A DNA stretch of 64,000 nt. Source: Azospirillaceae bacterium. GTDB taxonomy: Bacteria; Pseudomonadota; Alphaproteobacteria; Azospirillales; Azospirillaceae. The stretch is from the NCBI GenBank assembly GCA_028283825.1, contig JAPWJW010000001.1, positions 1,798,001 through 1,862,000 of the forward strand. The letters run 5' to 3'. Below the pieces are notes generated by a model, which saw only the letters and a program-made list of their open reading frames with translations, made no database searches and was not told the DNA's origin. Both the position numbers and the translations under genes were made by a program. Shown one piece after another: positions 1-64,000 of this stretch (position 1 is the first letter of the stretch; the number at the start of each line of letters is the position of its first letter).

Positions 1-589
1 CGAGGCCCCGCAGAAGCTCATCCACCGTCGGGTGACCACGGAGGTCCATGGCCCGCATCGCGATGTGGGCACAGGCCTGCGCGTCGCTCAGCGCATCGTG
101 ATGCCTAAGATCAATCCCCAGATACCCAGCCACGGTCGGCAGGCGGTGATTGGTGAGATCCGGCCAGATCGCCTCGGAAATCTTTACCGTGCAGGCCACG
201 CCGGCATTCGGCGGCATAAGCCCGTAGCCGGCCAAGGTCGCCTTGAGAACACTGATATCGAAGCTGGCGTTGTGCGCCATGACCAGGCGCCCATCGACAT
301 GACTTCGGATCATCTCCCAAATCTGCGGAAACTCGGGCGCATGCCGGACGTCCTCCGCCGTGATGCCGTGGATCATGGAATTGCGGGCGTCGAACCGCAT
401 TTCCCGGGGCCGGATGAGCCAGTGCCCGCTGTGGACAATCCGCCGGCCCGACACCCACACGACCCCGATCGCGCAGGCGCTGTCCCGTTTCGCGTTCGCC
501 GTCTCAAAGTCGATCGCCACGAAGTCGGCACACGCGAGCGCCTCGGCCAAAGCCATGTCGTCGTTCAGGCTTGTAGGGTTTTCACCCAT
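1..589 (-). CDS. 3'-5' exonuclease, DnaQ/DEDDh type (3' end outside the window)
   Basis: The minus strand encodes a 3'-5' exonuclease that runs off the left edge (about 196 codons visible). The exonuclease I motif is FVAIDFET (Asp27, Glu29). A second Asp lies in AHNASFD, and the exo III motif is HHDALSDA, which supplies the His and last Asp of a DEDDh active site. The family removes nucleotides from 3' ends, as in the DNA polymerase III epsilon subunit or stand-alone repair nucleases. The short N-terminal lead suggests a stand-alone enzyme rather than the polymerase subunit. I chose the ATG at 589 because a purine-rich GGGGGATGGGA precedes it. In-frame ATGs at 598 and 613 are possible. It follows the Nudix gene on the same strand by about 38 bases, so both probably share a transcript. 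Confidence 0.85.
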   Translation of the reverse strand, partial: MGENPTSLNDDMALAEALACADFVAIDFETANAKRDSACAIGVVWVSGRRIVHSGHWLIRPREMRFDARNSMIHGITAEDVRHAPEFPQIWEMIRSHVDGRLVMAHNASFDISVLKATLAGYGLMPPNAGVACTVKISEAIWPDLTNHRLPTVAGYLGIDLRHHDALSDAQACAHIAMRAMDLRGHPTVDELLRGL

Positions 590-626
590 GCGTCCCATCC
601 CCCAGGCTTGCATGTTTTGCCCCCGC

Positions 627-1259
627 TTAAGCCACGAACCCGGCGGCCACCAGGGGCGCCAGGTCGGGCGGCAACGTGCCTTCCAGGTGCATCAGACGTA
701 CGCGCAGCAGGGCCGCCACCGTCATCGCGTCCTGGATTTCACCCGACAGCGCCATGGCCAGCGCGTCCTTCAGCGGCAGGCGACGGATGACCAGCTGTTC
801 GGTGTCGTCCGGCGCCACGGGCACGGGCGACAGGCCCCAGGCCAGGTACAGGTGGGCGTGCTCGTTGGTCATGCTGTTGGACATGTCCAGCCGCTGGATC
901 TCCAGCCACTGTTCGGCGCGCAAGCCCGCCTCTTCCCGCAATTCATCCTGCGCGCCCGCCAGCGGCCCCACCGCCTTGGGGCCGGCCAGGGGAATGCCGC
1001 CCTCCACCATCTCCCAGCTGTAATGGCCGATGGCGAAGCGCCACTGTCCCACCAGCCAGGTGTCGCCGTTCTCCGCCACCGGCAGGACGCCCACGGCCAC
1101 GGTGCTGAGTTCCACCGTGCCATAGAGGCCGGGGCCGCCATCGGGGCGCAGCACGTCGTGGTGCCAGACGCGCATCCACGGCGTCTCATACTTCAGTTCC
1201 CGGCTCAGCACGGTCCAGGGGTTCACGAGGGCGGACGGGGGCGGGGCTTCACGGGACAT
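627..1259 (-). CDS. Nudix hydrolase with a degenerate Nudix box
   Basis: 210 residues. It resembles the ADP-ribose/GDP-mannose pyrophosphatase branch of Nudix hydrolases, which cleave nucleoside diphosphates linked to another moiety. The core of the Nudix box reads DELREEAGL, giving the REuxEExGu pattern with Arg replaced by Asp. The upstream half (GGIPLAGPKAVGPLAGAQ) lacks the expected Glu, so the first part of the box is degraded. The sequences around it (LVGQWRFAIGHYSWEMVEGG, then SMTNEHAHLYLA) are typical of this branch. The start at 1259 is supported by AGGAAG eight bases upstream; the open frame extends further but without a ribosome binding site. Substrate unknown, and activity could be reduced by the altered box. 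Confidence 0.8.
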   Translation of the reverse strand: MSREAPPPSALVNPWTVLSRELKYETPWMRVWHHDVLRPDGGPGLYGTVELSTVAVGVLPVAENGDTWLVGQWRFAIGHYSWEMVEGGIPLAGPKAVGPLAGAQDELREEAGLRAEQWLEIQRLDMSNSMTNEHAHLYLAWGLSPVPVAPDDTEQLVIRRLPLKDALAMALSGEIQDAMTVAALLRVRLMHLEGTLPPDLAPLVAAGFVA

Positions 1260-1512
1260 GCTTGGAACTTCCTGGCGACCGACGGCGTTACGCCAGGGAT
1301 AAGGCAAAAGCGCCGATGACGGATACCCCCCATCCACCATATCTGGCAGCACCCGCGGAAAACCCCCTAGATCAAGGCGTTATGTGGAACCGTCATTTTT
1401 TTTCCATTTCGCCAAACAAAGGGGTTCCAATCCCAAAAACGCTTTGCTATATCACCGCCCACCGCAGCGCCGCTGACTGATCGGTCAAACGAAAACGAAG
1501 CAGGCGCGCTGA

Positions 1513-1588
<76 letters not shown>

Positions 1589-1594
1589 ATAGAG

Positions 1595-1631
1595 CCCCCC
1601 GGAACCGCAAGGTTCCGGGGGGTTTTCTTTT
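1595..1631 (+). terminator. Rho-independent terminator of the tRNA-Asn gene
   Basis: A perfect 12-bp stem (CCCCCCGGAACC pairing with GGTTCCGGGGGG), a GCAA tetraloop and a T-rich tract TTTTCTTTT. It starts seven bases after the tRNA CCA. Confidence 0.93.
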
Positions 1632-1754
1632 GCCCCACTCAGATATTCCTTCGATCAAGTCCGAACGTCCTGGCCGGGCCGGCAGCCGGGTGCTGCGGTA
1701 GGTCAAGCGTTTGCGACGCCGCCCTTCGCCTTGACGGGCGCCACGCTCCAGCGG

Positions 1755-1786
1755 ATATTTAATGAACGGTAGCGTTCATTAAATAT
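1755..1786. promoter_or_regulatory. Perfect palindrome, probable TetR operator
   Basis: Two 14-bp arms, ATATTTAATGAACG and its exact complement, flank GTAG. It ends 26 bases before the start of the alpha/beta hydrolase gene whose downstream partner is a TetR regulator. Dyads of this size upstream of a TetR-containing operon are typical of the regulator's own operator. It is AT-rich in a GC-rich setting, so it probably overlaps the promoter. Binding is inferred. Confidence 0.8.
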
Positions 1787-1811
1787 GCCGGCGGGGCGGC
1801 AGGAGGGGGCC

Positions 1812-3152
1812 ATGAAGCTCGACTTCAGCAAAAAGGCCATGGACATCGGCACCGCCGAATTCAATTTCATGCGGACGCTCATGGTCGCGGGCACCGGGGG
1901 TGCCGAGGTCAACGAGTGCTTTCTGGCCCTTGGCCGCATCAAGGCCAATGATCCGGAAAGCTGGGTGCGCGAATGGGCACTCCTCGCGGATCGCCGCCGA
2001 CAGGCGGCGGAAGCGGCGATCCGCTCGGGGCAAGCGGTCACCGGCCGCCAGGCCTATCTTCGGGCAAGCAACTACTATCGCTGCGCCCTATTTTCGTTGC
2101 CCCATACCGACAAGCGCCTCACGGATTATCTGACGCTCAGCCGCCACTGCTTCCACCAGGCCGCAGCGCTTTTCCCCCGGCCCATCGAAACCCTGTCCAT
2201 CCCGTTCGGCGATGCCCGCCTGCCGGCATACTTCATCCCCGCCGAGGGCGATCAAGCGGCACCGCATCCCACCTTGCTGGTCCTCAACGGCGGCGATTCC
2301 ACCGGTGAGGAGATGACCCATTGGCTGGGGTTCGCCGCGGCGGCGCGGGGCTGGAATTGCCTGGTGCTGGAGGGGCCGGGCCAGTGGAGCGCGCTTCAGT
2401 TGAACCCGGGGCTGTATCTGCGGCCCGATTACGAGGTCCCGGTGAAGGCCGCCATCGACTACCTCACCGGCCGAGACGGCGTCGACCGTAAGCGGATCGC
2501 CCTATTCGGTCCCTCGCTTGGTTCCTTGCTGGCGGCGCGCGCCGTGGCCTTCGAGGGGCGGATACGGGCGTGTGTCTGTCAGGGCCTGGTCGTCGATGTT
2601 TACGAGGCCTGGCATGCCGTCTGGCCGCGCGTGCTGCAAAAGGCGCCCGTCGGGATATTCGACGCGGTTTTTTCCGGACTGGAGAAACTGAGCCCGCAGC
2701 TTCACGGCATGGCCAATCATTTCCGCTGGATGCTGGGGGTCACAAAACCCCATGCCATCATCGATGCATGGAGGCCCTATCATGTCGGCGAACTGGCGCC
2801 ACGCATCGCTTGCCCCATGCTGGTCCTCTATGGCGAGGCGGAGGCGGCACAGAGCGATGAGACGGTGGCCCTGAGCGCGCTGCGGTTCATCGCCGGGCTT
2901 CCCGGCCCGGTTTCACTGCAACTCTTCGGCTTCGATGAGGGCTGGGCGGCGACCCATTGCCAGGTCGGCGCGCTTGCCGCCATGCAGGCCCTGGTCTTCG
3001 GCTGGCTCGACACGGCGGTAAACCACCCGGATGAACTGCCTGCACATGATATCGGCGACAATGTCGCCACCGTGTTCGCCCACCATATCCAAGGCGGCGA
3101 CGCGCGAAAGGAAGCGGAGGGGATTCTGACGGGCATGGCGATCCGCCGATGA
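1812..3152 (+). CDS. Alpha/beta hydrolase, FrsA/pseudooxynicotine-hydrolase-like
   Basis: 446 residues. A helical N-terminal region (about 1-125) is followed by an alpha/beta hydrolase fold. The nucleophile elbow is GPSLGS (Ser235). LLVLNGGDSTGEE (about 155-167) forms the oxyanion strand, an acid is likely in LVLYGEAE, and the catalytic His is probably in WAATHCQVG near the end. This arrangement matches the FrsA/2,6-dihydropseudooxynicotine hydrolase group, which cleaves C-C, ester or amide bonds in small molecules; the substrate cannot be told from sequence. The start at 1812 has AGGAGG at 1801-1806. The stop overlaps the TetR start (ATGA), so the two are translationally coupled. The palindrome at 1755-1786 suggests induction by the substrate. 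Confidence 0.83.
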   Translation: MKLDFSKKAMDIGTAEFNFMRTLMVAGTGGAEVNECFLALGRIKANDPESWVREWALLADRRRQAAEAAIRSGQAVTGRQAYLRASNYYRCALFSLPHTDKRLTDYLTLSRHCFHQAAALFPRPIETLSIPFGDARLPAYFIPAEGDQAAPHPTLLVLNGGDSTGEEMTHWLGFAAAARGWNCLVLEGPGQWSALQLNPGLYLRPDYEVPVKAAIDYLTGRDGVDRKRIALFGPSLGSLLAARAVAFEGRIRACVCQGLVVDVYEAWHAVWPRVLQKAPVGIFDAVFSGLEKLSPQLHGMANHFRWMLGVTKPHAIIDAWRPYHVGELAPRIACPMLVLYGEAEAAQSDETVALSALRFIAGLPGPVSLQLFGFDEGWAATHCQVGALAAMQALVFGWLDTAVNHPDELPAHDIGDNVATVFAHHIQGGDARKEAEGILTGMAIRR

Positions 3153-3775
3153 GCAACGAACCTTCGAAACCGCCCCGGGGGCGGCCGCGCAGTGCTTCGG
3201 TCGACAAGGCGCTGGTCGAGGCGGCCCGGGATGAGTTCGTCACGAAAGGCTTTCACGCGATGAGCATGGAATCCATCGCCAACCGCGCGGATGTCAGCAA
3301 AGTCTCCCTCTATCGGCGATGGCCGTCGAAACTCGAGGCCGCCGCCGATGCCCTGCGGCTGTTGAGTGAAAGCGGCGTTCCCGAAGACCATGGCAGCCTG
3401 GAAGCCGATATCCGCGCCCTGTTCGCCGCCACCATCCATTCAGAGGGGGCAAGGGCCAGGGCGAGGTTCCTGATGCGCACGATGGGGGAGATCAGCGACC
3501 ACCCCGACCTGCTCGCCATCTACCGGACGCAGTTGCTGGCCCCGCGCATCGAGCAGATCCGAACCGTGATCGGGCGCGCCCGGGCCCGCAAAGAGGTGTC
3601 CGACATTCCGACGGACGTGGCCGCCATGGTCGTCGCCGGCCCGTTGTTCCTCCATTCGCTGTTCCTGCTGGCGGATCCGGATCGCGCCTGGCCGGGCGAT
3701 CTGGTGGAAACGTTGACGCGCACGGTGCTTCTGGGAATCGGCGCCCCGCCCCCTCACCCCGCCCCGGCGCGCTGA
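3149..3775 (+). CDS. TetR/AcrR family transcriptional regulator
   Basis: 208 residues. The N-terminal helix-turn-helix lies at about residues 20-65 (ALVEAARDEFVTKGF, then MESIANRADVSKVSLYRRW), with a basic GRPR leader. The rest is the variable ligand-binding and dimerisation domain of the TetR_C type. It overlaps the upstream hydrolase by four bases and almost certainly controls that gene through the palindrome at 1755-1786. Its 3' end overlaps the convergent esterase gene by 22 bases (3754-3775). Confidence 0.9.
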   Translation: MSNEPSKPPRGRPRSASVDKALVEAARDEFVTKGFHAMSMESIANRADVSKVSLYRRWPSKLEAAADALRLLSESGVPEDHGSLEADIRALFAATIHSEGARARARFLMRTMGEISDHPDLLAIYRTQLLAPRIEQIRTVIGRARARKEVSDIPTDVAAMVVAGPLFLHSLFLLADPDRAWPGDLVETLTRTVLLGIGAPPPHPAPAR

Positions 3776-4932
3776 TGTTCCAGGAAAAAGCGCACCATCT
3801 CACGCGTCGCGTCGGGCCCCGACGGATCGGTGTAGGAGCCCGACGGGCTGCCCCCGGCCCAGGCGTGGCCGGCGCCGTGGAGGGTCCAGTGCTCACACAC
3901 CGCCCGGCCGGCTGCATCGACGTGGACGGTGCGGGTGTAGGCCGGCCCGCCGGGCGCCTGTCCGCGCCGCGTGCTTGACCGCAGTCCGGGGGCGGATGCC
4001 ACGGCCTGGGCGGCGATCGCGTCGCCATTGCCGGGGTGGACGGTGGCGTCCTGGTCGCCGTGGAAGATGATGGTCGGGACCCCGCCCCCGCCCTGCCCCG
4101 CCGCCCCCTTGCGCATGGCGGCGAAGGCGGAGGGCACGTCGCGCGCCGCCCCCAGGGGCAGGCCGGAATGCGCGCCCACCGCGGCATAGAGGTCGGGATA
4201 GGCGGCGCCCATGATGACGGCGGCGGCACCGCCCGCCGACAGGCCGGCGACATAGATTCGGGCCGGGTCCACCGAATGTTCTTCCATGACGCGGCGGGTG
4301 ATGCCGGCGATCAGCGCCGGTTCGCCCCCGTCACGGCGCTGGTCCTGCGGATTGAACCAGTTCCAGCATTTGTTGGGGTTGGCGGAATTGGGCTGTTCCG
4401 GATAGGCGACGAGGAAGCCGTGCTCCTCCGCCGCCTGGTTCATCCGGGTCCCGGCGGCAAAGTCGTCGGGCGACTGGGTGCAGCCGTGCAGCATGACGAT
4501 CAGGGGCAGCGGCCGGCCGCTGCTGCGACGGGCGGGCACGTAAAGCTTATAGGCCCGCGTCCCCGCCGCCCCGCTGTAGGACGCGGTGGTGAAGGACGCC
4601 CCCTCCGGCACCGGCGGCGGGGCCGGCCGGAACGCGCCATCGGCCAGGCCGCCCGGCACGGCACGGGCCGCCAGACGGCGCAAGGTCTCGCCCAGACCGG
4701 TACGGCCCGCCGGGAACGGGGACACGAACGGGGATGCGTGCGGGGGTGCTGGCGGAGATTCGGGGTCCACGACGGTGAAGGTGCCGTCGATGACGGTGGG
4801 GTCGGCGGCCGGCGTTGGTGCCGCCTTGCCGCCGTGCAGCATCTGCTGGATGAGGGCCGTCGCCTCGGCCAGCTTGCCGGCACCGGTGAGACGGGCCGCC
4901 TGGGCCATGCCTTCAAGAGGTTTGAATTTCAT
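3754..4932 (-). CDS. PHB-depolymerase-family esterase (LpqC-like)
   Basis: 392 residues. From about residue 110 it is a poly(3-hydroxybutyrate) depolymerase-type alpha/beta hydrolase: LPLIVMLHGCTQSPDDFA (oxyanion region), GLSAGG (nucleophile Ser232), FHGDQDATVHPGN (acid) and HGAGHAWAGG (His). The CWNWF block is typical of this family. There is no obvious signal peptide. The N-terminus (QAARLTGAGKLAEATALIQQML) is the short amphipathic leader common in the cytoplasmic members. It may hydrolyse polyhydroxyalkanoate oligomers or other esters such as feruloyl esters; sequence does not decide. It lies 51 bases downstream of a ribbon-helix-helix regulator on the same strand, probably as an operon. 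Confidence 0.86.
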   Translation of the reverse strand: MKFKPLEGMAQAARLTGAGKLAEATALIQQMLHGGKAAPTPAADPTVIDGTFTVVDPESPPAPPHASPFVSPFPAGRTGLGETLRRLAARAVPGGLADGAFRPAPPPVPEGASFTTASYSGAAGTRAYKLYVPARRSSGRPLPLIVMLHGCTQSPDDFAAGTRMNQAAEEHGFLVAYPEQPNSANPNKCWNWFNPQDQRRDGGEPALIAGITRRVMEEHSVDPARIYVAGLSAGGAAAVIMGAAYPDLYAAVGAHSGLPLGAARDVPSAFAAMRKGAAGQGGGGVPTIIFHGDQDATVHPGNGDAIAAQAVASAPGLRSSTRRGQAPGGPAYTRTVHVDAAGRAVCEHWTLHGAGHAWAGGSPSGSYTDPSGPDATREMVRFFLEHQRAGAG

Positions 4933-4983
4933 GTCGGCGCTTTCCCTGGTTCCGGAAAAAGAGGTTGGTGAGGCGGGACCGGC

Positions 4984-5403
4984 CTATCGGATCCGGTCGG
5001 CGAGGGCCGCCTTGACGGCGGCGCTGGCGTGCAGGCCACCCAGCACGGTCAGCGCGGCGATGGCGGCGCGGGCCAGTTCGGGCGTGACGTCCAGGCCGAT
5101 GCTGGCCAGCCCCAGCACGCGGATATCCAGCCTCTCGCCCGCGTCCAGCGCCGCCTCCAGGTCCCGGCGGCTGATGTAGCGCAGGCCGAGATCGACACTC
5201 TTGCGTGTCACCGCCTGCCGCACCGCGTCGCCGTGACGTTCGATCTGGTTGCGGATGGCGGTGCGGATGAAGTCGGTGCGGTTGGAGTAAAACCCTTCCT
5301 GGACCAGCAGGTCGATATGGCCAAGGTCCACGAAGCCCAGATTGATGGTGATCTTCTCGCTGTCGGGCATCTTGGGGCCCAGGGCACGCACGTTATCCGC
5401 CAT
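4984..5403 (-). CDS. CopG-type ribbon-helix-helix regulator
   Basis: 139 residues. KITINLGFVDLGHIDLLVQEGFYSNRTDFIRTAIR (about 15-50) is a ribbon-helix-helix fold: one DNA-reading strand followed by two helices with the SNRTDFIRTAI signature. The C-terminal half is helical and of unknown function. I chose ATG 5403; the open frame extends upstream to 5721, but that part crosses a palindrome and looks non-coding. A perfect dyad at 5421-5438 lies 17 bases upstream of the start, which fits autoregulation of this gene and the esterase downstream. Confidence 0.8.
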   Translation of the reverse strand: MADNVRALGPKMPDSEKITINLGFVDLGHIDLLVQEGFYSNRTDFIRTAIRNQIERHGDAVRQAVTRKSVDLGLRYISRRDLEAALDAGERLDIRVLGLASIGLDVTPELARAAIAALTVLGGLHASAAVKAALADRIR

Positions 5404-5420
5404 CTCATCACCATCTACAT

Positions 5421-5438
5421 ACCATCCATGTGGATGGT
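5421..5438. promoter_or_regulatory. Palindrome, probable operator of the ribbon-helix-helix regulator
   Basis: ACCATCCA-TG-TGGATGGT, with two perfect 8-bp arms. CACCATC is repeated just outside at about 5409-5415, so several half-sites may be present. Its place directly upstream of the regulator start fits the tandem half-sites bound by this family. Function inferred. Confidence 0.6.
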
Positions 5439-6063
5439 GATATGGGGCGTGCCAGCAGTCTTTCAAGGCGGCAATGACCTGCCAACCCATCATCCGCCGG
5501 TGGAGTCCCCCGGGAAAAGGGCTGCGGCCGATAGCACGGCCCGGTCCATTTTCCGGTTCGCCGGCCCCGCCCCGGCGGCCGCGCATGCCAACCCCGGAAA
5601 ATAAGATTGTCCGCCTGGCGGTGGCCGTGCCGCGGTGCGGCATCGCCCAGCAAAACCGCCTTGCGGTTGCAGGTCTTTTTCCGGCCCGGCGGCGATGAAA
5701 TCCGCAACAGGTCGCTTCCATTGCGTTTTACCTAAATAAACCCACGGCCAATCTTATAAGTATATCTCTGAAAAATTGGCCATAGATTGCTACACACTAT
5801 CTTTATCTGTGTGCATTACATAAAGAAGACTTCGCAAAATACGGCACACCATAGAGCGAAATTCAGGTTAACGAGTTAATTATATAAGTGAGAAGTGCTC
5901 AAAATGACTATGAGTGTTAAGGCCAAAGCTATACCAGACGACTATGAGTCTATTATGTTGATGCAAACGACCAATGATAATGTTACCCGAATGGTTAGGT
6001 GCGTCCGGGCAAGGGTTCGGCGCGTGTCGAGGCGTGTGGGCAGCCGTCAGGGATGGCTGGACA
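5439..6063. other. Long non-coding region upstream of the giant autotransporter, partly AT-rich
   Basis: No convincing gene. From about 5720 to 5990 the sequence is far more AT-rich than its surroundings and carries stretches such as TTATAAGTATAT and TTAATTATATAAG, suitable for a promoter and regulator binding. A small dyad TTAAC-GA-GTTAA lies at 5868-5879. A short reading frame starts at 5904 but changes to arginine-rich, unstructured sequence after about 35 codons and is not called. Confidence 0.5.
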
Positions 6064-6087
6064 CCCGGTCCAGGTTGCAGGACCGGG
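6064..6087 (+). promoter_or_regulatory. Stem-loop just before the autotransporter start
   Basis: CCCGGTCC pairs perfectly with GGACCGGG around an 8-base loop (AGGTTGCA). It ends 22 bases before the ATG at 6110, so it would fold in the leader of the giant mRNA. A role in translation control or mRNA stability is possible but unproven. Confidence 0.45.
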
Positions 6088-6109
6088 TTCAGGATGGGGG
6101 ATCGGGGTC

Positions 6110-9100
6110 ATGGGGAAGATGCTGCTGGACGCGCGTTCGGGCCTGTTGAAGGGCGACCTGAAGAAGCGGAACCGCACCCTGCTGCGCGCCGGCGCCTCCG
6201 CCTTGGCCATGGCCACCGCCCTGGCCGCCCCCAAGGCGCAAGCGAACGACGCCTACTTCTCGGGCCAGACGACCGGCGGCTTCCGGATGTCCGGCAGCGA
6301 CAACATCACCATCACCAACACCGGCACCATCATCGTTCCCAGCGGCCAGACCGGCGTGCAGTTCCTGACCGGCAGCCACACCAACCTGCTCAACGCCGGC
6401 ACCATCAGCGGCGGCCAGCGCGGCGCCTATGTCGGCGGCAGCACGTCGCAGAGCACCCTGGCCACCCTGGGCACGCTGCTGAACACCGGCACCATCGAGG
6501 GCAGCTACGCAGCACTGGAGGTGGCGGCCGGCAGCACCCTGATCACACTGGTCAACAGCGGCCTGATCAGTGGCAACGTCTATCTGGGTGGTGACACCGC
6601 CGTCACCATCTACGGCGGCACCGGCGGCGCCACCGGCACCTTCATCGGCGTGGACGGCACCACCCAGGGCGTGATGACCAGCGGCGCCGACATCACGCTG
6701 GCCAGCGGCAACCTGCTGCTGAACGACGCCGTGAACGTGGGCGGCAACACCCTGGTGAACAGCGGTGCCGCCGTGACGCTGAGCACCATCGTCAGCGTCA
6801 CCGGCAATTACAGCCAGACGGCGGGGGAACTGAATATCGATGCCCGCACCGGCGGCCTGGTGGTGTCGGGGTCGGCCAGCATCACCGGCGGCGACGTGGT
6901 CGCCACCCTGTCCACCCTGGGCAATTACATCGCGGGCAGCGTCTATGCCACCCTGGTGGCCGCCGGCGCGGCGTCCAGCTACAGCATCACCACTTATGCG
7001 AACCTGGGCGGCGTGGCCGGCACGGTGTCGGGCAACAACCTGCTGCTGGTCGCCACCAGCGACTATATCGGCGGCAGCCTGGGCAGCCTGACCAACAGCG
7101 GCACGCTGGCCAACCGGCTGTCGGTCGCCACCACCGGCACCCTGGGCACCTTCGTCAACGACGCCACCGGCACCCTGTCCAGCGGCATCGGCAACAACGG
7201 CACCATCGGCACGCTGGTCAACGCCGGCACCATTTCCGCCAACTATGGCCTGGATGATTACGGCAGCATCGGCACGCTGGTGAACCAGGCCGGCGGCACC
7301 CTGGCCGGCAGGATCGCCGTCTACATCCGCAGCGACGGCAGCGGCGGCACCATCAGCCAGATCATCAACGACGGCACCATCGTCAGCACCAGCACGGCCA
7401 CCGCCTGCGCCATCTGCAACTACGGCCAGCTGGGCGGCCTGGTGAACAGCGGCGTCATCATCGGCAGCATCACCGGCGCCGGCTATCAGAACATCCTGAC
7501 CATCAGTGGTGGCGCCAACGGCACGGTGGGCACGTTCACCGGCCTGAACGGCCAGATCGGCGGCATCAGCAACATCAGTGACATCACGTTCGCGTCCGGC
7601 AACCTGCTGCTGAACGACAACATCTATGCCGCCAGCCACACCGTCTACAACACCGGCGCCAACATCACGCTGGGCGGCACCCTTACCGCCATCAGCGCCA
7701 TTTCCCAGACCGCCGGCACCCTGGTCATCACCAGCGGCACCGAACTGGTGGCCTACGACCGCGTCAGCCTGACCGGCGGCACGGTGCTGACCGGCAGCTT
7801 CAGCACGCTCGCCAATTACCTGGCGGGCAGCATCTACCGCACCCTGGTCGCCAGCAGTTCCGCGTCCAGCTATGACGGCCTGGTGGTCACCGGCATGGGC
7901 GTCCAGGGCCTGGTGGGCACCAGCAGCGGCAACAATTTGGTGGTGGCGGCCACCGGCTATTACATCGGCGGCACCCTGGGTGCCGTCACCAACAGCGGCA
8001 CGGTCGCGGGCAATACCGGCCTGACCATCACCGGCACCGGCAGCCTGGGCACCTTCACCAACGCCAGCACCGGCGCCGTGGCCCCCACGGCGGGTGCCGC
8101 GGTCCTCATTAACGGCACCCTGGGCACCCTGGCCAATGCCGGCCTGATCAGCGGCGACAGCGTCGCCCTCTCCATCAACCACGGCAGCGTCGGCCTGATC
8201 AGCAACACCGGCACCCTGCAGATAACCGACATCGGCGCGGTATTCAGCGTCCTCAACAGCACCATCGGCACGGTGGCCAATGACGGTCTGGTGGCCGTCG
8301 ACGGCTATTTCGGCGCCGCCATGACGTTCAACCACACCACCATCACCGCCATCACCAACAGCGGCACCATGATGGGCTTCGGCGGGGCGACCGCCACCGG
8401 CATCCTGAACCAGTACGGGTCGATCGGCACCCTGGCCAACAGCGGCACCATCGCCAGCGGATATGGCTACGGCATCGAGAACAAGAACTCCGCCACCATC
8501 GCCACGGTGGTGAACAGCGGCACCCTGACCGGCAGCGGCCTGGCCGGCGGCAGCGTCTATGGCGCCGCCCTGCTCAACAACGACAGCGCGACCATCGGCA
8601 CCCTGGTCAACAGCGGCACGATCCGCGGCGCCAACGCCATCCTGTCCTTCGGCAACGCCACCATCGGCACCCTGGTCAACACCGGGGTGGTCGCCGGCGG
8701 CGTGGTGAACGGCGACAGCGACGGCGCCTATGGCAACATCTACTTCACCGCCGACAGCAGTGCTGCCGACCTGACCATCGTGGGCGGCAGCGGCGGCACG
8801 GTGGGCACGTTCACCGGCGTGGACCTGGTGTCCAAGGGGCTGATCACTAACCAGTTGAGCGACGTCTATTTCCTGTCCGGCGCCCTGGTCCTGAACGACG
8901 ACATCGACGCCGGCGGCAGCCACACCGTGGTCAACACCGCCGCCACCCTGGCGCTGAACACCCTGATCAGCGTCACCGGCAACTACAGCCAGTCCTCATC
9001 CGGCACGCTGGTGCTGGCCGCCGGGGCCCAACTGTCGGTCAGCGGGGCCGCCAGCCTGGCCGGCCAGGTGACCGCCACGGCGGAGGGCATCACCACCGCC

Positions 9101-12100
9101 AACTACGTGGTGGGCGACGGATCCGGCATTACCCTGGTGCAGGCCGACGGCGGCCTGGCCGACACCGCCACGCTGACCATCACCAACAGCATCGCCCTGG
9201 GCGGCCGCCTGGCGCTCAGCGGCACCGGCACCACCACGTCCAGCCAACTGCTGGCCCTGCCCGCCAGCGACTATATCGGCGGCAGCTTTGGGACCATCAC
9301 CAACGGCGACGGCACCCTGCTGTCGGCCGCCACCGCGCTCTACATCGCCGGCACCCTGGGCGCCCTGGCCAACAGCGGCACCATCGCGGGCAACGTCATC
9401 AACGACGGCGCGCGGGGCCTGACCATCCTGGGCGGCGGTGGTGCCACCATCGGCACCCTGACGGGCCAAAGCGGCCAGGGCACCATCACCAGCACGCTGG
9501 CCAACGTGGTGCTGACCGGCGGCAACCTGTTGCTGAACGACGCCGTGATCGTGGGCACCGGCACGCTGGTGAACAGCGGTGCGGCCGTCACCCTGTCCAC
9601 CGTGGTCAACGTCACCGGCAATTACAGCCAGTCGGCCGGCGAACTGGCCCTGGGCGGCAGCGGCGAACTGGTGATCAGCGGCAGCGCCACGGTCACCGGC
9701 GGCACCGTCTCCGCCTTCATGGGCAACCTGTCGGCGCAGGGCAATTACGTGGCGGGTGACACCGTGACCACGCTGATCGCCGCCGGCAGCGGCAACTACA
9801 GCGGCATCACCGCCAACCTGGCCAGCGGCCTCACCAGCCTGGGCGTGGGACAGGGGACGGACGGGTCCAACCTGCTGGCCGTCGCCACCAACGACTATAT
9901 CGGCGGCACGCTGGGCAGCGTGACCAACACCGGCAGCATCACCGGCCTGTACGTGGCCGCGACAGGCAGCCTGGGCAGCTTCCGGAATGAGACCACCGGC
10001 ACCATCAGCGAGGTGGGCGGCGTCACCCTGCTGGGCACCGTCGGCACCCTGGACAACGCCGGCCGGATCCTCATCACCGGCAGCAGCGGCTTCTACGCCA
10101 GCGGCACCATCGGCACGCTGAACAACAGCGGCACCATCCACAACAGCGGCACCTACGGTGTCGGCATCGTGGCCCGCGGGACCATCGGCCAACTGGTGAA
10201 CCAGGCCGGCGGCAGCATCAACGGCTACTATGGCATCATAGTGGTCGGCCCCACGTCCAACAACGGCACCGCCGCCACCATCAGCACGCTCAGCAACAGC
10301 GGATTCCTCGGCGGTAGTGGTTTGGGGGTTGAGACCGATGGCACCATCGGCCTGCTGGAGAACCAGGCCGGGGGCACCATCGCGAGCAGCGGCACCGCCA
10401 TCCACGTTTATGGCGGCATCACCACGCTGACCAACAGCGGCCTGATCCAAAGCAACTATCACGCCATCGATATCGGCGCCGCCCTATACATCAGCGGCAC
10501 CGTCGGCCTTCTGGAAAACCTGGCCGGCGGCACCATCGTCGGGTCCCAGGTTGGCGTTGCCAACACCATCGTCCTCAACACCCTGGTCAACAGCGGCCTT
10601 ATCACCGGCACCGTCCAGGGCATCCTCAACCTGGGTACCATCGGCACCCTGGAAAACTTGGCCGGCGGCACCATCACCGTGTCGGGCGGCAACTCCTCGA
10701 TGGCCATCCGCAACGACGGCGGCATCGGCACCCTGACCAACGCCGGCCTGATCGCCGGCAATTATGGCCTGGACGTGGGCGCCGGCGGCACCCTGGACAC
10801 CTTCAGCAACACCGGCATCGTCAGCGGCACCCACGCCGTCATCAACGCTGGCAGCATCGGCGTGCTGGAGAATCTGGCCGGCGGCAGCATCGGCGCCCTG
10901 GGCAGCGTGACGGGCCATTACAGCTCCGCCGCCATCTACAACAGCGGCACCATCGGCACCCTGGCCAACAGCGGCACCCTCAGCGGCCTCTACCTCATCG
11001 CCGCCATCGGCACCACCGGTGCGCTGGCCGCCATCGGCAGCATCGCCAACAGCGGCACCATGGTGGTGGGCGCCACCTACCAGACGGGCACCGCCATCCG
11101 CCTGAGCTACGCCACCATCGGGCAGATCAGCAACAGCGGCACCCTGGTCGCGGCCACCAACAGCTACAACAGCTACGTCGTCTATGCCGTCAACAGCACG
11201 ATCGGCAGCATCGCCAACAGCGGCCTGGTGTCGATCCAGAACGGCGTCTTCGCCCTGAACTACAACGGCACCATCGGCACCGTCAGCAACAGCGGCGTGT
11301 TCAACGGCGGCGGCGGCGGCATCCTGGCCAACGACGGCTATGGTGGGGGCCATGGCACCGTCGGATTGTTCGACAACAGCGGCACCATCACCACCGCCTA
11401 CACCGCCATCAAGAACTGGGGCGGCGGCGTCCTGGGCACGCTGGTCAACAGCGGCACCATCATCGGCCGCACCGCCTTCTACAATTCCGGCACCTTCGGC
11501 ACCCTGGTGAACAGCGGCCTGATGCAGGGCAGCATCGTCAACCAGAACGGCACGGACCTGACCATCCGGGGCGGGGACAACGGCACGCTGGGCACCTTCA
11601 CCGGCACCAACCTGACCGACATGGGCACCATCCTGAACACCACCGGCAACCTGGTGTTCGCGGGCGGCGCCCTGATGCTGAACGACAATCTGGTGGTCAC
11701 CGGCCACGCGGTGCTGAACAACGGCGCCACCCTGGCGCTGAACACCATCGTCACCGTCAGCGGCGACTATACCCAGACCGGTGGGGCCCTGAATTTGGGT
11801 GGCGGCACGGTGGTCACCGGCGGCCTGGTGGTCAGCGGGGTGGGCAGCCTGTCGGGCGTGGGGGTGACCGCCACCCTGTCCACCCTGGGCAACTACCTGG
11901 CGGGGTCCGTCTACGGCACCCTGGTGTCGGCGGCCGGCGGGCTGAACATCGACACGACATCGTACACCCTGGCGGGGGCCGGCCTGATCAGCACCACGCT
12001 GACGGGCACCGACCTGCTGGCCGTCGCCACCGGCGACTATATCGGCGGCACGCTGGACACGGTGACCAACAGCGGATCGATCAGCCAGGTCTATGTGGGT

Positions 12101-15100
12101 GCGGCGGGCAGCCTGGGCACCCTGGTGAACGCCACCGGCGCCGTCATCGCCAACGGCCTGATCCTCAACGGCACCCTGGGCGCACTGAGCAACAGCGGCC
12201 TCATCAATGGCGACATCACCAATTCCGCCGCCAACGTCCTGACCATCCTGGGCGGCACCGTCGCCACCGGCACCCTGACGGGCGGCACCCTGGCCAGCAC
12301 GCTGGCCAACGTCGTGCTGTCCGGCGGCAGCCTGTTGCTGAACGACGTGGTGAACGTCGGCGCCGGCACGCTGGTCAACAACGGCGTCAACCTGTCGCTC
12401 AACACCATCATCAGCGTCACCGGCAACTATGCCCAGACGGGTGGCGGGCTGAATGTGGCCCACGGGGCTGAACTGGTGGTCAGCGGCGACGCCAGCATCA
12501 GCGGCGCCAGCATCGCCAGCTCCATCGCCCTGACCTACACCGCCAACTACCTGGCCGGCACGGTGCTGGGCACCCTGGTGACGGCGGGATCCGGCAGCAG
12601 CTACACCGGCCTGACCCTGGCCAACAACGGCGGCCTGGCCGGTGTGTCCACCGCCGCCGTGGGCGTGGACGGCAACCTGGTGGCGGAGGTCACCAGCTAT
12701 TACATCGGCGCCAGCTACGGCAGCCTGACCAACAGCGGCACGCTTTCCGGCGCCTATGGCCTGTACGTCGCCTACGCCGGCAGCCTGGGCAGCTTCGCCA
12801 ACACCGGCACCATCGCCGCCACCACGGGCCCCAGCGTCAGCATCGTCGGTGCGGTGGGCACGCTGGACAACAGCGGCCTGATCAGCAGTGCCAACGTCGC
12901 CGTGTCCATCAACAACTACGGCCAGACCGTGGGCCTGTTGCTGAACAGCGGCACGATCACGGGCGGCGGCTATGCCGGTGTGTACCTGGCGGCCGGCACC
13001 ATCGGCACGGTGCTGAACACCACCGACGGCACCATGGCCGGCGGCTACGGTGGCCTGTGGATGTCAGGGGGCAGCATCGGCCTGCTGGACAACGCCGGCC
13101 TGATCACCGGCACGCTGCTGGCCATCAACACCGGCGGCAGCATCGGCACCCTGGTGAACGAGGCCGGGGGCAGCATCTTCAGCGCCCAGAAGAACGGCAT
13201 CCAGAACGGCAGCAACGTCTATATCGGCACCCTGTCCAACGCCGGCGTGCTCGGCGGCGCCTACCAGGGCATCCAGAACTACGGCATCATCGGCATACTG
13301 GAGAACCAGTCCACCGGCACCCTGACCGTCACGGGCCAGAACGGCTACAACGGCCTGGCTGCGGCCATCTACAACGTCTTCGGCACCATCGGCACCCTGG
13401 CCAACGCCGGTCTGATCGCCGCGTCCATCAACAACTATGGCGGCAATGACGGCATTCAGAACCTGGGCGGCACCATCACCGTCCTGGACAACAGCGGCAC
13501 CATCAGCGGCAACGCCGGCATCTTCAACTACAACTACGCCGGCTATGCCGCTACCATCGGCACGCTGCTCAACAGCGGCACCGTCAGCGGCCGCACGACC
13601 GCCATTACCAACTACGGCACCATCGGCGCCCTGGTGAACAGCGGCCTGGTGGCGGGCAATTTTCTCAACAACCAGGCCGACGGCAGCGACCTGACCATCC
13701 TGGGCGGCACCGGCGGCACGGTGGGCACCTTCACCGGCTACACCGCCGGCAACCAGGGCACCATCACCAGCACGCTGGGCAACCTGGTGTTCGCCGGCGG
13801 CGACCTGGTGCTGAACGACCGCGTCAACGCCAGCGGCCGCACGGTGCTCAACACCGGCGCCGACATCACCCTGGCCAGCCTCATCTCCATCACCGGCGAC
13901 TACACCCAGTCGGCCGGCACCCTGGTGCTGGGCGCCGGCGCGCAGCTGTCCGTCACCGGTGGCGCCACCCTGGCCGGCGGCATCCAGGCGACGGTGGGTG
14001 GCATCGCCACCGCCAACTACGTGGTGGGCGACGGATCCGCCATCACCCTGGTGCAGGCCGACGGCGGCCTGAGCGACACCGCCGACCTGACGCTGGCCAA
14101 CACCCTGGGGCTGGACGGCCACCTGTTGCTGGGCGACAGCACCCTGACCGCCAGCCAGTTGCTGATCCTGCCGGCCAGCGACTATATCGGCGCCGGCTAC
14201 GACACCATCACCGTCGGCAGCGGCACCCTGCTGTCCGCCCCCACCGCGCTGTACATCGCAGGATCCGGCAGCCTGGGCGTGCTGGCCAACAGCGGCACCA
14301 TCGCGGGCGACATCGTCAACCTGTCCGCCAACGCCCTCAGCATCCTGGGCGGCAGCGGCGGCACGGTCGGCACCCTGACGGGGCAGACCCTGGCCAGCCA
14401 GGGCACCATCACCAGCACACTGGCCAACGTGGTGCTGTCGGGCAACCTGCTGCTGAACGACGCTGTCAATGTCGGCACGGGCACGCTGGTCGGCAGTGGG
14501 GCCGCCCTGACGCTGACCACCTTGGTCGGCGTCACCGGCACCTACGCGCAGACGGGCGGCAGCCTGGCCCTGGGCGCCAGCGGCGAACTGGCGGTCAGCG
14601 GGGCGGCCAGCATCGCCAGCGCCAATGTCAGCGTGGCGGCCCTGTCCACCACCGGCAACTACATCGCCGGCACCATCTACCGCACCCTGGTGTCGGGCGG
14701 CACGGGGTCCAGCTACACCAACGTGGCGGTGGGCGGCATCAACATCGCCAACATGATCAGCACCGTGACCAACAACGGCCTGGTGCTGGCCGCCATCGGC
14801 GACTACATCGGCGGCACCCTGGGCAGCCTGGCCAACACCGGCACGCTGACCGCCAACACCAACCTGATCGTCACCGGCAGCCTGGGCACGTTCAGCAACA
14901 GCGGCGTGATCGCCGGCGACTATCGCCCGGTCAACATCACCGGCACCGTCGACGTACTGGAGAACCTGGCCGGCGGCACCATCACCTCCACCCTTGCCGG
15001 CAATGCCGCCAACAACACCGCCGCCATCTTCGTGGGCCAGGGCGGCAACGTCGGCACCATCACCAACGCCGGCCTGATCCGTGTGGCCAACGACTTCTTC

Positions 15101-18100
15101 ATCGACGCCATCTATGTCGCCGGCGGTTCCATCGGCCTGATCGACAACAGCGGCAGCATCGCCGGCGGCCGGGGCATCTATGCCTACAGCAACGGCAGCG
15201 GCGTCCAGGGCACCATCGGCACCATCAGCAACAGCGGCACCATCACCGGCGGTGTCGCCGGCGCCAGCGTCTACATCGCCAGCGCGCACGTCACGCTGAT
15301 CAACAACACCGGCACCGGCGTCATGAACAATGCCGACGGCGGCAACGTGATCGGGGCGGTCGATGCCGGCATCGACACCATCGTCAACGCCGGCCTGATG
15401 ACGCTGAGCCAGACGGGTACAGCCATCTATGGCGCCCGGTCGACCATCGGCACCCTGGTCAACAGTGGGACCATCAGCGCCCTGGGCTTCGCCATCATCG
15501 CTTACGGCACCGGCGGCACCCTGGGCACTCTGGTCAACAGCGGCACCATCAGCGCCAACCGCGCCATCTACGTCTATGGCGGCGCCTCGCTGGGCACCAT
15601 CGTCAACAGCGGCATCATCGCTGGCAGCATCACCAACGGCGACACCAGCGCCGGTGACCTGGTCATCCTGGGCGGCACCCTTGGTGCGGTGGGCACCTTC
15701 ACCGGCACCGACCTGACGACCAAGGGCCTGATCACCAACCGCGTGAGCGAGCTGACCTTCCTGTCCGGCGATCTGTTGCTGAACGACGACATCGACGCCA
15801 CCGGCCACACCGTCAGCAACAGCGCCACCGCCCTGACCCTGGCCAACAGCATCCAGGTCGCCGGCGCCTATATCCAGTCGTCGGCAGGCACCCTGGTGGT
15901 CGGCAGCGGCGCGCAGCTGTCCATCACCGGTGCCGCCACCGTCGCGGGCCAGGTGCTGGCCACCATCGCGGGCAACGCCGCCGCCAACTACATCGTCGGC
16001 GACGCGGTGGGCACCGTGGTGCAGGCCGACGGCGGCCTGACCTACGGCGGCACCCTGACCACCGGTGCGGCCCTGGACGGCGTGCTGCAGCTGACCACCG
16101 GCACCACCGGCAGCCAGCTGCTGGCGCTGGCCACCACCGACTATGTCGGCGCCGGCTACGGCACCATCACCGTCGGCGGCCTGCTGACCGGCCCCACCGC
16201 CCTCTACATCGCCAGCACCGGCAGCCTGGGCGCGTTGGCCAATACCGGCACCATCGCCGGCAACATCGTCAACCTCAGCGCCAACGACCTCAGCATTTCC
16301 GGCGGCACGGGTAGCACCTTCGGGACCCTGACGGGCCAGAGCCTGACCAACCAGGGCACCATCGCCAACACCCTGTCCAACCTGGTGCTGGCCGGCAATC
16401 TGGCGCTGAACGACAGCGTCAGCCTGGGCGGCCACACCCTGGTCGCCGATGGCGTGTCCCTGCGCCTGGCCAGCATCGTCAATGTCAGCGGCAACTATGC
16501 CCAGGCGGGCGGCGCCCTGGTCCTGGACAGCGGGGCCGAACTGGTGGTCAGCGGGGCCGCCAGCATCAGCAACGCCAGCATCGCCGCGACATACACCCTG
16601 TCGGCCACCGCCAACTACCTGGTGGGTGCGGCGGTGGGCACCATCGTCGCCGGCAACGCGGATTCCAGCTACACCGACCTGACCGTCACCAACAGCGCCG
16701 CCCTGACCGGTGTCGGCTTCGGCGGTGTCAATGCGGGCGGCAACCTGGTGCTGGAGGCCACCAATGACTACATCGGCGGCAGTTACGGCAGCCTGGCCAA
16801 CACCGGCACCCTGTCGGGCACCCTGGGCCTGTATGTGGGTACCACCGGCACGCTGGGCACGTTCAGCAACGCCGGCCTCAGCACCCAGGTCGTCAACGCC
16901 GGATCCATCGGCCTGCTGGAAAACCAGACGCTGGCCACCATCGACGGCGGCACCGGTGCGGCCATCCTCACCAAGGGCACCATCGGCCAGATCGCCAACA
17001 GCGGCCTGCTGACCGGCCGCTACGGCATCAGTGCGCGGAGCGGCGGCAGCGGCGGCGCCGTCATCGACACCATCACCAACAGCGGCGTGATCACCGCCAA
17101 TACCGGCATCCGCCTGAACTACGCCCGCAGCAGCGTGGTAGCCAACAGCGGCACCATCACCGGCGTGGGCGGCAGCAGTTATCCGGTGGTCGCCTCGTAC
17201 AGCACCATCGGCACCCTGTCCAACAGCGGGCTGATCACCGTGGCCAGCCGCGGTATCGGCATCCTTAACGACTACAGCACCATCGGCACCCTGCTGAACA
17301 CCGGCGTCATCTCCAACGCCAGCGGTGCCGCCATCCAGAACAACCAGTACCTCGCCAGCTTGGGGCTACTGGTGAACACCGGCACCATCACCTCGGCCGC
17401 CAACGCGGTGCTGAACGTCTTTGGCGCCAGCATCGGCACACTGATCAACAGCGGCACCATCAGCGGCGCCAACGCCTATAATGCCAACAACGGCGCCGTG
17501 CTGGGCACGCTGGTCAACAGCGGCGTCATGGCTGGCAACATCCTGAACGGCGGCCAGAACGACAGCAGCGCCGGCGACCTGACCATCCAGGGCGGCACCG
17601 GGGGCACGGTCGGCACCTTCACCGGCACCGACCTGACGGCCAAGGGCACCATCGACAACCATTTGAGTAACCTGGTGTTCGCCAGCGGCGGCCTGTTGCT
17701 GAACGACGACATCCAGGCCGCCGGCCAGACCGTCAGCAACCTGGGCGCCGCCCTGACCCTGGGCACCCTGATCAACCTCACCGGCAGCTATGACCAGTCC
17801 GCCGGCACCTTGGTGCTGGGCCCCGTCGCCCAGCTGTCCGTCACCGGTGCGGCCCGCATCAGCGGCCAGGTGCAGGCCAGCGTGACGGCCAACGCCGCCG
17901 CCAACTACGTCGTGGGCGACGCCGTTGGCACGCTGGTCACCGCCGGCGGCGGCCTGACCTACGACGGCACCCTGATCAGCGGCAGCGCCCTGGACGGCCA
18001 CTTGGCATTGACCGACGGCACCACAAGCAGCCAGTTGCTGGCCCTGGCCAGCACCGACTATGTCGGCGCCGCCCTGGACAGCATCGCCAACACCGGCCTG

Positions 18101-21100
18101 CTGACCGGCCCCACCGCCCTGTACATCGCCAGCACGGGCAACCTGGGCAGCCTGGTCAACACCGGCATCGTCGCTGGCGACATCGTCAACCTGTCCGCCC
18201 ATGACCTCAGCATCACCGGCGGCACCCTGACCGGCCAGTCCCTGACCAACCAGGGCACCATCACCAACACCCTGTCCGACCTGGTGCTGAGCGGCAACCT
18301 GCTGCTGAACGACACCGTGAACCTGGGCGGCGGCACACTGGTCGCCGACGGCGCCACCCTGTCCCTCACCACCATCGTCAATGTCGGCGGCCATTACGCC
18401 CAGGCGGGTGGCGCCCTGAACCTCGACAGTGCCGCGGAACTGGTGGTCAGCGGGTCGGCCAGCGTCAGCAACGTCACCATCACCACCAACTACGCCCTGT
18501 CGTCCACCGCCAACTATGTGGTCGGCACGGTGCTGGGCACCGCCGTCGCCGGCGGCGCCAATTCCAGCTACACCGATCTGGTCGTCTACAATCTGGGCGG
18601 CATCTCAGGCCTGGCCGTCACCGGCACGGTCTCGGGTGGCGACCTGCTGGTCGCCGCCGCCGGCAACTATATCGGCGGCACCTACGGCAGCCTGGCTAAC
18701 ACCGGCGCCCTATCCGGCACCACCGGCCTGTATGTCGCCAGCACCGGCACCCTGGGCACCTTCACCAACAGCGGCACCATCGGCTTCCCCTACGGCGCGG
18801 GCGTCGTGGACGTGGGCGGCACCATCGGGACGATAGCCAACAGCGGCACCATCAGCGGCGGGCGCGCCGTCTACCTGGGCAGCGGCGCGCAGGTCACGCT
18901 GCTGAACAACCAGGGCGGCGGCACCCTGACGGGCGCCTGGACCGCCGTCTACGTGGACCACAGCACCATCGGTCAGCTTGCCAACAGCGGCCTGATCGCG
19001 GTGACCGGGTCCGCCCAGGCCCTGCGCAACTACGGCGGTTCCATCGGCAGCGTCAGCAACAGCGGCACCATCCAGGTCACCGGCGCGTCCGCCAGCGCCT
19101 TCGCCTATGCCGTCGCCAACACGGACTCCGGCACCATCGGCACGCTCAACAACAGCGGCCTGATCACCTCCACCGCCATCGCCCTCTACAACGCGTCCAG
19201 CGCCACCATCGGCACCCTGGTCAACAGCGGCACCATTAGCGGCGTCAACGCCATCTACAACGGCAGCGGCAGCAGCATCGGCACGCTGATCAACAGCGGC
19301 ATCATCGCCGGCACCCTCTACAATGGCGGGTTGGGCGACCTCAGCATCGCGGGCGGCGCCAACGGCACCATCGGCACCCTGACCGGCCAGAACCTGACGG
19401 CCCGGGGCGTGATCGACAACCAGGCGAGCGACCTGGTGTTCACCGGCGGCAGCTTGCTGCTGAACGACAATGTCCTGGCCACCGGCCACACGGTGTGGAA
19501 CACCGGCGCCAACCTCAGCCTGTCCAACACCATCACCGTCACCGGGGCCTACGCCCAGTCGGCGGGGACCCTGGTGCTGGGCTCGGTCGCCCGGCTGTCC
19601 GTCACCGGTGCCGCCAGCATCGGCGGCCAGGTGCAGGCCAGCATTGCCGGCACCGCCACCGCCAACTACCTGGTGGGCGCCACGGTCGGCACGCTGGTGC
19701 AGGCCAATGGCGGCCTGACCCTGGACGGCACCTTCGTCAGCGACGGCGCCCTGGGCGGCCATCTGCAGGTCAGCGGCGTCACCACCAGCAGCCAGCTGCT
19801 GGCGCTGGCCACCACCGATTATGTCGGCACCATCCTGAACAGCATCGCCAACACCGGCCTGCTGTCCGGCGCCACCGCGCTGTATGTCGCCAGCACCGGC
19901 CGCCTGGGCACGCTGGCCAACACCGGCACCATCGCGGGCAACATCGTCAACGCCGGCGTCAACCTCCTCAATATCGCCGGCGGCACCGGCACCACCATCG
20001 GCACCCTGACCGGCCTGTCGCTGACCAACCAGGGCACCATCACCAGCACCAACGCCGACGTGGCGCTGAGCGGCAACCTGTTGCTGAACGACACGGTCAG
20101 CATCGGCAGCCATACCCTGGACGCCAGCGGCGCCAACCTGACCCTGGCCACCATCGTCAGCGTCGTCGGCAACTATGGCCAGATAGGCGGCACCCTGGCC
20201 CTGGCCAGCGACGCGGAATTGGTGGTCAGCGGGGCCGCCACCCTCAACGGCGCCACCATCGCGACCCCCTATACCCTGTCGTCCACCGCCAACTACGTGG
20301 CCGGCACGGCGCTGGGCACCGCGGTGGCCGGTGGGGCGGGGTCCAGCTACGCGGGCCTGACCGTCACCGCCCAGAACGCGGTCACGGGCCTGGCCCTGGC
20401 CGGCATCACCCTTGGTGACAGCCTGGTGGTGGCCGCGACCGGCGACTATATCGGCGGCACTTACGGCAGCTTGGCCAACACCGGCAGCCTGACCGGCGCC
20501 TACGGCCTGTACGTGGCCAGCACCGGCACCCTGGCCGCCTTCAGCAACAGCGGCAGCATCAGCGGCACCTTCCGCCCGGTCATCAACGCGGGCTCCATCG
20601 GCACGCTGGTCAACCTGGCCGGCGGCACCATCACCGTCACGTCCGACCCCAGCGGCCACAACTACACCGCCGCCATCTACAACACCGGCCGCATCGACAC
20701 CCTGACCAACGACGGCGTGATCGCCATCGGTGTTGGCAGCAACGGTTACACCAGCGTCGCCGCCATCGAGAACTACGGCGGGTCCATCGGCCGCATCGAC
20801 AACAACAGCGACGGCACCATCACCGGCCGCGTGGGCATCGACAGCAACGGCGGCACCATCGGCACGGTCAGCAACGCCGGCCTGATCAGCGCCATCAGCG
20901 CCATCCGCCTCTATTCCGCCCACAGCGCTCTGGTGACCAACAGCGGCACGCTGTCAGGCGACGCGTTCGGCAGCTACCTCCTCAACGCCTACAACAGCAC
21001 CATCGACACCATCGCCAACAGCGGCCAGATCACGCTGAACGCCCTGGGTGCCGCGGTCGTCGTCAACGCCGCCACTGTCGGCGCTTTCCTCAACAGCGGC

Positions 21101-24100
21101 ACCATCAGCGTCACCGACAGCGCCTTCGGCTCCGGCACCGGCATATATGTCGGCACCGGCGGCACCATCGGCACCCTGGTCAACAGCGGCACCATCGTCG
21201 GCCCCAGCGCCCTGATCCTGAACAGCGGCGGCATCGGCACCCTGGTCAACAGCGGTGTTGTCGCCGGCAACGTCGTCAACGGCCAATACGGCTCCCCGTC
21301 CAGCGACCTGACCATCGTGGGCGGCAGCGGCGGGACGGTCGGCACCTTCACCGGCACCGACCTGACCAGTAAAGGCACGATCACCAACACCCTGAGCAGC
21401 CTGGTGTTCGCCGGCGGCGCCTTGGCCCTGAACGACGACATCAAGGCCACCGGCCAGACCGTCAGCAACCTGGGTGCCGCCCTCACCCTGGGCACCCTGA
21501 TCAACCTCACCGGCGCCTACAGCCAGTCCTCGGCCGGCACCCTGGTGCTGGGCCCGGTCGCCCAGCTGGCCGTCACCGGTGCCGCCAGCATCGGCGGCCA
21601 GGTGCAGGCCAGCGTGGCCGGCAACGCCGCCGCCAATTACCTGGTGGGCGATGCCGTGGGCACGCTGGTCAGCGCCACCGGCGGCCTGACCTACGACGCC
21701 ACCTTCACCGGTGGGGCCGCCCTGGACGGCCATCTGCAGATCATCGACGGCACCACCAGCAGCCAGTTGCTGGCCCTGGCCACCACCGATTATGTCGGCG
21801 CCAGCCTGGACAGCATCGCCAACACCGGCCTGCTTACCGGCGCCACCGCCCTCTACATCGCGGCAACCGGCAGCCTGGGCAGCCTGGTGAACACCGGCAC
21901 CATCGCCGGCAACATCGTCAACCTGTCCGCCGTTGACCTCAGCATCACCGGCGGCACCCTGACCGGCCAGTCGCTGAGCAACCAGGGCACCATCACCAAC
22001 ACCCTGTCCAACCTGGTGCTGAGCGGCAACCTGCTGCTGAACGACACCGTCAGCCTGGGCAGCCACACCCTGGTCAACGCCGGCGCCCTGGCCCTGGCCA
22101 CCGTCGTCACCGCTACCGGCAACTATGCCCAGGCGGGCGGTACCTTGGCCTTGGCCAGCGGGGCGGAACTGGTGGTCAGCGGGGCCGCCAGCATCAGCAG
22201 CGGCACGGTCGCCGTCGCCGCCCTGTCGCAGACGGGCAACTACCTGGCCGGCACCACCTACGCCACCCTGGTGGCCGGCGGCGCGGGGTCCAGCTATGTC
22301 GATGTGCTGGTGACCGGCAGCGGCATCGCCGGCATGGGCAGCGTGGTGGCCAACAACGGCCTGCTGCTGGCCGCCACCGGCAACTACATCGGTGGCAGCT
22401 ACGGTAGCCTGGCCAACACCGGCACCCTGTCCGGCACCCTGGGCCTGTATGTCGCCACCATTGGCACGCTGGGCACCTTCAGCAACGCCGGCGCCAGCAC
22501 CCAGGTCATCAATGCCGGTTCCATCGGCCTGCTGGAAAACCGGACGCTGGCCACCATCGACGGCGGCACGGGTGCGGCCATCTTCAGCAGCGGCAGCATC
22601 GGCCAGATCGCCAACAGCGGTCTGCTGACCGGCCGCTACGGCATCAGTGCGCGGAGCGGCGGCAGCGGCGGCGCCGTCATCGACACCATCACCAACAGCG
22701 GCGTGATCACCGCCAACACCGGCATCCGCCTGAACTACGCCCACGGCAGCGTGGTAGCCAACAGCGGCACCATCACCGGCGTGGGCGGCAGCAGCTATCC
22801 GGTGGTCGCCTCGTACAGCACCATCGGCACCCTGTCCAACAGCGGGCTGATCACCGTGGCCAGCCGCGGTATCGGCATCCTTAACGACTACAGCACCATC
22901 GGCACCCTGCTGAACACCGGCGTCATCTCCAACGCCAGCGGGGCCGCCATCCAGAACAACCAGTATCTCGCCAGCGTCGGCCTGCTGGTGAACACCGGCA
23001 CCATCGCCTCAGCCGCCAACGCGGTGCTGAACGTCTTTGGCGCCAGCATCGGCACACTGATCAACAGCGGCACCATCAGCGGCGCCAACGCCTATAATGC
23101 CAACAACGGCGCCGTGCTGGGCACGCTGGTCAACAGCGGCGTCATGGCTGGCAACATCCTGAACGGCGGCCAGAACGACAGCAGCGCCGGCGACCTGACC
23201 ATCCAGGGCGGCACCGGGGGCACGGTCGGCACCTTCACCGGCACCACCCTGGCCAACAAGGGCTATATCTCCAACACGCTGAGCAACCTGGTGTTCGCCA
23301 GCGGCAACCTGCTGCTGAACGACGACATCGACGCCAGCGGCCACACGGTGTCGAATACCGGCGCCACCCTCTTGCTGAACACCATCATCAACGTCACCGG
23401 CGATTACAGCCAGTCCGCCGCAGGATCCCTGGCGCTGGGCAGCGGCGCCCAGCTGTCCGTCACGGGGGCCGCCACCCTGGCCGGCACCGTCACCGCCACG
23501 GTCGCGGGCAACGCCACCGCCAACTACGTGGTGGGTGACGGCTCCAGCATCGTGCTGGTCCAGGCCGACGGCGGCCTGACCGACAGTGCCAGCCTGACCA
23601 TCGCCAACACCACGGCGCTGGACGGCCACTTGGCCCTGGGCGACGGCGCCACCGTCGGCAACCAGCTGGTGGTCCTGGCCGCCAGCGACTACATCGGCGG
23701 CAGCTACGGCACCCTGTCCATCGGCGGCCTGCTGTCGGCCGCCACCGCCCTGTACATCGCGGCAACCGGCACCCTGGGCGCCCTGTCCAACAGCGGCACC
23801 ATCGCCGGCAACCTCATCAACGCCAGCGCCCGGGACCTGTCCATCACCGGCACGGGTGGCACCCTGACCGGCGGCACCATCACCGGCACCCTGGCCAACG
23901 TCGTGCTGGGCGGCAGCCTGGCCCTGGCCGACGCGGTGAACGTCGGCGACCACACCCTGGTCAACAACGGCGGCGCCCTCACCCTCACCACCCTGGTCAG
24001 TGTCACCGGTGATTACAGCCAGTCCGCCGGCGCGCTGGACCTGCGCGGCACCAGCGCGCTGCTGGTCAGCGGCACCGCCAGCGTCAGTGGCAGCGTGGTG

Positions 24101-27100
24101 GTCGGCACCCTGTCCGCCATCGGCAACTATCTGGCCGGAACCATCGTCGCCACCCTGGTGGGTGGCGGCACCGGGTCCGACTACAGCGACGCCACCGTGG
24201 TGGGCGCCGATATCAACGGCGTGGCCGGCATCGTGTCGGGCGACAGCCTGCTGCTGGCCGCCACCGGCAACTACATCGGCGGCACCTGGGCCAGCCTGAC
24301 CAACACGGGCACGCTCAGCAGCACCAACGCCCTGTATGTCGGCACCACCGGCACGCTGGGCACCTTCGTCAACGCCGGCCTGATCAGCGGCAACCAGCCC
24401 ATCACCAATGCGGGCATCATCGGCCTGCTGGAAAACCAGACGCTGGCCACCATCGACGGCGGCACCGGTGCGGCCATCCTCACCAAGGGCACCATCGGCC
24501 AGATCGCCAACAGCGGCCTGCTGACCGGCCGCTACGGCATCAGCGCGCGGAGCGGCGGCATCGGCGGCGCCGTCATCGACACCATCACCAACAGCGGCGT
24601 GATCACCGCCAACACCGGCATCCGCCTGAACTACGCCCGCAGCAGCGTGGTAGCCAACAGCGGCACCATCACCGGTGTGGGCGGCAGCAGCTATCCGGTG
24701 GTCGCCTCGTACAGCACCATCGGCACCCTGTCCAACAGCGGGCTGATCACCGTGGCCAGCCGCGGTATCGGCATCCTTAACGACTACAGCACCATCGGCA
24801 CCCTGCTGAACACCGGCGTCATCTCCAACGCCAGCGGGGCCGCCATCCAGAACAACCAGTATCTCGCCAGCGTCGGCCTGCTGGTGAACACCGGCACCAT
24901 CGCCTCAGCCGCCAACGCGGTGCTGAACGTCTTTGGCGCCAGCATCGGCACACTGATCAACAGCGGCACCATCAGCGGCGCCAACGCCTATAATGCCAAC
25001 AACGGCGCCGTGCTGGGCACGCTGGTCAACAGCGGCGTCATGGCTGGCAACATCCTGAACGGCGGCCAGAACGACAGCAGCGCCGGCGACCTGACCATCC
25101 AGGGCGGCACCGGGGGCACGGTCGGCACCTTCACCGGCACCACCCTGGCCAACAAGGGCTATATCTCCAACACGCTGAGCAACCTGGTGTTCGCCAGCGG
25201 CAACCTGCTGCTGAACGACGACATCGACGCTACCGGCCACACGGTGTCGAATACCGGCGCCACTGTCGCGCTGAACACCATCATCAACGTCGCCGGCGAT
25301 TACAGCCAATCCGCCGCAGGATCCCTGGTGTTGGGCGGTGGCGCCCAGCTGTCCGTCACGGGGGCCGCCACCCTGGCCGGCACCGTCAAGGCCACGGTGG
25401 CGGGCAACGCCGCCGCCAACTACGTGGTGGGTGACGGCTCCGGCATCGTGCTGGTCCAGGCCGACGGCGGCCTGACCGACAGCGCCGGCCTGACCATCAC
25501 CAACACCACGGCGCTGGACGGCCATTTGGCCCTGGGCGACGGCACCACCGTCGGCAACCAACTGGTGGTCCTGGCCGCCAGCGACTACATCGGCGGCAGC
25601 TACGGCACCCTGTCCATCGGCGGCCTGCTGTCGGCCGCCACCGCCCTGTACATCGCGGCAACCGGCACCCTGGGCGCCCTGTCCAACAGCGGCACCATCG
25701 CCGGCAACCTCATCAACGCCAGCGCCCGGGATCTGTCCATCACCGGCACGGGCGGCACCCTGACCGCCGGCACCATCACCAGCACCCTCGCCAACGTCGT
25801 GCTGGGGGGTGGTGACCTGCTGCTGAACGACGCGGTCAATGTCAGCGGCCATACCCTGGTCAACAGCGGCGCCACCGTGACGCTGGTCAGCAACCTCACG
25901 ATCACCGGTGACTACAGCCAGAGCGGCGGCGTGCTGGCGGTGACGGCCGGCACCTCGTCCCTGCGCGTCACCGGCGACGCCAGCCTGGCGGGCGGCACGG
26001 TGGCCATGGCGGCCCTGGACGCCAACGGCATCTACCTGGCCGGTGCCGCCTTCGGCACCCTGGTCCATGCCGACGGCACCCTGACCGGCGGCGCCACCGT
26101 CCTGGCGTCCGGCCTGGATGGGCTGAACGTCTACAGCACCATCACCGGCAATGACCTGCTGGCGATGGCGACCAACGACTATGTCGGCGGCACGTTGGCC
26201 CTGCTGGACAATACCATCGCGGTGTCCAGCCGCACGGCCGTCTACATCGCCACCATCGGCGGCATCGGCAGCCTGGCCAACAGCGGCACCCTGACCGGCC
26301 AGTATGCCGGCCTGTACAATACCGGCAGCATCGGCCAGTTCACCAACGCGGCCGGGGGCACCATCACCCAGGCCGGCGGCACGTTCAGCGCCATCGGCGC
26401 CTCCGTCGGCGTGCGCAACGACGGCCTGATCGGCACCCTGTCCAACAGCGGCCTCATCAGCGCCGCCAACACCGGCCTCTACAACGTCGGCAGCATCAGC
26501 AGCCTGGCCAACAGCGGCACCGTCAGCGGCAGCGATTTCGGCCTCCGCAACACCAGCACCCAGGGCGTGGGTGGCACCATCAGCACCGTCCTGAACAACG
26601 GCCTGATCAGCGGCAACACAGCCATCGACATCGCCGACCTGGGGCTGATCGGCACCTTGGCCAATGCCGGGCTGATCAGCGGCACCGCCGCCGCCCTGTC
26701 CATCGCCGGCAACGGCACCCTGGGCCTGCTGGCCAACAGCGGCACCATCGCCGGCGACGTCCTGAACCTGTCGTCCCGCGACCTGACCATCCAGGGCGGT
26801 GCCGGCACCCTGACTGGCACCTTCACGGGCCATGATGCCGGCACCCAGGGCCTGATCACCAACACCGCCAGCGACCTGGTGCTCGCCGGCGGCAACGTCC
26901 TGCTGAACGACGCCATCGATGCCGGCAGCCACACGGTGCTGAACGCCGGCGCCACCCTGACCCTGGCCGACACCGTCAGCATCACCGGCAACTACACCCA
27001 AAGCGCCGGCACCCTGGCGATGGGCACCGCCACCAGCCTGGTGGTCAGCGGGGCCGCCAGCATCACTGGCGACATCGTGGTCACCGGCCTGTCGGCCGCC

Positions 27101-30100
27101 GCCAACTACCTGCAAAGCACCCTGGGCACATTGGTGATCGGCGGCGCCGCCTCCGACTACAGCGGCGCCACCCTTTCCAGTGGCATCCAGGGCCTGGCGA
27201 TCGGCAACGCGGTCAGCAACGGCACGCTGCGCGCCGTGGCCCTGAACGACTATGTCGGCGGCACCCTGGCCAGCCTGGTCAACACCGGCACCCTGACCGG
27301 CAACAGCGCCATCTACGTGGCGGCAGCCGGCAGCATCGGCAGCCTGTCCAATACCGGCATCGTCACCGGCACGGGCTATGTGCTGACCAACCTGGGCACC
27401 ATCGGCACGCTGACCAACGACGGCACCATCGGCATGATCCTGGTGGATGCCGCGGCCCGCATCGGCACCTTCAGCAACAGCCGCCTGATCACCGGCGGCC
27501 AGACCTATCTGTTGCTCAACAACGGCACCATCGGCGCCTTCAGCAACAGCGGCACAATCAGCGGCGCCAGCACAGCGGTTGAGATCGCCGGCACCGGCAG
27601 CGTCGGCAACCTGTCCAACACCGGCACCATCACCGGCCGCGTCGCCCTGTCGGTGGACGGCACCGTCGGCACGCTGGACAACGCCGGCACCCTCAGCGGC
27701 AGCGCCCTGGGCCTGGCCGCCAACGGCGGCATCGGCCGCCTGTCCAACACCGGCTGGATCAGCGCGCTGTCCAGCAACGGCGCCATCGGCATCCTGGACA
27801 ATGCCGGTTCCATCGGCGAAGTCGATGTGGGGGGTGGCCTGGTCACCCTGCTGCTGAACAGCGGGTCTATCGGCAGCATTGGCGGCGGCAACGGCAGCGG
27901 CCTCTACCTTGCACAGAACGGCTCCATCGCCACCCTGTCCATCACCGCCGGCGGCGTGGTGACCAGCAGCAACCAGGCCATCCAGATCGAGCCGACCATC
28001 GGCACCCTGATCAACAACGGCCTGATTGGGGGCGGTGGTGCCGGCATCAACGTCCGCTGGAACACCAGCGCCATCGAGCAACTGGTCAACAGCGGCACCA
28101 TCGCCGGCACGGGCAGCTTTGGCACCGCCATCGGCAACCAGGGCCGCATCGGCACCCTGGTGAACAGCGGCGTCATCACCGGCACGTCCAACGGCATCAG
28201 CGGCGGTTCCATCAGCCTGCTGTCCATCACCAGCGCCGGCCTGGTCCACGGCGGCACCGTCGGCATCCTGGCCGGCACCGTCGACACACTGCTGAACGCC
28301 GGCGCCATCACCGGCGGCGCCACCGCGCTGAACATCGCCGGCACCCTGGGCACCCTGGTGAACAGCGGCAGCATTGGCGGCAGCATCGGCATCAACAACC
28401 AGGGCGCCTTCACCCTGATCGACAACCGCGGCACCATCCGCGGCGGCACCTTCGCCCTGCTCAGCGCCGGCACCACCGGGACCATCGCCAACAGCGGCGC
28501 CATCCAGGCCTCCGGCACGGCCATCAACGTGGCCCGCCTGGACACCCTGACCAACAGCGGCGTGATCAGCGGCACCATCGCCGTCGCCGGCAGCGTCGGC
28601 ACCATCGACAATGCCGGGCTGATCCAGGCCACCAGCATCCTGGCCCTGTCCGGCACCCTGGCGGCCTTCGGCAACAGCGGCACCATCGCCGGCGATGTCG
28701 CCTATAGCCTGGGCGACCTTTCCATCACCGGCGGCAGCGGCACGGCGGTGGGCACCTTCACCGGCTACAGTGCCGGAACCCAGGGCACCCTGGCCGCCAG
28801 CGCCGGCAACCTGGTCTTCGCCGGTGGCGCCCTGCTGATCGACGACCGGCTGGCCGCCAACATTGTGGTCAACAGCGGTGCCAACCTGACCTTCACCGAC
28901 GGCGCCGGCATCACCGGCGACTATACCCAGGCGAGCGGTGGCCTGAGCATCACCAGCCTGGCGATCAGCGGTGCCGCCAGCATCACCGGCGGCAGCGTCA
29001 CCGCCTTGCTCAGCACCACGGGCAACTACCTGGCCGGCACCCTGGGCACCCTGGTGGCGGCGGGGGCGGCATCCGACTACAGCGGCGCCACCCTGGTCTC
29101 CAACGTCACCGGCCTGGCCATCGCCGGCGCCACCGCCGGCAACGACCTGCTGCTGACCGCCGGCAACGACTATGTCGGCGGCAGCATCGCCACCCTGACC
29201 AACAGCGGCCTGGTCAGCGCCGCCACCGCCCTCTACATCGCCGCATCCGGCACCCTGGGCACCCTGGTCAACACCGGCACCATCGCCGGCGATGTCCTGA
29301 ACCTGACGGCCAATGCGCTGAACATCGCCGGCGGCAGCGGCGGCACGGCCGGCACCCTGACCGGCGGCACCATCGTCAACACCCTGTCGAACGTCACCTT
29401 CCTGGCGGGCGACCTGGTCCTGGCGGACGCCGTCAACGTCGCCAGCCACACGGTGGTGAACAGCGGTGCCAACCTGACCATCGGCGGCACCGTGGTGGTC
29501 AGCGGCAACTACAGCCAGACGGGCGGCAGCCTGCTGCTGTCGCTGGGCAGCAGCGAGCTGTCGGTCACCGGCATCGCGGCCTTGATGGGCGGCGTCGCCA
29601 CCATCACCGGCGCCAGCGGCCTGGCCAACTACACCGTCGGCTCCGCCCTGGCCACGCTGGTCAGCGGTGCGAACGGGTCCAGCTACACCGGCCTGTCCAT
29701 CGTCACCGAACTGACCGGGTTCGCGGTCGGCGGCACGGTGGTCGGCAACGCCCTGGTGGCCCTGGCCGACAGCGACTACATCGGCGGCACGCTGGCCACA
29801 CTCAGCAACAGCGGCAGCATCAGCGCCGCCCTGCCCCTGTACGTCGCGGCATCGGGCAGCCTGGGCGGCTTCACCAACACCGGCACCCTGCTGGGCGGCG
29901 TCAACGGCGCCTACAACGCCGGCACCATCGGCACGCTGTACAATGCCGGCCTGATCGGCGGCGGCACGGCGGGTATCGCCAACGTCGGCGTCCTGGCCCT
30001 GCTGCGCAACGACGGCCTGGTTCAGGGCGGCGTCGCCAACCTGGGCACGCTGGGCCAATTGGCCAACAGCGGCACCATCAGCGGCACCACCGCCCTCAAC

Positions 30101-31588
30101 AACGCCGGCGGCACCACCGCCACCATCGCCAACACCGGCCTGATCCAAGGCGGCACCATCGGCCTGTCCAACGCCGCCACCATCGGCGTGCTGGACAACA
30201 GCGGCACCCTGGCGGGCGTCACCGCCCTGCGCAATGAGGCCACGGGCAGCTTCGGCGGCATCGTCAACACCGGCCTGATCCAGGGCAACATCGTCAACCT
30301 GGCGGCCACGGACCTGACCATCAATGGCGGTGGCGGCACCCTGACGGGCACGCTGGCCGGCGGCACCATCGTCGGCACCCTGGCCAACGTGGCCTTCGGC
30401 AGTGGCAACCTGGTGCTGGCCGACGCGGTCAACGTCACCGGCCATACCCTGGTCAACAGCGGATCCTCCCTGGTCCTGTCGGGCACCGTCAATGTCACCG
30501 GCAACTTCAGCCAGACGGGCGGCGTGCTGGCCCTGGGCGCCGGCGCCAGCCTGGTGGTCAGCGGTGGCGCCAACCTGACCGGCGGCACGCTGCTGGCGGC
30601 CTATGACGCGGCCACCAACTACTTCGGCGGCTCCGTCACCACGCTGGTGACGGCGGCGGGCGGGCTGAACCTGTCGGCGACGGTGGCGAACACCGTCACC
30701 GGCCTGGCCATGGCCACCCTCATCACCGCCACCGGCCTGGCAGCCAGCATCGCCAATGACTACATCGGCGGTACCCTGGGCAGCCTGACCAACACCGGCA
30801 CCCTGGGCGGCGCCACCGCCTTCTACCTGGCGGCATCGGGCAGCGTGGGCAGCCTGGCCAACACCGGCACCCTGCGGGGCGGCAACCTTTGGCTTGAACG
30901 TCGCCGGCGGCATCGCTGGCACGGTGGACAATGGTGCCCTCATCGCCGGCCACACCGCCGGCGTGGTGGTCAGCACCGGCGGCCAGGTCGGCACGCTCAG
31001 CAACAGCGGTGTCATCACTGCCGCCAGCGGCGATGCCGTGGTGGTGCGGGGCGGTCTGGGTTCGCTGGCCAACACCGGCACGCTGGCCGGCACCGATGCC
31101 GCCGTCCTGGTCGCCGGCGGCGGCACGCTGGGCAGCCTGGGCAACGCCGGAATCCTGGCCGGCGCGCGCCTGATCAGCATCGCCGGCCTGGCCGGACAGG
31201 TCAGCAACAGCGGCACGTTGACGGGTGGCACGGCCTCGGCCATCGCCATCAGCGGCAGCCTGGGCACAGTGGCCAACAGCGGCCTGCTGACGGCGACCAA
31301 CGGCGCGCTGTATATCGCCAGCACCGGCACCCTGGGCCTGCTGGCCAACGACGGCACCATCGTCGGCGACATCACCAACGCCGGCGCCCAGGATCTGACC
31401 ATCACCGGCGGCGGCACGGTGGCCGGCACCTTCAGCGGCGGCACCATCACCAGCACCGCCAGCAACGTGGTACTGGCCCAGGGCCTCATCGCCCTGCAGG
31501 ACGCCATCAGCGTCAGCGGCCACACCCTGGTCAACAGCGGCGCCACCGTGCTGCTGGCCAGCAACCTGACCGTCACCGGCGCCTATAG
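6110..31588 (+). CDS. Giant type V autotransporter, N-terminal and main passenger part (frameshifted)
   Basis: The reading frame starts with a cytoplasmic lead and a signal peptide (KKRNRTLLRAGASALAMATALA, cleavage likely after PKAQA). More than 8,200 residues of Gly/Ser/Thr/Asn-rich beta-helix repeats follow. Short units such as GTLVNSGTI and GTIGTLANAGLI are arranged in larger modules. Each module carries DLTI-GGxGGTVGTFTG, then LVFASGNLLLNDD, then a VTGNYSQSAGTL block, then a [DN]YIGGxxGSLxNTG block. Homology stops near 30,886; beyond that this frame reads arginine-rich nonsense to 31,588, and the true continuation is the frame starting at 30,894. Such passengers are surface adhesins or aggregation factors. 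ATG 6110 and ATG 6119 are both possible; the latter has GGGGAAG very close. Base composition is uniform, with no sign of transfer inside. Confidence 0.88.
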   Translation: MGKMLLDARSGLLKGDLKKRNRTLLRAGASALAMATALAAPKAQANDAYFSGQTTGGFRMSGSDNITITNTGTIIVPSGQTGVQFLTGSHTNLLNAGTISGGQRGAYVGGSTSQSTLATLGTLLNTGTIEGSYAALEVAAGSTLITLVNSGLISGNVYLGGDTAVTIYGGTGGATGTFIGVDGTTQGVMTSGADITLASGNLLLNDAVNVGGNTLVNSGAAVTLSTIVSVTGNYSQTAGELNIDARTGGLVVSGSASITGGDVVATLSTLGNYIAGSVYATLVAAGAASSYSITTYANLGGVAGTVSGNNLLLVATSDYIGGSLGSLTNSGTLANRLSVATTGTLGTFVNDATGTLSSGIGNNGTIGTLVNAGTISANYGLDDYGSIGTLVNQAGGTLAGRIAVYIRSDGSGGTISQIINDGTIVSTSTATACAICNYGQLGGLVNSGVIIGSITGAGYQNILTISGGANGTVGTFTGLNGQIGGISNISDITFASGNLLLNDNIYAASHTVYNTGANITLGGTLTAISAISQTAGTLVITSGTELVAYDRVSLTGGTVLTGSFSTLANYLAGSIYRTLVASSSASSYDGLVVTGMGVQGLVGTSSGNNLVVAATGYYIGGTLGAVTNSGTVAGNTGLTITGTGSLGTFTNASTGAVAPTAGAAVLINGTLGTLANAGLISGDSVALSINHGSVGLISNTGTLQITDIGAVFSVLNSTIGTVANDGLVAVDGYFGAAMTFNHTTITAITNSGTMMGFGGATATGILNQYGSIGTLANSGTIASGYGYGIENKNSATIATVVNSGTLTGSGLAGGSVYGAALLNNDSATIGTLVNSGTIRGANAILSFGNATIGTLVNTGVVAGGVVNGDSDGAYGNIYFTADSSAADLTIVGGSGGTVGTFTGVDLVSKGLITNQLSDVYFLSGALVLNDDIDAGGSHTVVNTAATLALNTLISVTGNYSQSSSGTLVLAAGAQLSVSGAASLAGQVTATAEGITTANYVVGDGSGITLVQADGGLADTATLTITNSIALGGRLALSGTGTTTSSQLLALPASDYIGGSFGTITNGDGTLLSAATALYIAGTLGALANSGTIAGNVINDGARGLTILGGGGATIGTLTGQSGQGTITSTLANVVLTGGNLLLNDAVIVGTGTLVNSGAAVTLSTVVNVTGNYSQSAGELALGGSGELVISGSATVTGGTVSAFMGNLSAQGNYVAGDTVTTLIAAGSGNYSGITANLASGLTSLGVGQGTDGSNLLAVATNDYIGGTLGSVTNTGSITGLYVAATGSLGSFRNETTGTISEVGGVTLLGTVGTLDNAGRILITGSSGFYASGTIGTLNNSGTIHNSGTYGVGIVARGTIGQLVNQAGGSINGYYGIIVVGPTSNNGTAATISTLSNSGFLGGSGLGVETDGTIGLLENQAGGTIASSGTAIHVYGGITTLTNSGLIQSNYHAIDIGAALYISGTVGLLENLAGGTIVGSQVGVANTIVLNTLVNSGLITGTVQGILNLGTIGTLENLAGGTITVSGGNSSMAIRNDGGIGTLTNAGLIAGNYGLDVGAGGTLDTFSNTGIVSGTHAVINAGSIGVLENLAGGSIGALGSVTGHYSSAAIYNSGTIGTLANSGTLSGLYLIAAIGTTGALAAIGSIANSGTMVVGATYQTGTAIRLSYATIGQISNSGTLVAATNSYNSYVVYAVNSTIGSIANSGLVSIQNGVFALNYNGTIGTVSNSGVFNGGGGGILANDGYGGGHGTVGLFDNSGTITTAYTAIKNWGGGVLGTLVNSGTIIGRTAFYNSGTFGTLVNSGLMQGSIVNQNGTDLTIRGGDNGTLGTFTGTNLTDMGTILNTTGNLVFAGGALMLNDNLVVTGHAVLNNGATLALNTIVTVSGDYTQTGGALNLGGGTVVTGGLVVSGVGSLSGVGVTATLSTLGNYLAGSVYGTLVSAAGGLNIDTTSYTLAGAGLISTTLTGTDLLAVATGDYIGGTLDTVTNSGSISQVYVGAAGSLGTLVNATGAVIANGLILNGTLGALSNSGLINGDITNSAANVLTILGGTVATGTLTGGTLASTLANVVLSGGSLLLNDVVNVGAGTLVNNGVNLSLNTIISVTGNYAQTGGGLNVAHGAELVVSGDASISGASIASSIALTYTANYLAGTVLGTLVTAGSGSSYTGLTLANNGGLAGVSTAAVGVDGNLVAEVTSYYIGASYGSLTNSGTLSGAYGLYVAYAGSLGSFANTGTIAATTGPSVSIVGAVGTLDNSGLISSANVAVSINNYGQTVGLLLNSGTITGGGYAGVYLAAGTIGTVLNTTDGTMAGGYGGLWMSGGSIGLLDNAGLITGTLLAINTGGSIGTLVNEAGGSIFSAQKNGIQNGSNVYIGTLSNAGVLGGAYQGIQNYGIIGILENQSTGTLTVTGQNGYNGLAAAIYNVFGTIGTLANAGLIAASINNYGGNDGIQNLGGTITVLDNSGTISGNAGIFNYNYAGYAATIGTLLNSGTVSGRTTAITNYGTIGALVNSGLVAGNFLNNQADGSDLTILGGTGGTVGTFTGYTAGNQGTITSTLGNLVFAGGDLVLNDRVNASGRTVLNTGADITLASLISITGDYTQSAGTLVLGAGAQLSVTGGATLAGGIQATVGGIATANYVVGDGSAITLVQADGGLSDTADLTLANTLGLDGHLLLGDSTLTASQLLILPASDYIGAGYDTITVGSGTLLSAPTALYIAGSGSLGVLANSGTIAGDIVNLSANALSILGGSGGTVGTLTGQTLASQGTITSTLANVVLSGNLLLNDAVNVGTGTLVGSGAALTLTTLVGVTGTYAQTGGSLALGASGELAVSGAASIASANVSVAALSTTGNYIAGTIYRTLVSGGTGSSYTNVAVGGINIANMISTVTNNGLVLAAIGDYIGGTLGSLANTGTLTANTNLIVTGSLGTFSNSGVIAGDYRPVNITGTVDVLENLAGGTITSTLAGNAANNTAAIFVGQGGNVGTITNAGLIRVANDFFIDAIYVAGGSIGLIDNSGSIAGGRGIYAYSNGSGVQGTIGTISNSGTITGGVAGASVYIASAHVTLINNTGTGVMNNADGGNVIGAVDAGIDTIVNAGLMTLSQTGTAIYGARSTIGTLVNSGTISALGFAIIAYGTGGTLGTLVNSGTISANRAIYVYGGASLGTIVNSGIIAGSITNGDTSAGDLVILGGTLGAVGTFTGTDLTTKGLITNRVSELTFLSGDLLLNDDIDATGHTVSNSATALTLANSIQVAGAYIQSSAGTLVVGSGAQLSITGAATVAGQVLATIAGNAAANYIVGDAVGTVVQADGGLTYGGTLTTGAALDGVLQLTTGTTGSQLLALATTDYVGAGYGTITVGGLLTGPTALYIASTGSLGALANTGTIAGNIVNLSANDLSISGGTGSTFGTLTGQSLTNQGTIANTLSNLVLAGNLALNDSVSLGGHTLVADGVSLRLASIVNVSGNYAQAGGALVLDSGAELVVSGAASISNASIAATYTLSATANYLVGAAVGTIVAGNADSSYTDLTVTNSAALTGVGFGGVNAGGNLVLEATNDYIGGSYGSLANTGTLSGTLGLYVGTTGTLGTFSNAGLSTQVVNAGSIGLLENQTLATIDGGTGAAILTKGTIGQIANSGLLTGRYGISARSGGSGGAVIDTITNSGVITANTGIRLNYARSSVVANSGTITGVGGSSYPVVASYSTIGTLSNSGLITVASRGIGILNDYSTIGTLLNTGVISNASGAAIQNNQYLASLGLLVNTGTITSAANAVLNVFGASIGTLINSGTISGANAYNANNGAVLGTLVNSGVMAGNILNGGQNDSSAGDLTIQGGTGGTVGTFTGTDLTAKGTIDNHLSNLVFASGGLLLNDDIQAAGQTVSNLGAALTLGTLINLTGSYDQSAGTLVLGPVAQLSVTGAARISGQVQASVTANAAANYVVGDAVGTLVTAGGGLTYDGTLISGSALDGHLALTDGTTSSQLLALASTDYVGAALDSIANTGLLTGPTALYIASTGNLGSLVNTGIVAGDIVNLSAHDLSITGGTLTGQSLTNQGTITNTLSDLVLSGNLLLNDTVNLGGGTLVADGATLSLTTIVNVGGHYAQAGGALNLDSAAELVVSGSASVSNVTITTNYALSSTANYVVGTVLGTAVAGGANSSYTDLVVYNLGGISGLAVTGTVSGGDLLVAAAGNYIGGTYGSLANTGALSGTTGLYVASTGTLGTFTNSGTIGFPYGAGVVDVGGTIGTIANSGTISGGRAVYLGSGAQVTLLNNQGGGTLTGAWTAVYVDHSTIGQLANSGLIAVTGSAQALRNYGGSIGSVSNSGTIQVTGASASAFAYAVANTDSGTIGTLNNSGLITSTAIALYNASSATIGTLVNSGTISGVNAIYNGSGSSIGTLINSGIIAGTLYNGGLGDLSIAGGANGTIGTLTGQNLTARGVIDNQASDLVFTGGSLLLNDNVLATGHTVWNTGANLSLSNTITVTGAYAQSAGTLVLGSVARLSVTGAASIGGQVQASIAGTATANYLVGATVGTLVQANGGLTLDGTFVSDGALGGHLQVSGVTTSSQLLALATTDYVGTILNSIANTGLLSGATALYVASTGRLGTLANTGTIAGNIVNAGVNLLNIAGGTGTTIGTLTGLSLTNQGTITSTNADVALSGNLLLNDTVSIGSHTLDASGANLTLATIVSVVGNYGQIGGTLALASDAELVVSGAATLNGATIATPYTLSSTANYVAGTALGTAVAGGAGSSYAGLTVTAQNAVTGLALAGITLGDSLVVAATGDYIGGTYGSLANTGSLTGAYGLYVASTGTLAAFSNSGSISGTFRPVINAGSIGTLVNLAGGTITVTSDPSGHNYTAAIYNTGRIDTLTNDGVIAIGVGSNGYTSVAAIENYGGSIGRIDNNSDGTITGRVGIDSNGGTIGTVSNAGLISAISAIRLYSAHSALVTNSGTLSGDAFGSYLLNAYNSTIDTIANSGQITLNALGAAVVVNAATVGAFLNSGTISVTDSAFGSGTGIYVGTGGTIGTLVNSGTIVGPSALILNSGGIGTLVNSGVVAGNVVNGQYGSPSSDLTIVGGSGGTVGTFTGTDLTSKGTITNTLSSLVFAGGALALNDDIKATGQTVSNLGAALTLGTLINLTGAYSQSSAGTLVLGPVAQLAVTGAASIGGQVQASVAGNAAANYLVGDAVGTLVSATGGLTYDATFTGGAALDGHLQIIDGTTSSQLLALATTDYVGASLDSIANTGLLTGATALYIAATGSLGSLVNTGTIAGNIVNLSAVDLSITGGTLTGQSLSNQGTITNTLSNLVLSGNLLLNDTVSLGSHTLVNAGALALATVVTATGNYAQAGGTLALASGAELVVSGAASISSGTVAVAALSQTGNYLAGTTYATLVAGGAGSSYVDVLVTGSGIAGMGSVVANNGLLLAATGNYIGGSYGSLANTGTLSGTLGLYVATIGTLGTFSNAGASTQVINAGSIGLLENRTLATIDGGTGAAIFSSGSIGQIANSGLLTGRYGISARSGGSGGAVIDTITNSGVITANTGIRLNYAHGSVVANSGTITGVGGSSYPVVASYSTIGTLSNSGLITVASRGIGILNDYSTIGTLLNTGVISNASGAAIQNNQYLASVGLLVNTGTIASAANAVLNVFGASIGTLINSGTISGANAYNANNGAVLGTLVNSGVMAGNILNGGQNDSSAGDLTIQGGTGGTVGTFTGTTLANKGYISNTLSNLVFASGNLLLNDDIDASGHTVSNTGATLLLNTIINVTGDYSQSAAGSLALGSGAQLSVTGAATLAGTVTATVAGNATANYVVGDGSSIVLVQADGGLTDSASLTIANTTALDGHLALGDGATVGNQLVVLAASDYIGGSYGTLSIGGLLSAATALYIAATGTLGALSNSGTIAGNLINASARDLSITGTGGTLTGGTITGTLANVVLGGSLALADAVNVGDHTLVNNGGALTLTTLVSVTGDYSQSAGALDLRGTSALLVSGTASVSGSVVVGTLSAIGNYLAGTIVATLVGGGTGSDYSDATVVGADINGVAGIVSGDSLLLAATGNYIGGTWASLTNTGTLSSTNALYVGTTGTLGTFVNAGLISGNQPITNAGIIGLLENQTLATIDGGTGAAILTKGTIGQIANSGLLTGRYGISARSGGIGGAVIDTITNSGVITANTGIRLNYARSSVVANSGTITGVGGSSYPVVASYSTIGTLSNSGLITVASRGIGILNDYSTIGTLLNTGVISNASGAAIQNNQYLASVGLLVNTGTIASAANAVLNVFGASIGTLINSGTISGANAYNANNGAVLGTLVNSGVMAGNILNGGQNDSSAGDLTIQGGTGGTVGTFTGTTLANKGYISNTLSNLVFASGNLLLNDDIDATGHTVSNTGATVALNTIINVAGDYSQSAAGSLVLGGGAQLSVTGAATLAGTVKATVAGNAAANYVVGDGSGIVLVQADGGLTDSAGLTITNTTALDGHLALGDGTTVGNQLVVLAASDYIGGSYGTLSIGGLLSAATALYIAATGTLGALSNSGTIAGNLINASARDLSITGTGGTLTAGTITSTLANVVLGGGDLLLNDAVNVSGHTLVNSGATVTLVSNLTITGDYSQSGGVLAVTAGTSSLRVTGDASLAGGTVAMAALDANGIYLAGAAFGTLVHADGTLTGGATVLASGLDGLNVYSTITGNDLLAMATNDYVGGTLALLDNTIAVSSRTAVYIATIGGIGSLANSGTLTGQYAGLYNTGSIGQFTNAAGGTITQAGGTFSAIGASVGVRNDGLIGTLSNSGLISAANTGLYNVGSISSLANSGTVSGSDFGLRNTSTQGVGGTISTVLNNGLISGNTAIDIADLGLIGTLANAGLISGTAAALSIAGNGTLGLLANSGTIAGDVLNLSSRDLTIQGGAGTLTGTFTGHDAGTQGLITNTASDLVLAGGNVLLNDAIDAGSHTVLNAGATLTLADTVSITGNYTQSAGTLAMGTATSLVVSGAASITGDIVVTGLSAAANYLQSTLGTLVIGGAASDYSGATLSSGIQGLAIGNAVSNGTLRAVALNDYVGGTLASLVNTGTLTGNSAIYVAAAGSIGSLSNTGIVTGTGYVLTNLGTIGTLTNDGTIGMILVDAAARIGTFSNSRLITGGQTYLLLNNGTIGAFSNSGTISGASTAVEIAGTGSVGNLSNTGTITGRVALSVDGTVGTLDNAGTLSGSALGLAANGGIGRLSNTGWISALSSNGAIGILDNAGSIGEVDVGGGLVTLLLNSGSIGSIGGGNGSGLYLAQNGSIATLSITAGGVVTSSNQAIQIEPTIGTLINNGLIGGGGAGINVRWNTSAIEQLVNSGTIAGTGSFGTAIGNQGRIGTLVNSGVITGTSNGISGGSISLLSITSAGLVHGGTVGILAGTVDTLLNAGAITGGATALNIAGTLGTLVNSGSIGGSIGINNQGAFTLIDNRGTIRGGTFALLSAGTTGTIANSGAIQASGTAINVARLDTLTNSGVISGTIAVAGSVGTIDNAGLIQATSILALSGTLAAFGNSGTIAGDVAYSLGDLSITGGSGTAVGTFTGYSAGTQGTLAASAGNLVFAGGALLIDDRLAANIVVNSGANLTFTDGAGITGDYTQASGGLSITSLAISGAASITGGSVTALLSTTGNYLAGTLGTLVAAGAASDYSGATLVSNVTGLAIAGATAGNDLLLTAGNDYVGGSIATLTNSGLVSAATALYIAASGTLGTLVNTGTIAGDVLNLTANALNIAGGSGGTAGTLTGGTIVNTLSNVTFLAGDLVLADAVNVASHTVVNSGANLTIGGTVVVSGNYSQTGGSLLLSLGSSELSVTGIAALMGGVATITGASGLANYTVGSALATLVSGANGSSYTGLSIVTELTGFAVGGTVVGNALVALADSDYIGGTLATLSNSGSISAALPLYVAASGSLGGFTNTGTLLGGVNGAYNAGTIGTLYNAGLIGGGTAGIANVGVLALLRNDGLVQGGVANLGTLGQLANSGTISGTTALNNAGGTTATIANTGLIQGGTIGLSNAATIGVLDNSGTLAGVTALRNEATGSFGGIVNTGLIQGNIVNLAATDLTINGGGGTLTGTLAGGTIVGTLANVAFGSGNLVLADAVNVTGHTLVNSGSSLVLSGTVNVTGNFSQTGGVLALGAGASLVVSGGANLTGGTLLAAYDAATNYFGGSVTTLVTAAGGLNLSATVANTVTGLAMATLITATGLAASIANDYIGGTLGSLTNTGTLGGATAFYLAASGSVGSLANTGTLRGGNLWLERRRRHRWHGGQWCPHRRPHRRRGGQHRRPGRHAQQQRCHHCRQRRCRGGAGRSGFAGQHRHAGRHRCRRPGRRRRHAGQPGQRRNPGRRAPDQHRRPGRTGQQQRHVDGWHGLGHRHQRQPGHSGQQRPADGDQRRAVYRQHRHPGPAGQRRHHRRRHHQRRRPGSDHHRRRHGGRHLQRRHHHQHRQQRGTGPGPHRPAGRHQRQRPHPGQQRRHRAAGQQPDRHRRL
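16901..17629 (+). repeat. Near-identical passenger repeat, copy 1
   Basis: A 729-base segment that recurs with few changes 5,616 bases (22517) and 7,512 bases (24413) downstream. It encodes the block from LLENQTLATIDGG through GGTGGTVGTFTGT. The neighbouring modules share only ordinary, diverged similarity, so this block was copied recently or homogenised. Confidence 0.9.
22517..23908 (+). repeat. Near-identical passenger repeat, copy 2 (longer)
   Basis: The first 729 bases match copy 1. The full stretch of about 1.39 kb matches copy 3 at a constant offset of 1,896 bases with no indel at the points I checked. A stretch near its start (FSSGSIGQ instead of LTKGTIGQ) differs from both other copies. 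Confidence 0.9.
24413..25804 (+). repeat. Near-identical passenger repeat, copy 3 (longer)
   Basis: The partner of copy 2 in a tandem arrangement with a 1,896-base period. Near its start it agrees with copy 1 (ILTKGTIGQIANSG) rather than copy 2, which points to patchwork exchange between copies. Similarity to copy 2 ends sharply near 25,804 (LGGGDLLLNDAV against LGGSLALADAV). Confidence 0.9.
30884..30893 (+). other. Frameshift site between the two autotransporter reading frames
   Basis: The zero frame reads GGC-AAC-CTT-TGG (G-N-L-W) and then turns to nonsense. Moving forward one base after AAC or CTT gives GNFGLNVAGG or GNLGLNVAGG, which continues the passenger repeat without a gap; compare GNYGLDVGAGG near 10,760. 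The change equals one extra base (or two missing). It may be a sequencing error, a real inactivating mutation, or a +1 slip at CTT-T. Confidence 0.8.
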
Positions 31589-34500
31589 CCAGACGACCGG
31601 CCTGCTGGCGGTGGGCACCAGCCAGCTGGTGGTCAGCGGCGCGGCCAGCCTGACCGGCGGCACCGTCAGCGCCAGCGTCGCGACCCCCGGCAACGTCAAC
31701 CTGATGGTGGGCGACGTGGTGGGCACCCTGGTGGTCGGCGGCAGCGGGTCCAGCTATACCGGGGTGGCGACACGGTTGAACGTCACCGGCCTGAACGCCA
31801 ACGCCAGCACCGTCACCATCGGCGGCGATACCGACCTGGTGGCCACGGTCAGCAACAACTACATCGGCGCGCAGACCGCCACCCTGGCCAACACCGGCAC
31901 CATCACCGCCATCACCGCCGTCTACGTCAGCAGCAGCGGCAGCATCGGCAGCGTCAGCAACAGCGGCAATCTTGCCGGCACCGTGGCGGGTGTCGCCAAC
32001 AACGGCACCGTCGGCACGCTGGCCAACAGCGGCACGATCCAGGGCAGCATCACCGGCATCTTCAACGGCGGCAGCGTCGGCACGCTGACCAACGACGGCC
32101 GTGTGGCCGGCCAGATGGCGCTGTACAACACCGGCACCATCGAGGTGTTGATCAACAATGGCGGCCTGATCGATGCCGGCGCCCCCACCGCCGCCGGCCT
32201 GTACAACACCGGCAGCATAGCCACGGTGCTGAACACCGGCACCATCCTGGGGGCCACCTACGGCGTCTACAACGCCGGCACCATCGGCAGCCTGGCCAAC
32301 AGCGGCCTGATCACCGCCCCCACCGCCATCTACATCGACACCGCGGCGCGCCTGGGCGTGCTGGCCAATACCGGCACCATCACCGGCAACATCCTGAACC
32401 TGTCGGCCACCGACCTGACGGTCACGGGCGGCAGCGGCACCGTGACGGGCACCCTGACCGGCTATGCCGCCGGCAGCCAGGGCACCATCACCAACACCCT
32501 CAGCAACGTGGTGCTGGCCTCGGGCAACCTGGCCCTGAACGACGCGGTCAACGTCGGCAGCCACACCCTGGTCAACACCGGCGCGTCGGTGCTGCTGCAA
32601 AGCATGGTCAGCATCACCGGCAACTACAGCCAGTCCAGCGGCACGCTGGCGGTGACCCCCGGCAGCGCCAGCCTGTACGTCAGCGGCAGCGCCAGCCTGA
32701 CCGGCGGCACCGTGCAGGCCCTTTACAGCGCCACCGGCAATTACCTGGCCGAAACCGACACGCTGGTGGCCGGCGTCGCCGGCAGCGACTACACCGGCGT
32801 GGCCGTCCAGGGCATGCTGACCGGCCTGGACGTGTCGCTGGGCGTGTCCGGCAACGACCTGCTGGCCATGGTGCATAACGATTATATCGGCGGCGCCCTG
32901 GCCGCCCTGTCCAACACCGGCACGCTGGCCGCCGCCACCGCGATCTACATCGCGGCCAGCGGCAGCCTGGGCACCCTGGCCAACAGCGGCACCATCAGCG
33001 GCAACATCGTCAACCTGTCGTCCAACGCCCTCAGCATCACCGGCGGCGGCGGTTCGGTGGTGGGCAGCCTGACCGGCGGCGCCATCACCAGCACGGGCGC
33101 CAACGTCGTGCTGGCCAGCGGCAACGTGGCCCTGAATGACGCGGTGAATGTGGGTACCGGCACGCTGGTCAACAGCGGCGCATCCGTCCTGCTGACCAGC
33201 ATCGTCAGCGTCATCGGCAACTATGCCCAGACCGGCGGCACCCTGACGGCCGGCATCGGCAGCGGCGTCACCGGCGAACTGGTGGTCAGCGGCGACGCCA
33301 GCCTGACCGGCGGTACGGTGGCGATCACCGCGCTGGCGGGCGCCAACCTGCTGGCGGGCGACAGCTACACCATCGTCGCGGCCGGCGGCAGCCTGGCGGC
33401 GACAGGCCTCACCGCTTCGGCCAGCGGCTTCACCGCCACCTTGGGGACGGCGGCGGATGGCGCCACCACCGACCTGGTCCTGACCCTGGTCAGCGACTAC
33501 ATCAGCGGCACCCTGGGCACGCTGACCAACAGCGGCACGCTGAACGCCGTCACGGCGGTGAACATCACCAGCAGCGGCAGCGTCGGCACCCTGGCCAACA
33601 CCGGCACCATCATCGGCAACGTGCTGAACAGCAGCGCCAACGATCTGGTGGTGACGGGCGGTGCCAACGGCACGGTGGGTGTGTTCACCGGCGGCAACAT
33701 CACCAACGCGCAAGCCAACCTCACCTTCGCCTCGGGCGCCATCAGCCTGGGCGACGCCATCGACGTGGGCGGCCATACCGTCAGCAACACCGGCGCCACC
33801 CTGGTCCTGGCCAGCGACATCAGCGTCACCGGCAGCTACAGCCAGACCGCCGGCACGCTGGGCGCCAACGGCCATCTGCTGAGTGTCAGCGGCACCGCCA
33901 GCATCACCGGCGGCACCGTCTCCGCCGGTCTCAGCGGCACCGGCAACTACTTCGTGGGCGACAGCGCGACCCTGGTCAGCGGTGGGGCCGGTTCCAGCTA
34001 CACCGGCGCTATAGTCACCTCGGGCCTCACCGGCCTGGATGCCACCGGATCGACCAGCGGCACCAGCCTGCTGGCCGTGGCCGGCAACGACTACATCGGC
34101 GGGACGCTCAACACCCTGTCCGTCACCGGCACCCTGGCCAACACCGCCGGCGGCGCCACGGCGCTGTACATCGCCTCGACCGGCACGCTGGGCACGTTGG
34201 CCAACAGCGGCACCATCGTCGGCAACGTGGTGAACGTCAGCGCCAATGATTTGGTGGTCACCGGCGGCGTCTTCACCGGCGGCACGATTACCAACACCAG
34301 CGCCAACCTGACCTTCGCGTCCGGCGACCTCAACCTGGGTGACGCCGTCAACGTCGGCAGCCACACGGTCACCAACGCCGGGGCCACCCTCGCCCTGGCC
34401 GGCGACATCAGCGTCACCGGCAACTACAGCCAGAACGCCGGCACCCTGGCCGCCAACGGCCATGTGCTGAGCGTCAGCGGTGCCGCCAGCATCACCGGCG

Positions 34501-36548
34501 GCGTGGTCAACGCCAGCCTGTCCGCCACCGCCAACTACCTGGCGGGCGACAGCACCACCCTGGTCCAGGGTGGTGCTGGGTCCAGCTACGGCGGGGCCAC
34601 CATCAGCGGCGGCGTCACCGGCCTGGCGGAGACGGGCAGCGTTTCCGGCAACACCCTGCTGGCCGTCGCCACCAACGACTATGTCGGCGGCAGCCTGACC
34701 AGCCTGTCCATCACCGGCACCCTGTCCTCCCCCACCGCGCTGTACATCGCGGCCACGGGTGCGCTGGGGACCCTGGCCAACAGCGGCACCCTGGCCGGCA
34801 ACATCACCAACCTGTCGGCCAACGACCTGGCGATCAGCGGCGGCACGGACGCGGCCCCCGGCACCCTGACGGGCTACGGCAACGGCCTGGGCACCATCAC
34901 CAGCCAACTGGCCAACCTGCGCTTCATCTCCGGCACGCTGCTGCTGAACGACACCATCAACGTCGGCAGCCACAGCGTCATCAACAGCGGCGCCACCCTG
35001 CTGGTGAACAGCGCCATCAACATCACCGGCAGCTACAGCCAGACCGGCGGCGGCCTGGTGATCGGGGTCAGCAGCACCAGCAGCTACGGCAGCCTGGTGA
35101 TCAGCGGGTCGGCCAGCCTGACGGGTGGTTCCATCACCCTGAAGGCCGCCAGCGGCACGTCCCTGTCCGCCGGCAGCTACACCATCGTCTCGGCCGGCAG
35201 CAACCTGACGGCCAGCAACCTGACACTGACCGCCGCCGGCTACACGGTGACCAGTTCCACCATCACCGCCAACGGCACCACCGACCTGGTCCTGACGCTG
35301 AACACCGACAGCACCGGCACCACCGGCGGCGGCACGGGCGGGAACGGCGGCGGCAACGGGGGTGGCAACGGGGGTGGAGGCACGATCACGCCCAGCACCA
35401 ACTACGCTGCCGTCGGCCGGGCCGCCGGTGGGGCGGCGGTGGGCACGGGCATCGCTCTGGACCAGATCGCCGCCAGCACCAGCACGACCGCCCAGGCCTT
35501 CCAGGACAAGGTGCTGCCCCGCCTGGCCAAGCTGTCCGCCGCGGGCCAGCAGACGGCCATCAGCCAGCTGTCGCCCAGCCAGCTGACACCGCAACTGACG
35601 GCCCTGTCGATCACGCCCTCCACCAACGCCATCAGCCAGCACCAGCAGACGGTGGCCGGACTGATGGATGGCACCAAGGGCACGGGCGCCTCGGCCGGCG
35701 ACGGCACGCTGGGCGGGGTCATCTGGGGTGAAATCCTGGGCGCCGGGAGCTTACGCGGCACCACCCAGGACGCGGCGGGCTATCGTGCCACCACCGCCGG
35801 CCTGGTGGTGGGCGCCGACTGGTTCGCCGATCCGCAGCTGATGGCCGGCGTGGCCTTCAGTTGGCTGAACGGATCGGCCACCGGCCAGGGCCCGGCGGCG
35901 GGCAGCCAGACCCGCGCGGCCAGCTATCAGCTGACGGCCTACAGCGTCTGGCGGCCGGACTTCGCCGACCATCGCCTGTCGGTCGAGGGCCAGGCCAGCT
36001 TCGGCTACAACCATTATGACCAGCGCCGCTGGATCGACTTCCTGGGCACCCGCGCCAACGCCAACTATGGCGGCGAACAGTATATGGGCAAGATCACGGT
36101 GGGGTATGACCTGCCACTGACCGGCACCCTGACCCTGACGCCGCAGGCCAGCCTGCGGGCGGTCCGCCTGACCAACCACGCCTATGGCGAACACGACGGC
36201 GGCGTGGCCGATCTGGCGGTCGGCGCGCTGAAGGTCGACAGCGTGACCCAGGAACTGGGCGCCAAGATCGCCGGGCAGTTCGACACCGGCCTGGGGCGCC
36301 TGCTGCCCGACATGCGGGTCGCCTGGGTGCACGACTATCTGAACGGCCCCATCGCCACCACCGGCGAACTGGCGGGCGTCAGCTTTGTCAGCACCACCGG
36401 TCGCCCGGACGCCAATGGCCTGGCCATCGGCCTGGGCGCCACCCTGGACAAGGGCGACGGCATCACGCTGCGCCTGGAATACTCCGGCGAACTGCGCCGC
36501 GAGTACCAGAGCCACGCCGGTATCCTGCGGGCCACGTTCGACTTCTGA
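30894..36548 (+). CDS. Giant type V autotransporter, C-terminal passenger, linker and beta-barrel
   Basis: 1,884 residues in the frame that continues the passenger after the shift; its apparent TTG start is only where the open frame is entered. Residues 1 to about 1470 are further beta-helix modules with five more [DN]YI-type blocks. A Gly/Asn-rich linker (about 1473-1500) and a helical stretch (VGRAAGGAAVGTGIALDQIA) follow. From about 1611 to the end lies the autotransporter beta-barrel, starting GAGSLRGTTQDAAGYRATT and ending in aromatic ATFDF, the usual C-terminal signature for outer-membrane insertion by the BAM machinery. On its own this part has no signal peptide and could not be exported. 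Joined to the upstream frame the protein is about 10,145 residues. Hairpins of a dispersed repeat follow the stop at 36555 onward. Confidence 0.9.
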   Translation: MNVAGGIAGTVDNGALIAGHTAGVVVSTGGQVGTLSNSGVITAASGDAVVVRGGLGSLANTGTLAGTDAAVLVAGGGTLGSLGNAGILAGARLISIAGLAGQVSNSGTLTGGTASAIAISGSLGTVANSGLLTATNGALYIASTGTLGLLANDGTIVGDITNAGAQDLTITGGGTVAGTFSGGTITSTASNVVLAQGLIALQDAISVSGHTLVNSGATVLLASNLTVTGAYSQTTGLLAVGTSQLVVSGAASLTGGTVSASVATPGNVNLMVGDVVGTLVVGGSGSSYTGVATRLNVTGLNANASTVTIGGDTDLVATVSNNYIGAQTATLANTGTITAITAVYVSSSGSIGSVSNSGNLAGTVAGVANNGTVGTLANSGTIQGSITGIFNGGSVGTLTNDGRVAGQMALYNTGTIEVLINNGGLIDAGAPTAAGLYNTGSIATVLNTGTILGATYGVYNAGTIGSLANSGLITAPTAIYIDTAARLGVLANTGTITGNILNLSATDLTVTGGSGTVTGTLTGYAAGSQGTITNTLSNVVLASGNLALNDAVNVGSHTLVNTGASVLLQSMVSITGNYSQSSGTLAVTPGSASLYVSGSASLTGGTVQALYSATGNYLAETDTLVAGVAGSDYTGVAVQGMLTGLDVSLGVSGNDLLAMVHNDYIGGALAALSNTGTLAAATAIYIAASGSLGTLANSGTISGNIVNLSSNALSITGGGGSVVGSLTGGAITSTGANVVLASGNVALNDAVNVGTGTLVNSGASVLLTSIVSVIGNYAQTGGTLTAGIGSGVTGELVVSGDASLTGGTVAITALAGANLLAGDSYTIVAAGGSLAATGLTASASGFTATLGTAADGATTDLVLTLVSDYISGTLGTLTNSGTLNAVTAVNITSSGSVGTLANTGTIIGNVLNSSANDLVVTGGANGTVGVFTGGNITNAQANLTFASGAISLGDAIDVGGHTVSNTGATLVLASDISVTGSYSQTAGTLGANGHLLSVSGTASITGGTVSAGLSGTGNYFVGDSATLVSGGAGSSYTGAIVTSGLTGLDATGSTSGTSLLAVAGNDYIGGTLNTLSVTGTLANTAGGATALYIASTGTLGTLANSGTIVGNVVNVSANDLVVTGGVFTGGTITNTSANLTFASGDLNLGDAVNVGSHTVTNAGATLALAGDISVTGNYSQNAGTLAANGHVLSVSGAASITGGVVNASLSATANYLAGDSTTLVQGGAGSSYGGATISGGVTGLAETGSVSGNTLLAVATNDYVGGSLTSLSITGTLSSPTALYIAATGALGTLANSGTLAGNITNLSANDLAISGGTDAAPGTLTGYGNGLGTITSQLANLRFISGTLLLNDTINVGSHSVINSGATLLVNSAINITGSYSQTGGGLVIGVSSTSSYGSLVISGSASLTGGSITLKAASGTSLSAGSYTIVSAGSNLTASNLTLTAAGYTVTSSTITANGTTDLVLTLNTDSTGTTGGGTGGNGGGNGGGNGGGGTITPSTNYAAVGRAAGGAAVGTGIALDQIAASTSTTAQAFQDKVLPRLAKLSAAGQQTAISQLSPSQLTPQLTALSITPSTNAISQHQQTVAGLMDGTKGTGASAGDGTLGGVIWGEILGAGSLRGTTQDAAGYRATTAGLVVGADWFADPQLMAGVAFSWLNGSATGQGPAAGSQTRAASYQLTAYSVWRPDFADHRLSVEGQASFGYNHYDQRRWIDFLGTRANANYGGEQYMGKITVGYDLPLTGTLTLTPQASLRAVRLTNHAYGEHDGGVADLAVGALKVDSVTQELGAKIAGQFDTGLGRLLPDMRVAWVHDYLNGPIATTGELAGVSFVSTTGRPDANGLAIGLGATLDKGDGITLRLEYSGELRREYQSHAGILRATFDF

Positions 36549-36554
36549 TATACG

Positions 36555-36706
36555 GGGCATTTGATCCTGGCAGATCAAATGCCCGCCCTCAGGCGCCGGG
36601 CGCTGGCATCCGGCGGCTTGGCTGATCCTCGCTTTCCAGTCCGCTGGCGCTCCCCGGAAAGCTCCGGCGGCCGCAGTCGCGGCCTATAACGACACGGTCC
36701 TGTCGC
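36555..36706 (-). repeat. Structured intergenic repeat, copy E1
   Basis: A reverse-orientation copy of a repeat family found five times in this window. Its stems are GGGCATTTGATC with GATCAAATGCCC (36555-36584), GCTTTCC with GGAAAGC, GGCCGC with GCGGCC (36669-36684), and CGACA with TGTCG (36690-36705). It lies between the autotransporter stop and the terminator at 36725. Confidence 0.8.
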
Positions 36707-36724
36707 CAGTGGAGCCCGGACAGC

Positions 36725-36758
36725 AAAAACCCCCGCGGCGGCGGCCACGGGGGTTTTT
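36725..36758. terminator. Bidirectional-type terminator
   Basis: AAAAACCCCCG pairs with CGGGGGTTTTT around a GC-rich loop, giving a U-run in either direction. It lies 35 bases after the stop of the leftward small exported-protein gene and downstream of the rightward autotransporter, so it can serve both. Confidence 0.85.
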
Positions 36759-36792
36759 AATTCACGGAAAGAAACGCTTGGAAGCGAAGCGC

Positions 36793-37143
36793 TTACGAAA
36801 CCGGACGCACCAGTTCCATCTTGTCACCCACGCGGCGCAGGTGCAGTTCCAGGGCCGGCTGGCCCACGCCCCGCGGCACGGACACCAGGGTTTCCTGGTC
36901 CGGCATCAGCGTGGAGACGAAACGGACGGTGCTGGCCGGATCCTGGGTACCAGCGGTCACCACCACCTGATAACCGGCGGCGGTGGGGTGGTAGTACAGG
37001 TTGACGTCGACGGCGTCGAAGGTGGTCTTCAGGGCGGTGTCGGCGGTCAGGTTTTCGGCGCGGGCGGCGCCGGCGAAGCCCAGGGCGCCAGCGACAGCAC
37101 TGGCGAGCAGAAGGGCGCGGGGGGTGACGATGGCGTTGGACAT
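36793..37143 (-). CDS. Small exported protein of unknown function
   Basis: 116 residues. It has a clear signal peptide (SNAIVTPRALLLASAVAGALG, cleavage after AARA). The mature part of about 85 residues starts ENLTADTALKTTFDAVDVNLYYH and is predicted mostly beta. I do not recognise the family. The start at 37143 is preceded by TTGAGG about nine bases upstream; the longer open frame to 37293 begins with unlikely Cys/Arg-rich sequence. It is transcribed leftward and probably alone, with a terminator at 36725-36758. A periplasmic or secreted role is inferred only from the signal peptide. Confidence 0.7.
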   Translation of the reverse strand: MSNAIVTPRALLLASAVAGALGFAGAARAENLTADTALKTTFDAVDVNLYYHPTAAGYQVVVTAGTQDPASTVRFVSTLMPDQETLVSVPRGVGQPALELHLRRVGDKMELVRPVS

Positions 37144-37501
37144 GATGGCTACCTCAAGGAAGGGGCCCCCAAGGGAATGGCCCCGGGGGCTAGGGCTTAT
37201 GCTGCAACTGCGAACGACTATATGGCAGCCGCGAAGACATGAGCAAGATGCACGCATCGCGCGTCGGCCATGCGACATCCATCCGCCAAACATTCCACCC
37301 CCTTTTTATTGGGGCATCCTTATGCCTGCCACTCGACCTCACCAGAATTCCCATTGATAAATAACGACATTTTAGGATGGTACCGGTACCTCACTTGCCG
37401 GGCCCGGTCTTCTTTTCAGAAATTCTGAATGATGTCTTCATTCGATTTGAACAACCGACCTGACAAACACCCTTGAATGCCGCGTCGCGATAAAGCCGAC
37501 C
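37144..37501. other. Intergenic region before the small exported-protein gene
   Basis: No gene seen. It contains the leader and promoter of the leftward small gene and the 3' flank of tonB. A 12-bp perfect palindrome GGTACCGGTACC lies at 37379-37390, followed by CCGGGCCCGG and a T-rich tract. AT-rich stretches at about 37300-37380 and 37410-37450 could hold promoters. No function can be assigned. Confidence 0.4.
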
Positions 37502-38263
37502 TCACTTCAGGAAGAACTGGACAGGCGCCACGATCTCGATCGGGTCGCCCGGCACCTCCGGCGGCGGCGGCGGCAAGGGCTGCGCCCGGGTGACCAGGGC
37601 CACGGCCTCCTGGTCCAGCGCCTCACGCCGGCTGCCGCGCTCCAGTTTCACCCACAGCACCCGGCCCTGGCGATCCATGGCGAAACGCACGTAGGCGATG
37701 CCCTGCTGGCGACGGGTCTGCGCCGCTACCGGGTATTGCTTGAACCGTTCCAGCTGCGCCCGCAGCGCGCCCTGCCAGGTGGGGGCCGCGTCACCCGAGG
37801 GTGCGGGCGGCGGGGCGGCGGGCGATGACGACGCGGCTTGGGGGGCGGCAATGTCCTGCGCGATGGCGGCCATGGCCGGGGCCAGCGGCACCTCCGCCGG
37901 GGTCGGCGATGGGGCCGCCGGCGGCGGGGCGGCAGGCTTGGGCGCCGGCCGGGGCTTGGGTGCCTCGGCCCTCTTCACCGGCGTCGGCTTGGGCAGGTCC
38001 ACCGGCTTGCGTTCCAGGGGCTTGGGCGGTTCAGGCCGCGCCGCCGGGGGCTTTTCCGGTGGCGCCGGCGGCAGTTCAATCATCAGGGCTACCGGCGGCG
38101 GCGGTGGGGATGGCGCTTGCGCCGTCGTCACCTGCCACAACACCGCCAGCGCCAGGGCGCCCCCATGCAGGGCGGCCATCACCAGGGCGGACGTGCCCCA
38201 CAGGCGGCCGCCACCGCCGTTCCGTCCGACCGGCCGCAGACGGTTTGGGCGCGCCGAACTCAT
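37502..38263 (-). CDS. tonB: TonB-like energy transducer
   Basis: 253 residues. One N-terminal transmembrane anchor (about 20-40: GTSALVMAALHGGALALAVLW) is followed by a long Pro/Lys/Ala-rich periplasmic linker (PPPPPVALMIELPPAPPEKP through PKPRPAPKPAAPPPA). The C-terminal TonB domain (about 175-253) contains YPVAAQTRRQQGIAYVRFAMDRQGRVLWVKLERGSRREALDQEAV. TonB passes energy from ExbB/ExbD to outer-membrane receptors. The start at 38263 has GGAGG seven bases upstream. It is divergent from the fecI-like gene across a region with a Fur-box candidate, so it probably serves the adjacent siderophore receptor. exbB and exbD are not in this window. Confidence 0.92.
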   Translation of the reverse strand: MSSARPNRLRPVGRNGGGGRLWGTSALVMAALHGGALALAVLWQVTTAQAPSPPPPPVALMIELPPAPPEKPPAARPEPPKPLERKPVDLPKPTPVKRAEAPKPRPAPKPAAPPPAAPSPTPAEVPLAPAMAAIAQDIAAPQAASSSPAAPPPAPSGDAAPTWQGALRAQLERFKQYPVAAQTRRQQGIAYVRFAMDRQGRVLWVKLERGSRREALDQEAVALVTRAQPLPPPPPEVPGDPIEIVAPVQFFLK

Positions 38264-38448
38264 GACCAGCCCTCCAGCCCGCCCCCGTCCCTCCGCCACG
38301 GGATCAGCATGCGAGCGATGCCGCAATGTCGTTGAGCATCAAGGGCTTGTTCATGACGACCACCTCAACCGGCAAACGTCCCGTCCCATCCAAACCCTGT
38401 CACTCAAGGTCCGGGCCCGGACGCAGCCTCATTCATAACAGGAAAGTT

Positions 38449-38467
38449 AATATTAGTTCTCATTATC
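38449..38467. promoter_or_regulatory. Candidate Fur box between tonB and the sigma-factor gene
   Basis: On the minus strand the site begins GATAATGAGAACTAAT. By eye it agrees with the classical 19-base Fur box at about 13 positions, including the first eight. It sits in the only AT-rich part of the divergent region between tonB and the FecI-like gene, where iron repression would be expected. Confidence 0.5.
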
Positions 38468-38609
38468 ATATAAGCGTACGCGGGGGCCACCGGACCGGCG
38501 CAGGGCAGGCATGCTGTCCGCCCCTGGCCTGCCCGCTTGCGTCACAGGGGGGCGGGCCGGTTAACAATTGAGAACCAATCGCACATCAACCGGCTGGACC
38601 GCGACCATC

Positions 38610-39119
38610 GTGACGGGCAAGGACCTAAAAGGGCTGTTCCTGGACCATCGACGGGAGTTGCACAGCTACATCAACAAGCGGGTGCGCAACGCCGACACGG
38701 CCGCCGATCTAACGCAGGAAACCTTCCTGCGCTTCGCGGAGCAGCGGCAAGGCAGGCCGGATGCGGCCATCACGCATGAGCGCTCCTACCTCTACCGCAC
38801 CGCCCACAACCTGGCGGTGGACCACATCCGCCAGCAGCAGCGTGAGCAGACCGCCCCGGTGGCGGAGGAGGATCTGGCCGCCATCCCGGATGAGACGCCG
38901 GGCCAGGACCGGGTGTCGGCCGGCATCCATGATCTGGACCGGGTCCGGGCCGCCCTGCTGGACCTGCCGGAGCGCACGCGCCAGGTTTTCGCGCTGACCC
39001 GCATCGAGGGGCTGACCTATCGCGAGGTGGCGCAACGCCTTGAAATCTCCGACAGTTCGGTCCAGAAACACCTGGCCAGGGCCATCAAGCAGGTGATGCA
39101 GCGCCTGCGATCCGATTGA
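38610..39119 (+). CDS. ECF sigma factor, FecI type
   Basis: 169 residues. Region 2 is DHRRELHSYINKRVRNADTAADLTQETFLRFAEQ, with the DLTQETFLR core-binding and -10 motif. Region 4 is LPERTRQVFALTRIEGLTYREVAQRLEISDSSVQKHLARAI, the -35 reading helix-turn-helix. FecI-type factors transcribe an outer-membrane iron receptor gene on a signal passed through FecR. The start is uncertain: I used GTG 38610, which puts MTGKDLKGLF first; TTG 38568 would add 14 residues, and neither has a good ribosome binding site. FecR and the receptor follow directly. Confidence 0.88.
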   Translation: MTGKDLKGLFLDHRRELHSYINKRVRNADTAADLTQETFLRFAEQRQGRPDAAITHERSYLYRTAHNLAVDHIRQQQREQTAPVAEEDLAAIPDETPGQDRVSAGIHDLDRVRAALLDLPERTRQVFALTRIEGLTYREVAQRLEISDSSVQKHLARAIKQVMQRLRSD

Positions 39120-39186
39120 GATTTCCGGCCCCCTTACCGAACCGGCACCCTTTCCCCGTCCTATTATCGACAGGGCGGGACAATTG

Positions 39187-40203
39187 ATGATTGCAGCGGG
39201 GCCCGCAGCCCCTGGGAACAAAGACTTGAGCAAGCCGGACAAACGCCAGGACGAGATCGACACGGCCGCAGCCGACTGGGCGGCGCGCCTGGCCGGCGGC
39301 CCGCTGTCGCTGGCGGAACGGCGGGCGCTGGACGGCTGGCGCGACCGCGACCCGGCGCACGGGGCCGCCCTGGATGAGGCGCAGGCCGCCTGGGCCCTGA
39401 TGGGCCAGTTGCGCGCCGCCCCCGGGGTGCTCGCCCGCGACATCGTGCCGGCCTGGCCCACGCCCAAGGCGCGGCGCCCGCTCTGGCGCCAGATGGCCGC
39501 CGCGGCCGCCTGCCTGCTGCTGCTGGTGGGCGGCGCCCGGCTGTGGCTGGGCGACCCGCTGCTGCTGCTGACCGCCGATGCGCGCACCAATCCCGGACAG
39601 CAGCGCAGCCTCACCCTGGCCGACGGCAGCGTGGTGGAATTGGGCCCGGCCAGCGCCATCGCCACCCGCTACAGCGACGGGGAACGGCGGGTGGCCCTGC
39701 TGGCCGGCGTCGCCTATTTCACCGTCGCGCCCATGGCGGGGGCGGAGCACCGGCCCTTCGTGGTGGAGGCCGCCGGCGGCACCGCCCGGGCGCTGGGCAC
39801 CCAGTTCATGGTGGACCGGCTGGCCGACGCGGTGGACGTCACGGTGACGGAACATACCGTCGCCGTGACGGAGCCCGCGGGCGACCAACGGGTGCTGTCC
39901 CCCGGCCAGGCGGTGCGCTATTCCGCCATGGGGCTGGAGCCGGTGCGGGAGGCCAGCGTGGAACTGGCCACCGCCTGGCGCCAGGGCCGCCTGGTGTTCG
40001 ACCACCAGCCGCTGGGTGAGGTGGTGGCGACACTCAACCGCTATCGCCACGGCCGCATCGTGGTGGCCGGGGCCGAGCTGGCGGCCCGCACCGTCAGCGG
40101 CGTGTTCGACACCACCGACCCGGACGCGACGCTCGCCACCGTGGCGCGCGAACTGCACGCCCGCACCGCCGCCCTGCCCCCCCTGGTGACGGTGCTTTAC
40201 TGA
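39187..40203 (+). CDS. FecR-type anti-sigma regulator
   Basis: 338 residues. The N-terminal cytoplasmic domain (DUF4880-like: DTAAADWAARLAGGPLSLAERRALDGWRDRDPAHGAAL) binds the sigma factor. One membrane segment follows (about 100-115: MAAAAACLLLLVGGARLWL), then a periplasmic FecR domain (SLTLADGSVVELGPASAIATRYSDGERRVALLAGVAYFTV). In this family the periplasmic part senses the loaded receptor's N-terminal domain and then frees or activates the sigma factor. It starts 67 bases after the sigma-factor gene; ATG 39187 is preceded by GGGCGGGA. A TTG at 39226 is an alternative start. Confidence 0.9.
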   Translation: MIAAGPAAPGNKDLSKPDKRQDEIDTAAADWAARLAGGPLSLAERRALDGWRDRDPAHGAALDEAQAAWALMGQLRAAPGVLARDIVPAWPTPKARRPLWRQMAAAAACLLLLVGGARLWLGDPLLLLTADARTNPGQQRSLTLADGSVVELGPASAIATRYSDGERRVALLAGVAYFTVAPMAGAEHRPFVVEAAGGTARALGTQFMVDRLADAVDVTVTEHTVAVTEPAGDQRVLSPGQAVRYSAMGLEPVREASVELATAWRQGRLVFDHQPLGEVVATLNRYRHGRIVVAGAELAARTVSGVFDTTDPDATLATVARELHARTAALPPLVTVLY

Positions 40204-40332
40204 GATTTCTGGCGTCTTCGCGGCGGTAATTTCCGGGGGGTTTCGGCAATTTTCCGCGCATTTCCGGCGACCTAAAAAAATCGCTGAAAAAGCGTTACCG
40301 ACTCCCCCCGCCTTTTCCGTCCCAGCTAGAGA

Positions 40333-40351
40333 GCGAATGCAACGTATTCGC
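40333..40351. promoter_or_regulatory. Inverted repeat before the siderophore receptor
   Basis: GCGAAT and ATTCGC form perfect 6-bp arms around GCAACGT. The site lies about 35 bases before the receptor start, where a metal-responsive repressor or the ECF promoter would be expected. The identity of any binding protein is unknown. Confidence 0.4.
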
Positions 40352-40385
40352 ATTTCTATCGGCAAGGCGTGAAAGGATGGACGTG

Positions 40386-42872
40386 ATGAGGGGCATGGAA
40401 CAGGGTCGGCGGTATCGCCTGAAGGCGACGGTCAGCGGCCTGGCGCTGCTGGCCACCGCGATGCTGGCCGCTGGCACGGCCGGGGCGCAACAGACCACCC
40501 AGCAGGCGGCCCCCGCCCCAGCGGCGGCCGGCCAGCAGACCTTCACCATCCCGGCCCAGGACCTGAACGCCGCACTGCTGACCTTCACCAGCCGCGCCGG
40601 CCTGCAGGTGTTCTACGACGTCAGCCTGGTGAAGGGCCTCCGCAGCACGGCGCTGAACGGCTCCTACACCCCGGCGCAGGGCCTGGCCCAGCTGCTGGCC
40701 GGCACCGGCCTGGCCTATCGCTTCACCGGCCCCACCACCGTGTCGCTGGAGCCGGCCCCGCAAGGTGCCGCCGCCCCCGGCGTGCTGCACCTGGGTGCCG
40801 TGCGGGTGGAGGGCCAGGGCGACGACACGGCGGCGCAGAGCGCCTATGGCCCCGGCGTCGGCTACGTCGCCACGCGCAGTGCGGCCGGTACCAAGACCGA
40901 CACGCCCCTGATCGAGACGCCGCAGGCCATCTCCGTCGTCACCCGCCAGCAGATGGACGACCAGAACGTCCAGAGCGTGGCGCAGGCCCTGCGCTACACC
41001 TCCGGCATGGTGCCGGAGCAGCGCGGCAACAACACCGACAGCCTGGAATACCTCTACGCCCGGGGATTCCAGATCGAGGAGTACCTGAACGGCCTGCGCC
41101 TGCCGGGCGTGGCCGTCGCCGGCTACAACATCACCAGCTTCGACGCCTATACCCTGGACCGGGTGGAAGTGCTGCACGGGCCGGCTTCCGTGCTCTACGG
41201 CCAGTCGTCGCCCGGCGGCCTGCTGAACCTGGGCACCAAGCTGCCGACGGCCGACCCGCTGCATGAGATCATGCTGCAGACCGGCAGCTACGGCCGCGCC
41301 CAGGGGGCGGTGGATCTGAGCGGCAAGCTGAACGACAGCGGCACCCTGCTGGGCCGCCTGGCGGCCGACGCCTTCACCACCGGTACCCAGACCCAGCATG
41401 TGGATGAGCAGCGCATCGCCATCGCCCCGTCGCTGACCTGGAAGCCGGACGCCGACACCACCCTGACCATCCTGGGCAATTACCAGCGCGACCCCAAGGC
41501 CGGCCTCTACAACTCCGTCCCCGCCGCCGGCACGGTGCTGCCCGGCGTCCACATCCCGCGCGACTTCGACGGTGGGGAGCCGGGCTTCGACGGCTTCTCC
41601 AAGACGGAGATGTCGCTGGGCTATTCCCTGTCGCACACCTTCGACAACACCTGGTCGGTGCAACAGAACTTCCGCTACCTCACCAACGAACAGACGGTGC
41701 GGTACGTGGGCGTGGACGGGGTGGCCGCCGGCACCAACGGCACCATGCTGGCGCGCGAGGCCTATTACAACCACGGCACGGTGGAGAACGCGACGCTGGA
41801 CAACCACGCCCAGGCCAAGTTCGCCACCGGCCCCCTCACCCACACCGCCACCTTCGGCGTGGACTGGCAACAGACGGAATTCGACCACGTCTTCTTCGGC
41901 GGCTCGGCCCCCAAACTCAGCATCACCGATCCGCAATACGGCCAGGCCATCCCGCCGCTGACCGCCGTCTACGCCACCTCCACCCACATGAACCTGACCC
42001 AGACGGGCCTGTACGGCCAGGACCAGGTGCGGTTCGACAAGTGGGCCTTCCTGATCGGCGTGCGGGAGGATTTCACCGACGCCACCACCCTGGCCCTGAA
42101 GACCAATACCACCACCAAGACCGACGCCGACGCCTTCACCTGGCGCACCGGCCTAGTCTATCTGTTCGACAGCGGATTCGCCCCTTACGTCAGCTATTCC
42201 ACCTCGTTCCAGCCCAGCACCGGCACCACCTATGCCGGGTCGGCCTTCAAGCCGACGACGGGGCAGCAGTATGAGGTGGGCGTGAAATACCAGCGGCCGG
42301 GTTCCAACAGCTTCGTCATCCTGGCGGCTTTCAACCTGACCCAGCAGAACGTGGCGACCACCGACCCGCTGCACACGTCCTTCCAGGTGCAGACGGGGGA
42401 GATCCGGTCGCGCGGTGTCGAGCTTGAGGCCCACGCCAGCCTGACGGAGGAGCTTCAGGCCATCGCGACATACACCTACACCGACCTGGACGTGACCAAG
42501 AGCAACACCACCAACCTGAACAAGGTGCCGGCGGGCATCCCGGAGAACATGGCGTCCGGTTGGCTAGCGTTCGACATGCCCTGGCTGTGGTCGCAGGGCA
42601 TGCAGCTCAGCGGCGGCGTGCGTTATATCGGGGAGACGTGGGGCGACACCACCAACACCTTCCAGGTGCCGTCCGTCACCCTGGTGGATCTGGGCGTGCG
42701 TTATGATCTGGGCCAGGCCTTCCCCCAGATGGCGGCCTTGCAGGGCCTCTCCCTCTCCGCCACCGCCAGCAACCTGTTCGACCGCACCTACGTCTCGGGC
42801 TGCATCGCCAGCAGCTTCTGCACCTACGGCGCCGGCCGGCTGGTGCTGGGCAACGTCAAATACCGGTGGTGA
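40386..42872 (+). CDS. TonB-dependent siderophore receptor with signalling domain (FecA/FhuE-like)
   Basis: About 828 residues. The signal peptide (SGLALLATAMLAAGTAGAQ) precedes an STN signalling domain (about 45-115: FTIPAQDLNAALLTFTSRAGLQVFYD), which passes the substrate signal to FecR. The plug follows (TPLIETPQAISVVTRQQMDDQNVQSVAQALRYTSGM, then RVEVLHGPASVLYGQSSPGGLLN), then a 22-strand beta-barrel ending in aromatic VKYRW. The plug signature matches TonB-dependent siderophore receptors. ATG 40377 is in frame but has its purine tract directly against it; ATG 40386 has AAAGGATGG at a better distance. The ferric ligand cannot be told. The PepSY gene follows after 22 bases. Confidence 0.92.
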   Translation: MRGMEQGRRYRLKATVSGLALLATAMLAAGTAGAQQTTQQAAPAPAAAGQQTFTIPAQDLNAALLTFTSRAGLQVFYDVSLVKGLRSTALNGSYTPAQGLAQLLAGTGLAYRFTGPTTVSLEPAPQGAAAPGVLHLGAVRVEGQGDDTAAQSAYGPGVGYVATRSAAGTKTDTPLIETPQAISVVTRQQMDDQNVQSVAQALRYTSGMVPEQRGNNTDSLEYLYARGFQIEEYLNGLRLPGVAVAGYNITSFDAYTLDRVEVLHGPASVLYGQSSPGGLLNLGTKLPTADPLHEIMLQTGSYGRAQGAVDLSGKLNDSGTLLGRLAADAFTTGTQTQHVDEQRIAIAPSLTWKPDADTTLTILGNYQRDPKAGLYNSVPAAGTVLPGVHIPRDFDGGEPGFDGFSKTEMSLGYSLSHTFDNTWSVQQNFRYLTNEQTVRYVGVDGVAAGTNGTMLAREAYYNHGTVENATLDNHAQAKFATGPLTHTATFGVDWQQTEFDHVFFGGSAPKLSITDPQYGQAIPPLTAVYATSTHMNLTQTGLYGQDQVRFDKWAFLIGVREDFTDATTLALKTNTTTKTDADAFTWRTGLVYLFDSGFAPYVSYSTSFQPSTGTTYAGSAFKPTTGQQYEVGVKYQRPGSNSFVILAAFNLTQQNVATTDPLHTSFQVQTGEIRSRGVELEAHASLTEELQAIATYTYTDLDVTKSNTTNLNKVPAGIPENMASGWLAFDMPWLWSQGMQLSGGVRYIGETWGDTTNTFQVPSVTLVDLGVRYDLGQAFPQMAALQGLSLSATASNLFDRTYVSGCIASSFCTYGAGRLVLGNVKYRW

Positions 42873-42894
42873 GGCCCAAATGGTGAGAGCCTGA

Positions 42895-44082
42895 ATGTCC
42901 CCGCGTTCCAGCCTGTCGTCGACGGCGGTGCGGCGCTGGTCGGCGGTCCACACCTGGACCAGCCTGGCCTGCACCCTGTTCCTGCTGCTGATCTGCGTGA
43001 CCGGCCTGCCCCTGGTGTTCTGGTTCGAGATCGCCGACTGGCTGACGCCGCACACCTATGCCCGGCTGCCGGCGGACACCCCGCCGGCCAGCCTGGACCG
43101 CATCACCGACCTGGCCCGGGCACGTTACCCGGGCCAGGTCGTCATGTCCGTCTTCACCGATGATGACGAACCCCAGGTCTATGTCTGGATGGCGCCCGGC
43201 TGGGACCAGGTGAACACCAACCCGAGGGTCGCCCACCTGCTGCGCTTCGACGCCCGCACGGCGGAGGTGGTGGAGGACCAGAAGCCCTTGGCCACCAAGG
43301 AGCAGACCTTCCTGGGCCTGATGCTCAGCCTGCATCGTGATCTCTTCATGGGGTTGAAGGGCGAACTGTTCATGGGCGCCATGGCCCTGCTGTTCCTGGC
43401 CGCCATCATCTCCGGCATCGTGCTCTACGGCCCCTACACCCGCAAACTGGACTTCGGCACGGTGCGCGCGGGACGCTCAACCCGCGTCCGCTGGCTGGAC
43501 CTGCACAACCTGCTGGGCGTCACCACCCTGGCCTGGGCCCTGGTGGTGGGCGCCACCGGCGTGATCAACGAACTGACCACGCCGATGTTCGCCACCTGGC
43601 AGCGAACCGACGTGCGCGCCATGGTGGTGGCCTCCCGCACGCCATCCGGCGCCGGCCAGGCGACATCGGCCCTGACCCCAACCACGGGCCTCAGCTCCAT
43701 CGACGCCGCCTACGCCACCGCCGCCCGCACCCTGCCCGACATGCGGGTGATGAGCGCCATCTACCCCGGCTCCAGCCAGGGCACGCCCGACCACTATCTG
43801 GTATGGACCAAGGGCGCGACGCCCCTGACCGCCCGGCTGTTCAGCCCGATGCTGATCGACGCCCGCACCGGCGAACTGACGACCGTGCTGTCCATGCCCT
43901 GGTACCTGCGGGCCCTGGAAATCTCCCGCCCCCTGCATTTCGGCGACTACGGCGGCCTGCCGCTGAAGGCCCTGTGGGCCCTCTTGGACCTGGTGACCAT
44001 CGCCGTGCTGGGCAGCGGGCTTTACCTGTGGCTGGCCCGCCGCCGGGGCACGCCCGCGACGGCGGCCGCCTCACCCCGCTGA
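42895..44082 (+). CDS. PepSY-associated transmembrane protein
   Basis: 395 residues with about four membrane helices: WTSLACTLFLLLICVTGLPL near the N-terminus, ELFMGAMALLFLAAIISGIVL, VTTLAWALVVGATGVI, and ALLDLVTIAVLGSGLYLWL at the end. Conserved His residues sit in VHTWTS, LSLHRDLFMG, LDLHNLLG and RPLHFGDYGG. This is the PepSY_TM family often found next to siderophore receptors. Some members reduce ferric siderophores at the inner membrane, and the conserved His pattern would suit heme binding. It starts 22 bases after the receptor, so it is in the same operon. Confidence 0.88.
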   Translation: MSPRSSLSSTAVRRWSAVHTWTSLACTLFLLLICVTGLPLVFWFEIADWLTPHTYARLPADTPPASLDRITDLARARYPGQVVMSVFTDDDEPQVYVWMAPGWDQVNTNPRVAHLLRFDARTAEVVEDQKPLATKEQTFLGLMLSLHRDLFMGLKGELFMGAMALLFLAAIISGIVLYGPYTRKLDFGTVRAGRSTRVRWLDLHNLLGVTTLAWALVVGATGVINELTTPMFATWQRTDVRAMVVASRTPSGAGQATSALTPTTGLSSIDAAYATAARTLPDMRVMSAIYPGSSQGTPDHYLVWTKGATPLTARLFSPMLIDARTGELTTVLSMPWYLRALEISRPLHFGDYGGLPLKALWALLDLVTIAVLGSGLYLWLARRRGTPATAAASPR

Positions 44083-44110
44083 TCCAGTCCCCTTGAGCCG
44101 ACACAACCGC

Positions 44111-44347
44111 TCAGGTCCGCCCCACGGCGGCGGCGCGACGGGCGCGCAACAGGCTGGCCACGATCACCACCAGCGGTGCCGCCAGGGTGACCCAGGACAA
44201 CACCCACCACACCCCGTGTTCCCCCAGCAGCGCCGACAGCAAACCGAACACCGTCAACACCCCCAGCGCCACCGGCCAGGCCCAAACCTGCCGGAACGTG
44301 CCACCGTTATGGTGACGATGCCGCCTGCGATGATGCCGTCCGCTCAT
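44111..44347 (-). CDS. Small two-helix membrane protein
   Basis: 78 residues. A His/Arg-rich N-terminus (SGRHHRRRHRHHNGG) is followed by two hydrophobic helices (WAWPVALGVLTVFGLLSALLG and VWWVLSWVTLAAPLVVIVASLL). It faces the PepSY gene tail to tail, 28 bases away. ATG 44347 has AAGGGG eight bases upstream; ATG 44353 is too close to it. The His cluster suggests metal contact but no function is known to me. Confidence 0.72.
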   Translation of the reverse strand: MSGRHHRRRHRHHNGGTFRQVWAWPVALGVLTVFGLLSALLGEHGVWWVLSWVTLAAPLVVIVASLLRARRAAAVGRT

Positions 44348-44611
44348 ACCCATATCCCCTTCAGAACCGCCCCCGGAAAACCGGCCTGATCATAAGACGA
44401 TTTTGCGAGGCATTTTCAATAAGGGCTTTTTGGGGGGGGGAAATTAGCCGCTCATCCAAATGAGTGCTCCTGCCCCCATTTTCCGAGTTTCCGGCAAATT
44501 TCATCTGTCGACACCCCTGCGGCTGTCGGTGGGGCGGATTTACATTTGTCACAACTACCAGGATGCATATGATGCCGCAAGAGCACCTGACAGCAGCACT
44601 CGCTGACGTGA

Positions 44612-45346
44612 GAGACCGTTTGGAAAAGGTTGCGGGTAGGTGTGCCATGATTCAAGCTTGGCATGTGGAGCTAGGCGAGCCGTGGGCGAATGGCCCAAAT
44701 GGAAAATAAGACGAAGCGGTATGCGTCGAACCTGAATGATAAGGAATGGTTGCTGATAGAACCGCTGCTGCCCCAGCCGAAGTCGAAAGGCTGTTCGCGC
44801 CAGATCGAATTGCGTGAATTATTGAATGCGCTGAGATATTTGGCGCGGTCGGATCATGGTTGCCGGATGCTGCCGGTTCATTTCCTCCCTTGGCAGACGG
44901 TTTATTGGTGGTTCCAGCAGTTTGGGCGTCGATTGTTATTCCAAATCACCCACGACATTGCGGTTATGATGGACCGGGAGCGTGCGGGTCGGGAAGGCAG
45001 TCCGAGTGCCGGGATGTTGGACAGTCAGTCGGTGAAGGCACCTTCAGCCAAGGAACGTGGCTTTGATGGCGGCAAGAAGGTGACTGGCCGCAAGCGCCAC
45101 ATCGCGGTTGATACCGAAGGGCGCCTGCTGATGGTCAACCTGACCCCGGCCGACATCTCCGATTCCGTTGGCGCCCAACAGATCCTGGATGGCCTGCGCA
45201 AGCGTTGGCTCTGGATGACGCGATGGCGGCGCCTCGTCCGCGATTACGAGAGCCGCATCGATGTGTCCAAGAGCATGATACAATTCGCCGTGGCCAGCCT
45301 GCTACTTAGGCGGGTTTTCCACTGAACCGAGTTTCCAAACGGACTC
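44612..45346 (+). mobile_element. IS5-family insertion sequence, internally deleted (left copy)
   Basis: The left inverted repeat begins GAGACCGTTTGGAAA at 44612; the right end, TTTCCAAACGGACTC, finishes at 45346. The two match at all but one of 15 positions. The flanking bases are TGA on the left and TAA on the right, so there is no exact target duplication, although both fit the TNA target of some IS5 subgroups. The transposase inside lacks the segment between the second Asp and the catalytic Glu, so this copy could only move in trans. Confidence 0.85.
44690..45325 (+). pseudogene. IS5-family transposase with in-frame internal deletion
   Basis: 211 residues against about 265-280 usual for the group. 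The N-terminal part is good (LNDKEWLLIEPLLPQPKS, LPWQTVYWWFQQFGRRLL). The first catalytic Asp region is present (SAGMLDSQSVK), as is the GRKRHIAVDTEGRLLMVNLTPADI strand. The text then jumps from ILDGLRKRWLWM straight to TRWRRLVRDYESRIDVSK. The missing part normally carries FADGAY (second Asp) and VVERTFGW (Glu). The protein therefore cannot be catalytically active. The same junction occurs in the right copy. Confidence 0.85.
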
Positions 45347-45383
45347 TAAGCATATTCATAACTTGATAAGAAAGTAAGCCAGC

Positions 45384-47735
45384 TTGAGCAGAGATTTCTC
45401 CTCCCTCAATGGGGCCGATTTTGAAGACCTTGTGCGCGATCTGCTAGGTGAAGAGCTTGGCATTCGGTTCGAGGCGTTTTGTGCGGGGCCAGATAGCGGG
45501 ATCGATGGGCGACATGCTCCCGCTGACGCCAATGCGCCAACTATTCTTCAGGCCAAACATATGCAGGGCTCGACTTTCTCTGCGCTGAAAACTGTAATGC
45601 GAAAGGAGCGCCCTTCTATCGATAAACTTTCGCCCTCGCGCTACTTGCTGGCAACTTCACGCCCCCTAACACCTCTAAATAAAAGTTCCCTGGCAAATGA
45701 AATTGGCCCCTCTCTTATTTCGGAGAGTGATATATACAGCCCAGATGATTTAAAGGCTTTGCTTCGCAAACATGTGCACATCGAGAAGGCTCACATCAAG
45801 CTTTGGTTATCTAGTGCAGCCATTCTAGATCAGATCGTTCGATCTGCGTCACACACCTACGCCGCCATTACAAAAGAAGAAATCGAGACAAATGTTAAAG
45901 TTTACGTCCAAAACCCTAGCTTTTCTGAAGCGTCAAGAAGGCTGGAACAGCATCATCTTCTAATTATTTCTGGTCCGCCCGGCGTGGGAAAAACAACGCT
46001 CAGCGAAATGATCGCCTATTCTTATCTTGGTCAGGGGTGGGACCTTATACCAATTCGCAGCCTCGAAGATGGTTTTGCAGCTATTCATGACAGCAAGAGA
46101 CAAGTATTTCTCTTTGATGATTTTCTTGGAAAGATTGCCCTTGATAAGCATGCGCTCGCCGCAAAAGACTCCGAACTTACACGCTTCATGAACCGTGTGC
46201 GTAGATCGCCCAACGCCCGTTTCATTCTAACAACACGAGCCTATATTCTTGAAGATGCTCGGCAACAGTCTGAGAATCTAGCCGACAAGCGGCTTGAATT
46301 TGCAAAATATATTCTCGACGTTGGAGTCTATGGGCGGCGAATTCGAGCTCGCATTCTCTATAACCATCTTGTTGTTTCAAATGTCTCCTCGCAACATCTG
46401 GAAGAACTAATTCTTAGTGGAATAATTCCGAAAATTATAGATCATAAAAATTACAATCCGCGCATCATTGAATGGATGACAGACACAATTCATATTCAAT
46501 ATGTCCGGCCAAAAGATTACGCTAACGCCTTTCTGCGCATGCTAAACAACCCATCTGAACTATGGAATCATGCTTTTAGAGCGCACATAGATGAAAAATG
46601 TCGCCATCTTCTTTATGCCATGTTCTTTTGCTCAGAATATGGAGTAGACCGCGATATTCTGCGACAAGCCTATGATAGGCTGCATGTTGTACTTTGTGAC
46701 CGGTACCGTATTTCATGCGGCCCAAAAGACTTTGAAGAATCTATAAAAACGCTAGAAGGTAGTTTCATCAACATCAGAGACAGAACAATCAGCTATATTA
46801 ATCCATCGGTACGTGATTATTTGGAAGAGTATTTGGAGGAGGAATACGACCTATTGGAAGAGTTTGCACGCGCCGCACTAAAAGCCAATTACGCGCAGTC
46901 CATCTGGAGTTTTGCCAGAAAAGATAGAGATTCGACACAGGATCTGGGGGAATTTGCGCTCATATTCCTGCCATTAGCCGAAAAATTCCCAACAATTAGC
47001 ATGTGGAGTAAAAACCCAAATCAACCTAACTCTATAATTATAACAGATATGGGGATCGTTGATCGTCTTAATCTCCTTTTAGATTGGTGGTTATCTAGCG
47101 GTGAAATTCGGTTCGCAGATCTCGCGGTCGAATTAACGGCAGCAGCTCCAGGTGGATTTGACGCCTGGCGCGATAGTGTACAAATGATCGAACTTATGCG
47201 TGAATTGTCTGACCCCGACTCCTTCAAAGAATTTCCATTTGTCGAAGCGATGATGCAACACTTGGAGGCCGGTCTCATCGACATACTACGCAGCTACGTG
47301 GGAACGGACGATCTTCAGAAAATCTCCGACGCGATTGAAAAGAATCAAAAATACATTCCCTCGAACGTCATAGAAATCATGAATAAAGCTATATTATTCG
47401 AATTCGATGAAATAGAGGAACATGTCTCAGATATGTATTCTGAATCAATGCTGAAAGATCATATGGAATATTTGTCTGTTCTGGGCCCTCGAGCAGCGAT
47501 TCCCAGGTATAAAATTGAGTGGGCAGAAAGAGCTGTTCAGCAAAGGATCATAGATATCGAGGGGGAGACGTTTGCGCCCAATGTCAATGCGATTGAGAAC
47601 AAAGAGTATGATGAATTATTCGACGACGTCGCGATTCAGAATCTCTTTGCTCCACTTTTGTCGCTGAATCGTCACGTTTCCGGCGCGCAAGAGTCCGTTT
47701 GGAAACTCGGTTCGGTGGCAAACCCGCCTAAGTAG
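45384..47735 (+). CDS. Mrr-like nuclease fused to a novel-STAND (nSTAND3-like) NTPase, candidate phage-defence protein
   Basis: 783 residues. The N-terminal restriction-endonuclease-like domain (about 5-130) starts DFSSLNGADFEDLVRDLLGEE, with GIDGRH (Asp41) and ILQAKH (Gln56-x-Lys58), the PD-(D/E)xK pattern of Mrr-type nucleases with QxK. The NTPase has Walker A GPPGVGKT (197-204), Walker B VFLFDD (241-246) and a sensor stretch RFILTTRAYIL. The remainder (about 330-780) is helical and AT-rich, with no recognised enzyme, like the sensor part of STAND proteins. The start is TTG 45384: it puts the conserved DFSSLNGADFEDL block at the N-terminus, and no ATG lies before the nuclease core. Base composition is far more AT-rich than the flanks. 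IS5-family remnants bracket it, and the last 14 codons lie inside the right IS copy, so the natural C-terminus has probably been replaced. Confidence 0.82.
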   Translation: MSRDFSSLNGADFEDLVRDLLGEELGIRFEAFCAGPDSGIDGRHAPADANAPTILQAKHMQGSTFSALKTVMRKERPSIDKLSPSRYLLATSRPLTPLNKSSLANEIGPSLISESDIYSPDDLKALLRKHVHIEKAHIKLWLSSAAILDQIVRSASHTYAAITKEEIETNVKVYVQNPSFSEASRRLEQHHLLIISGPPGVGKTTLSEMIAYSYLGQGWDLIPIRSLEDGFAAIHDSKRQVFLFDDFLGKIALDKHALAAKDSELTRFMNRVRRSPNARFILTTRAYILEDARQQSENLADKRLEFAKYILDVGVYGRRIRARILYNHLVVSNVSSQHLEELILSGIIPKIIDHKNYNPRIIEWMTDTIHIQYVRPKDYANAFLRMLNNPSELWNHAFRAHIDEKCRHLLYAMFFCSEYGVDRDILRQAYDRLHVVLCDRYRISCGPKDFEESIKTLEGSFINIRDRTISYINPSVRDYLEEYLEEEYDLLEEFARAALKANYAQSIWSFARKDRDSTQDLGEFALIFLPLAEKFPTISMWSKNPNQPNSIIITDMGIVDRLNLLLDWWLSSGEIRFADLAVELTAAAPGGFDAWRDSVQMIELMRELSDPDSFKEFPFVEAMMQHLEAGLIDILRSYVGTDDLQKISDAIEKNQKYIPSNVIEIMNKAILFEFDEIEEHVSDMYSESMLKDHMEYLSVLGPRAAIPRYKIEWAERAVQQRIIDIEGETFAPNVNAIENKEYDELFDDVAIQNLFAPLLSLNRHVSGAQESVWKLGSVANPPK

Positions 47736-48286
47736 CAGGCTAGCCATGGCGAATTGTATCATGCCCTTGGACACATCGATGCGGCTCTCGTAATCGCGGA
47801 CGAGGCGCCGCCATCGCGTCACCCAGGGCCAACGCTTGCACAGGCCATCCAGGATCTGTTGGGCGCCAACGGAATCGGAGATGTCGGCCGGGGTCAGGTT
47901 GACCATCAGCAGGCGCCCTTCGGTATCAACCGCGATGTGGTGCTTACGGCCGGTCACCTTCTTGCCGCCGTCAAAGCCGCGTTCCTTGGCTGAAGGCCCT
48001 TCACCGGCTTAATGTCCAGCCCCCCGGCACTCGGACTGCCTTCCCAACCCGCGCGTTCCCGGTCCATCATAACCGCAATGTCGTGGGTGGTTTGGAATAA
48101 TAATCGACGCCCAAACTGCCGGAACCACCAATAAACTGTCTGCCAAAAGGGGAAATGAACCGGCAACATCCGCCAACCACAGCCCGTCTGCGCCAAATAC
48201 CTCAACGCGTTCAACACTTCATGCGGGTCGAGAGGCTGGCGCGCCCTCGAATGGACTAGCGACTCTCTCTGGGCTAGCTTCCCCAA
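47691..48286 (-). mobile_element. IS5-family insertion sequence remnant (right copy, inverted)
   Basis: The right-end repeat GAGTCCGTTTGGAAA is intact at 47691. The transposase runs leftward but is broken by a frameshift near 47,955-48,000 (SAGGLDIKPVKGLQPRNAALT against the expected DSQSVKAPSAKERGFD) and has lost its N-terminus and left inverted repeat; the outer edge is therefore uncertain. It carries the same internal deletion as the left copy (LCKRWPWVTRWRRLVRDYESRIDVSKGM). It lies in opposite orientation to the left copy and ends just beside the LysR gene stop. Confidence 0.8.
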
Positions 48287-48295
48287 TAGTAGCGC

Positions 48296-49192
48296 TTATG
48301 TCAGCGGGTGCTTCCTGAACCACTCACCCAGAAACGTCAGCAGCGCCCGCACCTTCCTGGGCAGGTTGCTGCCGGGGGCGTAGGCGGCGAACAGGGGGCG
48401 GTCTTCCAGGCGGAAGTCGGTCATCACTTCCTGGATCTGGCCTTCCTCCAGGAACTGGGCGGCGACGCGGCGGGGGACGATGGCGACGCCCAGATCGTTG
48501 ACGGCGCCCACGCACAGCACGGCGTAGCTGTTGCTGGAAAAGCGGGGGCTGACCTTGACGGGGACCAGTTCGTTGTCGGCCATGAAGCGCCAGATGGGTT
48601 CCGACGTCTGCATCAGGCACTGGTGGTCCTTCAGGTCGCGCGGGTGGCGGGGGATGCCGGCCCCCTTGAGGTAGGCGGGCGAGGCCACGGTGACGTAGCT
48701 GATGTCCGCGATCTTCTTCACCTTCACGATGGAATCGCGGATGGTCTTGGTCTGGAACGCGATGTCGAAGCCGCGTTCCAGGAAGTCGTGCGTCTTGGTG
48801 GACACGCCCCCCAAGGTCAGTTGCACGTTCACCTTGGGATAACGCTTGGCGAAGTGCAGCAGGGCGGTGCTGACCTCCAGGTAGCCCACCCATTTGGGTG
48901 CGATGATGGCGATGTTGCCCTGGACGTCGACGTTGAGGTTCTTCACCCCCTCCTCCCCGCTGCGCACCTCATGCAGCACGCGCTGGCAGGTCTCATAATA
49001 TTGCTGGCCGGCCTCCGTCGTCGTCACGGCGCGGGTGGTGCGGTTCAGCAGGCGCACGCCCAGGCGCCCCTCCAGATCCGCGATGTGGCGGGAGACCAGG
49101 GCGCGGGATATGCCGATGTCGCTGCTGGCGGCCGTGAAGCTGCCGTATTGGACGACCTTGACGAAGCTTGCCATCGTGAGCAATCGGTCCAT
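48296..49192 (-). CDS. LysR-family transcriptional regulator
   Basis: 298 residues. The N-terminal winged helix is MASFVKVVQYGSFTAASSDIGISRALVSRHIADLEGRLGVRLLNRTTRAVTTTEAG. The substrate-binding domain follows (GYLEVSTALLHFAKRYPKVNVQLTLGG through GVAIVPRRVAAQFL). Effector unknown. It is read in the same direction as purU, which lies upstream of it beyond a dispersed repeat, so it may control the C1 cluster, but it could also be independent. ATG 49192 has GGGAGGG just upstream; ATG 49204 lacks spacing from its purine tract. Its 3' end abuts the right IS remnant. Confidence 0.9.
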   Translation of the reverse strand: MDRLLTMASFVKVVQYGSFTAASSDIGISRALVSRHIADLEGRLGVRLLNRTTRAVTTTEAGQQYYETCQRVLHEVRSGEEGVKNLNVDVQGNIAIIAPKWVGYLEVSTALLHFAKRYPKVNVQLTLGGVSTKTHDFLERGFDIAFQTKTIRDSIVKVKKIADISYVTVASPAYLKGAGIPRHPRDLKDHQCLMQTSEPIWRFMADNELVPVKVSPRFSSNSYAVLCVGAVNDLGVAIVPRRVAAQFLEEGQIQEVMTDFRLEDRPLFAAYAPGSNLPRKVRALLTFLGEWFRKHPLT

Positions 49193-49224
49193 GCGCCCTC
49201 CCATCCTGTTTTATTTTTAAATTC

Positions 49225-49341
49225 TTCAAACGCCGGCAGGCCCATCCGGGCCCTTGGCTTATCCTCGCGTTTCAGTCCGCTTCGCTTCCCGAAACGCTCC
49301 GGCGCCCGCGGTCGCGGGCTACGGCCCGGTGTTCCGGGCCG
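49225..49341 (-). repeat. Structured intergenic repeat, copy E2
   Basis: Reverse orientation. Stems are GGCCCGG with CCGGGCC (49323-49340), GCCCGC with GCGGGC, and GCGTTTC with GAAACGC. Only half of the terminal TTTGA hairpin remains (TTCAAACGCC). It lies between the LysR gene and purU. Confidence 0.72.
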
Positions 49342-49453
49342 CCTTCCTCCCTGCCGGCCATCCTAAGCTGAGACGGGCCGCCCGCGATACCCGCCGGCGG
49401 CCCCTCATCATACGGTCGGCGCACTATTTATCGCCGCGTGCCCAGCCCTGACC

Positions 49454-50305
49454 TCAATCGCCGAACACCACCGTCTTGCGGCCGTTCAGCAGCACGCGCT
49501 GTTCCAGGTGCAGGCGCACGGCGCGGGACAGCACGCGCTGTTCGATGTTGCGGCCCTTGCGCACCAGGTCCTCGGCGGAATCGGCGTGGGTCACGGCCTC
49601 CGCCTCCTGGTGGATGATGGGCCCCTCATCCAGGTCGGCGGTGACGTAGTGCGCCGTGGCGCCGATCATCTTCACGCCGCGCGCGTGCGCCTGGTGATAG
49701 GGCTTGGCCCCCTTGAAGCTGGGCAGGAAGCTGTGGTGGATGTTGATGCAGCGGCCGGACAGGGATGCCGCCAGATCGTCCGACAGGATCTGCATGTAGC
49801 GCGCCAGCACCACCAGGTCCGCCCCGCTGTCGGCCACCACCGCCTTGATCAGCACCTCCTGCGCCGGCTTGTCGTCCCGGGTCACGGGCAGATGGTGGAA
49901 GGGGATGCCGGCGAAGTCCGACACCTTCAGCGCCTCCGCCGGGTGGTTGGAGACGATGCCGGCCACCACCATGTTCAGCTCCCCAATGCGGGCGCGGTAC
50001 AGCAGGTCGGCCAGGCAATGGTCGAACTTGGACACCAGCAGCAGCACGCGTTGCGGCTCATCCCGCGGGCGCATGCGCCAAATCATGCCCTGGGCGCCGG
50101 CCATATCGGCGATGGCGGCGTGCAATGCTGCCGGGGGACGCGCCGTCTCAAACACCACCCGCATGAAGAACAGGCCGGTCTCCCGGTCATTGAACTGGTG
50201 GGCGTCGATGATGTTGCCGCCGTTGTGGAAGATGGCGCCGCTCACAATGGAGACCAGGCCGGGGCGGTCGGTGCAGGAAATCGTGAGGGTGTAGGCGGTG
50301 GTCAT
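49454..50305 (-). CDS. purU: Formyltetrahydrofolate deformylase
   Basis: 283 residues, the usual PurU length. An N-terminal ACT domain ([28 protein letters not shown]) is followed by a formyl-transferase-fold hydrolase. The catalytic triad pattern is [17 protein letters not shown] (Asn188, His190) and [10 protein letters not shown] (Asp). It splits 10-formyl-tetrahydrofolate into formate and tetrahydrofolate. AAGGA lies nine bases before ATG 50305. It starts 12 bases after the MetF-like gene, so the two form one operon, opposite a LigM-like O-demethylase. Here it probably disposes of one-carbon units from methoxyl groups as formate rather than mainly serving purine synthesis. Confidence 0.94.
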
Positions 50306-50317
50306 GTCCGTGATCCT

Positions 50318-51184
50318 TCAGCAAGCGCGCTTGAGGCCGGCCTTGGCGGCGTAGGCCTCGATCCAGGCGGCGGTACGCTCCACCCCGCCGAAGGGGTAGA
50401 AATGCGCGTGCACCACCCCGTGCGCCGGGGTGAGCCTGGCGGACAGCGTGTCCATCAGCCGGTCCGGCCCCGCCTTGTTCAGCAGTTGGGTGAGGGAGAT
50501 GCCGTACTTGGCCAGCACCTTGGCCGAGGCGCCGACACCGCACAGCGCCGCGAAACGCAGCAGGGTCTTCACGCTGGCGGGGCCGGGAACGCCCAGGCGC
50601 ACCGGCGCCGTCACCCCGCCCCCACGCAAATCCTCCAGCCAGGTCACCACCGGGTCGGCGTCGAAGGCGAACTGGGTGGCGATCTCCGCCGCCTGGCCCT
50701 GGGCGGCCAGCACCGCCAGCTTGTCGGCCATGGCCCGGGCCAGCGCGGGTGCGGCGATCTTGGGATGCCCCTCCGGGTAGCCGGAGATGCCGACGGTGCG
50801 GATACCGTGGCCGGCCAGCAGGTCGCCACGGATGACCGACAGGGCGTCGGGGTAAGGGCCTTCGGCCACATCACAATCCCCGGCGATGACCAGCACGCGG
50901 TCCACCTGGGCGGCATCCCGCACGGCCGCCAGGAAGGCACGCAACTCATCGGCCGAGCGCACCCGGCGGGCGGCGATGTGCGGCATGGGATCATAACCCA
51001 GGCGCCGCAGGGCCACGGCCGCCGCCACCCGGCTTTCCGCCGGCTGGTCGTGCAGATAGGGGATGGAGATCACCGTGCCCCTTGGAATGGCACCGCCGGC
51101 GGCCACCAGCGCCGGGATGTCCTTCACCGTCGCCTCCAGCGAATAGCTGCACAGCAGGCCGGCCTCTATCGGTGCGTCCGTCAC
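50318..51184 (-). CDS. Methylenetetrahydrofolate reductase-like protein
   Basis: 288 residues. A TIM-barrel of the MetF family: SYSLEATVKDIPALV (with a Glu early in strand 1), VISIPYLHDQPAESRVAAAVALRRLGYDPMPHIAARRVRS (the P-HI-AR segment), RVLVIAGDCDVAEGPYPDALSVIR and VGISGYPEGHPKI. MetF interconverts 5-methyl- and 5,10-methylene-tetrahydrofolate with FAD. The version beside O-demethylase genes, as in Sphingobium lignin catabolism, would oxidise the methyl group taken from the substrate. It starts at GTG 51184 with GGGGAGGG five bases upstream. Divergent from the O-demethylase gene. Confidence 0.88.
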   Translation of the reverse strand: MTDAPIEAGLLCSYSLEATVKDIPALVAAGGAIPRGTVISIPYLHDQPAESRVAAAVALRRLGYDPMPHIAARRVRSADELRAFLAAVRDAAQVDRVLVIAGDCDVAEGPYPDALSVIRGDLLAGHGIRTVGISGYPEGHPKIAAPALARAMADKLAVLAAQGQAAEIATQFAFDADPVVTWLEDLRGGGVTAPVRLGVPGPASVKTLLRFAALCGVGASAKVLAKYGISLTQLLNKAGPDRLMDTLSARLTPAHGVVHAHFYPFGGVERTAAWIEAYAAKAGLKRAC

Positions 51185-51625
51185 TAAAACCCTCCCCAGT
51201 CGTTATCGCCGGCCATCGGGCAAGGCGTGGCCCTGCCCGGGGGTGCGGGCTCGTGCCCGCATTCGCCCCCGAAGTTCCCGTGGCCTGGTCGTTGTCGAGA
51301 GATCGTCCGCGATGGGAACGGCCCCCTTGGGATCCCCGATTGTTTACGGATCCGGTGGGCCGCCTTCGCCTCTCCGCCCTCACTGTTGCGCGGGACGGGG
51401 CGATGCATAAGCACCCAAACACGCAACAATGTGGTGCGGACCCGGCAATGATCCCGGCACCGATCCCGCCGCAAGGGCGCGGACGCGCGGGGCCGGCTTT
51501 GTCACCGATCCTGCAACACAGCTGTCGTCACCGTTCCGGCTACCGGGCGGGATGGGCCGAGGGTATTGGTTAAGGGCCATAAACAAAACCAGCTCGGCCA
51601 AGCCAGCTTTAGGGAGAGCTATTCC
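51185..51625. promoter_or_regulatory. Divergent control region between the MetF-like and O-demethylase genes
   Basis: A 441-base region with no gene. It must hold promoters in both directions. TGTTGCG at 51384-51390 and CGCAACA at 51422-51428 form an inverted pair 31 bases apart, which could be two half-sites of a dimeric regulator such as the nearby LysR protein. No sharper operator is visible. Confidence 0.4.
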
Positions 51626-52969
51626 ATGTCTGCACCCGGTACCGCCCCCACACTCCAGGACGCCATCGACAAGGCGGGCTCCCCCATCAGGCTGTTGTGG
51701 AAGCCGAACGCCCCGGCCTGGACCGTGCCGGTGATCGAGCCCGAATACGCGGGCTGGCGCCAGGAACAGGCGGCGTGGCGTGAGGGTGTGGCCATTTCCG
51801 ACCTGTCGCACCACATGTCCGACCTGTTCATCGAGGGGCCGGACGCCACCCGGCTGCTGTCTTATGTCAGCGCCAATGATTTCGAGAATTTCGTCGTCGG
51901 CCAGGCCAAGCAGTTCGTGCCGGTGACGGCCGAGGGCAACATCGTCACCGACGGCGTGCTGATGCGCGACGCGGAACAGAAATACACCCTCAGCGGCGTG
52001 CCAGCGTCCCAGACCTGGGTGGCCTATCACGCCAAGGCCGGCCGCTTCGACGTCGCCATCACGTCGGACCCCGACAGCCGTTTGCGCAAAAGCGGCAACC
52101 CCGTGCTGTTCCGCTACCAGGTCCAGGGCCCCCGCGCGCTGGAGGTGGTGGAGCGGGCGTTCGGCGGGCCGTTGCCTAAGACCAAGTTCTTCCACTCCAC
52201 GCCCGTCACCCTGGCCGGCCACAGCTTCCGCGCCTTCCGCCACGGCATGGCGGGGCAGCCGGGTTATGAGTTCATCGGCACCTGGGACGGGGCGGTCGCG
52301 GTGAAGGCGGCCCTGCTGCGCGCGGGTGAGCCGTCGGGCATGCTGCATGTCGGCGGCAAGGCCTATTACACCAACGGCATCGAAAGCGGCTGGATCCCCA
52401 CGCCCACGCCCGGCATCTACACCGCACCTGACCTGGTGGACTACCGCCGCAGCCTCAGCCTGTTCTCCTTCGAGGGGCAGAAGCCGCTGCACGGCAGCTT
52501 CTTCTCCGAGCATATCGAGGATTATTACTGCACGCCGTTCGAGCTGGGCTACGGCAAGTCGGTGGCCTTCAACCACGACTTCATCGGACGCGAGGCCCTG
52601 GAAAAGGCCAAGGAGGATACCCGCCGGGCCAAGGTCACCCTGGTGGTGGACAAGGCCGACGTGCGCCGCGTCTTCGGCGAGGACCCCGGCTATATCCTGG
52701 ATTATTGCCGCTATCGGGTGGAGGCGGGCGGAAACCTGGCCGGCCTGACCTTCTACAACGGCTTCATCAACCCGCTGGACACCGTCGCCTGCCTGGCGCT
52801 GGTGGACAAGCAATACGCCCAGCCGGGGACGGAGGTGACGTTGCTGTGGGGTGAGCATCCGGGCAGCGGCACGGCACCGGATGCCGATCTGGGCCTGCCC
52901 CGCCTGAAGGCCATCGTCCAGCCGGCCCCCTACAACGACCACGCCCGCACCCAGTACCGCCGGGACTGA
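51626..52969 (+). CDS. Tetrahydrofolate-dependent aromatic O-demethylase, LigM/DesA-like
   Basis: 447 residues of the GcvT (aminomethyltransferase) fold, in the branch that moves a methyl group from methoxylated aromatics to tetrahydrofolate. The sequence includes VIEPEYAGWRQEQAAWREGVAISDLSHHMSDLFIEGPDATRLLS, then ANDFENFVVGQAKQFVPVTAEGNIVTDGVLMRD, then FRHGMAGQPGYEFIGTWDG, close to the LigM and DesA pattern for vanillate, 3-O-methylgallate and syringate. The length (450-470 usual) fits this branch and not the shorter DMSP demethylase or glycine-cleavage T protein. ATG 51626 has AGGGAG nine bases upstream. Divergent MetF-like and PurU genes complete the fate of the methyl group. The exact substrate is not decidable; no ring-cleavage genes are visible. 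Confidence 0.87.
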   Translation: MSAPGTAPTLQDAIDKAGSPIRLLWKPNAPAWTVPVIEPEYAGWRQEQAAWREGVAISDLSHHMSDLFIEGPDATRLLSYVSANDFENFVVGQAKQFVPVTAEGNIVTDGVLMRDAEQKYTLSGVPASQTWVAYHAKAGRFDVAITSDPDSRLRKSGNPVLFRYQVQGPRALEVVERAFGGPLPKTKFFHSTPVTLAGHSFRAFRHGMAGQPGYEFIGTWDGAVAVKAALLRAGEPSGMLHVGGKAYYTNGIESGWIPTPTPGIYTAPDLVDYRRSLSLFSFEGQKPLHGSFFSEHIEDYYCTPFELGYGKSVAFNHDFIGREALEKAKEDTRRAKVTLVVDKADVRRVFGEDPGYILDYCRYRVEAGGNLAGLTFYNGFINPLDTVACLALVDKQYAQPGTEVTLLWGEHPGSGTAPDADLGLPRLKAIVQPAPYNDHARTQYRRD

Positions 52970-53142
52970 CGGGCCCGGGGGATGGACAGTCGTGCGGCGA
53001 AGCAGCACAGGTCGTGCCGCACCGCACACTGTCCGCCCGCCCAGGCCTTGAAGCCCCAGCCGGCCGGCCCATTTCCTGTTAGCGTCGCGCGCCGAACCGA
53101 TGGGCGGGCGACGCTAAACATCGGCTGGATGGAGGGAGGGAC

Positions 53143-54354
53143 ATGCCCCTGGATCGGCGTGACGCGCCCGGTACTGACACCAACGCCACCTCCGCGAAGG
53201 CCAAGCGTGAGGCCCCGCCCTATGATGAGATCGCCCTGGTGCTTCAGGGCGGCGGGGCGCTGGGGTCCTACCAGGCCGGCGTCTATGAGGGGCTGGCCGA
53301 GGCGGGGCTGGAGCCCACCTGGATCGCCGGCATCTCCATCGGCGCGCTCAACACCGCCATCCTGGCCGGCAACCCGCCCAAGGACCGGGTGGCCGCCTTG
53401 CACGCCTTCTGGGACACCATCACCAAGCCCGAGGACTTCGTGGGCGGCGGGGGAGCCTGGGCCCTGAGCGCCCTGGGCCTGGACGCGGCGGCGCGGGGGT
53501 GGACCAGCGGCTGGTCGGCCTTCCGCGCGGTGATGGAGGGGCAGCAGGGCTTCTTCACCCCCCGTCCCCGCACCCCGTTGAGCGAGCTGGACCACAAGAC
53601 CCCGGACGAGGTCAGCCACTACCGCACCGAACCGCTGATCGAAACCCTGCGCCGCTATGCCGATTTCGACCGCATCAACAACGGCGACATGCGGGTGTCG
53701 GTGGGCGCGGTCAACGTGCGCAGCGGCAACTTCGCCTATTTCGACAACCGCCAGATGCGCCTGGGGCCGGAGCATTTCGCCGCGTCCGGCGCCCTGCCCC
53801 CGGGCTTCCCGGCGGTGGAGATCGACGGGGAGTATTACTGGGACGGCGGCATCGTCTCCAACACCCCGCTGGTGGAACTGCTGGGCAAGGAGCCGGACAA
53901 GGATCTGCTGATCTTCCAGGTCGATCTGTGGAGTTCCAAGGGCCGCCTGCCCGCCAACTTCGCCGATGTGGAGGAGCGGATAAAGGACATCCAGTATTCC
54001 AGCCGCACCCGCATGGTGACCGACATGGTCGCCCATCGCAGGCGGCAGTCCAAGATCGTGAAGGATTTCCTGGACACCCTGCCGGAGGAGATCCGGCGGA
54101 ACAACCCGGCCTATGACCAGGCCGCCGCCATCGCCGCCACGGCCAAGGTCAACCTGTTCCACCTGATCTACCAGAACAAGTTCTTCGAGAAGGGCTACAA
54201 GGACATCGAGTTCAGCGCCGCCACCATGCTGGAGCATTGGGGCAGCGGCCTGCGCGACATCCGCCGCTCCCTGGCCCAGCCCGGCTGGCTGGACCCGCCC
54301 AATCACGATCTGGGCTTCGTCACCCACGACATCCACCGCCTGCGGGAGGATTAA
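53143..54354 (+). CDS. Patatin-like phospholipase
   Basis: 403 residues. The patatin fold has the oxyanion loop LQGGGALGSYQAG (about 34-46), the nucleophile elbow GISIG (Ser65) and the dyad Asp in WDGGIVSN. A C-terminal DUF3734-like extension (about 270-403: RIKDIQYSSRTRMVTDMVAHRRR and later) is common in alphaproteobacterial members. It hydrolyses acyl lipids; cellular role unknown. No signal peptide. The start at 53143 is preceded by GGAGGGAGGG. It stands alone, convergent with the TonB receptor gene across a dispersed repeat. Confidence 0.9.
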   Translation: MPLDRRDAPGTDTNATSAKAKREAPPYDEIALVLQGGGALGSYQAGVYEGLAEAGLEPTWIAGISIGALNTAILAGNPPKDRVAALHAFWDTITKPEDFVGGGGAWALSALGLDAAARGWTSGWSAFRAVMEGQQGFFTPRPRTPLSELDHKTPDEVSHYRTEPLIETLRRYADFDRINNGDMRVSVGAVNVRSGNFAYFDNRQMRLGPEHFAASGALPPGFPAVEIDGEYYWDGGIVSNTPLVELLGKEPDKDLLIFQVDLWSSKGRLPANFADVEERIKDIQYSSRTRMVTDMVAHRRRQSKIVKDFLDTLPEEIRRNNPAYDQAAAIAATAKVNLFHLIYQNKFFEKGYKDIEFSAATMLEHWGSGLRDIRRSLAQPGWLDPPNHDLGFVTHDIHRLRED

Positions 54355-54393
54355 GGCGCAGACAGCGGATACCGCGGAGACCACGTTTATGCC

Positions 54394-54510
54394 AGCGGCA
54401 TGAGGCAACTCATGCCGCTGTAGGCCCCGACCGGGGCCGCCGGAGCGAGCACCGAAGGGCGGAGCGAGGATAGCCAAGCTGACGGATGTCAGCGCCCGGC
54501 GATTGAGGGA
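54394..54510 (+). repeat. Structured intergenic repeat, copy E5
   Basis: Forward orientation. AGCGGCATGAG pairs with CTCATGCCGCT over a GCAA loop (54394-54419); GGCCCC with GGGGCC around GACC; GCTGAC with GTCAGC around GGAT. The terminal TTTGA hairpin is missing. It lies between two convergent genes. Confidence 0.8.
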
Positions 54511-54512
54511 AC

Positions 54513-57389
54513 TTAGAAATTGGCCCGCACGCCGAAGATCACCTGCATGCCCGGATAGTAAACGCTGTAGGGCGCGTTTTCCTGGCCGAAGACGGTGCGG
54601 ATGGGCTCGTTGGTGACGTTCAGCGCGTCGACCGTGACGCGGAACATGTCGTTGGCGAAGGGCAGCTGGTAGCCCAGCGACAGGTCCAGCTGGCCGCGCG
54701 CGTCGCTGATGAGGGCGGAGTTGAGGTTGTTCTGCGGGGCGTTGGCGGCGACGGAGCTGTCGGTCCAGACATAGTTCACGCTGACCGAGACGCCGTGGCC
54801 TTCGTAATAGCCCTGCAAATTGTAGCTCCACGGTGCCACGCCGGTGGCGAACATGCCGCTGGCGGAGCTTTGCTCGATATGCGTGGCGTTGGCGGAGAAG
54901 CCCAGGCCGTCGAACACGAAGTCCAGCGGCTGCACCCAGGTCATCTCCACACCCTGCAACAGCAGCTTGCTGAGGTTGACCGGCTGGGTCAGCGTGACGG
55001 TGGCGACATCCGGGCCGCCACGCAGCATCAGGGCCTGTTGCTGGCTGACCGCCAGGTCGCTGAAGGCGATGCCCAGCGCGGTGAAGGGCACAGTGCTCTG
55101 CGTCGTCACGGTGAAGCCATCGATGTCCTTGCGGAACAGGTCGACGCCGACATACCCCAGGCCGCCCGTGTACCACTCCCCACCGATGTCGATGTTGTTG
55201 GAGGTGTAGGGCTTCAGGTTGGGGTTGCCCGCACTGGCGACCTGGGCGGAGATGTCGGAGAAGGTGGTGCCGGGCAGCAGCTGGCTGGCGTCGGCGCGGG
55301 TCATGCTGCGGGAGGCGGAGGCGCGCAGCTTGATGTCGTCGGCGACGCTGTAAACCAGGTTCATGGACGGCAGCACGTCGCTGTAGCCGGTGTCGAAGCT
55401 CTGCTCGATATAGCCGCTGGCCACCTGCACCGGGCTGGTCACCAGCTGGTCGGTGTGGAAATAGCGCAGGCCGACGTTGAAGGCCACGTCGTGGCCCAGC
55501 AGCGTGTCCTTGGCGTTGCCCTCGACGTAGCCGCCGAAGGTCTTCTCGCGGATATTGCCGACCGAACCGCCGGTGACGGCGCTGCGGGTCTCAGGGGCGG
55601 TGTCGCGGTAATAGTCATAGTTGGTCGCCTTTTCCAGGGCGGCCAGGTTGGTCATGATGTACTTGGTGTAGCCGACATTGCCGCTGGCCAGGTGGCCGAA
55701 GTCGCTAATGTTCAAGGCACTAAGGTACTGCCCCACTTGCGAGTTGGGCACCAGGCCGGTGGTGCCGTCGCAGGTGGCGCCGCACACCGCCGTCTGGAAG
55801 GCGACGCTGTTGTCATAGGCGCGGATGATGCGGCTGGCCATGTCGTAGGCGCCGCCCACCTTCACGTTGACGTCGTCGCTGCCGTAGCGGGTGTCGATGT
55901 GGGCGCCGCGGGTGGTGGTCTCGCGGTACACGTTCTGCACGTTGACGCGGTACCACTGCCAGCCCAGGTCCGGGTCGCTCAGGTCGCGGTTGGTGGTGAT
56001 GATGGGCTGGCCGCTGTTGCCGCCGCTTTGGTAGAACACGGTCAGGCCGGATTGCTGCGGCGTCTGGAAGTCGAACTGCGGCTGTTCGCGGAAGAAGGTG
56101 CTGTGGCCGTAGTTGACCTGGGCATCGACCTGGAAATCCTTGGACGGCTTCCACGTCAGGGTGGGGTTGATGTTGTAGAACTCGGTATGCTGCTTGAAGA
56201 TGTCGTTTTCCAGGAAGAAGCTGGAATTGGCGAAGGTGCCTTGCGTCACGATGTTGTTGCTGTCCACCGTCAGGTCGATGGGGACCATGCCGCCGGTGGA
56301 GGTGGGCGAGGTGCCGGGGCCGGAATTGCGCACGTACCAGTTCATGTTCAGGCGCTGGTAGTCGCGGTCGGACTGGGCCCACAGGCCGTCCACGGCGAAG
56401 TGCCATTCATCGCTGGGCCGGTATTCGAACGACACCACGCTGGACACCCGCGACCGGTCGCCGAAGGTATAGCTGTTGCGGGCCAGGCGCGGGATCTGCG
56501 CGCTGCCCAGCTGCGCCAGGCTGAGGCCGGAGGTGGCGGCCAGGTCCACCGGCGTGCCGGGCGTCAGGCCGTAACCAGTGTTGTTGGGCACCGTGCTGGC
56601 ATAGACGAAGCCGTTGCCCGCCCCCTTGTCGGCGGCGACGCCCAGATTGCCGTCGGTCCAGCCGATGGTCTCGAACCCGTCGATGCGGGTGGTGGTCTTC
56701 ACGCCGGACACGCCGACCAGCACACCGAAGTCACCCCAGGTGTGGCTGGCGACCAGGGCGCCGCGCGGGCTGACGTCGCCGTTGGAATTGGTGTATTCGC
56801 CCTGGCCGATCAGGGTGATGTGCGTGCCTTCCTTGTCGAAGGGGCGGGCGCTGTGCAGGTTCACCGTGCCGGCGATGCCGCCCTCCAGCTGATCGGCCGT
56901 GGGGCTTTTGGACACGTCCAGGCGGGTGAACAGTTCTGACGGGAACAGGTCCAGATCGACCTCGCGGTTGGCGTTGCCGCCGTTGGTGCCGCCGTCCGAC
57001 GCCACCGCGATCTGGGTGTTGTTCAGCAGCACCTTGGAGAAGCTGGGGCCCAGGCCGCGGATGGAGACCTGCACGCCCTCGCCGTCGATGTCGCGGTTCA
57101 GGTTGACGCCGGGGATGCGGTTCAGGGTTTCGGCCAGGTTGGTGGCCGGCAGCTTGCCGATGTCCTCGGCGAAGATGCTGTCGCCGAAGCCCACGGCGTC
57201 GCGCTTGGCCTGGGTCGCGTCCAGCAGGCTGCGGCGGATGCCGGTCACCACGATCTCATCCATGGCGGTGGGATCGGTCGCAGCGGCCGGATCGGCCGTC
57301 ACCTGCGCGCGCGCCGCCGGCACGCCCGCCAGCGCGCCCACCAGCGCGGTCGTCATGAGCAGAGTCTTGCAGTGTCTTGAACGGACCAT
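54513..57389 (-). CDS. TonB-dependent receptor, Caulobacter-type (glycan uptake)
   Basis: 958 residues. The signal peptide (CKTLLMTTALVGALAGVPAARA) is followed by the TonB box DEIVVTGIRRS, the plug (IGKLPATNLAETLNRIPGVNLNRD through DQLEGGIAGTVNL) and a beta-barrel ending GVRANF. This oligosaccharide-type receptor has no STN domain and is usually part of glycan-use loci in alphaproteobacteria. GGGAGG lies just upstream of ATG 57389. It is 63 bases downstream of the glycosidase gene, so they are cotranscribed. Its probable role is import of uronate-containing oligosaccharides to feed the genes upstream. Confidence 0.92.
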   Translation of the reverse strand: MVRSRHCKTLLMTTALVGALAGVPAARAQVTADPAAATDPTAMDEIVVTGIRRSLLDATQAKRDAVGFGDSIFAEDIGKLPATNLAETLNRIPGVNLNRDIDGEGVQVSIRGLGPSFSKVLLNNTQIAVASDGGTNGGNANREVDLDLFPSELFTRLDVSKSPTADQLEGGIAGTVNLHSARPFDKEGTHITLIGQGEYTNSNGDVSPRGALVASHTWGDFGVLVGVSGVKTTTRIDGFETIGWTDGNLGVAADKGAGNGFVYASTVPNNTGYGLTPGTPVDLAATSGLSLAQLGSAQIPRLARNSYTFGDRSRVSSVVSFEYRPSDEWHFAVDGLWAQSDRDYQRLNMNWYVRNSGPGTSPTSTGGMVPIDLTVDSNNIVTQGTFANSSFFLENDIFKQHTEFYNINPTLTWKPSKDFQVDAQVNYGHSTFFREQPQFDFQTPQQSGLTVFYQSGGNSGQPIITTNRDLSDPDLGWQWYRVNVQNVYRETTTRGAHIDTRYGSDDVNVKVGGAYDMASRIIRAYDNSVAFQTAVCGATCDGTTGLVPNSQVGQYLSALNISDFGHLASGNVGYTKYIMTNLAALEKATNYDYYRDTAPETRSAVTGGSVGNIREKTFGGYVEGNAKDTLLGHDVAFNVGLRYFHTDQLVTSPVQVASGYIEQSFDTGYSDVLPSMNLVYSVADDIKLRASASRSMTRADASQLLPGTTFSDISAQVASAGNPNLKPYTSNNIDIGGEWYTGGLGYVGVDLFRKDIDGFTVTTQSTVPFTALGIAFSDLAVSQQQALMLRGGPDVATVTLTQPVNLSKLLLQGVEMTWVQPLDFVFDGLGFSANATHIEQSSASGMFATGVAPWSYNLQGYYEGHGVSVSVNYVWTDSSVAANAPQNNLNSALISDARGQLDLSLGYQLPFANDMFRVTVDALNVTNEPIRTVFGQENAPYSVYYPGMQVIFGVRANF

Positions 57390-57452
57390 TTCTCTTCCCT
57401 CCCTGGCCTCTCGTTTGATGGAGGCCGCGTGTTTGTCGATGTCGAACTGGGG

Positions 57453-59087
57453 TCAGCGGTAGCGGTAGAACGTGACGCGCTGGATCTGGAATTTCTCCGA
57501 GCCCAGGCGGATGTGCCGGCCCTGGTGGGTCTGGTCGCCGTTGAGCACGCGGCCCCCCACCCATTGGCCCTGGGCGTTGAAGTCGCCCTCCTCCGCCCGG
57601 TCGATGCCGGCCAAGGCAGGCCCCTCGCCGGCACCGGCAAAGGTGACGACCAGGCCGCGCCCGGCGATCAAATATTCCTCCGGCCCGGTCTGGATGATCA
57701 TGCCGCCGTGGGCGGAGACATCCTGGTCGGCCTTGGGCAGCCACGGGTCGATGAAGGCCACGGTGAAGCGGTAGTCGCCGATGGTGCGGCTGACCGGCGC
57801 CTCCAGCACCGTGCCGTCCTCCAGCACGCGGGGCTTGAAGCCGGCCATGCGGTCCAGCCCCTGGGCCTTCAGGATGGCGGGGGTCAGCTGGCGCAACACG
57901 CCGTAGGCCTCCGTCAGCGCCGCCTGGTACTTGCCGTCCGCATTCTCGATGGAGAAGGGGGAGTAGCCGAAGGCGTCCAGGTTGCCGATGGCGTAGAAGC
58001 CGTTGGCCGGCACCTCCGCCGCCGTGGTGACGTTGTTGGCTTCCGGGATGAACAGCGGGTTGTCGGCTCGGCGGTAGCGGCCGGCCAGGTCGCTGAAGTT
58101 GGGGAAATAGATGTCGGGGCTGATCAGATCCAGGCTGGGCGCCCCCGCCTTCCACACGTCGATCAGGTGGGGTAGCGGCCCGCCCGCCGGATACTCGCCC
58201 GGCGCCTTGCCCGTGCGGTTCAGCGCCACGTTGGCGTACATGGGCAGCGGATAGGCCGCCTTGCCGGCACGGGTGACGGCTTCGGTGTACTGGGCATAGA
58301 ACCAGGCGGTGAACACCTCTTGGCCCCCGTCGGCGTCGCCGAACACCTGCGCCCAGGTGCCGTTCGTGCGGGCGCCGTGCGCCTGCCACAGGGCCTTCAG
58401 TTCCGGCTGCGCGCCGTCACCGGCCAAGCAGCGCAGCAGGGCGTCGGGCACCGGCCGGCCCCAGGCGGCGGTGGCGTCATCGCCCCAGTCGCGCGCCGTG
58501 GGCAGCATACCGATCTCATTCTCCACCTGCACCATCAGCACGGTGCCGCGCCCGTCCACCGCCTTCAGGTGGGCCAGCAAGGCGGCGTAGGCCTTGGCAT
58601 CGGCGTCCCGGACGTTGGGGGAGAAGGCCGACAGGATCTCCACGCTGGTGCCGTTGGCCGCCCTGGCACGGGGAAAGCGCGCCTGGTCGCGCTTCACCCA
58701 GCCGGGCACGTAGGTGGACATGCTGTTCTTCCAGGTGCCGAACCACAGCAGCACCAGATGCATGTCCTGGGCGCGGGCGTCGGCCAGCAAACCATCGATG
58801 GAGGAGAAATCGAACACCCCCTCCTTCGGCTCGATCAGTTCCCAGGACACCGGCGACAGCACCGTGTTCAGGTTCATGGCCTTCAGCTTGGGCCAGTACT
58901 TGGCCATGTAGGCACGGCTGGATGGGCTGGAGTTGCCCAGCTCACCGCCCAGGACCAGCAGGGGGCGGCCGTCCACCACCAGGCGCGCCGCCGTGCCCTG
59001 GTGTTCCAGGGTGGGCATGGCGGCATGCGCCGGCGTTGCCGCCACCAGCGACAGGGCGATCACCGCCCCCCACGCCCGAGTGCCCAT
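57453..59087 (-). CDS. Exported GH35-like glycoside hydrolase (DUF5597 type)
   Basis: 544 residues from ATG 59087. The signal peptide is MGTRAWGAVIALSLVAATPA with cleavage after AHA. The TIM-barrel carries VVDGRPLLVLGGELGNSS and NLNTVLSPVSWELIEPKEGVFDF, typical of GH35/GH42 enzymes. The acid/base is Glu191 in VQVENEIGM and the nucleophile is probably Glu349 in FIPEANN. The C-terminal part matches the beta-sandwich of the DUF5597 group. It likely removes terminal beta-galactose or another sugar in the periplasm. The start is doubtful: ATG 59087 has no good ribosome binding site, whereas in-frame ATG 59285 has AGGGAG nine bases upstream and would read through a dispersed repeat, adding 66 residues before the signal peptide. 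Confidence 0.85.
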   Translation of the reverse strand: MGTRAWGAVIALSLVAATPAHAAMPTLEHQGTAARLVVDGRPLLVLGGELGNSSPSSRAYMAKYWPKLKAMNLNTVLSPVSWELIEPKEGVFDFSSIDGLLADARAQDMHLVLLWFGTWKNSMSTYVPGWVKRDQARFPRARAANGTSVEILSAFSPNVRDADAKAYAALLAHLKAVDGRGTVLMVQVENEIGMLPTARDWGDDATAAWGRPVPDALLRCLAGDGAQPELKALWQAHGARTNGTWAQVFGDADGGQEVFTAWFYAQYTEAVTRAGKAAYPLPMYANVALNRTGKAPGEYPAGGPLPHLIDVWKAGAPSLDLISPDIYFPNFSDLAGRYRRADNPLFIPEANNVTTAAEVPANGFYAIGNLDAFGYSPFSIENADGKYQAALTEAYGVLRQLTPAILKAQGLDRMAGFKPRVLEDGTVLEAPVSRTIGDYRFTVAFIDPWLPKADQDVSAHGGMIIQTGPEEYLIAGRGLVVTFAGAGEGPALAGIDRAEEGDFNAQGQWVGGRVLNGDQTHQGRHIRLGSEKFQIQRVTFYRYR

Positions 59088-59090
59088 ACC

Positions 59091-59252
59091 AGCGGCACGA
59101 GAGCCTGACTCGTGCCGCTGTAGGACGCGACCGCGTCCGCCGGAAGTTTCCGGGGAGCGGAGCGGACTGGAAACTGAGGACGAGCCAAGCCGACGGATGT
59201 CGGCGCCCGGCGACTGAGGGGCGGCGTTTGAGCAGCCACGATCAAACGCCGC
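59091..59252 (+). repeat. Structured intergenic repeat, copy E3, at the glycosidase start
   Basis: Forward orientation. AGCGGCACGAG pairs with CTCGTGCCGCT (59091-59119), GGACGC with GCGTCC, AGTTTCC with GGAAACT, GCCGAC with GTCGGC, and GCGGCGTTTGA with TCAAACGCCGC (59221-59252). It abuts the ATG at 59087 of the leftward glycosidase gene and separates it from a ribosome binding site and ATG at 59285. Confidence 0.85.
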
Positions 59253-59326
59253 GCGTATTAGCGTATGCGTGTTCAGGCACCCCATGTCCCGTTTCTCCCT
59301 AGGTCGGCACGTTAACCGTGTTCTCG

Positions 59327-59346
59327 AAATGGTAGCGTTACCATTT
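59327..59346. promoter_or_regulatory. LacI-type operator before the glycosidase-receptor operon
   Basis: AAATGGTAGCGTTACCATTT is palindromic at 18 of 20 positions with a central CG, the classic layout of LacI-family operators. An AT-rich region with TATATT and TTGACA lies just upstream in the leftward direction (59347-59420), so the site overlaps or follows the promoter of the glycosidase-receptor operon. The nearby LacI gene is the likely source of the regulator. Confidence 0.75.
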
Positions 59347-59504
59347 CCGATTGATGGCGAGATTGTCAATATATAATTGCAATCTATCATCAAATAGATC
59401 TTGAGTTTTATTTTTAAAATCACGCGCAATACGTCACGATCGGCAGTCGCATTGCCGACACTGATCAGGTCAGTACTTTAATCGCCACGCGTTTGACCGT
59501 CTTA

Positions 59505-60833
59505 TCAGCCGCTTCCTTCTTCCAGGACTGCCGGCTTCAGCCGCGGGCTCAGCACCTGCAAGGCCAGCAGCGCCAGGGGATAGGCCAGGGCCGCCACCAG
59601 GAAGACGGGGCCGTAGCTGCCGGTGGTTTGCAGGATCCAGCCGGTGAACTTCGCCATCAGCATCCCGCCCACCGCCCCCGCCGCCCCACCGATGCCCACC
59701 AGGGTGGCGACGGCACTTCTGGGGAACAGGTCGGACGGCAGGGTCATGAGGTTGGCGGAGAAACCCTGGTGCCCGGCGGTCGCCAGCCCGATGACGGCCA
59801 CCGCCAGCGGCAGGCTGCCCACCCAGGGCGCCGACAGCACCGGCATGACGCACAGGGCACCGGCCAGCATCGCCGCCTTGCGGGCGACATTCGCCCCCCG
59901 CCCCCGCCGCATCAGGCGGGAGGACAGCCAGCCGCCGGCCACACTGCCCACGTCCGACATCAGGTAGATGACGATCAGCGGCGGCCCGAAACCCTGGAGG
60001 TCCAGCCCGAAGCGACGGCCCAGGAAATCCGGCAGCCAGAACAGGAAGACCCACCAGATGGGATCGGTCAGGAACTTGGCCAGCACATAGGCCCAGGTCT
60101 GGCGCCAGCCCAGGATGCGGACCCAGCCGGGCCGGCGTGCGTCCGCGCCGCGCGCCGAGATGGGGTCCGGCGTGTCGGAGCGGATATGGGCCAGTTCGGC
60201 GGCCGTCAGGCGGCGGCTTTCCTCCGGCCGGCGATAGAACACCAGCCAGGCGGCCAGCCAGGCGAAACTGGCCAGGCCCGTCAGCAGGAAGGCCGCGCGC
60301 CAGCTGAACATCGTGACGATCAGCGGCACCACCAGCGGCGTCACCACCGCCCCGACATTGGCGCCGGCGTTGAAGATGCCGATGGCCAGCGCGCGTTCGC
60401 GCTGGGGGAACCATTCGGTCACGCTTTTCAGGCCGGCGGGGAAATTGCCGGCCTCCCCTGCGCCCAGGGCCACGCGCGCCAGGATGAACTGCGTCAGGCC
60501 GGTCGCCAGGCCGTGGGCCATGTGGGCCAGGTTCCACACCAGGAAAGTCAGGGCATACCCCCAGCGGGCGCCCACCCGGTCGATGACGCGGCCGAACACC
60601 AGGTAGGCGCCGGCGTAGGCCGCCTGGAAACAGAAGACGACATGGGCGTAATCGACATCCGACCAGGCGAATTCCCGGGACAGCAGGGGCTTCAGCAGCC
60701 CCAGCATCTGGCGGTCGACATAATTGATGACGGTGGCGGCGAACAGCAGGGCGACGACGATCCACCGCCGCCGGCCGATGCCGGCCGGCGATGACACCGC
60801 TGAAACGGCCGTCGTTTCCGACTGCCACGCCAT
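59505..60833 (-). CDS. MFS transporter, hexuronate (ExuT-like) family
   Basis: 442 residues, 12 predicted membrane helices. The ACS-type signature is near the N-terminus (VALLFAATVINYVDRQMLGLLKPLL), with the loop motif GRVIDRVGARWG and GAGEAGNFPAGLKSVTEWFPQRERALAIGIFNAGANVG, close to ExuT/GudP carriers of hexuronates and related acids. It acts in the inner membrane as a proton symporter. It lies 74 bases downstream of the ManD-type gene on the same strand, so it shares the promoter at 62287-62315. Hexuronate fits the neighbouring dehydratase better than other anions. Confidence 0.9.
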   Translation of the reverse strand: MAWQSETTAVSAVSSPAGIGRRRWIVVALLFAATVINYVDRQMLGLLKPLLSREFAWSDVDYAHVVFCFQAAYAGAYLVFGRVIDRVGARWGYALTFLVWNLAHMAHGLATGLTQFILARVALGAGEAGNFPAGLKSVTEWFPQRERALAIGIFNAGANVGAVVTPLVVPLIVTMFSWRAAFLLTGLASFAWLAAWLVFYRRPEESRRLTAAELAHIRSDTPDPISARGADARRPGWVRILGWRQTWAYVLAKFLTDPIWWVFLFWLPDFLGRRFGLDLQGFGPPLIVIYLMSDVGSVAGGWLSSRLMRRGRGANVARKAAMLAGALCVMPVLSAPWVGSLPLAVAVIGLATAGHQGFSANLMTLPSDLFPRSAVATLVGIGGAAGAVGGMLMAKFTGWILQTTGSYGPVFLVAALAYPLALLALQVLSPRLKPAVLEEGSG

Positions 60834-60907
60834 GAACGCCTCCCTCGTCCTATGTTTCCACCGGCGGGGTTTTCCCCGCGCGGTGTTTTTTTTGTTACTT
60901 CAGTGCT

Positions 60908-62113
60908 TTACCAGTTCCATAAGGTCCCGTCGGTCAGGCGCGCCACCGGCAGATAGGCCGGCTGGTAGGGATACTTGGCGGCCTCGACCTCATCGATATC
61001 GACGCCATGGCCGGGCGCCTCGCCCGGGTGCATGTAGCCGTCCGTGAAGGTGTAGGCGTGGGGGAAGACGCTGTCGGTCACGGCCTCGTGCACCATGCGT
61101 TCCTGCACGCCGAAGTTCGGAACCCACAGGTCGAAGTGCAGGGCCGCCCCCATGCACACCGGCGACAGGTCGGTGGCGCCATGGCTGCCGGTGCGCACCT
61201 GGTACAGGGCCGCCAGGTCGGCGATGCGGCGCAGGTGGGTGATGCCGCCGGCATGCACCACGGTGGTGCGGACGTAGTCGATCAGCTGGTTCTGGATCAG
61301 GTCTTTGCAGTCCCAGATGCTGTTGAACACCTCCCCCACCGCCAGGGGCGTGGTGGTGTGCTGGCGGATCAGGCGGAACGCCTCCTGGTTTTCAGCCGGC
61401 GTGGGATCTTCCATCCAGAACAGGCGGTAGGGCTCCAGGCTCTTGCCCAGCCGCGCCGCCTCGATGGGGGTCAGGCGGTGGTGCACGTCGTGCAACAGGT
61501 GCACGTCCCAGCCGAAGCGGTCGCGGGCGGCGGCGAACAGGGTGGGCGCGAAATCCAGATAGGCCTCCGTCGACCACACGGTCTCCGCCGGCAGGCCCTT
61601 GGTGGCGGGTTCGTAATTGATGCCCTTGGCGACACCGTAGGTGCCCTGCTGCCCGGGCACGCCCGCCTGGACGCGGATGGCGCGGTAGCCCTGGTCCAAA
61701 TAATGGGCCACCTGGTCCAGTGCCTCCGGCACGTCGCGGCCGTTGGCGTGGCCATAGACCATGACACCCTCGCGGCTCTTGCCGCCCAGCAGCTGGTACA
61801 GCGGCATGCCGGCCAGCTTGGCCTTGATGTCCCACAGGGCGGTGTCCACGGCGGCGATGGCCGACATGGTCACCGGGCCGCGGCGCCAGTAGGCGCCCTT
61901 GTACAGATACTGCCAAATATCCTCGATCTGGCGGGGGTCGCGGCCGATCAGGCAGGGGATGACATGGTCGGTGAGGTAGGAGGCGACGGCCAGTTCGCGC
62001 CCGTTCAGGGTGGCGTCACCGATGCCGTACACACCCTCGTCGGTGCGGATCTTCAGCGTGACGAAATTCCGCGCCGGGCACGTGACGATGACGTAGGCGT
62101 CCGTGATCTTCAT
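60908..62113 (-). CDS. D-mannonate dehydratase-type enolase-superfamily protein (ManD/RspA)
   Basis: 401 residues, the usual ManD length. The N-terminal capping domain ([27 protein letters not shown]) precedes a TIM-barrel. Predicted Mg ligands are Asp209 ([12 protein letters not shown]), Glu235 ([12 protein letters not shown]) and Glu261 (GEVFNS). Acid/base His residues are His211 next to the first ligand and His311 in [10 protein letters not shown]. The family dehydrates D-mannonate to 2-keto-3-deoxygluconate; some close relatives prefer D-gluconate or have little activity, so the assignment is by family and context. ATG 62113 has GGAGTTGGAAAG upstream. First gene of the operon with the MFS carrier. 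Confidence 0.88.
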
Positions 62114-62286
62114 GGGCTTTCCAACTCCGCGCAGGATGGCGGGCCGCGCCGATGCAGCAGGCCCCGTTTCATTTGGTCCGCGTTTGCGATCAGTCCCCGG
62201 CCGGGGCGCCGGCGAATGGGCGGCGGGCCGTCGGTGACACTGCGATTTCCTCCCACGGGCGGCACCGCCGCCCTGTTCTGCCATTC

Positions 62287-62315
62287 ATGTATGCTACCAT
62301 ACCAGTTGAGGTCAA
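62287..62315 (-). promoter_or_regulatory. Promoter with embedded regulator box, upstream of the ManD gene
   Basis: Read leftward: -35 TTGACC (62315-62310), a 17-base spacer and -10 ATACAT (62292-62287). The spacer contains GGTATGGTAGCAT. The stretch from CTGGTATGGTAG onward matches a promoter near 63,761-63,789 at about 20 of 25 positions with the same geometry. The start codon is about 175 bases downstream, past a dispersed repeat outside the core promoter. Confidence 0.6.
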
Positions 62316-62371
62316 GAGGGTGTTTGCGGGGCCGTCGCACATTCATGCAATTTGGCCTTCGGGCTCATGTC

Positions 62372-62530
62372 AGCGGCACAAAATTCTGATTCGTGCCGCT
62401 GTAGGCCGCGACTGCGGCTGCCGGGGCTTTACGGGGAGCGTAGCGGACTGGAAAGCGAGGAAGCCCAAGCCGACGGATATCGGCGCCCGGCGCATGAGGG
62501 ACGGCATTTGAACGATCACGTTCAAATGCC
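62372..62530 (+). repeat. Structured intergenic repeat, copy E4
   Basis: Forward orientation. AGCGGCAC pairs with GTGCCGCT (62372-62400), GCCGC with GCGGC around GACT, GCTTTAC with GGAAAGC (one mismatch), and GGCATTTGAACG with CGTTCAAATGCC (62503-62530, perfect 12-bp arms). It lies between the LacI gene stop and the ManD promoter, where the last hairpin could also end LacI transcription. Confidence 0.85.
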
Positions 62531-62537
62531 GTGCGCA

Positions 62538-63721
62538 TCAGGCGCTATCGCGGGAAATCAGGGAAAAGCTGACATCCACCGTGCGGTGGCCGGGCTTGGC
62601 GGTGCCGCAGCCGTCCAGCCGGGCCAGCAGCAGGCGGGCCGCCCGCCGGCCGATGCCGCGCGCGTCCACATGCACGGTACTGAGGCGGGGATGGGTATGG
62701 GCGGCGAAATCGGCATCGCCGAAACCGAACACCGCCAGATCGTCGGGCACGCGCAAGGACCGGCTGGCGGCCTCCGCCAACACGCCCTGGGCCAGGGCGT
62801 CGCTGCTGCACATCACCACGTCGGTGGTGGACGGGGCCTGATCCAGCAGGTCGGCCAGGGTCTCCCGGCCCAGGGCATGGGGATTGCCGCGGCCGGCACC
62901 ACGCGGTGCGGCAAATGCCCCGGCACCATGGCGGACAGCGAGGCGAACCCGGCCCTGGCCCCCTCCAGCCAAGCTTGGGGGCCGCGTTCCTTTTCCACGA
63001 TCAGGAACGGCCGGCGATAGCCCCGGCCGGCCAGCAGCCGCGCCACGGCGTGGCCGGCGGCGAAATGGGAAAACCCCACGGCCATGTCGATGGGGTCGTC
63101 GGCCAGGTCGCCGGTTTCCACCACGACCACCCCCGCCTTGGCCAGGCGGCGGCGCAAATGCGGGTCGCCGCGCAGGCCCGCAAGGACCAATGCGGCGGGG
63201 TGATGGGCGAAGGCGGCCTCCGCCGCGCGCCGCAGACTGGCCTCATCGGCGCAGGCATGGGCCAGCAGGGCGGTGACGTTGTGCTGGGCCAGTTCCTCCA
63301 CCAGGCCGGCCACCGTTTCATCGGCCGGCCCCTGGCGCGTCAGCACCGCGACCAGGCCGGCGCGGCGGGCGCTGTGCGGCACCACCGGCGCCGATGGGGC
63401 TGCTGCCGCCTCCAGCGCCGCCAAGCCGCGCGGCGGCAGGCCCGAGGCTGATAGCGTCGGGGCCGCCTGCTGCCCCTGTGTCTCCCGCGTGCGGCGGTTG
63501 GCCAGGCCCACGGCCATGGCGTTGGGCACGAACCGGGTGGCGACGATGGCGTTGCGCACCCGCGCCGTGGTGTCGTTGGCCACCTTGTCCGGGTCGTTCA
63601 GCACCCGCGACACCGTGGCCGGCGACACGCCCGCCAGCCGCGCCACGTCCTGCAAGGTGGCACGCCCCGCGACGGCATCCTTCGATATGTCCGGTTCCGA
63701 TAAGATGGACTTCGTCGTCAT
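62538..63721 (-). pseudogene. LacI-family regulator, frameshifted
   Basis: The helix-turn-helix LQDVARLAGVSPATVSRVLNDPDKV (about residues 24-48) starts a LacI-type protein with a sugar-binding domain. The first frame reads well to HRVVPAA near 62,890 and then turns to PMPWAGRPW nonsense. The true C-terminal part (NPHALGRETLADLLDQAPSTTDVVMCSSDALAQGVL through VDVSFSLISRDSA) continues in another frame. The change equals one missing base (or two extra) in a GGCCGCGGC-rich stretch. ATG 63721 has GGGAGGGG upstream. If real, the regulator is lost and its targets may be constitutive; if a sequencing error, it is the likely ligand of the operator at 59327-59346. Confidence 0.82.
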
Positions 63722-63760
63722 TCCGGCCCCTCCCGTTTTTACGACCGCCTCATCTGCGGC

Positions 63761-63789
63761 TTGTTTGTCATCTAGTATGGTAGTATGTA
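63761..63789 (+). promoter_or_regulatory. Promoter with the same embedded box, upstream of the GntR gene
   Basis: -35 TTGTTT (63761-63766), a 17-base spacer and -10 TATGTA (63784-63789). The spacer holds CTAGTATGGTAG, which matches the ManD promoter box with the same spacing. It lies in the divergent region between the LacI and GntR genes and may affect both. Confidence 0.55.
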
Positions 63790-63916
63790 TGAAGGGGTGA
63801 GGCAATGATGTTCGTGTGCGGGCATTTGCGCTATGGAATGCGCCATGCGGATGCCGCACGCTGGATCGGGGTGGGAACGCCAGTCCCGAACAGCGGACGA
63901 CCGAGGGGTACAGTCG

Positions 63917-64000
63917 GTGATCGTGGAAAATGACCGTGTCGTCCTGAACCGGATTCAGCCCGACAGCGCCGAACCCGTGGCCCGCCAGGTCTTCCGGGAA
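63917..64000 (+). CDS. GntR-family regulator, N-terminus only (runs off the right edge)
   Basis: Only 28 codons are visible: IVENDRVVLNRIQPDSAEPV then ARQVFRE, which matches the start of a GntR winged helix (the usual next words would be LRxAI). GTG 63917 has AGGGG eight bases upstream; GTG 63923 is the alternative. Its divergent position next to a hexuronate locus fits a UxuR/ExuR-like repressor of the FCD group, but this is inference from context. Confidence 0.55.
   Translation, partial: MIVENDRVVLNRIQPDSAEPVARQVFRE

Follow-up and report, generated by a model that had tools for sequence, protein, structure and literature searches.

Five related intergenic repeats in the window, the 64,000-nucleotide stretch of an Azospirillaceae genome analysed here, are members of a much larger family, and we hold with reasonable confidence that this family is a MITE that is probably moved in trans by a candidate IS630-type transposase and carries a conserved folded core. 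The element is roughly 145-190 bp long (144-169 bp between clean ends), and both its size, under a few hundred base pairs, and its high copy number are those of a MITE.

Family size, range and window copies

The first-pass annotation had described five dispersed copies, and all five were refound by a covariance model (E-values 2.9e-14 to 1.6e-23; Table 1). Five is a large undercount, since the same model (E up to 0.1) found 75 copies in 864 kb of this genome, a sample from which about 480-620 copies per genome are estimated. The model was built from 60 copies, including A, D and E (D as its copy in L001), which were picked by a pattern that fixed short unpaired anchors and left the stems free, so that the invariance of the anchors in this set is partly a matter of choice. 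A 36-base pattern had 167 exact matches in the whole genome and the reversed-pattern control had none. Both orientations occur, as had been noted from the window: 44 of the 75 matches are on the minus strand and 31 on the plus strand.

All seven genomes of the genus, probably Nitrospirillum, this one included, are rich in the family (106-150 matches per genome among 150 scored candidates), and a class-wide pattern scan of an alphaproteobacterial sample was positive in 12 of 289, the element being present in eight families. The phages searched gave no match to the element, and among the plasmids searched one Niveispirillum record had a 40-base match. Comparison with Rfam release 15, as the first-pass annotation had proposed, matched no family; the sole above-threshold match in the window is a tRNA, and copy D gave sub-threshold matches alone, all far under the cut-off. 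No paper describing the element was found among the literature matches listed, judged by titles and abstract openings. A first suspicion that these are Bordetella repeats was dropped, the pattern scan having given at least 120 stretches with Alphaproteobacteria among the matches listed, some under titles that say just Proteobacteria.

Table 1. Element copies in the window with their flanks and neighbours, and the IS5-like transposase of the window
Feature	Position	Strand	Structure or domains	Flanks (left / right)	Neighbouring gene
Copy A	36551..36706	-	Degenerate hairpin I; core 36686-36586; hairpin V		2 bp separate its right end from TGA (36546-36548), the stop codon of + strand ORF 30894-36548
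Copy B	49216..49341	-	Core 49321-49223; upstream hairpin unlike other copies; without complete hairpin V		Upstream of LysR-family gene 48296-49204 (-)
Copy C	54390..54512	+	Hairpin I; core 54421-54509 with short hairpin III; no hairpin V	TTA (54387-54389) / TTA (54513-54515)	Right-hand TTA is the stop codon of TonB-receptor gene 54513-57389 (-)
Copy D	59087..59257	+	Complete element TACC...GCGTA; hairpins I to V; core 59121-59220	CCA / TTA	
Copy E	62368..62537	+	Complete element; core 62402-62500; one pair of third stem is A-G	TCA (62365-62367) / TCA (62538-62540)	Right TCA is the reverse of stop codon TGA of frame 62538-62972 (-), coding for a Peripla_BP_3 domain of the kind in LacI-type regulators
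IS5-like transposase	44690..45325		DUF4096 + DDE_Tnp_1		

Ends, target site and candidate mover

Clean elements begin 5'-TACC[A/G] and end GGTA-3', and have terminal inverted repeats that are short and often degenerate in this genome, with further partial symmetry in other genera. In 28 elements found without imposed flanks, TNA was on the left of 22, on the right of 20 and on both sides of 19; the 3-bp flanks were equal in 14 and unequal in the other half. With TNA imposed, the middle base was equal in 14 of 19 elements, against a shuffle mean of 5.7, and none of 10,000 shuffles reached as high. Among the window copies the flanks of C and E match, and D is without a matching target duplication. 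The repeated flank, a 3-bp TNA, is a target-site duplication as found in MITEs. Nineteen of the 75 copies can be aligned only past hairpin I, and tandem arrays of the core alone exist, which may mean that the core multiplies by a different route.

An IS630-family insertion sequence with HTH_33 and DDE_3 domains is present in the same genome. All three of its close copies there run from TACCAACGAGCG to GCTCTTTGGTA with TAA on either side, one of them coming from a search that imposed such flanks and two being independent. One copy in genome G006 is flanked by TTA on both sides, and five of five further single IS ends lie beside TNA. Over 15 bases, the element ends agree with the IS left ends at 8-13 positions (8-9 in the own genus), TACC being shared by construction, and with the right ends at 6-10, a short similarity. 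Because the element ends resemble those of an IS630-family group with repeated TNA flanks, a transposase of this type is the most likely candidate for moving the element in trans. A close IS630 relative was found in four of the seven genus genomes (own included) and in two of the eight other pattern-bearing genomes searched, from a total of 11, so that a different IS, or one now extinct, may be what moves the element. The window's own IS5-like transposase was rejected as the mover, as its ends, AGAGACCGTTTGGAAA, do not match.

Copies present in this genome are frequently missing from their positions in congeners. Copy e2321 is absent in all six congeners, e4466 in all three that could be aligned, and e3371 in four, with opposite-orientation copies in the other two. 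No copy adjoins the TonB-receptor gene in any of the six congeners, where a different gene lies on the other side. Mapping of targets between genomes G001 and G006 found both flanks in place for 4 of 37 and 5 of 38 copies, one of the five being a doubtful tandem-array match, and the rest were mostly lost to rearrangement. Six sites were informative: two shared, two remnants with internal deletions, and two filled/empty pairs, the congeners concerned having 93.7% identity across that block. In both pairs the adjacent stop codon is TTA when the site is empty and TCA when it is filled, and because of this difference they show no clean duplication. At the level of aligned sequence, the empty sites in congeners show mobility, with the insertion polymorphism of a MITE.

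Placement behind genes and the folded core

The repeats had been said to lie always between genes. By midpoint this holds, as none of 74 placed copies is centred in a predicted gene, and some reach as far as 37 bp into the end of a predicted gene. Thirty-eight of them lie between convergent genes, 34 between codirectional and 2 between divergent genes, against 118, 403 and 116 such gaps. In a placement test based on a custom-built gene caller and approximate element ends, not on annotated genes, 43 of 72 copies had a facing stop codon no more than 8 bp away, compared with 21.2 +/- 2.7 under uniform placement. The target TNA is itself a stop codon in 10 of 19 elements with joined flanks and in 9 of 19 with one real flank, against 10.8% of all TNA, as tested on open frames of at least 100 codons.

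Why should a mobile element lie so close to stop codons? TNA takes in TAA and TGA, both stop codons, as well as their reverses, and insertion there would regenerate the stop codon, so that the protein would be unharmed and the insertion would persist. Surviving insertions would then concentrate copies immediately after genes and in convergent gaps, which we infer to be the cause of the observed position. The TNA target would in this way explain how a transposon can insert exactly at stop codons and do no damage, and many mRNAs may have their 3' ends set by the element.

The core of about 100 bp consists of hairpin II, hairpin III with an internal loop, the linker GAGGA..GCCAA, hairpin IV with a GGAT loop, and the tail NNTGAGGG, a fold read from pairing and covariation in aligned copies. 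The paired stem changes quoted in the first-pass annotation are present in the sequence, but not every copy has every stem (Table 1). Across the alignment of family copies, 17 of 24 core pairs have two-sided changes, paired cells amount to 97.4% against 78.9% when shuffled and 30-47% with slid partners, and the covariation score is 0.504 against 0.164 for the control. Trees built without the tested helix gave 177 switches among Watson-Crick pair types versus 35 between paired and unpaired states. The GCC/GGC stem that closes hairpin IV has four C-G to G-C swaps. In other Alphaproteobacteria hairpin IV is 96.6% Watson-Crick, compared with 44.7% shuffled. Two-sided change was never seen in the outer stem CGCCGG/CCGGCG, and the closing stem 19-23/92-96 was rejected as a covarying helix because it had none. 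Covariation that remains after tree correction gives good support to selection on the folded form. With stems kept by compensatory change and loops and linkers nearly constant, it is the folded single strand that is probably under selection, and it could act as folded 3'-end RNA or as hairpins extruded from DNA, in either case aiding the spread of the element or its tolerance.

Strong covariation, nearly fixed loops and linkers, and a position behind stop codons would also be expected if the repeat were no selfish element but a conserved functional RNA whose repetition is incidental (a terminator, 3'-UTR element or sRNA family). One set has a G-U excess in keeping with this (32 G-U against 12 A-C), but hairpin IV alone has none (G-U 6, A-C 6, both groups together). 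Copies between codirectional neighbours have no orientation bias either, 19 having the same orientation and 15 the opposite, and most orthologous positions examined are not common to congeners, as at the G001/G006 sites. We regard this reading as rather unlikely; of the earlier proposal, selection on the fold has stood and action as a structured RNA is conjectural.

The compensatory look could instead come from mutation, through template switching in quasi-palindromes, in which one arm is rewritten from the other as the DNA replicates. The many flips from C-G to G-C that bypass a G-U intermediate (columns 7-14, 75-87 and 77-85) and the almost perfect stems of even diverged copies are what such copying would produce. 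Arm copying alone leaves the near-fixed unpaired parts unexplained: GAGGA is found in 73 of the 75 model matches, CGGA[T/C]G in 70 and TGAGG in 70, three motifs that the model itself rewards, and an AGCC-AAG-type linker, which the search did not impose, in 114 of 130 copies from other genera. We consider it an unlikely source of the pattern, and hundreds of dispersed copies with compensatory change in one genome make selection and mutational arm copying testable against each other within a species.

The first-pass suggestion of a REP- or MITE-like repeat keeps its MITE half, through the inverted ends, the TNA duplication, the empty sites and the IS with ends of the same kind; spread as a REP-type repeat by a RAYT tyrosine transposase is very improbable, for although GTAG (GTAGG) follows hairpin I in many copies and copies are many and intergenic, the genome has no PF01797 (Y1_Tnp) match where 5 of 14 control genomes were positive, the inverted ends have TNA flanks, and inspection by eye shows no GTAG after hairpin I in most elements from other genera.

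Within the preferred reading, a MITE with a candidate IS630-type mover, a bolder proposal can be made, which we put forward as doubtful: the core would be a working folded nucleic acid across alphaproteobacterial families and the element a new type of mobile element, whose fold is needed for spread or tolerance, which IS630-type TNA insertion brings to stop codons, and from which several hundred genes get a common structured 3' end.

Comparison with known small elements

Among the closest known elements is RUP of Streptococcus pneumoniae, for which movement by IS630-Spn1 has been proposed (PMC2229807, PMC3049150). RUP is likewise short (about 107 bp), high in copy number, intergenic and over-represented between convergent genes, and its terminal inverted repeats are common to an IS630-family IS, as may hold here. 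Unlike the present element, it is AT-rich, has a TA target and has its terminal repeats hybridised in one duplex; here the flank is TNA rather than TA, the core is GC-rich with several separate covarying hairpins, and the range covers eight alphaproteobacterial families. The Correia elements or NEMIS of Neisseria are also small elements with terminal inverted repeats, a target duplication and a folded transcript, but are set apart by their description, with 24-bp terminal repeats, TA at the termini and a host genus of another class. The CIR repeats of Caulobacter and Brucella, alphaproteobacterial and intergenic with two hairpin arms and a linker, differ by description in their GANTC motif and in having no terminal inverted repeats. 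The GTAG- and CGTC-tagged REPs are high-copy palindromes, the CGTC type predominating in Alphaproteobacteria, but their units are 20-40 bp with a tag at one end, and the GTAG REPs are linked to RAYT genes (PMC3733652), of which this genome has no match. Bor-1 and BRE of Bordetella are about 90-117 bp long and lie mostly between genes, and a common fold is predicted for Bor-1, but they are described from Betaproteobacteria and set apart on that description (PMC2267715, PMC3110155). The element thus resembles known bacterial mini-transposons, but the fold of its core is unusually well kept.

The folded core

The five copies A to E were placed correctly in the first-pass annotation, and a covariance model trained on 60 copies from the window's own genome, three of the five being among these, matches them all. 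Copies A, B and C proved incomplete, the paired stem changes that it had quoted are present, the supposed outer stem CGCCGG/CCGGCG shows no covariation, and the GCC/GGC stem closing hairpin IV has undergone four C-G to G-C swaps. In 60 core copies (hairpins II, III and IV), selected by a pattern with short fixed anchors and free stems, pairing is kept in 97.4% of cells over 24 pairs, 17 of which change on both sides (256 cells). Covariation is 0.504, compared with 0.164 ± 0.009 for shuffles (0/500 reach 0.504) and 0.03-0.06 with slid partners. Because the copies are related, each helix was given its own tree, computed from the remaining columns, and parsimony switches were counted among the four Watson-Crick pair types. 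There are 177 such switches (II 44, III 55, inner III 11, outer IV 4, IV 63) against 35 between paired and unpaired states; 14 of the 35 belong to the outer IV stem, in which an additional C appears to be misaligned. With only ~100 columns the trees are weak, and the switch count would be raised by exchange between copies.

Outside the genus, which the forms of the element suggest is Nitrospirillum, Watson-Crick pairs make up 96.6% of hairpin IV over 125 copies, compared with 44.7% with shuffled arms, and its 5' arm occurs in 28 different versions. The unpaired parts vary little among the model matches (GAGGA 73/75, CGGA[T/C]G 70/75, TGAGG 70/75, GGG[G/A]A 67/75). An AGCC-AAG-type linker, left free in the scan pattern, occurs in 114 of 130 copies from loci among the matches listed; CGGATG, CGCCCGGCG and TGAGGG were fixed by the pattern behind those 130. 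Nitrospirillum-like copies are characterised by a long hairpin III with GGGGA/GGACT, which is mostly shorter in other genera. A short hairpin III replaces it in copy C (GCGAGCACCGAAGGGCGGAGC, window 54421-54509) and at loci L062, L048, L060, L063 and L064. The fold is either selected or maintained by arm copying, and loops and linkers that hardly vary speak for selection. The core set has 32 G-U and 12 A-C, in non-independent cells of which 10 come from one column, but the two stand at 6 to 6 over hairpin IV in both groups, so the ratio does not discriminate RNA from DNA.

Ends, target and empty sites

Its ends, its duplicated target, its size, the number of copies and the empty sites make the repeat family a MITE, which upholds the MITE-like reading of the first-pass annotation. 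Among the matches listed, 28 elements carry TACC and GGTA where the core position predicts them, the flanks being left free. The target TNA lies on the left of 22, the right of 20 and both sides of 19, and the 3-bp flanks are equal in 14. Its middle base is equal in 14 of the 19 (shuffle mean 5.7; 0/10,000 as high). Recounting on unconstrained elements makes the duplication figure somewhat weaker, and the equal flanks of copy C (TTA/TTA) make it stronger; copy E also has equal flanks (TCA/TCA), those of D are unequal, and the left ends of A and B are unreadable.

In one syntenic block, copy e2321 of the window's own genome is absent in 6/6 congeners, e4466 in the three where alignment was possible (the other three gave no right flank), and e3371 in four, two carrying an opposite-orientation copy. 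This comparison excludes e785, whose far flank is unalignable in all congeners, and e10605. No repeat copy lies beside the counterpart of the TonB gene adjoining copy C in 6/6 congeners, the covariance model has no match in the 5.8-kb loci around it, and its other-side neighbour there is a different gene. In G001 and G006, two congeners with 93.7% identity in the compared block, two sites carry a copy in both genomes, two have lost part of it, and two are filled in one genome and empty in the other; in the latter two presence versus absence is evident, clean duplication is not.

Copy number and placement at stop codons

At a cut-off of E 0.1 the covariance model detects 75 copies (weakest 0.0018) in 864,000 bases, the window and 40 stretches. 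This scales to ~620 copies per 7.16 Mb, and 167 exact pattern matches genome-wide against 26 in the sample scale to ~480 per genome; the stretches were chosen by hand, so copy number is only an estimate. Each of the seven genus genomes, own included, gave 106-150 matches per 150 scored candidates. The 36-base pattern was found in 12 of 289 sampled alphaproteobacterial genomes, in eight families, and the reversed-pattern control gave 0 matches; named records with the motif, among the matches listed, include Nitrospirillum, Niveispirillum, Azospirillum, Roseomonas, Magnetospirillum, Telmatospirillum, Terasakiella and two Sphingomonadales. Core copies stand in tandem, 99-109 bp apart, at L084, L073, L115 and L093 (hosts Terasakiella, Falsiroseomonas, Novispirillum and an uncultured Rhodospirillales bin). 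The arrays L284 and L266 have a linker like GCGTAGCGACTAGG and differ in unit number.

Where do the copies lie? Gene neighbourhoods from a home-made gene caller placed 74 of the 75, and in no case does the midpoint fall inside a gene, in agreement with the intergenic location first reported. Gene pairs are convergent for 38, codirectional for 34 and divergent for two (all gaps: 118, 403, 116), and orientation relative to codirectional neighbours is the same in 19 and opposite in 15. Of the 72 copies that face a stop codon, 43 are no more than 8 bp away from it, compared with 21.2 ± 2.7 under uniform same-gap placement, element ends being approximate. For 10 of the 19 clean elements, TNA on the joined flanks closes an open frame 100 or more codons long; of all 25,911 TNA sites in these loci, 10.8% do so. 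With real flanks judged singly, it is a stop codon in 9/19. Copy E is a direct example: the reverse-strand Peripla_BP_3 frame ends ...GCC TGA where the element begins. The TNA target would make landing on a stop codon benign, as the duplication re-forms a stop codon; to this effect must be added selection against insertion elsewhere.

The LacI-type regulator beside copy E (window 62538-63859, minus strand) seems split over two frames. On the plus strand, an 8,529-codon open frame (5999-31588) is followed by a 1,884-codon frame (30894-36548) ending at copy A.

Features in the window and tandem arrays in two congeners
Feature	Position	Strand	Remark
Copy A	36551-36706	-	
Copy B	49216-49341	-	
Copy C	54390-54512	+	
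Copy D	59087-59257	+	
Copy E	62368-62537	+	
LacI + Peripla_BP_1 frame	62813-63859	-	domain matches
Peripla_BP_3 C-terminal part, frame	62538-62972	-	ends at element E
IS5-like insertion sequence	44611-45347		DUF4096 + DDE_Tnp_1, 211-aa frame 44690-45325
Core-only tandem array L284	G006:C1, about 200,900-201,490		~119 bp per unit
Core-only tandem array L266	G001:C4, about 249,660-250,110		~119 bp per unit

An IS630-family insertion sequence and known elements

When 2.96 Mb of loci were scanned for longer units bounded by TAC[C/G] and by identical TNA flanks, with 14 or more of 20 end bases matching, a single candidate emerged. It lies in the window's own genome and is an IS630-family insertion sequence, 1,168 bp long, whose domains are HTH_33 and DDE_3. 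Protein search added two copies in this genome; the three are at least 99.6% alike and flanked by TAA/TAA at 3/3. A full-length copy in G006 has TTA/TTA, and 5/5 further single ends adjoin TNA. Comparison over 15 bases shows 8-13 agreeing positions between element ends and the left ends of the insertion sequence, and 6-10 for its right ends; four of these, the initial ones, are shared by construction. Elements of uncultured bin-2163 agree best. Close relatives of the transposase occur in 4/7 genus genomes and in two of the eight searched among 11 other pattern-bearing genomes; in one of these two, the relative likewise ends ...GGTA followed by TAA (right end only; the left was not found). From ends and target, we infer a link between the repeat family and IS630. 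The IS5-like element of the window has 16-bp inverted ends (AGAGACCGTTTGGAAA), and its DDE match spans only profile positions 3-83 of 200.

Among the literature matches listed, no title or abstract opening describes this repeat, although an earlier description is possible. As far as the available portions of these papers go, REP elements (PMC3733652) and Bordetella repeats (PMC2267715, PMC3110155) are other things than this repeat. The nearest known element among those matches is RUP with IS630-Spn1, which, according to the available portions of its descriptions, is likewise over-represented between convergent genes (PMC2229807, PMC3049150).
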